A stretch of DNA of 21,291 nt. It comes from a virus. The notes under the pieces are model-generated. The model was not told the origin of the DNA, did no database searches, and saw only the letters and a list, made by a program, of their open reading frames with translations. The stretch lies in IMG/VR virus record IMGVR_UViG_3300006924_003609, positions 1 through 21,291 of that record; one strand, written 5' to 3'. Numbering within the stretch: the first letter of the stretch is position 1; the number at the start of each line of letters is the position of its first letter. Shown piece by piece: positions 1 through 21,291 of this stretch. The translations under genes and the position numbers were made by a program.

Positions 1-4
1 CCTT

Positions 5-148
5 TTTCCCACCGTTCTTCCCGCCTTACTTCCCCCCGTTCTTCCCGCCCTTCTTCCCGCCTTACTTCCCCCCGTTCTTCCCGCCCTTCTTCCCACCGTT
101 CTTCCCACCGTTCTTCCCGCCTTACTTCCCACCGTACTTTCCCCCGGC
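5..148. repeat. 12-bp tandem repeat array (about 10 full units plus degenerate ends)
   Basis: Units of the form CTTCCC[A/G/C]CC[G/T/C]T[T/A] run in register from 17 to 136, with a partial unit before (5-16) and a decayed one after (137-148). Unit types repeat in a higher order, with three variants cycling twice between 17 and 88. Because 12 is a multiple of 3, whole frames stay open. The plus frame starting at base 2 reads Leu-Pro-[Thr/Ala/Pro]-[Val/Leu] repeats from the left edge to a TAG at 185-187. A minus frame reads Gly-Gly-Lys-[Asn/Lys/Tyr/stop], and in it the A/G/C variation falls on synonymous Gly third positions. The array could be the 3' end of an upstream plus-strand gene (stop TAG shared with the next -10 box) or a non-coding repeat. 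The sequence alone does not decide. Confidence 0.9.
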
Positions 149-161
149 GTTCAAGTAAGGA

Positions 162-190
162 TTGACTTCGCCGGGAGTGTGCGTTAGAAT
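162..190 (+). promoter_or_regulatory. Sigma70-type promoter, leaderless, for the first oxygenase gene
   Basis: TTGACT at 162-167, a 17-bp spacer and TAGAAT at 185-190. The ATG at 197 lies six bases after the -10 box, where transcription would normally start, so the mRNA should be leaderless. No Shine-Dalgarno sequence is visible upstream. Leaderless genes are common in actinobacteria (established); the start site here is inferred. Confidence 0.8.
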
Positions 191-196
191 AACGGT

Positions 197-835
197 ATGG
201 AAGAAGTTTCAATTATCCCTTCAGGGTACTTTGGTGACAGTTCTAACAACATCGTTGTGTTTGAAAATTTTATTGACCCTGACGATCTAAGTCTGGTTCA
301 GGCTTTCTTACCCACGATTGATGAATGGGACAACGGTAAAGATACGGAGTACGACGAGAACGGTGTATGCATTTATGATGCTGCCTATTGGAATGATCGT
401 ATGTGCAGTGGTGGGATTATAGGACGAAAGAATCCTGTGGTGTACCAGACTATTGAAAAATATATTGAAAAGATGGCCGGTAAAGTGCAGGAGTTTTTCA
501 ACGTTAAAGTGTCATCACGTAACCCTGTTTTGATGCGATGGTTTGAGGGTATTGAGCAACAGCCGCACGCTGACAAAGAGCTAAATTGCGGAAGCCCCAA
601 TCCTTTTCCCACGTATGACCTCAACTCTCTAATTTATTACAACGACGATTTTACTGGTGGGGAACTGTACTTCCCTGACCACGATATTGAAATTACCCCA
701 AAGCCAGGTTTGGCAGTAATGTTCGTAGGTGATCGAAACTATCTTCATGGGGTCCGCACGGTAACGAGTGGTGAACGCTGGACCACGCCGTCGTTTTATA
801 CTGTTGTGGAGAACTATAACGAGGGGGCCTGGTGA
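197..835 (+). CDS. Fe(II)/2-oxoglutarate-dependent oxygenase, prolyl-4-hydroxylase-like (oxygenase 1)
   Basis: A 212-residue cytoplasmic protein with the double-stranded beta-helix signature of Fe(II)/2OG oxygenases. The facial triad is His124-x-Asp126 (PHADKE) and His184 (YLHGV), and the 2OG-binding Arg194 is ten residues after the distal histidine (SGERW). Between them is the core strand pair YYNDDFTGGELYFP, typical of small prolyl-hydroxylase-like enzymes (PF13640 type). Family members couple decarboxylation of 2OG to hydroxylation of a substrate; the substrate here is unknown. The ATG follows a perfect leaderless promoter. The 3' end overlaps the next gene by GTGA, so the two are probably translationally coupled. 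The family call is firm; a role beyond oxidation is not. Confidence 0.85.
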   Translation: MEEVSIIPSGYFGDSSNNIVVFENFIDPDDLSLVQAFLPTIDEWDNGKDTEYDENGVCIYDAAYWNDRMCSGGIIGRKNPVVYQTIEKYIEKMAGKVQEFFNVKVSSRNPVLMRWFEGIEQQPHADKELNCGSPNPFPTYDLNSLIYYNDDFTGGELYFPDHDIEITPKPGLAVMFVGDRNYLHGVRTVTSGERWTTPSFYTVVENYNEGAW

Positions 836-1404
836 AAGAGCGAGATGGTGTAGTAGTTGTACCTGATTTTTTAGCTCCTGACACTGTTGCGCTGTTTACC
901 GAAGAAATATCCAAGCTCCCTCGTCACGATATTGAAGACCACTTATACGATAAGTGTGTTCAGATGGGTGAGAGCGATGTCTTGAGTCCCTTGATGGGAG
1001 ACTTAAGATCAAATGTTAAAGAGTTTATTGAAGACTACTATTCATGTGTGGTCGGGCATGAAGAACTAGCCTCGCTAGTTAGTGGGCTTCCCGGATGGGA
1101 GTTACAGCTTCACGCTGACACCCTTCAAGATACGGCCTTGAACTTAGGAACTTACGGAGGCTACCCCTCCCGTGACATTTCCACGCTTCTGTATTTTAAC
1201 GATCACGGCACCGATTTTACTGGTGGTGATCTTTTTATGCCGAATCAAGATTTGTTTATTTTTCCAAAAGCAGGGACACTGGTTGCGTTCCCAACAAGCG
1301 AAAAGTATCTGCATCAAGTGGCTAAAATTCAGTCTGGTGAGCGATTAAACATCACTACGTTTTGGCATGTCCTAGAAAGATTTGACTCTACCCGATACGT
1401 CTGA
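832..1404 (+). CDS. Fe(II)/2-oxoglutarate-dependent oxygenase (oxygenase 2)
   Basis: A 190-residue protein. The iron-binding His94-x-Asp96 (LHADT), distal His161 (YLHQV) and 2OG-binding Arg171 (SGERL) are all present, with the core LLYFNDHGTDFTGGDLFMP between them. It resembles the preceding gene closely in layout (same spacing of distal His to Arg, same FTGG turn), suggesting an old tandem duplication. The start is GTG, preceded by GAGGGGG at 821-827, and it overlaps the previous stop codon. It is one of the shortest oxygenases in the cluster, close to a bare catalytic core, so substrate selection may depend on a partner. The substrate is unknown. Confidence 0.83.
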   Translation: MKERDGVVVVPDFLAPDTVALFTEEISKLPRHDIEDHLYDKCVQMGESDVLSPLMGDLRSNVKEFIEDYYSCVVGHEELASLVSGLPGWELQLHADTLQDTALNLGTYGGYPSRDISTLLYFNDHGTDFTGGDLFMPNQDLFIFPKAGTLVAFPTSEKYLHQVAKIQSGERLNITTFWHVLERFDSTRYV

Positions 1405-1410
1405 TACGAT
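1382..1410 (+). promoter_or_regulatory. Leaderless promoter for oxygenase 3
   Basis: TTGACT at 1382-1387, 17-bp spacer, TACGAT at 1405-1410, then six bases to the ATG at 1417. The -35 box lies inside the 3' end of the preceding gene, so oxygenase 3 can be transcribed separately from the first two genes. Confidence 0.75.
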
Positions 1411-1416
1411 AACAGC

Positions 1417-2286
1417 ATGAGTTACGGTAACTATAGCGCAGCATCCGAGTTTGACTATGAATATATTGGTAATCCACAGTTGGGGATTGTTGTTTACAAA
1501 AACTGTTTAGATGGAGTAGACTACGTTCCTGACCGTTTACATGCTGCGCTCGATGATAGTTCACACGATTACTTTAAGTGGCACGAGTCGTTAGTGGGTG
1601 AGGGCGTAAAAATGCCTGAGTACCGGGATTGTACCGACTTTAAGATGGCTGAGGAGTACATCCCTAATACGCCGCCTTCATTTTCGGAGATCAACAATGT
1701 GTACACAGATGTTGCGGGCCGGATTAAGTCTGGATTGAATCACTATCAGAGCATGTACAACATTACTATGCGCTACATGGAGGCAATCAACTTTGTTCGG
1801 TACGGGCCAGGGGAGCACTTCGCAGTGCATACTGACCACGGATTTTCTTACATTTGTACGGTATCTAACATTGTGTACTTTAATGACGGGTACGAGGGTG
1901 GGGAGCTACACTTTCCGCTGCTGGACATTTCGTATAAGCCTGAAGCGGGTGATTCAATATTTTTCCCTTCAACGTACATCTACGCTCATGCATCTCTGCC
2001 GGTGACATCAGGGTTCAAATACGCTGCGGTAACAATGTTTGACTACAACGATGACTCACATCAGCATGGTGGGTTCTCACGAGACTTCGGGCAGTCTTCT
2101 GAGCAACCTGCTCAGCCTGCCTTCCCTGAGGGCGGTCAGACACAGCCTGAAAGTAGCCCGACACAGGTAGCCGCCTTTGATGAAGAGCAGTTACGCAAAA
2201 TTATTTACGATGAGATTCACAAGTACGCTGTTGCTAGTTGGGAAGCCAATCAGGGCTACACACAAGATCAGATGAGGAAACAATGA
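1417..2286 (+). CDS. Fe(II)/2-oxoglutarate-dependent oxygenase with Gln/Pro-rich C-terminal extension (oxygenase 3)
   Basis: A 289-residue protein. The catalytic core is His138-x-Asp140 (VHTDH) and His191 (YAHASL), with the strand NIVYFNDGYEGGELHFP between them. The position that holds the 2OG-binding Arg in its neighbours is Lys201 here (TSGFKYA); Lys can bind the 2OG carboxylate in some families. After residue about 210 comes a Gln/Pro/Ser-rich, probably disordered linker, then a short charged helix (about 255-275) that may be a docking element. The gene has its own leaderless promoter and ends in an ATGA overlap with the next gene, coupling it to the uncharacterised block downstream. Confidence 0.82.
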   Translation: MSYGNYSAASEFDYEYIGNPQLGIVVYKNCLDGVDYVPDRLHAALDDSSHDYFKWHESLVGEGVKMPEYRDCTDFKMAEEYIPNTPPSFSEINNVYTDVAGRIKSGLNHYQSMYNITMRYMEAINFVRYGPGEHFAVHTDHGFSYICTVSNIVYFNDGYEGGELHFPLLDISYKPEAGDSIFFPSTYIYAHASLPVTSGFKYAAVTMFDYNDDSHQHGGFSRDFGQSSEQPAQPAFPEGGQTQPESSPTQVAAFDEEQLRKIIYDEIHKYAVASWEANQGYTQDQMRKQ

Positions 2287-3011
2287 GCAAACTAACTCTT
2301 TTGCGTACCCATCAAGGTTCGCCGGAGATTCAACAGTCACGGCTTATGCGTGGCTGGATGGACGACACTTACAATAAACACGCTTACCGCTGCTTGCCTT
2401 TGTCTATGGCAAATGTGAACGGTTGGGAAATTTTGTTACCGTGTGATGTTGTCGTAAAGTGGGATGGGGGTGACACTGTTCCCACACTTGTCTCGGGCGG
2501 AGAGTACAACAACCGTATGGTTGCGGACTGCAATAAGATAGGCATGGTCGATTTTCCGTTGGGTTGGGCATTCAATACTGACGAGGGCTATCATACGTGG
2601 GTAACTGGGTCCCCTAACTATTTTGTAGAGGGCGCTGTCCCGCTGTCTTCAATCATCCCTAGCGACTGGTGGCCGGATGAAGTTCCAACGGCTTGGAAAC
2701 TGACGGAGCCAGGTAAAGAGGTTGTGTTTCCTAAGGGTATGCCGTTCGCATTCTTTTTCGTTTTTGATACAAACCTTATGCCTGCTATTGAGTGTAATGT
2801 TGAGAATTTATGGGATAAGCCCGATTTGATGGAAAGCCGTATGCGCTACAGCGAGGCCAAGATGAAGAAGATGCAGGAAGCGCCGTGGACTTGGATGAAC
2901 GGAATCCGTACAGGGTTAGACGAGCAAGGCAATCAGATTGGCCCACGCTACGAGGGGTCCGTGAAATTAGACGTACCAGAAGTGCCGGAGGTATCATGGC
3001 ATACGCAATGA
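2283..3011 (+). CDS. Uncharacterised 242-residue protein (possibly DUF6065-like)
   Basis: The start was set at the ATG that overlaps the previous stop (ATGA), preceded by GAGGAAA; an in-frame GTG/ATG further upstream would run far into the oxygenase gene. The protein is soluble, Trp- and Pro-rich and has no signal peptide. Recognisable segments are NVNGWEILLPCDV followed by VKWDGG near residues 40-65 and FPKGMPFAFFFVFD near 150. From memory the pattern resembles the uncharacterised DUF6065 family, but this could not be verified. It lies between an oxygenase and two small genes, all tightly overlapping, so it is likely a functional partner in the same pathway. No catalytic motif is visible. 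Confidence 0.75.
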   Translation: MSKLTLLRTHQGSPEIQQSRLMRGWMDDTYNKHAYRCLPLSMANVNGWEILLPCDVVVKWDGGDTVPTLVSGGEYNNRMVADCNKIGMVDFPLGWAFNTDEGYHTWVTGSPNYFVEGAVPLSSIIPSDWWPDEVPTAWKLTEPGKEVVFPKGMPFAFFFVFDTNLMPAIECNVENLWDKPDLMESRMRYSEAKMKKMQEAPWTWMNGIRTGLDEQGNQIGPRYEGSVKLDVPEVPEVSWHTQ

Positions 3012-3358
3012 ATGTACACACCCCTCTGGGTATTGAGAAGTTCTTGTTGGATTTACCCACGGAAGATAACTGTGGGAGCGCCCACATGCTTAAGGGTAGT
3101 TTAGATTTTACTTCGTTCAACAAAATGAATGAGACTTATGTTTTATCTGCATTTACTGAGGTCCCATTTAGCTGCTTGGTTAGAGTACAGTGTACACCTA
3201 GTGATGAAACGTTGACCGGGGTTGTTGAGATTGGTGATAGTGACACAGGCGAAATCATGTTCTCGTGCCCTATCGACGGACAAGTTTCTAGCAATCCGCA
3301 TCCTTGGATTGATCAACATGCTGCTTGGAGCGAAAAATATAAATGGAGGGACCAATGA
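2996..3358 (+). CDS. Hypothetical protein, 120 aa
   Basis: The start is the ATG at 2996, five bases after a good GCCGGAG ribosome-binding site, inside the 3' end of the previous gene. Longer in-frame starts would overlap that gene by more than 100 bases. The 120-residue soluble protein has predicted mixed beta structure and cysteines at about 22, 59, 64 and 85, but no recognised metal-binding or catalytic motif. The 3' end forms an ATGA overlap with the peroxidase-like gene, so the two are probably made together. Function unknown. Confidence 0.72.
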   Translation: MAYAMNVHTPLGIEKFLLDLPTEDNCGSAHMLKGSLDFTSFNKMNETYVLSAFTEVPFSCLVRVQCTPSDETLTGVVEIGDSDTGEIMFSCPIDGQVSSNPHPWIDQHAAWSEKYKWRDQ

Positions 3359-3972
3359 GCGTTTATGATGTGCAGATGAAGTCAATTGATGGCGAAGCAG
3401 ACTTCATGCAACAATTTGATGGTAAGGTGACGCTGGTCGTGAACATTGTGTCAAAGTTGGGGTATACTCCCCAGTGCAGCACCTTCTGGTCTTTTGGACG
3501 CACGACACGCCAGTTGTGGCAGTTACAGAAAGTTCATGACGAGTTTAAAGATCGTGGGTTTAGCGTTGTTGGCTTCCCCTGCAATCAGTTCGGGCAGATG
3601 GAGCCTGGTGAAAACGAGGAGATTTCTGAGTGGGTAAAGCAGACGTATCCATTTGTTAATTTTCCGCTGTCTGAAAAAATTGAAGTTAACGGTAAGGGCG
3701 GAAGTCTAGTGTACTCTGCTTTACTGGGTAACGTGACCCGTGTTAAGGATGCGTCTCCTGCCGACACTTCAGAGGCGGCATATTTAGGCTGGAACAAGTC
3801 GGGTGGTGCAGTCGCCCGTATTCCGCACAGTTGGGAAAAGTTTGTTGTCAGCAGGAGCGGTGAGATGATTACTCGTTTCAATTGGCAGAGCGATCCGCTA
3901 GACGACGTTCCTCTAACTACTGGTGAAAGTTGGACAATCCGAGAGTGCATTGACGAGGTACTGGACTACTAA
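3355..3972 (+). CDS. Glutathione-peroxidase-like protein with degenerate active site
   Basis: A 205-residue thioredoxin-fold protein with clear family landmarks: LVVNIVSKLGYTPQ (residues 27-40), GFPCNQFGQMEPGENEEI (73-90) and a PHSWEKFVVSRSGEMITRF segment (157-175). In active enzymes the first landmark is NVASK[Cys/Sec]GxT; here the peroxidatic residue is Leu35. The usual Trp-Asn of WNFEKF is His158-Ser159, and only Gln78 of the catalytic tetrad is kept. Cys41 and Cys76 remain. An insertion after residue 41 lengthens it beyond the usual 160-180 residues. Classical peroxidase activity is therefore unlikely; it may be a binding or regulatory pseudoenzyme, or use Cys41. Start: ATG at 3355 after GGAGGG, overlapping the previous stop. 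Confidence 0.8.
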   Translation: MSVYDVQMKSIDGEADFMQQFDGKVTLVVNIVSKLGYTPQCSTFWSFGRTTRQLWQLQKVHDEFKDRGFSVVGFPCNQFGQMEPGENEEISEWVKQTYPFVNFPLSEKIEVNGKGGSLVYSALLGNVTRVKDASPADTSEAAYLGWNKSGGAVARIPHSWEKFVVSRSGEMITRFNWQSDPLDDVPLTTGESWTIRECIDEVLDY

Positions 3973-3976
3973 ACGG

Positions 3977-3982
3977 TATAAT
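3977..3982 (+). promoter_or_regulatory. Candidate -10 box (TATAAT) upstream of the 283-aa gene
   Basis: A consensus TATAAT in the 32-bp gap after the peroxidase-like gene, followed by GAAAGG (3992-3997) and the ATG at 4005. The nearest -35-like sequence, TTGACG at 3950-3955, is 21 bp away, which is too far for a standard promoter. This may be a weak or activator-dependent promoter. Confidence 0.4.
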
Positions 3983-4004
3983 AGTAGTAGCGAAAGGTAC
4001 TTTT

Positions 4005-4856
4005 ATGCGTTTAAGAAACAGTGTGCAGAAAATTGCGCTTGAAGATAAGTTGAGTCGGCTTCGTCCATTTTTAGAACAGTCTATGCGGCTGGAGGGTATT
4101 GATCCTGACGAGTATCCAGATGTTCAGGATTTAATTGATACAATTCCGGGCATGATGCCCATCATTAATGATGGCGATCCAGTTAGATTCAGAGGAGGTT
4201 ATAGGCTGTGGGCGTCGGTGCCACGTACCGACCATCCCGATCATTGGATGAATGCGCTGTGCTCTTCTACAGAGACGCATATGCCTATGACCGTAGACGA
4301 GTTATATGGTAGAGAAGACTACAAGTCTACTGTTCTGGACCACACGGGTTCTGATTTTCTGAGAATGATTGAAAAGCATTTAACTCTGTTACACCACGAA
4401 GGGCTGGCTCATATCATTTATACGCAAGTTGACTCTGATGTGGGTGCAGGAATTATTGAAAAGTTACAGATGACTCATCCGTACACTGCTGCCTGCTCTT
4501 TGCATGAGTTCTTTAAACTTTTACTGGAGTGGCAGTGGGCTTTGCTGTACGCAGATAACACCGAGCCGGTTGCTCAGTTAGCAAGTGACGTGTTGGAGTA
4601 TTTTGAATTGCATGTTGACGAAGAGGATTCTAACGAAATTGTTCGGGATTTGATGGCTCTTCCCGATATGCAGGTGGCACAATATGTGAGAACGGGGGAG
4701 TGTTCTCTGAATCAAGTTACCCCCGACATGCCTTTGTCTTTCAGGCTCTGGGCGGCAACGAAGAATCTGATGGAAGAGCCTCGCCCGATACTTGCGCAAC
4801 TATACATTGATTGTGTATCATATAAGAACATCGAGAAAGATTTAGGAAGATTGTGA
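4005..4856 (+). CDS. Hypothetical protein, 283 aa
   Basis: A soluble, acidic, mostly alpha-helical protein starting at an ATG with GAAAGG eight bases upstream. No family was recognised. Visible features are a His-containing helix (MIEKHLTLLHHEGLAH, about residues 121-136), several Asp/Glu-rich loops, and scattered Trp residues around 175-180 and 250. There is no signal peptide or membrane segment. It is the largest unknown gene in the block between the two groups of oxygenases and may have its own weak promoter. The helical His/Glu-rich character could suit metal binding, but no defined motif supports that. Confidence 0.8.
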   Translation: MRLRNSVQKIALEDKLSRLRPFLEQSMRLEGIDPDEYPDVQDLIDTIPGMMPIINDGDPVRFRGGYRLWASVPRTDHPDHWMNALCSSTETHMPMTVDELYGREDYKSTVLDHTGSDFLRMIEKHLTLLHHEGLAHIIYTQVDSDVGAGIIEKLQMTHPYTAACSLHEFFKLLLEWQWALLYADNTEPVAQLASDVLEYFELHVDEEDSNEIVRDLMALPDMQVAQYVRTGECSLNQVTPDMPLSFRLWAATKNLMEEPRPILAQLYIDCVSYKNIEKDLGRL

Positions 4857-4863
4857 GAAACCT

Positions 4864-5082
4864 ATGGCTGTAACAGTTTCCGATGCCCAGCGGCAAAAAG
4901 CTAAAGAAAAAGCAATGGATTTTTTAAATCAAAACATTGTGTCTATGGCGATGATGCTGAACATTGATCCGAGCACACTAACGTCAAGCTATGTTATTCC
5001 GGTGTCCGAGAATGACACTGATTACCCTGCGTATCGTTCGCTTTTGACGATGGTAGGCAACTTGGAAGCCTTGGAATCATGA
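4864..5082 (+). CDS. Small hypothetical protein, 72 aa
   Basis: A helical, soluble protein of 72 residues, beginning seven bases after the stop of the previous gene. The ribosome-binding site is weak (GTGAGAAA). The N-terminal third is rich in Lys/Gln/Ala and likely helical. The 3' end makes an ATGA overlap with the next gene. No homology recognised. Its position in an unbroken chain of overlapping genes is the main support for it being real. Confidence 0.65.
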   Translation: MAVTVSDAQRQKAKEKAMDFLNQNIVSMAMMLNIDPSTLTSSYVIPVSENDTDYPAYRSLLTMVGNLEALES

Positions 5083-5354
5083 AGAAGTATGTCGTCGTTG
5101 ATAGCTCCGTGGAGCGAGAGGCCGCAGCAGACGGTGTAGATATTAACGCCTTTGGGGAGTCTGACCAAGGCCCAGAGCCGACAGACGCTTCTCGGGTGTC
5201 TGAAGAGCCTGTAAAGTTCGATTCGTCCACGACTGCGTGGAATGTGCCTTCGGGCGAGGGCTTCCTTTGTCATTTCTACTCCGGTGACACTGATCCGTTA
5301 AGGACTTCTTTACCGTTGTCCGCTGAGAGCTTAGACGAGTTTGCCGATGAGTAG
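5079..5354 (+). CDS. Small acidic hypothetical protein, 91 aa
   Basis: A strongly acidic protein with many Asp/Glu/Ser residues, probably partly disordered between residues 20 and 50. It begins with the hydrophobic stretch KKYVVVDSS and has a more hydrophobic middle (WNVPSGEGFLCHFYSG). No motif recognised. The start codon overlaps the previous stop (ATGA), and its 3' end overlaps the next gene by eight bases, indicating coupled translation. Confidence 0.65.
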   Translation: MKKYVVVDSSVEREAAADGVDINAFGESDQGPEPTDASRVSEEPVKFDSSTTAWNVPSGEGFLCHFYSGDTDPLRTSLPLSAESLDEFADE

Positions 5355-5646
5355 GGTTGGGAATGCAAGTTCACCGGCTTATAATGCTGTAGCAGATTTG
5401 GCGCATGTGGAGCGAGAGTTAATTACGGTGATGTACTCTCTCGGCATGAATACAGAAACTATTTCGTCTTCTTCGTTTGATGAGATCGTTGCTGGTATTA
5501 AATCAACCTTCCCTTTCATTCGTTTAGAGCAGGGCCACACATTAGCTTCTAACGATGCATTGAAGGAAATTAACGTGTTATTGATGGTGAATGTGCGGCG
5601 ACTGTGGCATCGCTGGCAGCTAGCGGAGAGTATTGTTAATGGATAA
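5347..5646 (+). CDS. Small hypothetical protein, 99 aa
   Basis: The ATG at 5347 is chosen over a TTG two codons upstream. The protein is helical, with a Ser-rich turn around residues 39-43 and a Trp/Arg-rich C-terminal helix (LLMVNVRRLWHRWQLAE, about 77-93). No family recognised. It overlaps both neighbours by eight bases. The amphipathic basic C-terminal helix could be an interaction surface, but no specific role can be argued. Confidence 0.65.
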   Translation: MSRVGNASSPAYNAVADLAHVERELITVMYSLGMNTETISSSSFDEIVAGIKSTFPFIRLEQGHTLASNDALKEINVLLMVNVRRLWHRWQLAESIVNG

Positions 5647-6382
5647 GATTCTAGGTAATAAGTTTTTAATTGCGAACGCACTGACTTACGAGTTTTCCAA
5701 AAACGCATCTCAGGAGCTTGACTACGATTTCTTTTCGGTGCATGATGATATTGTCCGGGCGGTTAACGCTGACTGGCGCTCTAAGAATCTTGACCGTCGT
5801 TCAATTGCGGTCGGCACCGACTTTTATATGCATGTGTGGGACTTGCTATCAGGCAAAGTTGCGGGCTGGAAAGAGATGGTTTACATTTCCACTGGTATCT
5901 ACTCGCAGATGGTTGTCGATTTGATTAAACCGACTTCGGCGTTAGTTGCGTCACCCGATAGAAACTTTGACTTTGTTTCAGATTTAAACAGAAGGGGGTG
6001 TGCTTTAACTTTCTTAAATAACGATTGTTTACAGGCTTTTGAGGCGCATGTTCTCACACACCCTGAATACAAGTTCACTGGAGATTACACTGTAATTGAG
6101 TATGCCGAATTAGAAGCAATGACAGAGCCACAGTTTGATTTCGTTCACATGCACTCACCTGACCTTACTCTTAATCCTGCGCTGATCGGGAAGATTGTTG
6201 ATATTACAAATTCCGGTGGGGCGCTGTATCTTTCAGGCGTGAACGAAATGATGCGTCTCTACTCTCCTGACTACTACATTGAGCCGTTGTACGACTTGTA
6301 CGAGGCGCTTGATGAACGCACAGACATTACAAGCTACCATATCCCTCATGCAATTGGGTTCCAAATTTTAGTAAAGAAGTAA
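5639..6382 (+). CDS. Possible Rossmann-fold (SAM methyltransferase-like) protein, 247 aa
   Basis: Starts at the ATG at 5639, eight bases after GCGGAGAG. The C-terminal half alternates hydrophobic strands and helices as in class I methyltransferases: FDFVHMHSPDL (about 166-176), a helix, then VDITNSGGALYLSGVNEMMRLY (about 187-208), resembling the motif IV strand and the GG turn before strand 5. The glycine-rich SAM-binding loop (GxGxG) is not obvious; ALVASPDRNFDFV near 100 occupies a similar place. It could be a diverged methyltransferase or a non-catalytic Rossmann protein. It ends one base before the next oxygenase gene, so a joint role in modification is plausible. Confidence 0.6.
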   Translation: MDKILGNKFLIANALTYEFSKNASQELDYDFFSVHDDIVRAVNADWRSKNLDRRSIAVGTDFYMHVWDLLSGKVAGWKEMVYISTGIYSQMVVDLIKPTSALVASPDRNFDFVSDLNRRGCALTFLNNDCLQAFEAHVLTHPEYKFTGDYTVIEYAELEAMTEPQFDFVHMHSPDLTLNPALIGKIVDITNSGGALYLSGVNEMMRLYSPDYYIEPLYDLYEALDERTDITSYHIPHAIGFQILVKK

Positions 6383-6383
6383 C

Positions 6384-7451
6384 ATGACCGACGACAATGT
6401 TCAGCCCGACGATTGGCGTAGTGGGGACCCCCATCCCGACACACCTGTTATTGATGATGCTGCTCTCAAGGAAATTGGTGAGTTTGAGGTAGAGGACTTG
6501 GGCGGCGGTGTTATGGTGTTCAGAAAGGCCGTTACAGGAGATACAGAAGAAGTATTCAAGTATATTGATGCACAGTCCGAGGTATCTCATCAGAACAGGT
6601 GGGAGTATATTGTTGGTGAGGACGGGGAAAAGTATGGCATCAACGAAGATGGTTTTAGATATCGGCCTGAAGATATTCCTGCAACACCCGTTCGGTTACT
6701 TCACCCTGTAACAAAAGACACGCCGGATGTCCCACGTGAGTTTTTTCACGGCATGGAGGACACGATTTACAAAGCGCTTCTGCGTTATATCGACTACTTC
6801 CCGCTGCTTGTTGGGTGCGTGTGGTGGAAAAATCGGGGGCACATTCTTCGTTATGCCGATGAAGGTATCTTGGGCGCTCACTGCGATAATGATACAAACT
6901 ATAAAGTAACCGAGGGCGTGCGTTATATGCCTCGTGGGCAGATGGCCGCACGGCAGACTTGTGGATGCCTAGTGTATCTAAACGACTCTGTTGAGAGTGA
7001 AGACGAGTTAGACGGTACAAACTTTACTGGCGGAATGCTAGAGTTCTTTCATCTGGGTATTGAGTACAAGCCCAAGAAAGGCGACATCGTATTTTTCCCA
7101 ACGAATTACATGGCGTCCCATCAGGTAAGCCGAATGGACGCTGGGGTACGTTATACTTATCTATCTTTCTTTGGTCAAGGCTCTCCGCACCAAGAAGGAA
7201 ACATCAATATCGTAGAGCCAGACGACAGCTTTCAGTGGTGTCCCGCAATGTGGATGAATAACATTTACGATGATTATGAGCGGTACTGCAAGTCTGACTA
7301 TTCTCGCTTTTCTACGGGCGAGGAACAGAACATCGGGATCAATCCCGTGTATCAGGGGCGGTGTGTGGCCCAGTACGGGGATACTCACGAGGCCGAAGAA
7401 CTTGACGGGGCGGCTAACTGTGGTACGGAGGGTGCGCCGATTGAGCCATGA
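6384..7451 (+). CDS. Fe(II)/2-oxoglutarate-dependent oxygenase, paralogue family A (oxygenase 4)
   Basis: At 355 residues, the largest oxygenase here. The triad is His166-x-Asp168 (GAHCDND) and His246 (MASHQV); 2OG-binding Arg256 lies in DAGVRYTYL. Family A landmarks shared with three other genes in this window are an N-terminal EDLGGGVMVFRKAV (37-50), ALLRYIDYFP (131-140), WWKNRGHILRYADEG (147-161) and FFGQGSPH (262-269). An acidic insertion lies between the core strands (about 200-213). The C-terminal 90 residues are acidic and may be a separate interaction region. The ATG follows AAAGAAG and lies one base after the previous stop. Confidence 0.85.
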   Translation: MTDDNVQPDDWRSGDPHPDTPVIDDAALKEIGEFEVEDLGGGVMVFRKAVTGDTEEVFKYIDAQSEVSHQNRWEYIVGEDGEKYGINEDGFRYRPEDIPATPVRLLHPVTKDTPDVPREFFHGMEDTIYKALLRYIDYFPLLVGCVWWKNRGHILRYADEGILGAHCDNDTNYKVTEGVRYMPRGQMAARQTCGCLVYLNDSVESEDELDGTNFTGGMLEFFHLGIEYKPKKGDIVFFPTNYMASHQVSRMDAGVRYTYLSFFGQGSPHQEGNINIVEPDDSFQWCPAMWMNNIYDDYERYCKSDYSRFSTGEEQNIGINPVYQGRCVAQYGDTHEAEELDGAANCGTEGAPIEP

Positions 7452-8269
7452 TTGATGTAATTGATTGCTGTTACAGCGATGTAATTAACGATTCTGCATA
7501 CTTTGCCGATAAGTTTCTACACGATGGGGTTTTTGGGTTGCGTGGATTACACGCTACCGAAGAAGAACAGTTAAACATTATTGTGGCGTTAGGTGACGAG
7601 ATCGGGTGGGTTCCACGGACTGCTGACTTTGATCGGTCTTGTCTTCGCCGGTATGTTGAAGATCATTCGCACACGTTTGACTATGGAGAGCATACCGGCA
7701 GTGATCTTTCCGTGAATTGGCATTTAGAGCATGTTGAGGCATCATTAGAGAATTCTACAGTGGCAGGGTTCTGGAACATGCTTAAGTTTGATTGTTCGAC
7801 GGATGTGGGGGCGACATACTTTAAAGATAACTCTAAGTTAGTTGAGGACTTGCCCGCAGAGGTGGTAAAGTTCTTACGGAAGTGTGTGGTTTCTGACCAA
7901 GATATTGTGGACAGGAAGGGTCATAGGGCTTCTATCAATTTACGTCACGCAGTTGAGCGCCACCCGTTTAAAGATGCAGAAGTCATTAGAGTCTGTCAGG
8001 GGTATGTGTCTCTAGTTTCTTTTGACGGGCGTGATCCTTCACCTAGTGAGATAGATGAGCTTGAAGCGCATGTTGATACTATTCAAGTAGAAATTATGCG
8101 GGACCTTAAACGTAGACTGACTTGGAATTGGCAAGTGGGGGATATGCTTGTGAGCGATTTGTTTACGATGTCACACGCTGTTTCTGGTGGCTTTAAGCAG
8201 AGTGAGCGAAAGTTTTTAGGCTACTTTTGCAGCCACCCAGCCATTGACAGTGCTTCTCTGTTTCAGTAG
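7448..8269 (+). CDS. TauD/clavaminate-synthase-like oxygenase with HxE iron motif (oxygenase 5)
   Basis: A 273-residue protein of a different 2OG oxygenase branch. The iron-binding motif is His92-x-Glu94 (WHLEHVE), the distal ligand His243 (MSHAVSGGF) and the 2OG-binding Arg254 (QSERKF). The HxE variant is known from clavaminate synthase, AsnO and VioC, which hydroxylate free amino acids or related small molecules, so this gene may act on a small substrate rather than a protein. The start ATG overlaps the previous stop; the nearest GGAGGG is 16 bases upstream, rather far. Its TAG stop is also the first half of the -10 box of the next gene. Confidence 0.8.
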   Translation: MIDVIDCCYSDVINDSAYFADKFLHDGVFGLRGLHATEEEQLNIIVALGDEIGWVPRTADFDRSCLRRYVEDHSHTFDYGEHTGSDLSVNWHLEHVEASLENSTVAGFWNMLKFDCSTDVGATYFKDNSKLVEDLPAEVVKFLRKCVVSDQDIVDRKGHRASINLRHAVERHPFKDAEVIRVCQGYVSLVSFDGRDPSPSEIDELEAHVDTIQVEIMRDLKRRLTWNWQVGDMLVSDLFTMSHAVSGGFKQSERKFLGYFCSHPAIDSASLFQ

Positions 8270-8272
8270 ACT
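8244..8272 (+). promoter_or_regulatory. Leaderless promoter with consensus -35 for oxygenase 6
   Basis: TTGACA at 8244-8249 (perfect consensus), 17-bp spacer, TAGACT at 8267-8272, six bases, ATG at 8279. The stop codon TAG of the upstream gene is the start of the -10 box. No Shine-Dalgarno sequence precedes the ATG, which supports leaderless translation. Confidence 0.82.
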
Positions 8273-8278
8273 ACGTGT

Positions 8279-9172
8279 ATGTTTGTTTCGTACAATGATC
8301 CCGAGCCAGAAGATTTAGGCGGCGGTGTAGTTGTTTTCCGCAATGCCGTTTCGTGCGAGTGGGAGAAACTTTATGATGAGGTTTCTCTGCTTGTTGACGA
8401 AGAGTATGCCGGAATGTACACAGAGGTCACCAACCCTGAAACGGGCGAGATTGCTTACGAGAACAAAAGTGGATATCTGTTTGGGTTAGACACATACGAG
8501 TCTATGCCCCGCCGTGGTTCTTCTCTTCACCTAAACCCACGAGAAGATGTAAGACACTTGCTACGTGCGCTGGAAGATGCTAAAGACGCTTGTTTACTTA
8601 AGTATTTTACTTGTTACCCTTTGGCGTACAATTGCGTTTGGTGGAAGGTGAAGGGGCATGTGGTGTCCTATGGTGACGGTGTTTATCTAGGATCACACTC
8701 AGATATCAGTGCTGAGTATGTGTACGGAGTTCACCGGACATCGCAGGAGTTAGCTTTACGTAATGTTGTGTCTAATGTGACATATCTAAACTCTTCTGTG
8801 CCTGAGTCAGAGTTGAACGCTAGAAACTTTACAGAAGGTGCCCACAATTTCAACTATTTAAATATCGACCCTATTGTCCCTGAGGCGGGCACGATTATAT
8901 TCTTCCCTTCTAACTATGTGGCGGCTCACGAAGTTTGCCCGGTGGGGAAGGGGCGTAGGATGTCGTATTTGGGTTGGTACTCTCAGGGTACCCCTAATTC
9001 CGCTGTCCGGGAAGACGTTATTGATCCTTTGGTAAATCCTGAAGGGGCTGAATCCAGTACGAATGTGTGGATGCCCACGTTGCGTGAAGATTACCGGGCC
9101 TTTTTAGAAGAGCGTGGCTATGACGAGCGCTCAGAGCAATACAGAACTACTTTGTTAAACTCGGAGGGGTAA
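8279..9172 (+). CDS. Fe(II)/2-oxoglutarate-dependent oxygenase, paralogue family A (oxygenase 6)
   Basis: A 297-residue paralogue of oxygenase 4. The triad is His140-x-Asp142 (GSHSDIS) and His217 (AAHEV); Arg227 (GKGRRMSYL) would bind 2OG. It shares the N-terminal EDLGGGVVVFRNAV, WWKVKGHVVSYGDG and FFPSNYVAAHEV with its relatives. The usual ND-[YF]-x-GG turn of the core is altered to a longer ARNFTEGAHNF segment. It has its own strong leaderless promoter. The stop TAA overlaps the ATG of the next gene by one base. Confidence 0.84.
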   Translation: MFVSYNDPEPEDLGGGVVVFRNAVSCEWEKLYDEVSLLVDEEYAGMYTEVTNPETGEIAYENKSGYLFGLDTYESMPRRGSSLHLNPREDVRHLLRALEDAKDACLLKYFTCYPLAYNCVWWKVKGHVVSYGDGVYLGSHSDISAEYVYGVHRTSQELALRNVVSNVTYLNSSVPESELNARNFTEGAHNFNYLNIDPIVPEAGTIIFFPSNYVAAHEVCPVGKGRRMSYLGWYSQGTPNSAVREDVIDPLVNPEGAESSTNVWMPTLREDYRAFLEERGYDERSEQYRTTLLNSEG

Positions 9173-9939
9173 TGATTCAAGCAGAGCATGTTGGTATGGG
9201 CGTTGTGATTTGCCGCAACGTATTGGAAGTTGATCCTGACTTTTTTGCGAAGTATTGTGGTTGGCTTACGGGTGAGTCGGAGCAGACTTTTAAGTTTGAG
9301 AAAGATCATGCCGTTAATCAGACAGGGTTCAAGTTTAGCCTTGAGGATATCGGGATGGCCCCACAGCGCTTCTTGGAAACTCGTGGGGCTAGCCGTGCAA
9401 CTGAAGTTCCTCAGGAGTACTTAGACTTTGTGGACTCGTGTGAGGATGCACTGTATCGGGCACTTGTAGAGTACTGCACGATCTTCCCGGATGCGGCTAC
9501 AACGGCTTGGTGGCGACCGAAGGGGCATGTGGCGGTGTACGACGCAGGGCAGCACATTGGTCCCCACTGTGACGATCAGGTACCGTTTGAATGGGGTGAA
9601 TCTCCACCTAATCAGGTTTCGATGCACAACAGTACCAGCATTAATCTTTATCTAAACAACTGTGGGACGGATTATACTGGCGGAGAAATTAACTTCCCTC
9701 ATGCAGATTATGCGTTTACGCCGGAAGCTGGGTCGGTCGCTATTTACCCCTCCAGTTATGTCGGAAGGCATGAAGTGTATCCTGTAGAGTCAGGGAGACG
9801 AGTTGCCTTTTTAAGCATGGCCTGCTATGGTGTGGATACCCCGAACAACGAGATTGTCGGGCAAGAAGGCGCTAGGATTTGGATGCCCAATCTGATTGCT
9901 GACAGTCAGGCGGGGTCAACAGAAGGACGCCGTTCGTAG
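9172..9939 (+). CDS. Fe(II)/2-oxoglutarate-dependent oxygenase, paralogue family A (oxygenase 7)
   Basis: A 255-residue paralogue of oxygenases 4 and 6. The triad is His132-x-Asp134 (GPHCDDQ) and His200 (GRHEV); Arg210 (SGRRVAFL) would bind 2OG. Shared landmarks are GMGVVICRNVLEVDPD near the N-terminus, ALVEYCTIFP and WWRPKGHVAVYDAG. The GGAGGGG ribosome-binding site (9163-9169) is only two bases from the ATG, unusually tight. The last 34 bases overlap the 3' end of the convergent minus-strand oxygenase gene, so there is no room for an ordinary terminator. Confidence 0.84.
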   Translation: MIQAEHVGMGVVICRNVLEVDPDFFAKYCGWLTGESEQTFKFEKDHAVNQTGFKFSLEDIGMAPQRFLETRGASRATEVPQEYLDFVDSCEDALYRALVEYCTIFPDAATTAWWRPKGHVAVYDAGQHIGPHCDDQVPFEWGESPPNQVSMHNSTSINLYLNNCGTDYTGGEINFPHADYAFTPEAGSVAIYPSSYVGRHEVYPVESGRRVAFLSMACYGVDTPNNEIVGQEGARIWMPNLIADSQAGSTEGRRS

Positions 9940-10502
9940 ATTGAGAAGTCTACATTTGCGTTCATGTTTGGTTCTGCGGGATCAAAGTTTGCGCCAATTA
10001 CAAGACGTGTCTCCGGTGACTGTTGGCGTTCTGTCCAGTGTAGGACGTAGGACGGAAAAATAACGTACATTCCCGATTGCGGCTGTACGTGTGTGTTTCT
10101 GTGTACTGTGTTACACCAAGTGGCTGATAGGATGAGTTTGGCAGATTTCTCATCGGCTATAGGGTAGTAGACTGCCGACCAGTAGTCTTCGGGGTGAATG
10201 TGAAAGTTGGCGTGGTGAGAGTGAGGTCCGACACTCTTCCCGTGCTGTAAGTTTAGTGCCCACTGGTTCTTCAGAATTAAGTCATTGTTTTCTGCGCCAT
10301 ACTGAACTAGACGAGTCATGCGAGTTAGTAGCTCGTTTATCTCCGGGGTGTCGGGTAACAGAATGTCTTGGTCGTCCCACGGCTCCTCTTCATCGCCACA
10401 GGGTTCACCGTACTGTGTGATTTGATGGGAGATTAACTCGTTGTCGATGTCATCAAGATGTCCTTGGAAGAAGGGGATATTGACTAGTGATTTTTTATCC
10501 AT
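9906..10502 (-). CDS. Putative 2OG-Fe(II) oxygenase, HxH-type (oxygenase 8)
   Basis: A 198-residue protein with the layout of the phage-associated family described by TIGR02466/PF13759: a histidine-rich motif (His94, 96, 97, 101, 103), then HPEDYWSAVYYPI, a strand, GMYVIFPSYVLHW with His155, and TRLVIGANFD with Arg166. His101-x-His103-Pro followed by the SAVYY strand is the best match to the family metal site. It differs from the other oxygenases here in having no HxD. The start has AAAGGA ten bases upstream. It is the last gene of the minus-strand run and overlaps the end of the convergent plus-strand gene. Confidence 0.7.
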   Translation of the reverse strand: MDKKSLVNIPFFQGHLDDIDNELISHQITQYGEPCGDEEEPWDDQDILLPDTPEINELLTRMTRLVQYGAENNDLILKNQWALNLQHGKSVGPHSHHANFHIHPEDYWSAVYYPIADEKSAKLILSATWCNTVHRNTHVQPQSGMYVIFPSYVLHWTERQQSPETRLVIGANFDPAEPNMNANVDFSIYERRPSVDPA

Positions 10503-11337
10503 TACTAAGTTCCTTTCGGGTACCTTTTGAGTTGAACGATCTTAGCACAGGGAGAAGTAAGTCTCCACTGAGTTCATGATTTGTAACATATTCTTCGTAG
10601 TCTACAAAAAAGTCGTGCATCCAGACTTGACCGCTGTAAATGTTACTGCTGTCCTCTACTATGTTGACTCCATATTCCGGGGCAGATGAACCTTGTCCAA
10701 AGTATGATAAGTACGCATAGCGGTTGCCTGCGGTAATTGGGTTGACTTCGTGAGCACAAACAAAGTTTGCGGGAAACAGGAGTACGTCTCCGGCCTTAGG
10801 CGAGTACGTCACGTTGGCGTAGGGGAAAACAATGTCGCCTCCTTCATAGTCGTCGTTCAAGTATGCAATCGCAGCCAAAACGTGTTTGACGCCTAGTTGA
10901 AAGTCTGGCTCGTAGTGGGGCTGGTAGTTGATGTCATTGTCAGCGTGTAGTCCAAGTGCCGATCCCGCCTTGTACGAAAGTACGTGTCCTTTTGTTTTCC
11001 ACCAGAGGCAGGGAACAATCATAGGAAACTCTGTGGCGTACTGTAACAGTGCGTTGTAGACTTCTGTTTCTATGGTTTTAAAATAGCTTTGTTCCCACTC
11101 GTGTTGAAGGTCATTAAAGTTATTTATCCTGACACAGTTTGCTTCAATTTCTTCTGGTGTGAAGCGGTGTCCACTTAAGTTGGTGGCGTGTAGCACATTA
11201 CCGGCGTCGTCATAAATGTATGTGTAGTGTTTCGCTAAGGCTTCGGCTCTTAGGGCCTCAATGGTAGGGAAGATGTTTGAATCAATGGATACTGCGTCTG
11301 CAATCCTGACGATTCCCATTCCTAAGTGCTCAGACAT
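10495..11337 (-). CDS. Fe(II)/2-oxoglutarate-dependent oxygenase, paralogue family A (oxygenase 9)
   Basis: A 280-residue protein, the fourth member of family A but on the opposite strand. The triad is His131-x-Asp133 (GLHADND) and His196 (CAHEV); Arg206 (AGNRYAYL) would bind 2OG. Shared features are GMGIVRIADAVSIDSN at the N-terminus, ALLQYATEFP, WWKTKGHVLSYKAG and SYFGQGS. The core NDDYEGGDIVFPYANVTYSPKAGD is the most canonical of the family. It overlaps both neighbours by eight bases, so the minus-strand run is an operon. The similarity across strands implies duplication followed by inversion or separate insertion. Confidence 0.85.
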   Translation of the reverse strand: MSEHLGMGIVRIADAVSIDSNIFPTIEALRAEALAKHYTYIYDDAGNVLHATNLSGHRFTPEEIEANCVRINNFNDLQHEWEQSYFKTIETEVYNALLQYATEFPMIVPCLWWKTKGHVLSYKAGSALGLHADNDINYQPHYEPDFQLGVKHVLAAIAYLNDDYEGGDIVFPYANVTYSPKAGDVLLFPANFVCAHEVNPITAGNRYAYLSYFGQGSSAPEYGVNIVEDSSNIYSGQVWMHDFFVDYEEYVTNHELSGDLLLPVLRSFNSKGTRKELSNG

Positions 11338-12142
11338 TGCCGTGGTTCATTTCTTTTTGGTGCCTTTCGATAGCGTCGTTTATGGGATAGTATGGCTCAC
11401 CTAATCCGCTGGTTATGTTGGTCTTGGTGTGCATAAACAGAAAGAGATAGGCTTTATTACCTGCTGTTATTTCTGAAACGGCGTGCGTTACGGTACACGG
11501 TAACATCACGATACTTCCGGCTTTAGGGGACAGAAAAAAATCAGCGTGTTTATTGTAGTCCGTGCCTAGTGCGTCTAATTCTTCCGGTGAACGGGCATGG
11601 AAGGAAAGGTCGCCCCCTTCGTAATCATCGTTTAAGTAAAGCAATGCAGTCCAATCCATTGTGTTTATAGGATTTTCAATGTTTTTGTCAATGTGTGCGC
11701 CCATAGCGCCACCAGTTCTGTACTCTCGTAAGCAGTAGTTGCGTGTAATATAGGCGGGCATCGTGTTGCCGGTTATCCCTGCCCAAACATCCAGAGCTTT
11801 AATGTAGTCTGGTTCAATTAAGTTGATTATCTTGTCAGCTAGGTTGTGCGCTTTACTAAAATCTGGAGTTGTTTGTTTCCGGGGCCAGTGTTGATTTTCG
11901 TTTAGGTCCCAGTCGAAATGCTTTGCTCGCCCTCTGTGGCTTTCATGGGTATGCTCTACAATCTGTTTCCAGCCGTCTTCGGTGCGTACTGGACCGCCGT
12001 CGTACCATTCTTCCCACGCTGGGATAACTGGATACAAATCGGCGTTAGTGTCGTGTTCTTCAATTACACGCATAAACTCGGCAGCGTTAGGTAGCGCATC
12101 TTCAATGTAGATAACACCGTAATCAAGTTCATTTACTCTCAT
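11330..12142 (-). CDS. Fe(II)/2-oxoglutarate-dependent oxygenase (oxygenase 10)
   Basis: A 270-residue protein. The triad is His150-x-Asp152 (GAHIDKN) and His220 (VTHAV), with the core LLYLNDDYEGGDLSF. The position expected for the 2OG-binding Arg holds Lys230 (ITAGNKAYL), as in oxygenase 3. An insertion of about 20 residues (HARSPEELDALGTDYNKHAD) splits the core after the GG turn. The start ATG at 12142 has AGGGGAA nine bases upstream and overlaps the previous stop. Substrate unknown. Confidence 0.82.
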   Translation of the reverse strand: MRVNELDYGVIYIEDALPNAAEFMRVIEEHDTNADLYPVIPAWEEWYDGGPVRTEDGWKQIVEHTHESHRGRAKHFDWDLNENQHWPRKQTTPDFSKAHNLADKIINLIEPDYIKALDVWAGITGNTMPAYITRNYCLREYRTGGAMGAHIDKNIENPINTMDWTALLYLNDDYEGGDLSFHARSPEELDALGTDYNKHADFFLSPKAGSIVMLPCTVTHAVSEITAGNKAYLFLFMHTKTNITSGLGEPYYPINDAIERHQKEMNHGNV

Positions 12143-12830
12143 AGAAAAATTCCCCTGCCTCTAACGCAAACGGTGGACGATCCTTATGCCACACGTTAAC
12201 AACTAGCACCTGACGAATTCCTGATAGGACCGGTGTAGTTTCGTGCATTCTCCTGCCTACATCAAACGATACTACTCTGTTAGGCACATATGCAATACGT
12301 TCTCGATCATCCTTAGGAGACAGGTACGCTTCTACTGATTCTTGCTCTAAGATATTGTCAGGGAAGCCCTCAATGCTGGCTTTATGAACTTCTAACATTC
12401 CGCCTTCAGGCGCTTCAGTGAATCCGTACCACACACTTCCCGCAATCGGAGCGTTGAATCTTTTATACTTTGCGTAAAGAAATGTGTCTTCATCGACGTG
12501 GTGTGCGAGGTACTGCGGGGGTACACATGATCTTGTCCAGTACTCAAATCCAATAACGTCGTCTAAACTAAAGTTTCTTATCGCAGGGTTTTCCCAGATA
12601 GCCTGAATTACTTGCTTCTTTAGAGTGTCGGCAGGAGAGTTCCACCAGCCGTCCCAAAACATGTACGGCGCAAAACACGATGACGCTTCGGTGTGGTACA
12701 TCATGCCGTGAGAGTCCCCAATATTATTGCGGTCCTCAAAGGTGTCCATGAGGGGAGGGAAGAAGCTCTCATCTTCTTTGATGGCTTGAATCAAGTCTGG
12801 GTCGGTGAGGAAGTTATCTTGGACGTACAT
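12129..12830 (-). CDS. Fe(II)/2-oxoglutarate-dependent oxygenase (oxygenase 11)
   Basis: A 233-residue protein, first gene of the minus-strand run. The triad is His111-x-Asp113 (AHHVDED) and His196 (RMHETTPVLSG), and Arg206 (SGIRQVLV) is the 2OG ligand. The core differs from the others: VWYGFTEAPEGGMLEVH replaces the usual NDDYxGG turn. The HETxPVLSGxRxVL pattern is typical of plant- and phage-type prolyl hydroxylase relatives. It starts with no Shine-Dalgarno sequence, six bases after a -10 box, so its mRNA is probably leaderless. It is divergent from the thioredoxin gene. Confidence 0.82.
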   Translation of the reverse strand: MYVQDNFLTDPDLIQAIKEDESFFPPLMDTFEDRNNIGDSHGMMYHTEASSCFAPYMFWDGWWNSPADTLKKQVIQAIWENPAIRNFSLDDVIGFEYWTRSCVPPQYLAHHVDEDTFLYAKYKRFNAPIAGSVWYGFTEAPEGGMLEVHKASIEGFPDNILEQESVEAYLSPKDDRERIAYVPNRVVSFDVGRRMHETTPVLSGIRQVLVVNVWHKDRPPFALEAGEFFYESK

Positions 12831-12836
12831 GTCTAT

Positions 12837-12865
12837 ATTTTAGTCAAATATGTGGGTTGGTGCAA
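12837..12865 (-). promoter_or_regulatory. Leaderless promoter for the minus-strand oxygenase operon
   Basis: On the minus strand: TTGCAC (12865-12860), 17-bp spacer, TAAAAT (12842-12837), six bases, ATG at 12830. The -35 box directly abuts the -35 box of the divergent thioredoxin promoter. Confidence 0.72.
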
Positions 12866-12894
12866 TTGCTTGCCTACACAATTTGTGGTAGAGT
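12866..12894 (+). promoter_or_regulatory. Leaderless promoter for thioredoxin
   Basis: TTGCTT (12866-12871), 17-bp spacer, TAGAGT (12889-12894), six bases, ATG at 12901. It is back to back with the promoter of the minus-strand operon with no base between the two -35 boxes, so a protein bound there could affect both. Confidence 0.7.
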
Positions 12895-12900
12895 AGTACC

Positions 12901-13287
12901 ATGAAACGAGACGAAGAATCAGTAAAGCGTGTTGTGGTGGCAGAAGGATTTGCCGTTCCAGTAGACGAGAAGCAGTTTGAGCACATGGTATCCACGTCGG
13001 CAAAGCCGGTGCTTGTAGATTTCTGGGCTGAATGGTGTGGACCGTGTAAGGCTATGGCACCTGTTCTGGATGAGTTTGCCGCAAAGTATGCAGATGAGAT
13101 TCAGGTCATTAAAGTTGAAGCGGAGAAAGCACCGTTGCTCATGGAGCGGTTCGACATTACCAGCATCCCTACTTTGATGGTCTTTGTGGACGGTAAAGCA
13201 GAGTACAGCTTGGTAGGCGGGAGGCCGCTTGGGATGTTAGAGAAAGAACTGGGTGCGTACATCTGGGTGGAGACAAAGGACGCCTGA
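12901..13287 (+). CDS. Thioredoxin
   Basis: A 128-residue thioredoxin with the active site Trp45-Cys46-Gly-Pro-Cys49 and the cis-proline at Pro90 (SIPTLMVF). The FWAEWCGPCKAMAPVL motif is canonical. An N-terminal extension of about 20 charged residues precedes the fold and is not a signal peptide, so the protein is cytoplasmic. It would reduce disulfides in phage or host proteins. In this setting it may keep Fe(II) oxygenases or the peroxidase-like protein reduced, but that link is only by proximity. One KVEAEKAP segment replaces the usual KVNVDENP. Expressed from a leaderless promoter. Confidence 0.93.
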   Translation: MKRDEESVKRVVVAEGFAVPVDEKQFEHMVSTSAKPVLVDFWAEWCGPCKAMAPVLDEFAAKYADEIQVIKVEAEKAPLLMERFDITSIPTLMVFVDGKAEYSLVGGRPLGMLEKELGAYIWVETKDA

Positions 13288-13454
13288 TGCCTGACCTGTG
13301 GGATGATCTGCCGCCTGAGATGATGGGAGACCGCCCCCCGGCTGACTGCTTGTCTAAAGAGGTAGTGGCTCCTGCTGAGGTTAAGAAAAAAGAGCGTGGC
13401 GAGGATGCCGAGGGAAAGCTGCGACAAGTTTTTGGATCACCTGAAGTTAAGTAA
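13287..13454 (+). CDS. Small hypothetical protein, 55 aa
   Basis: A 55-residue open frame starting at an ATG that overlaps the thioredoxin stop by one base (TGATG), with AAAGGA seven bases upstream. It begins MPDLWDDLPPEMMGD and continues into a Lys/Glu-rich C-terminal half. It is highly charged and probably disordered. Nothing identifies its function. Translational coupling to thioredoxin and the good ribosome-binding site support it as a real gene. Confidence 0.6.
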   Translation: MPDLWDDLPPEMMGDRPPADCLSKEVVAPAEVKKKERGEDAEGKLRQVFGSPEVK

Positions 13455-13478
13455 GGTGTTGATTTAAAAAGTTTGGTC

Positions 13479-13507
13479 TTGACAGACTGCGCCGAGGCTA
13501 CTATACT
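13479..13507 (+). promoter_or_regulatory. Strong sigma70-type promoter
   Basis: TTGACA (13479-13484), 17-bp spacer and TATACT (13502-13507), the strongest promoter match in the window. It is followed by a leader of about 30 bases with AAAGGAG at 13532-13538. Unlike the leaderless promoters, this gene has a Shine-Dalgarno site. Confidence 0.82.
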
Positions 13508-13544
13508 AGCCAGTATCAACAACGACAAACAAAAGGAGATCAAG

Positions 13545-13829
13545 TTGATTACTAAGAAGGCAATTATTCAGGCAGCAACCGAGGTGGCGGATCGTTCCCC
13601 GTCTTCCCGGAATCGTTCATCGAAGATGGTGACTTATCGTCATCCTCGTGGCCTGATTGGCAACACTCTTCACACTGCCGGTCTTTCACCCCGTGAGATC
13701 AAGTCTCTTCAGGGTAGCCGGAAGTACGACCGTTTCTTGAATCCTGCGGCTACCGCTTGGGTTCGTGAGGCGAACACTCGTGCGAACAAGGGTATGGCGT
13801 GGGGCGAGGTGGTCTCGTCCGTTCGCTGA
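13545..13829 (+). CDS. Small basic protein, 94 aa, unknown
   Basis: The best start is the TTG at 13545, six bases after AAAGGAG. A longer in-frame start at 13473 lies upstream of the -35 box and could not be on this transcript. The protein is strongly basic (many Arg/Lys), with Ser/Arg-rich SPSSRNRSSK near residues 18-27 and LNPAATAWVREANTRANKGMAWGEV near the C-terminus. High charge and a strong dedicated promoter suggest an abundant nucleic-acid-binding or virion-associated protein, but no family was recognised. A hairpin follows the stop. Confidence 0.7.
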   Translation: MITKKAIIQAATEVADRSPSSRNRSSKMVTYRHPRGLIGNTLHTAGLSPREIKSLQGSRKYDRFLNPAATAWVREANTRANKGMAWGEVVSSVR

Positions 13830-13835
13830 TCCTTC

Positions 13836-13855
13836 CGTCGTCTGAGCGACGTTTA
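13836..13855 (+). terminator. Possible weak terminator
   Basis: Stem CGTCG (13836-13840) and CGACG (13847-13851) with a six-base loop, followed by TTTAAAT. The short stem and broken T-run make it a weak candidate; transcripts may read through into the structured region beyond. Confidence 0.4.
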
Positions 13856-13857
13856 AA

Positions 13858-14066
13858 TAGAACTTAAGCTCAGAGCGTTCCCCACTCTAGGGTGGGGAGG
13901 TGGCGTTGAGGCGTGTGAATGGCATTTCACAGCGTAAGACTTTGCCAGTCTTTTCTCTGAAGGCTGTACGGCTTAGCATGTATCTGTTGTATTCGTACAA
14001 ATACAACGGCTGGGGAGTTACCAGTCCTCTAGAGGTGTAAGGGGTCGCACCCCAACTGGCTACCAC
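13858..14066 (+). ncRNA. Candidate structured RNA in the gene-free stretch
   Basis: The 300-base gap before the lysozyme-like gene holds a run of self-complementary stems: CCCCAC/GTGGGG (13880-13897), GTGAA/TTCAC (13915-13930), AAGACT/AGTCTT (13936-13952), GTTGTATT/AATACAAC (13986-14007). A small multibranch follows, where CCAGT (14021-14025) pairs ACTGG (14055-14059) around CCTCTAGAGG (14026-14035) and GGGGT/ACCCC (14041-14053). No open frame of note covers it. It could be a small RNA made from the strong promoter upstream, or a processed leader. It is not a tRNA or recognisable tmRNA. Strand is assumed from the flanking genes. Confidence 0.4.
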
Positions 14067-14079
14067 AACACCACAAAAA

Positions 14080-14088
14080 TGGTATAAT
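14080..14088 (+). promoter_or_regulatory. Extended -10 promoter for the lysozyme-like gene
   Basis: TGGTATAAT is a perfect extended -10 (TGn-TATAAT). There is no -35 box at the expected distance, which an extended -10 can compensate for. It is about 50 bases upstream of the start codon. Confidence 0.65.
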
Positions 14089-14139
14089 ATTCTAAGTTAG
14101 TTCTTTAATCAACCAGATACGGACGACGAGGTGTTAACA

Positions 14140-14796
14140 ATGAAGGTTTTTCTAGGTGTTTTTGTGCTCGCCCTGTTTATGGGATCGGCTGCTGTGGAAG
14201 CGGAACCGTACCCGTGGCACGAAGGGATTCTCAATCGACCGGCTACGGTTACTGAGACGGCGGTCAGGGTCAATCCCCCGCCTCCTCGTGTTACACCGCC
14301 CCCTGAGACGGCTCCTCCGGCCACACAGCCGCCCGTAACGGCTCCTCCGGCCACACAGGCCCCTGAGACGGCTCCTGAACAGCCTGCGCCCGCTGAGAGG
14401 ATTCCTGCCCCCTCTGGACCCCCTTCGATCATTCCTGGCGACTGTGAGTCAGTCAGACGAGTGTTTAACTATTACGATCCGAGTGGAAACTCTGCCGCAT
14501 TTTTTGTGGACGGTGGAATTGCCTACAGGGAGACTCGTTGCGGTACAGATACTTTAAATGAAAGTTCTGGAGACACGGGTGTTGTGCAACTTAACCCAGT
14601 GCATAACCGAGCAGGTTACTTCGGGGGACGCTATTTCGGTGACGGCGGCTGGCTGATGGCTCTCCACGGCCTGCGTACCCGTCAAAACACTCTGAGTTCT
14701 GAGTGGGCTAATGCGGCTATTACTTTGCGTAAAGTCTGTGGTAACGGCCCGTGGGCCACAGGTGGAAACTATAGTTGCTTGTATCGCAATCTGTGA
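14140..14796 (+). CDS. Secreted lysozyme-like (transglycosylase-type) cell-wall hydrolase
   Basis: The start is the ATG at 14140, eight bases after GACGAGG; an in-frame GTG at 14131 overlaps that site. Residues 1-21 form a signal peptide (MKVFLGVFVLALFMGSAAVEA). Residues about 44-98 are a Pro/Thr/Ala linker partly encoded by a 30-bp direct repeat (14308-14328 and 14338-14358 share 21 bases). The C-terminal domain (101-218) has IAYRETRCG with candidate catalytic Glu131, then GDTGVVQLN (144-152), as in SLT/lysozyme-like folds. Cys102, 134, 200 and 213 could form two disulfides, fitting an exported enzyme. It probably cleaves peptidoglycan for lysis; a host-type Rpf-like factor is an alternative. 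Confidence 0.72.
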   Translation: MKVFLGVFVLALFMGSAAVEAEPYPWHEGILNRPATVTETAVRVNPPPPRVTPPPETAPPATQPPVTAPPATQAPETAPEQPAPAERIPAPSGPPSIIPGDCESVRRVFNYYDPSGNSAAFFVDGGIAYRETRCGTDTLNESSGDTGVVQLNPVHNRAGYFGGRYFGDGGWLMALHGLRTRQNTLSSEWANAAITLRKVCGNGPWATGGNYSCLYRNL

Positions 14797-14797
14797 C

Positions 14798-14827
14798 TTG
14801 ACCGCACACGATAAAGTGTGCTATCAT
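14798..14827 (+). promoter_or_regulatory. Promoter of the tRNA pair, with a palindromic spacer
   Basis: TTGACC (14798-14803), 18-bp spacer and TATCAT (14822-14827), eight bases before the tRNA-Ser gene. The spacer is exactly an inverted repeat, GCACAC-GATAAA-GTGTGC, which could be an operator or a transcript-end hairpin for the lysozyme-like gene. Confidence 0.65.
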
Positions 14828-14834
14828 TAGCATC

Positions 14835-14922
14835 GGAGCGGTGACAGAGCGGCCGAATGTACTTGTCTTGAAAACAAGCGAGGTGAAAGCCTCCGTGGGT
14901 TCAAATCCCACTCGCTCCGCCA
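14835..14922 (+). tRNA. tRNA-Ser (anticodon UGA)
   Basis: A full cloverleaf. Acceptor GGAGCGG pairs TCGCTCC, anticodon stem CTTGT/ACAAG carries loop CTTGAAA with anticodon TGA, and the T stem is GTGGG/CCCAC with loop TTCAAAT. A long variable arm, typical of serine tRNAs, is present. Discriminator G is followed by an encoded CCA (14920-14922). It reads UCA and related serine codons. Confidence 0.95.
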
Positions 14923-14924
14923 TA

Positions 14925-15004
14925 CCCGTGGAACTACCTGGGAGTAGAGGCAGGCTGTAAACCTGCTGCCGTTGGCTAGGGAGGTTCGATTCCTTCCCAC
15001 GGGA
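14925..15004 (+). tRNA. tRNA-Tyr (anticodon GUA)
   Basis: Acceptor CCCGTGG pairs CCACGGG, anticodon stem GCAGG/CCTGC with loop CTGTAAA gives anticodon GTA, and the T arm is GGAGG-TTCGATT-CCTTC. A variable arm is present, as in bacterial tyrosine tRNAs. The discriminator is A15004; unlike its neighbour, the gene does not encode CCA. It lies two bases after tRNA-Ser and is presumably co-transcribed. Confidence 0.93.
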
Positions 15005-15017
15005 CACAAGTGTAGTA

Positions 15018-15046
15018 TTGACCTACACAGGTGAGTGTGGTACAAT
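15018..15046 (+). promoter_or_regulatory. Leaderless promoter for the 51-aa gene
   Basis: TTGACC (15018-15023), 17-bp spacer, TACAAT (15041-15046), six bases, ATG at 15053. Same geometry as the oxygenase promoters. It would drive the whole series of small genes up to about 17.1 kb. Confidence 0.78.
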
Positions 15047-15052
15047 AGCGGC

Positions 15053-15208
15053 ATGAGCAACGCTGACCCTAATACTCCGTATGATTATGCTAGTGAGCCT
15101 GACTGGGTGTACACTAAGCCTGATAAGCCTAGTGGCTGGAATCACTACTTCTTTCACGGTGACTTTTGGAGAGAGGATGAAGATGATATACATGCAGACA
15201 TTGATTAA
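15053..15208 (+). CDS. Small acidic hypothetical protein, 51 aa
   Basis: A 51-residue frame whose ATG is exactly six bases after a -10 box. It begins MSNADPNTPYDYASEPDW and is rich in Asp, Pro, Tyr and Trp, with an acidic C-terminus (REDEDD). It is soluble with no recognised domain. The exact promoter placement is the main support for it. It overlaps the start of the next gene. Confidence 0.65.
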   Translation: MSNADPNTPYDYASEPDWVYTKPDKPSGWNHYFFHGDFWREDEDDIHADID

Positions 15209-15374
15209 GTGGTTGAGGCTACTCTTCTATAAGAAGTCAGCCTTTGATGGATATACATTTGATCTTGACGAATACACACCCATCACTGAAGAAGACTACG
15301 AAAGCGTGACGGCGTTATCGTCGCCCGCAGTTACATTACCCCGCCGTCGATCAAAAGGGAGCACTTCCAAATGA
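15183..15374 (+). CDS. Small hypothetical protein, 63 aa, with a hydrophobic/basic N-terminal helix
   Basis: The chosen ATG is six bases after GAGAGG; ATGs at 15177 and 15192 are alternatives. Residues 1-20 (MIYMQTLIKWLRLLFYKKSA) form an amphipathic or membrane-associating helix. The middle is acidic (DLDEYTPITEEDYES), and the tail is basic and Ser-rich. The function is unknown. It overlaps the previous gene in another frame and the next gene by ATGA. Codon use begins to shift towards C/A endings within this gene. Confidence 0.55.
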   Translation: MIYMQTLIKWLRLLFYKKSAFDGYTFDLDEYTPITEEDYESVTALSSPAVTLPRRRSKGSTSK

Positions 15375-15532
15375 CCGAAACCGATATTTCCAAGTCCCAA
15401 GTAGAGACTATGATCCAACAGATTGAATCCATGCTTATTGACGTATCCGGGCATAACAACGTCCCCGCTGCCGATATGCGTGACGGATTGTTAGACCTGT
15501 TGAATATGGCAAACGCTTTAGAAGACGAATGA
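15371..15532 (+). CDS. Small acidic helical protein, 53 aa
   Basis: A 53-residue frame overlapping the previous stop (ATGA), with GGGAG eight bases upstream. It is predicted to be two helices separated by SGHNNVPAAD: the first around QVETMIQQIESMLIDV, the second around MRDGLLDLLNMANALE. No family recognised. The helical hairpin with heptad-like leucines could dimerise. It is followed by the next gene after three bases. Confidence 0.6.
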   Translation: MTETDISKSQVETMIQQIESMLIDVSGHNNVPAADMRDGLLDLLNMANALEDE

Positions 15533-15535
15533 CCT

Positions 15536-15844
15536 ATGATTTGCGAGTTTACCGCAGGAACAGAGCACTGGTACGTTGACACCGACAAGACCTACGTGAA
15601 GATTTTTGACAACATTGACCAACGTGTTATCAAAGAAAACCACAACTTAGGTTTACTAGGCCAGTTGGAAGGTAACCGTATTGCGGCCTACGAGGGCACC
15701 TATGCAATGATCGGCGTTTCCCCCACGATTACCACGACTCACTTCTTCCTAGAAGGAGGCAAAGAGGCAAATCGTATCATATGGCGACCCGGAATGACAG
15801 AAGAACTTGAGGAAGAAGTTGAGGTAGACAATGCCTATTTATAA
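15536..15844 (+). CDS. Hypothetical protein, 102 aa
   Basis: A soluble mixed alpha/beta protein of 102 residues with a strongly acidic C-terminus (MTEELEEEVEVDNAYL). It has no clear motif. The ribosome-binding site is weak, but the gene starts three bases after the previous stop and overlaps the next by 14 bases, so it probably relies on coupled translation. Function unknown. Confidence 0.65.
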   Translation: MICEFTAGTEHWYVDTDKTYVKIFDNIDQRVIKENHNLGLLGQLEGNRIAAYEGTYAMIGVSPTITTTHFFLEGGKEANRIIWRPGMTEELEEEVEVDNAYL

Positions 15845-16268
15845 GGACTTTGACCGTGACCTACATAACCGGCACGACGTACAAGGCCGGGAAACCGTGA
15901 AGAACTATGTGAGCGCACACAAAGATGGGCTTATCGCTAAAGATAACCCTGACGAATACGGGGTAGACTTACTGTTCTACAAATACGATAGACTCGTAGG
16001 TTACGGTGAAGTAGAAGTACGGACGAACTGGAAAGCTACAGTTTTCCCGTTCAAAAGCCTGCATGTGCCTGAACGTAAGAAGAAACTGTTAGACAACGAT
16101 CTACCTACCCTGTTCTTCTCCGTCAACGAGAAACACACCCAAATGTTTGTGTGCAAAGCAGAAACCGTGCTCAACGCCCCGCTAGTCGAAGTATCCAACA
16201 AATACGTACAAAAGGGTGAACTGTTCTACGACGTAAAGACCACAGACCTCTACCTGACAGAAACATGA
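15831..16268 (+). CDS. Possible PD-(D/E)XK-like nuclease-fold protein, 145 aa
   Basis: A 145-residue soluble protein. YGVDLLFYKYDRLVGYGEVEVRTNW (residues 43-67) has an Asp46 then a strand with Glu60-x-Glu62, resembling the acidic cluster of restriction-endonuclease-like folds. LHVPERKKKLL (77-87) and a beta strand PTLFFSVNEKHTQMFV follow, as in small phage nuclease-like proteins. The canonical lysine of the motif is missing or replaced, so activity is uncertain. It could be a DNA-end or repair nuclease, or just a related fold. The ATG follows GAGGTAG in the previous gene. Confidence 0.5.
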   Translation: MPIYKDFDRDLHNRHDVQGRETVKNYVSAHKDGLIAKDNPDEYGVDLLFYKYDRLVGYGEVEVRTNWKATVFPFKSLHVPERKKKLLDNDLPTLFFSVNEKHTQMFVCKAETVLNAPLVEVSNKYVQKGELFYDVKTTDLYLTET

Positions 16269-16274
16269 GATAAA

Positions 16275-16430
16275 ATGGACCCCCTATGGCTCCCCCCAAT
16301 GTACTGTCCCGACTGCGAAGTCTACTGGGAACAACTAGAAGGAACCCCCTGCTGGATATGCAAACAGCCCGGAGAATACCAGAAACGACTAGTATCCCCC
16401 CGGACACGACTTATCAGGACACATGACTGA
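16275..16430 (+). CDS. Small zinc-ribbon protein, 51 aa
   Basis: A 51-residue frame with two CxxC knuckles, Cys11-x2-Cys14 (YCPDC) and Cys26-x2-Cys29 (CWICK), spaced for one zinc ion. The C-terminal half is basic (KRLVSPRTRLIRTHD), suggesting nucleic-acid or protein binding. It begins six bases after the previous stop and ends two bases before the next gene. The zinc-ribbon fold is likely; the partner is unknown. Confidence 0.65.
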   Translation: MDPLWLPPMYCPDCEVYWEQLEGTPCWICKQPGEYQKRLVSPRTRLIRTHD

Positions 16431-16432
16431 CT

Positions 16433-16717
16433 ATGCCCCTATCAGGTAACCTCAGCCTCAAGTACTGCTCCGTAAGCAGGTGCGGCAATTCAGCACAATA
16501 CCACGTCCAATTCACAGACAAAGAAAACAACTATACATCAAGTGTACAGCCCTACTGTAGTGACCACACCAAAATCGGATGGTACCTACCCCCCAAAGGG
16601 AAACAGAAAGGCAAATGGGTAGGAGGCTGGATACCGTCCAACATACACACAATACACGACAACTACGGCGACGAACTCACCGTATCACAAGTCAAAAACT
16701 CGACAGCAAGGTTCTAA
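16433..16717 (+). CDS. Small Cys/His protein, probable zinc binding, 94 aa
   Basis: A 94-residue protein with Cys12-x4-Cys17 near the N-terminus and Cys42-x2-His45 (PYCSDH) about 25 residues later, a treble-clef-like arrangement. A Gly/Lys/Trp-rich segment follows (KGKQKGKWVGGW, about 55-66). It is soluble and basic. The function is unknown. Codons are strongly C- and A-ending, unlike the genes before 15.2 kb. Adjacent to another small zinc protein, so the pair may act together. Confidence 0.65.
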   Translation: MPLSGNLSLKYCSVSRCGNSAQYHVQFTDKENNYTSSVQPYCSDHTKIGWYLPPKGKQKGKWVGGWIPSNIHTIHDNYGDELTVSQVKNSTARF

Positions 16718-16720
16718 CAA

Positions 16721-16858
16721 ATGGATAACATTCTATTCGCAGGCATCGTATGGCTCATCCTGTCAGGAGCCGCAACAGCACTCTGGTCACTATCCGCAAT
16801 AGTAACCACACTCACCGACAAACTACTATCAACATACAAAAGAAGGAACCCCAAATGA
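16721..16858 (+). CDS. Tiny membrane protein 1, 45 aa
   Basis: A 45-residue frame with one hydrophobic segment (about residues 4-31, ILFAGIVWLILSGAATALWS onward) and a basic tail (KRRNPK), so N-out/C-in orientation is likely. It starts three bases after the previous stop and overlaps the next gene by ATGA. It may be a holin-like or small regulatory membrane protein of the phage; the lysozyme-like gene is about 2 kb upstream. Identification rests on hydrophobicity only. Confidence 0.6.
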   Translation: MDNILFAGIVWLILSGAATALWSLSAIVTTLTDKLLSTYKRRNPK

Positions 16859-16989
16859 CCAAAAATTTAGGATGGCTCATAGCCGCCCCAATCATCGCAG
16901 CAGGACTCATCACCCTCGCAATCCACCAAACAATCACCCAAATCACCCGACTACACGAACACGCCCAAACAGGACAACACCCCAAATAG
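16855..16989 (+). CDS. Tiny membrane protein 2, 44 aa
   Basis: The ATG at 16855 follows AAGAAGGAA and overlaps the previous stop; an in-frame upstream start would run through the preceding gene. One membrane segment (about 5-23, LGWLIAAPIIAAGLITLAI), then a His/Thr-rich hydrophilic tail (LHEHAQTGQHPK). A holin/antiholin-type or host-membrane role is possible but unproven. Confidence 0.6.
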   Translation: MTKNLGWLIAAPIIAAGLITLAIHQTITQITRLHEHAQTGQHPK

Positions 16990-17063
16990 AAACCCCGCAA
17001 ATCCTACCACGATCACAAACACCCCCAAGCAACACACAACAAAAAGCCCTAAAGGACAAACCA

Positions 17064-17150
17064 ATGCTACCCCAAGACTACATGATAGGCATAGCCTTCA
17101 CCATTATAGCCATAACCCTAGTATTAGCTTTAGACTCATACACAAGTTGA
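17064..17150 (+). CDS. Micro membrane protein 3, 28 aa
   Basis: A 28-residue frame with AAAGGA eight bases upstream. It is almost entirely one membrane helix (MIGIAFTIIAITLVLAL, residues 7-23) with short polar ends. It is separated from the previous gene by 74 C/A-rich bases in which nothing else was seen. Its stop codon lies in the -35 box of the whiB promoter. Very short, so tentative, but with the two genes before it makes a run of three single-pass proteins. Confidence 0.5.
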   Translation: MLPQDYMIGIAFTIIAITLVLALDSYTS

Positions 17151-17176
17151 CACCCACCCACCCTCTACAGTAAACT
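17147..17176 (+). promoter_or_regulatory. Promoter for whiB
   Basis: TTGACA (17147-17152), 18-bp spacer and TAAACT (17171-17176). The leader to the GTG at 17242 is about 60 bases, so this gene is not leaderless. AGAAGGA at 17227-17233 is the ribosome-binding site. Confidence 0.65.
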
Positions 17177-17241
17177 ACAACCATAACACCCTACTAGTAT
17201 TAAACCCAAACAACAAAACCCATACTAGAAGGACCCTAACT

Positions 17242-17640
17242 GTGGACAACAACACAAACCCACTCACACGCATAACCAAAAACATCCGAACACCTATACA
17301 ACCCCCAAACACCCCACAACCCCCCATTGACCCCCACCAAAACCCCCCAGAACCCGCTAAACACTGGTCTGATGACGCTTTGTGTAAGGGTAAGACGGAT
17401 CAGATGTTCCCTAAGGAGCATAAGGATTTGTCGTATATTTCGGAGGCTCGTCGTATGTGTAGGCAGTGTCCTGTGCGTAAGGATTGTTTGGAGTATGCTT
17501 TGTCGTTTCCGGCTTCGGATCAGCATGGGGTTTGGGCTGGGTTGACTCCTCGGCAGTTGGATTCTGAGGCTAAGCGTCGTGGGGTTCGGGTTGAGCGTTT
17601 TACTTTGGCTCAGGTTTGGTCGCATTTGAATCGGGGTTGA
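17242..17640 (+). CDS. WhiB-family iron-sulfur transcription regulator with Pro/Asn-rich extension
   Basis: A 132-residue protein. Cys48, Cys73, Cys76 and Cys82 (MCRQCPVRKDC) match the four ligands of a WhiB [4Fe-4S] cluster, and GVWAG (96-100) is the family's turn. The following basic region (KRRGVRVERF) suits DNA or sigma-factor binding. WhiB proteins occur only in actinobacteria and their phages and act by binding the host primary sigma factor. Residues 1-41 are an unusual Thr/Pro/Asn-rich extension encoded by extremely C/A-rich DNA, while the domain itself is G/T-rich. GTG start with AGAAGGA eight bases upstream. Confidence 0.88.
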   Translation: MDNNTNPLTRITKNIRTPIQPPNTPQPPIDPHQNPPEPAKHWSDDALCKGKTDQMFPKEHKDLSYISEARRMCRQCPVRKDCLEYALSFPASDQHGVWAGLTPRQLDSEAKRRGVRVERFTLAQVWSHLNRG

Positions 17641-17691
17641 GTGTCCGGCCGGTGGGGATTGTGTCAAGTTGTTTGTGTGTTTTGTGTTTGT

Positions 17692-17722
17692 TTGTATAGT
17701 GGTTGTAGATACGTGGTAGTAT
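17692..17722 (+). promoter_or_regulatory. Possible leaderless promoter for the HTH gene
   Basis: TAGTAT (17717-17722) ends six bases before the ATG at 17729, matching the leaderless geometry. The best -35 candidate, TTGTAT at 17692-17697, gives a 19-bp spacer and is weak. No ribosome-binding site is seen. Confidence 0.4.
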
Positions 17723-17728
17723 AGTTGT

Positions 17729-18346
17729 ATGGATTCTAATAAGCTTTCTAAGGAGTTTTTGGCGGAGAGGGATGCCCGTATTTTTGGGTTGCGTAAGTCT
17801 GGGTTGTCGAATCAGGATATTGGGAAGCGGTTTAATATGTCGGCTTCGGCTGTGGCGGCGGCTACGAGGCGTCAGTTGGGTCGGTTGAATTCTGAGGCGT
17901 GGTTGTCGTATCCTGATGTGTTGCGTTTGGAGTTGGAGCGGTTGGATGAGATGCAGAAGTCTGTGTGGCCTTTGACTCAGTTTAGGCGTGAGGTGTTGGA
18001 TGATGGTTCTGAGGTGATGTTGGAGCCGGATCAGAATGCTGTGCGTACTGTGTTGGGTATTATGGATAGGCGTGCTAAGTTGTTGGGTATGAATGTTGAG
18101 CGGTCTGAGGTTGCGATTTCTGGTTTGGAGGGGGCGTCGTCTGTTGAGGTTACGTCGTCGTTGGCTGGGGTTGGTGGTGAGGTGTCGGTTGCGGGTGATG
18201 CTAAGGGTGAGGCTTTGGCGTTGTTGGAGTTGATGTCTTCGTCGGGTGTGTTGGATTCTGGTGTTGTTAATAATATTTTGGATAGTGTTGATCGTGATGA
18301 TGATGTGGTTGATGCTGTGATTGTTGAGGAGGACAGTGATGTCTAG
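17729..18346 (+). CDS. Helix-turn-helix DNA-binding protein, possible terminase small subunit
   Basis: A 205-residue protein. Residues about 16-50 form a helix-turn-helix (GLRKSGLSNQDIGKRFNMSA) like those opening sigma-region-4-type and small-terminase proteins. A charged helical middle (RLELERLDEMQKSVW, about 66-80) and RTVLGIMDRRAKLLGM (105-120) follow, a pattern common in small terminase subunits. The C-terminal third is acidic and Ser/Val/Asp-rich. The large terminase is not in the window, so a regulator remains possible. It is encoded by the most G/T-rich DNA of the window (in one 60-base line at 18241-18300, 20 G and 3 C). Confidence 0.6.
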   Translation: MDSNKLSKEFLAERDARIFGLRKSGLSNQDIGKRFNMSASAVAAATRRQLGRLNSEAWLSYPDVLRLELERLDEMQKSVWPLTQFRREVLDDGSEVMLEPDQNAVRTVLGIMDRRAKLLGMNVERSEVAISGLEGASSVEVTSSLAGVGGEVSVAGDAKGEALALLELMSSSGVLDSGVVNNILDSVDRDDDVVDAVIVEEDSDV

Positions 18347-18674
18347 TGATTATTTGAAACAAACTTTGTTGGCGGATGAGGTGCGGAAGGCTGAGGTTGC
18401 TGGTGCGGTCGATGCTGTGCTGGAGGGTGATGTAGCCCCGGCGTTGGCGGATGATGAGCCTCGTGACCGTCAGGTGTTGATTCGTGTTGGGGAAACTCAG
18501 CGGTCTCAGTGGCAGGCGGCGGCTGAGTCTGATGGGGCTTCTGTGTCTGAGTGGTTGAGGCAGATGGCTGATGCACGGTGGCGTGAGATTTATACGTGTA
18601 CGCATCCGTTGGAGCGGCGGCAGGTGTATCCTTGGTCTGAGATTTGTTTGGATTGTGGTACGAAGCTGCGGTAG
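18339..18674 (+). CDS. Ribbon-helix-helix protein with C-terminal zinc knuckle, 111 aa
   Basis: The ATG at 18339 is five bases after GAGGAGGA and overlaps the previous gene by eight bases. VLIRVGETQRSQWQAAAESDGASVSEWLR (about 46-74) fits an Arc/MetJ-type ribbon-helix-helix, which dimerises and binds DNA in the major groove. Cys87/His89 with Cys103 and Cys106 (CLDCG) can hold zinc. A similar RHH-plus-cysteine layout recurs at 19403. A role as a small phage regulator is likely. The TAG stop is the start of a 14-bp repeat found three times nearby. Confidence 0.68.
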   Translation: MSSDYLKQTLLADEVRKAEVAGAVDAVLEGDVAPALADDEPRDRQVLIRVGETQRSQWQAAAESDGASVSEWLRQMADARWREIYTCTHPLERRQVYPWSEICLDCGTKLR

Positions 18675-18685
18675 GGACACCATTG
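18672..18685 (+). repeat. TAGGGACACCATTG repeat, copy 1
   Basis: First of three identical 14-bp copies within 0.9 kb. It starts at the stop codon of the RHH gene. The motif is asymmetric, like the stoperators of some mycobacteriophages (comparison only). Confidence 0.85.
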
Positions 18686-18804
18686 AGGGTATTTGGGTGG
18701 GTTAGTCCCGGTCTTGAGTGGGCTGGGGTTGGCGAGTCCCGCAGGTTTAGCGGTGTGGGCCTGTGGGGCGGGGCTGGTTTACCTTGATGGTTGGGAATGA
18801 GAAA

Positions 18805-18837
18805 GGGGACCTTAGCAACTTTACTGCTAGGGTCCCC
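18805..18837. terminator. Bidirectional rho-independent-like terminator
   Basis: A 13-bp stem (GGGGACCTTAGCA with TGCTAGGGTCCCC, one G-U pair) around a seven-base loop, positioned between convergent genes. It is flanked by GAGAAA on the left and TCTCTGTG on the right, so either strand could be terminated. The rest of the gap (18686-18804 and 18838-18868) shows no gene. Confidence 0.78.
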
Positions 18838-18868
18838 TCTCTGTGTTAATTGGTGTGTTGTTAGATGT

Positions 18869-19018
18869 TTACCAGCGTGCTCGTGCTGCTGCGATTTCTC
18901 GTTCTAGGTCGTCGGTCCATAGGGAGCGGTCTCGTGGGACGCTGATGCCGTTGATGTAGAGTAGCTTCTTGCGGGCTTTTCGACGGTCTTTGAGCCGGGT
19001 AATGATTTTCTTTGTCAT
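18869..19018 (-). CDS. Small basic hypothetical protein, 49 aa
   Basis: A minus-strand frame of 49 residues with the strongest Shine-Dalgarno sequence in the window, AAGGAGGTGA, eight bases upstream. The N-terminal half is very basic (MTKKIITRLKDRRKARKKLL), followed by YINGISVPRDRSLWTDDLE and an Arg/Ala-rich helix. It is likely a nucleic-acid-binding or inhibitor peptide, and no family is recognised. It is divergent from the RHH gene at 19194 and convergent on the RHH gene at 18339 across the terminator. Confidence 0.7.
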   Translation of the reverse strand: MTKKIITRLKDRRKARKKLLYINGISVPRDRSLWTDDLEREIAAARARW

Positions 19019-19026
19019 GTGTTGGT

Positions 19027-19036
19027 TCACCTCCTT
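19027..19036 (-). promoter_or_regulatory. Near-perfect Shine-Dalgarno site
   Basis: AAGGAGGTGA on the minus strand is a full match to the 16S rRNA anti-Shine-Dalgarno, eight bases before the ATG of the 49-aa gene. It decides that start and contrasts with the leaderless genes elsewhere in the window. Confidence 0.85.
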
Positions 19037-19044
19037 GGGGTGTG

Positions 19045-19073
19045 GTTTAGCTTATTAGCCAAACTCTATTCTA
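19045..19073 (-). promoter_or_regulatory. Dyad and -10 box in the leader of the 49-aa gene
   Basis: On the minus strand a -10-like TAGAAT (19073-19068) precedes an imperfect 7-bp inverted repeat, GTTTGGC-TAATAA-GCTAAAC (19064-19045), just upstream of the Shine-Dalgarno site. It could be an operator or an RNA hairpin controlling translation. No consensus -35 box was found. Confidence 0.4.
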
Positions 19074-19146
19074 GCGGGACTGGTCGGGTATGTATAGTGC
19101 GGGTTGGGTGAAGGTAGTCACAGGCGGGGGTGTGTATGTGGGCACG

Positions 19147-19160
19147 TAGGGACACCATTG
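19147..19160 (+). repeat. TAGGGACACCATTG repeat, copy 2
   Basis: Identical to copy 1. Its right end overlaps the predicted -35 box of the 70-aa RHH gene, which is where an operator for repression would be placed. Confidence 0.85.
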
Positions 19161-19187
19161 GCCTTTTAGTGTAGTTTGGGGTATTAT
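19158..19187 (+). promoter_or_regulatory. Promoter of the 70-aa RHH gene, overlapping the 14-bp repeat
   Basis: TTGGCC (19158-19163), 18-bp spacer, TATTAT (19182-19187), six bases to the ATG at 19194: leaderless geometry. The -35 box overlaps repeat copy 2. The 19074-19146 part of this divergent gap shows nothing else. Confidence 0.6.
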
Positions 19188-19193
19188 ATAAAT

Positions 19194-19406
19194 ATGAATG
19201 ATTTATTTGATGTGGCTGGTCCGGGGCGTCCACCGAAGCGTGCTGATGTAGAAAGTAAAAACGTGGGCATGTCGTTTAAGGTTGACCCTCGTTTAAAGAA
19301 TTTGTTGATGGATATCGCTGATGGTTATGGGATTTCGATGACAGAGTTGTTGTTGATGATGGCGATGAAGGAAGCGGGCGTAGAGTACTTAGAGGACTTG
19401 GAGTGA
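19194..19406 (+). CDS. Small ribbon-helix-helix-like regulator, 70 aa
   Basis: A 70-residue protein. GMSFKVDPRLKNLLMDIADGYGISMTELLLMMAMKEA (about 25-61) fits a ribbon-helix-helix: a short beta strand, then two helices separated by a Gly-Ile-Ser turn. The N-terminus is basic (GRPPKRADVES). It is a probable DNA-binding regulator, perhaps autoregulating through the repeat in its promoter. The ATG is six bases after the -10 box; no ribosome-binding site. It overlaps the next gene by GTGA. Confidence 0.68.
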   Translation: MNDLFDVAGPGRPPKRADVESKNVGMSFKVDPRLKNLLMDIADGYGISMTELLLMMAMKEAGVEYLEDLE

Positions 19407-19738
19407 CTGATCCTAACGAGAATGTCAGTTTGCATTTGCGTATGCCTGCTTGGGTGAAGGAGCTTGTGGCTGAGGCTGCTGCTGCGGAGGGTATGGCGAT
19501 GGCACAGTATTGTGCTCATGTGTTAGCTGGGTGTGCTAGGGACACCATTGGCATTCCTGAACCCCCGCCTGCTGTGGCTGCGTTGCCGACTGTCTCGGAT
19601 GTGTTGCGCACATACATTGAGGGCAGCAAGATGATCGGGCCGTGTGGTAATGCGTGGCCCTGCGAGTACAGCGAAGAGGCTAGCAAGTTCATCGGTGACG
19701 CCGAGTTCTGCGGCTCGTGTAACGTGCGGGTTCATTAG
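19403..19738 (+). CDS. Ribbon-helix-helix-like protein with Cys-rich C-terminus, 111 aa
   Basis: GTG start overlapping the previous stop, with AGAGGA upstream. SLHLRMPAWVKELVAEAAAAEGMAMAQYCAHVL (about 9-41) resembles a ribbon-helix-helix strand and two helices. Cys81, Cys87, Cys103 and Cys106 (FCGSC) make a likely zinc site. The layout (RHH then cysteine knuckles) matches the gene at 18339, suggesting duplication. Copy 3 of the 14-bp repeat lies in the coding sequence at residues 45-50 (ARDTIG). Its TAG stop overlaps the stop of the convergent minus gene. Confidence 0.65.
   Translation: MTDPNENVSLHLRMPAWVKELVAEAAAAEGMAMAQYCAHVLAGCARDTIGIPEPPPAVAALPTVSDVLRTYIEGSKMIGPCGNAWPCEYSEEASKFIGDAEFCGSCNVRVH
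19537..19550 (+). repeat. TAGGGACACCATTG repeat, copy 3
   Basis: Identical to copies 1 and 2 but inside a coding region. A related site with one mismatch in the shared AGGGACACCATTGG core (AGGTACACCATTGG) is at 20304-20317. Confidence 0.82.
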
Positions 19739-20010
19739 TACCGTCCTGCTGGCGTATGTGACTGCTGAAGTTCGGTGATATCGCAGTCTTTGGGGAGTTC
19801 GTGGTCTCTGAGGATCATGAGTGGTCGCCCGTACTGTTGGTCCATGCGATGTTCGACTTCGTGGAATCGTCCATGAAAAATTACTTTGTTCTTTTCTGCG
19901 TCTACTAGACAGAAGTCGGAAGGCATTAGCCATTCGATGATCTGTTCGTATACGTACTTAACCCATCTGTAGAGGGTTAGGTATCTTGGTTCTCCTACAT
20001 GTTTAGCCAT
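19735..20010 (-). CDS. Hypothetical protein, 91 aa
   Basis: The start is the ATG at 20010 inside the 3' end of the previous gene; a longer frame upstream would lie within that gene. The 91-residue protein has an aromatic N-terminal helix (YLTLYRWVKYVYEQIIEWLM, about 10-29) and then mixed strands with several His residues. The function is unknown. Its stop codon shares bases with the stop of the convergent plus-strand gene, leaving no intergenic space. Confidence 0.6.
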   Translation of the reverse strand: MAKHVGEPRYLTLYRWVKYVYEQIIEWLMPSDFCLVDAEKNKVIFHGRFHEVEHRMDQQYGRPLMILRDHELPKDCDITELQQSHTPAGRY

Positions 20011-20351
20011 TCGTCCATTTCTTTCTGTCCGTCTTTCTCCTGATGATATAGTGCCACGAACGTTTCCACCTTGTCGGCGTTCCGAAAGATAAGAGTTATG
20101 TCGTTGTACTTCTTGTTGCGGGGGTTCCGCCCGTTGTGCCATTCGGATAGCGTACATCCGATGATAGCTTGACGGCATGTCTCTTCACCGTACAGCTTGA
20201 GAGCGGAGGCGATTTTCTTTTCCCGTGCCTCGTCTAGTTTAGTACCTTCAGTCCTGTTGCACGTGTTCTTCCAGAAGTCGAAGACTGCTTGTACAGTCTC
20301 CGCAGGTACACCATTGGTATCTTTTAGATTGAATAAGTTTTGTTCTTCCAC
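19995..20351 (-). CDS. Replication-protein C-terminal-domain-like protein, 118 aa
   Basis: The GTG at 20351 is chosen because GGAAGGAGG lies just upstream; the longer open frame to 20681 crosses a terminator and the VWA gene. VFDFWKNTCNR (23-33), TKLDEAREKKIASALKLYG (37-55), CRQAIIGCTLSEWHNGRN (59-76) and KKYNDITLIFRNADKVETFVALY (80-102) follow the pattern of the conserved C-terminal domain of phage DnaD/replication-initiation proteins. Here it stands alone. It may help load a helicase or bind DNA at an origin. Confidence 0.55.
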   Translation of the reverse strand: MEEQNLFNLKDTNGVPAETVQAVFDFWKNTCNRTEGTKLDEAREKKIASALKLYGEETCRQAIIGCTLSEWHNGRNPRNKKYNDITLIFRNADKVETFVALYHQEKDGQKEMDEWLNM

Positions 20352-20431
20352 TGTTCCTCCTTCCGATAATAGATTTGTAAGATAACATATTGTTTGAACG
20401 GTTTTCGTCGGGGTTAGCCGTTCAGAACGAC

Positions 20432-20470
20432 GGAAGGGCCGAGGGGAGAGAGGATTCCCCCGGCCCTTCC
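20432..20470 (-). terminator. Terminator downstream of the VWA gene
   Basis: A perfect 10-bp stem (GGAAGGGCCG and CGGCCCTTCC, 20432-20441 and 20461-20470) that extends with GGGG/CCCC inside. It lies 15 bases past the VWA stop on the minus strand. The T-run is weak (GTCGTTCT). The remaining gap, 20352-20431, holds a candidate -10 (TATTAT on the minus strand) for the next gene. Confidence 0.7.
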
Positions 20471-20484
20471 TGTCTGTGTGGGCA

Positions 20485-21291
20485 TCAGCGCTGCCGCAGG
20501 TACTCCTTCCATCGTGGCAGAACCTGTGGCTTGTAAGCCTGCCCACGCTGGAGACTCTGAAGGAAGGTAATCGCATCCTTTGGGGAGTACTCCATGTGAA
20601 CGTTGTTCTTCTGTGCGAGGATAGCGCACTCGGTCTCGTCAAAGACGGAGGAGCCTCCTCGTGGACGGTAGACCAACCCATCGGTCACCCAGATGACTGG
20701 GGACTTCCGGTTGATGCGTCGGGACACAGCGTATTCGATTGCTGGCATGTCGTTGCCGTTACCTCCACGGAACCGAGGCAGTTTGCCTGCCATCTTGCCC
20801 TTGTCTGCGAGGATGAAGGCGTTGTCTCCTTCGTAGCCTGTGGAGTATCCGATGACTGTGCATCCGGGTGCAGCTTCCATCATCTCTCGCACCTGATCCT
20901 TGGACAGTGACATGGAGCCGGAGCAGTCGATGAGTACGACACCGCCGCTGGACTTGACAAACTTGTCAAACACACGACGATCAGGGTCGGTGAGCATACG
21001 ATGCATCCGGCGAGGGTTGCGTCCCATGTTGGATGCCACTCGTTTGCGCCCGATAGCTCCAGGGATGGTAATGGTGAGCGGTAGGGCCTTGAGTCTCAAG
21101 GGAAGCCATTCACCGATGCCGTTCTTGTCGATGCCTCCGCCTAAAGCTTTGTTAGCTTTCTCTTGGATAGCCTTACGATCAATGGTCTGATCTTTGTCAG
21201 CGAGTTCTTTGGCTTCGCCGTCGTCTTGCAGTCCCTCGTTGGTGTCGCCACTGCTGCCTTTAGGGTTGCCGTCCTCGTCGGTCTCTTCGCC
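20485..21291 (-). CDS. VWA-domain protein (CobT-like), partial: 5' end beyond the window
   Basis: The frame is open from the right edge, so at least 268 residues and the start are missing; an in-frame TTG at 21099 is not the likely start. The N-terminal visible part is acidic and Gly/Asp-rich. Then comes a VWA domain with the MIDAS motif DCSGSM (preceded by GGVVLI), GNGNDMPAIEYAV and the strand VIWVTDGL. Such proteins bind a metal ion and usually pair with a MoxR/CobS-type AAA+ ATPase; a gene for one may lie to the right. The cellular target is unknown. A strong hairpin follows the stop. Confidence 0.75.
   Translation of the reverse strand, partial: GEETDEDGNPKGSSGDTNEGLQDDGEAKELADKDQTIDRKAIQEKANKALGGGIDKNGIGEWLPLRLKALPLTITIPGAIGRKRVASNMGRNPRRMHRMLTDPDRRVFDKFVKSSGGVVLIDCSGSMSLSKDQVREMMEAAPGCTVIGYSTGYEGDNAFILADKGKMAGKLPRFRGGNGNDMPAIEYAVSRRINRKSPVIWVTDGLVYRPRGGSSVFDETECAILAQKNNVHMEYSPKDAITFLQSLQRGQAYKPQVLPRWKEYLRQR

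Follow-up and report, generated by a model that had tools for sequence, protein, structure and literature searches.

An oxygenase gene array beside an (F/Y)FPP-repeat gene in the fibre region of related phages: a candidate locus for virion tailoring

Tandem proline/aromatic repeats with hydroxyproline are used for stiffness or adhesion in plant extensins and in mussel foot protein. Phages often carry 2OG oxygenases without known substrate, and 87 phage records match just one of the enzymes treated below (OX3). The cyanophage 2OG-Fe(II) oxygenases (phrog_61 and relatives) come several to a genome: eight cyanophage records have 2-13 PF13640 matches each at E 0.001 (13 in S-SCSM1, of which 9 exceed the cut-off), and the genes are spread over tens of kb or more, singly or in small groups. 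A virus-encoded prolyl 4-hydroxylase (P4H) is found in PDB 5c5t/5c5u, which we take to be the enzyme of Paramecium bursaria chlorella virus 1 (PBCV-1). That 4-hydroxyproline occurs in viral proteins is the claim made in the title of Eriksson et al. (1999), as cited in a paper on the Baltic Sea virome (PMC9301287), which says in one passage that the use of prolyl 4-hydroxylase by viruses “remains cryptic”. In Dictyostelium a hydroxyproline made in Skp1 by the prolyl hydroxylase PhyA is then glycosylated by Gnt1, as outlined in a passage of PMC3515798. The open-licence PMC literature on phage hydroxylation, FPP repeats and DUF6065 gave no description of a system like the one presented here.

The window, that is the whole stretch of 21,291 nucleotides analysed here (positions 1 to 21,291 of the IMG/VR record IMGVR_UViG_3300006924_003609), holds eleven 2OG oxygenase ORFs at 197-12830, seven on the plus strand and four on the minus strand. 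Ten of them pass the Pfam gathering cut-off for PF13640, PF02668 or PF13759. PF13640 is above cut-off in eight genes: OX1 (197..835, +, 212 aa), OX2 (832..1404, +, 190 aa, GTG start as called), OX3 (1417..2286, +, 289 aa), OX4 (6384..7451, +, 355 aa), OX6 (8279..9172, +, 297 aa), OX7 (9172..9939, +, 255 aa), OX9 (10495..11337, -, 280 aa) and OX10 (11330..12142, -, 270 aa); when the whole record is counted the number for the window is 7. One gene each is above cut-off for PF02668 (the TauD-family oxygenase, 7448..8269, +, 273 aa) and for PF13759 (the putative 2OG oxygenase OX8, 9906..10502, -, 198 aa). The eleventh, OX11 (12129..12830, -, 233 aa), has no meaningful Pfam match and was assigned by its conserved site and fold. 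OX4, OX6, OX7 and OX9 form a paralogue series with 27-35% identity over about 260-280 aa, OX1 and OX2 are a pair (29.6% identity), OX3 and OX10 are branches of their own, and the TauD-family protein, OX8 and OX11 each stand apart. An earlier note, made from the sequence alone, had described a phage-like region with eleven oxygenase genes of several branches, and proposed profile searches as a check; all of this holds, most of the eleven being assigned by profile. The same note considered the count of eleven to be without precedent. This is not supported: the cyanophages match it, and the count as such was rejected as the novelty. What is new is the context, an array beside an FPP-repeat gene of the fibre region, and this repeat was found in none of the eight cyanophage records. 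PBCV-1 is an algal virus with a single enzyme, whereas the arrays described here belong to a prokaryotic virus, number 4-12 PF13640 genes per record in addition to further oxygenases, and lie beside the repeat protein.

An HxD/E...H metal site and an Arg or Lys for 2OG are conserved in ten of the eleven families, OX10 being judged from only 5 close sequences. The residues are H124/D126/H184/R194 in OX1, H94/D96/H161/R171 in OX2, H138/D140/H191/K201 in OX3, H166/D168/H246/R256 in OX4, H92/E94/H243/R254 in the TauD-family protein, H140/D142/H217/R227 in OX6, H132/D134/H200/R210 in OX7, H131/D133/H196/R206 in OX9 and H150/D152/H220/K230 in OX10. In OX8 H94, H96, H101, H155 and R166 are conserved, and among them are the candidate ligands of an HxH-type site. 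An alignment of 38 sequences shows H111, D113 and H196 of OX11 to be invariant and R206 to be conserved in at least 90%. The AlphaFold2 model of OX11 (mean pLDDT 92.1) has as its best Foldseek matches WelO5, a bacterial P4H and PHD2, with E values of 4e-6 to 4e-5 among the matches listed and TMq of 0.30-0.50, but the rmsd is large, 5-11 Å.

A lysine as partner of the 2OG carboxylate is the rule in prolyl 4-hydroxylases. K201 of OX3 is invariant in 25 sequences, and among solved structures the OX3 profile is nearest to P4Hs (3itq, 5hv0 and 5iax, E about 8e-9 to 1e-8), with the PBCV-1 enzyme 5c5t matched at E 0.002; OX3 is thus classed, by profile and site, as closest to the prolyl 4-hydroxylases. 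For OX1 the nearest solved structure is prolyl 3-hydroxylase 1 (8k0e, E 3.7e-8), with P4Hs next at 2e-6, and the protein is predicted to be prolyl 3-hydroxylase-like. OX9 has only weak solved relatives. The profiles of OX4 and OX6 found no solved relative at E 0.1, so these two need not be prolyl hydroxylases.

The window begins inside another gene, just upstream of OX1, whose 3' end (3..158, +) codes for 12 tandem (F/Y)FPP units followed by AFK and a stop codon. The earlier note was silent on this repeat, in which we see the key to the locus. In a near-identical record of 55 kb (G025) the complete gene codes for 339 aa (G025:32988-34007) and comes after genes matching tail-fibre PHROGs. The earlier view that the substrate cannot be deduced is not supported either: the (F/Y)FPP tail encoded at the left edge of the window and upstream of it, on a protein of a fibre cassette, is a strong candidate. 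Selection acts on the repeat peptide: the 21 units of the G025 tail are encoded by 13 different DNA units, and in 141 uncurated repeat proteins with 0-57 units each, 86% of the 2215 units are FFPP or YFPP. The N-terminal parts vary, while tail and array are constant: among 10 proteins Fn3 is over cut-off in 4, PASTA in 1 and nothing in 5, and the G025 protein has a weak match to a PHROG of unknown function and an Fn3 match below cut-off. Cellular genomes are nearly devoid of the repeat. A scan of 257 billion bases (genome_contigs) gave 4 stretches. Three of these appear to lie on phage contigs within MAGs, and two of the three (L432, L433) have OX1 and OX3 nearby. The contigs belong to MAGs of mixed taxonomy and were read as misbinned phage, and a host assignment from them was rejected.

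The linkage was analysed in two directions. Starting from the array, 30 larger array-bearing relatives were chosen by hand, by size, and compared with 50 random virus records, namely the first 50 of 80 listed with contigs >11 kb. All 30 relatives have PF13640 matches, 4-12 per record, and none of the 50 random records has any such block; the block is neither a chance arrangement nor a one-off assembly. Scattering of the genes in related phages, which the earlier note had named as an argument against its reading, was not seen. The FPP repeat is present in 29 of the 30 array records and in none of the 50 random ones. The single exception is G016, in which the matched locus starts at base 3 of the record. 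When the pattern was written backwards as a control it gave 1-4 matches in 8 of the 30 array records, whereas the 29 had 5-27 matches each, forward or reverse.

Starting from the repeat, a search of virus records gave at least 120 stretches, 118 of which (L194-L311) were used; 8 of these lie, by contig name, on contigs already in the array set. An FPP ORF was called in 88, and 61 with more than 4 kb on one side were testable. With custom profiles at E 1e-4, an oxygenase was found in 47 of the 61 (median gap 290 bp) and a DUF6065-type gene in 38, compared with none of 120 random loci in either case; 14 of the 61 have neither. We also took 45 repeat records, hand-picked for length from 80 listed, with array-set records excluded and at least 9 other listed records >11 kb unused. 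Seven of them lack any PF13640 match over their full length, including G034, G061, G065 and G072 (31-39 kb); by custom profile, G065 and the short G063 each hold an OX1-type ORF. It should be noted that the records are related, as DUF6065 proteins from 121 repeat-bearing loci fall into no more than 3, 6 and 12 clusters at 40%, 50% and 60% identity, so the counts are not independent events. Megablast with the whole window, and tblastn with the DUF6065 protein of the relative G001 or with the glycosyltransferase discussed below, found no named phage relative, and searches of phages with OX3 and OX4 matched only remote cyanophage-type oxygenases. In phage DSL-LC01 (OQ999401), where WhiB and a Trp halogenase are shared, no ORF contains as many as three FPP.

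The oxygenases are interleaved with unknown genes, as had been noted earlier, and one of these is now recognized as DUF6065 (2283..3011, +, 242 aa; PF19541, E 3.6e-44, 151.5 bits, cut-off 26.6), a frequent companion of both the array and the FPP gene. A dUTPase-like fold is predicted for it (Foldseek E 2e-4, TMt about 0.64, TMq 0.36; model against 3lqw, VIA Z 11.1, rmsd 2.9, 113 aligned). Tblastn with this protein found no relative in the phage collection. Distant DUF6065-like forms (L204, L210, L269, L195, L261) were grouped by custom profile or by eye and have no PF19541 match in Pfam. Genes related to the distant form are found close to Gly-rich adhesins in haloarchaeal viruses, where the stretches read contain no FPP repeat, and DUF6065 was therefore rejected as a factor for FPP only. 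Next to the DUF6065 gene of the window lie a small hypothetical protein of 120 aa (2996..3358, +), found in some relatives, and a glutathione-peroxidase-like protein (3355..3972, +, PF00255) with Leu at the usual position of the peroxidatic Cys and another Cys, C41, invariant. Then follow H7 (4005..4856, +, 283 aa), found in close relatives, the small ORF calls H8 (4864..5082, +), H9 (5079..5354, +) and H10 (5341..5646, +), and H11 (5633..6382, +, 249 aa), which recurs in relatives and has no Pfam match at E 1 and no PHROG match at E 0.1. A thioredoxin gene (12901..13287, +, PF00085) flanks the block and is possibly an accessory gene.

Some relatives carry further modification genes. In 24 of the 28 loci that have a glycosyltransferase gene of PF11397 type (16 of 20 contigs), its distance to an oxygenase or DUF6065 gene is 0-43 bp. 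Of 15 sequences taken for a test against PF11397 two fragments were left out, and all 13 others match with an E value of 0.01 or lower (78.1 bits for that of L029, cut-off 21); no solved relative was found. The family occurs in 12 of the 30 array records, in G002 far from the array, and in none of 14 control genomes. Gnt1 presumably belongs to the same family, so that the closeness of PF11397 genes to oxygenases resembles the Skp1 pathway. That pathway differs in acting on one proline of a ubiquitin-ligase subunit instead of a tandem-repeat protein of the fibre region, and the lineage of the window itself, represented by G025, has no PF11397 match. In a distant lineage (L204, L210) the repeat is accompanied by a DUF6065-like gene and a single PF13640 gene, together with genes for an Asp/Asn-hydroxylase-like protein, a sulfotransferase and an APS kinase-like protein. 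A gene of L204 matches Tet_JBP at E 0.17.

We consider it probable that a tailed phage uses this block to tailor its virion, with the oxygenases hydroxylating the neighbouring FPP tail; the context of the array in this group of uncultured bacterial viruses points to chemical decoration of the fibre tip by the virus itself. The sequences show the gene families, the conserved active sites, the structure of the repeat, the genomic linkage and the accessory families, while the hydroxylation itself, FPP as its substrate and the order of the steps are inferred. The P4H-like OX3 and the prolyl 3-hydroxylase-like OX1/OX2 would be the core which hydroxylates the prolines of the (F/Y)FPP tail, and perhaps its aromatic residues would be hydroxylated too. 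The OX4/OX6/OX7/OX9 series, OX8, OX10, OX11 and the TauD-family enzyme may take other positions or act sequentially, and the DUF6065, glutathione-peroxidase-like and thioredoxin proteins could have accessory roles in substrate presentation and redox. In some relatives the PF11397 enzyme might glycosylate the new hydroxyls, or the sulfotransferase together with the APS kinase-like protein might sulfate them. What results would be a fibre tip rich in hydroxyproline and either stiff or sticky; the repeat protein would be part of the virion and may have a role in adsorption or stability.

The enzymes could instead modify mainly other fibre proteins of the virion, large Gly-rich or collagen-like ones from the same cassette, with a separate role for the FPP tail. 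The array does follow fibre genes in G025, and in G001 it has, as read from the sequence, fibre-like genes on one side and sheath/tube-like ORFs on the other, and collagen-like genes adjoin the FPP gene in four loci (L120, L127, L129, L130). We nevertheless find this unlikely, since FPP is present in 29 of 30 array records while collagen-like runs (at least 12 GXY) occur in only 11 of 187 array-set, 8 of 118 repeat and 3 of 120 random loci and are absent from the three G025 loci; none of the selected G025 ORFs has a run of five or more G.. triplets. This scarcity rules out collagen as the regular substrate. That the set modifies host proteins during infection, for instance translation factors or cell-envelope proteins, is improbable: phages commonly target host translation, and a bacterial P4H-EF-Tu complex (4iw3) is among the fold matches of OX11, but the linkage to a fibre-cassette gene and the keeping together of 4-12 such genes would be left unexplained. 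A tailoring cluster for a small molecule or peptide natural product (auxiliary metabolism) would fit the P450, DegT aminotransferase, SDR and sub-cut-off AurF-like genes seen in a few related arrays; it is likewise improbable, as the most regular partner is the repeat protein and a Pfam scan of array proteins (no dedicated search) gave no NRPS, PKS or RiPP genes. Nucleic-acid modification (hypermodified bases or tRNA), which 2OG oxygenases of other families carry out, is hardly credible, because the window oxygenases have no TET/JBP or AlkB match up to E 1 and the name ‘DNA endonuclease’ of some PHROGs matched by window proteins looks like mis-annotation, given that PF13640 is over cut-off in a cyanophage gene called ‘ferrochelatase’ and is matched weakly, below cut-off, by genes called ‘DNA endonuclease V’.

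Returning to hydroxylation of the FPP tail, a wider picture can be drawn more tentatively. Phages, probably of actinobacterial hosts, may build a hydroxyproline-rich fibre tip, in some lineages glycosylated or sulfated, in that a neighbouring multi-enzyme pathway would act on the long (F/Y)FPP repeat to give a rod or adhesive with dense hydroxylation, possibly of aromatics too. It would be a counterpart, in prokaryotic viruses, of extensins and mussel foot proteins, which are eukaryotic and have different repeat sequences, and no homology is claimed; the lineage-specific end-modifications could serve as a code for adsorption or evasion. In most records of a large phage group the enzymes here have a candidate substrate next to them, a repeat of four residues, so that the question is open to direct testing. 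If the reading is true, a protein-hydroxylation pathway would be dedicated to the fibre of a phage, virion assembly would include a step that depends on O2, and the loci would be a source of sequence-specific prolyl hydroxylases; the accessory enzymes point to a broader modification chemistry on phage fibres.

The window opens within a repeat gene: bases 3-158 encode twelve (F/Y)FPP units followed by AFK and a stop. In the near-identical 55-kb relative G025 the gene immediately 5' of OX1, the first oxygenase, codes for 339 aa and its C-terminus consists of 21 tandem (F/Y)FPP units; the sole PHROG match of this protein is weak and has no known function. The 21 units use 13 different DNA words, which argues that the repeat is held at the protein level. 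The genes that precede the array in G025 match structural PHROGs, "tail fiber protein" among them, and a baseplate-protein match is found farther upstream. G001, a relative of 210 kb, has an FPP gene of 124 aa some 1.8 kb ahead of the first oxygenase, and its array is flanked by fibre-like genes and by putative tail sheath/tube ORFs, read as such from N-terminal sequence and not by profile. The FPP gene and its fibre context are absent from the earlier note.

The loci contain 141 distinct ORFs, uncurated, with at least six FPP. Their 2,215 proline-ended units are mostly FFPP (63.7%) and YFPP (21.9%), and at least 60 of the 141, summed over the tails listed, end in xFK. Ten FPP proteins were scanned for Pfam domains: four have Fn3 above the cut-off (L021, L029, L079, L261), one has PASTA (L432), and five have no domain above the cut-off, including that of G025 (Fn3 15.5 bits, cut-off 25).

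All array-bearing records but one (29 of 30) contain the repeat, and no random record does (0 of 50); in the exception, G016, the matched locus is at the extreme end of its record. With only the repeat as query, a scan gave at least 118 loci, 8 of those 118 on contigs already found through oxygenase or DUF6065 scans. Among the matches listed 61 repeat loci are testable. By our own profiles 47 of them have an oxygenase (median gap 290 bp) and 38 have a gene of the DUF6065 type; with the same profiles 120 random loci give 0 of either. The 14 negative loci among these 61 include four with PF13640 elsewhere on the record (G036, G040, G048, G052), three with no PF13640 match across 31-38 kb (G034, G061, G072), and L266, where PF11397-type glycosyltransferase ORFs lie 0.5-1.1 kb from the repeat gene. 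Among 45 FPP records picked by hand and searched over their full length, 38 have a PF13640 match. The seven without one are G034, G037, G061, G063, G065, G071 and G072; the loci of G063 and G065 have an OX1-type ORF by our own profile.

In prokaryote genomes a four-unit FPP pattern occurs in four stretches only, and three of these look like phage contigs in MAGs. One (L432) has OX1, OX3, DUF6065 and three TauD-type genes, the second (L433) has OX1 and a partial OX3 with no FPP ORF called there, and the third (L435) has a weak DUF6065-like ORF in a locus which stops near the repeat. The fourth stretch (L434) has no FPP protein. The repeat is linked to this array and not to phage oxygenases generally, because it is found in 0 of eight cyanophage records that have 2-13 PF13640 matches each. 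It should be added that the DUF6065 proteins of 121 repeat-bearing loci collapse to 3 clusters at 40%, 6 at 50% and 12 at 60% identity, so the lineages in these counts are related.

The eleven 2OG-oxygenase genes claimed in the earlier note are all present in the window, and Pfam profile search assigns ten of them, each above the cut-off: eight to PF13640, one (TauD) to PF02668 and one (OX8) to PF13759. The HxH variant site that had been claimed is seen in OX8. No Pfam family was assigned to OX11 (12132-12830, minus strand). The residues of its HxD...H site do not vary across 38 aligned sequences, and the best fold matches of its predicted model (pLDDT 92.1) are WelO5 together with prolyl hydroxylases (a bacterial P4H and PHD2), with E near 1e-5, yet with rmsd 5-11 Å among the matches listed. 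Each oxygenase family conserves its metal-site residues and the Arg/Lys that binds 2OG, OX10 on the basis of five close sequences only. The division into several branches, also proposed earlier, is borne out by sequence comparison: OX4, OX6, OX7 and OX9 form a single paralogue series (27-35% identity over ~260-280 aa), OX1 and OX2 are a paralogue pair, and TauD, OX8 and OX11 belong to neither group.

The window, which spans an entire IMG/VR virus record (21,291 bases), has no near match among 50,697 named phage records. Scans of viral contigs gave 91 relatives with OX4 as query (79 loci retained) and 152 with the DUF6065 protein (80 retained), on contigs of up to 210 kb. Comparison of gene neighbourhoods confirmed that the oxygenase genes are linked in relatives. 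All 30 larger relatives, which were picked by hand, have 4-12 PF13640 matches per record, and such a set is found in none of 50 records that were selected with an arbitrary 14-mer. Gene order is recognisable across 27 loci, in which OX1, OX2, OX3, DUF6065, a GPx-like gene, the hypothetical protein H11 (5633-6382, plus strand), OX11, OX4, OX9, OX6 and OX7 are recurrent, and it varies through inversions, losses and insertions. The GPx-like protein (3355-3972, plus strand) is duplicated in several relatives; of 57 sequences only 7 have Cys at the usual peroxidatic position, and a different Cys, C41, is invariant in all 57.

To the right of the array the window encodes a WhiB regulator (PF02467; 17242-17637, plus strand) and a protein matching phrog_33218 (20488-21099, minus strand; E 2e-39, unknown function); adjacent tRNA-Ser (tga) and tRNA-Tyr (gta) genes lie at 14835-15005, plus strand. 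WhiB is present in 11 of the 30 array records, including all four of at least 170 kb, and is called exclusive to actinobacteria and their phages in PMC10611076, so the hosts are likely actinobacteria. The MAGs which contain L432, L433 and L435 are labelled Verrucomicrobiales and Gammaproteobacteria; these bin labels are unreliable and should not be trusted as host assignments.

Among solved structures the closest to the OX3 profile are prolyl 4-hydroxylases (E 8e-9), with 5c5t at E 0.002, and the closest to the OX1 profile is prolyl 3-hydroxylase 1 (E 3.7e-8). The OX9 profile has weak matches to PKHD-type hydroxylases and no other solved relative, and OX4 and OX6 have no solved-structure relative at E 0.1. 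Nearly every repeat unit contains a Pro-Pro pair, which would suit one 3-hydroxylase and one 4-hydroxylase. The most likely reading, which we favour with some reserve, is that the enzymes of the array act on the FPP tail of this fibre-cassette protein and hydroxylate it; this would happen before or during virion assembly. The gene families, active sites, repeat, linkage and accessory families are observed directly, and from there we infer reaction, substrate, virion location and purpose.

The DUF6065 protein (2283-3011, plus strand) matches PF19541 with E 3.6e-44. Its model (pLDDT 91.5) has a predicted dUTPase-like fold (Foldseek E 2e-4; VIA: Z 11.1, rmsd 2.9, 113 aligned). More distant DUF6065-like forms (L204, L210, L269, L195, L261) have no PF19541 match and are grouped with the window protein by our own profile or by eye only. 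Relatives of the L204 form were found in 49 records of haloarchaeal tailed viruses; in the four records viewed the gene lies a few genes from an adhesin, annotated as such in HJTV-1 and HCTV-15, and three of these adhesins when translated are Gly-rich and without FPP. In hafunaviruses such as HF2 (L436-L439) relatives of the L204 type, annotated as hypothetical proteins, lie near adhesin/tail-fibre genes. That the array acts on fibre substrates other than the FPP tail is unlikely; action on host proteins ranks lower and seems improbable.

Hydroxylation of the FPP tail may be followed by further steps in some relatives, whose accessory genes fit such chemistry. PF11397-type glycosyltransferase ORFs are present in 28 loci (20 contigs by our count) and in 0 random loci, and the family match was confirmed in 13 of 13 tested. 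For 24 of the 28 loci (16 of 20 contigs) the gap between the ORF and an oxygenase or DUF6065 gene is 0-43 bp; in two it is 554 bp and 1,802 bp, and two are fragmentary, without such a gene. Twelve of the 30 array records carry PF11397, partly outside the array (some 67 kb from it in G002), against 0 of 14 control genomes. We take Gnt1 of Dictyostelium to be a PF11397 member. Gnt1 glycosylates hydroxylated Skp1 (PMC3515798). G025, of the window's lineage, has no PF11397 match, and therefore hydroxylation alone is proposed for the window phage. In a distant minimal lineage (L204/L210) the FPP repeat is accompanied by one PF13640 gene, a DUF6065-like gene and an Asp/Asn-hydroxylase-like gene (PF05118). 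Near the FPP-repeat protein this lineage also has a methyltransferase, a sulfotransferase (PF03567, 25.8 bits in L204, cut-off 22) and an APS kinase-like gene (PF01583, 65.3 bits in L204).

Recurrent in a few related loci are P450 (8), DegT aminotransferase (5), SDR (5) and an AurF-like gene whose match is below the cut-off (4). A Trp halogenase (PF04820, E about 1e-100) adjoins a same-strand PF13640 match at G012:42897-44246, G021:29742-31091 and G030:38738-40081, G012 and G021 being apparently near copies of one another; the family is found in 3 of 30 array records and also in 5 of 14 control genomes. That the array serves a small-molecule pathway is, in our estimate, quite improbable, and action on nucleic acids can hardly be expected.

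Some annotations touch on these enzymes. In cyanophage loci L440, L442 and L447 a "ferrochelatase" gene has a PF13640 match above the cut-off, cyanophage "DNA endonuclease V" genes have weak, sub-cut-off matches, and PHROGs 3531, 2297 and 274 bear names of these types; the genes and PHROGs so named are probably mis-annotated 2OG oxygenases.

A search of open-licence literature brought up no account of a phage fibre with FPP repeats or of a comparable oxygenase array. The phage DSL-LC01, described with WhiB and a Trp halogenase (PMC10611076), has several collagen-like genes, and the halogenase and a glycosyltransferase are encoded a few genes away from them (L451, OQ999401.1 99001-129469); this may be another fibre-modification locus, a parallel from a different phage. 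One viral P4H gene is mentioned as a potential AMG (PMC9469726), and viral use of prolyl 4-hydroxylase "remains cryptic" according to PMC9301287, which cites Eriksson et al. 1999 with virus-encoded prolyl hydroxylation in PBCV-1 as its title claim. Hydroxylation of the FPP tail by the array would have a known part, a virus hydroxylating its own protein, and what would be new is the candidate type of substrate, the prokaryotic virus and the array of enzymes.
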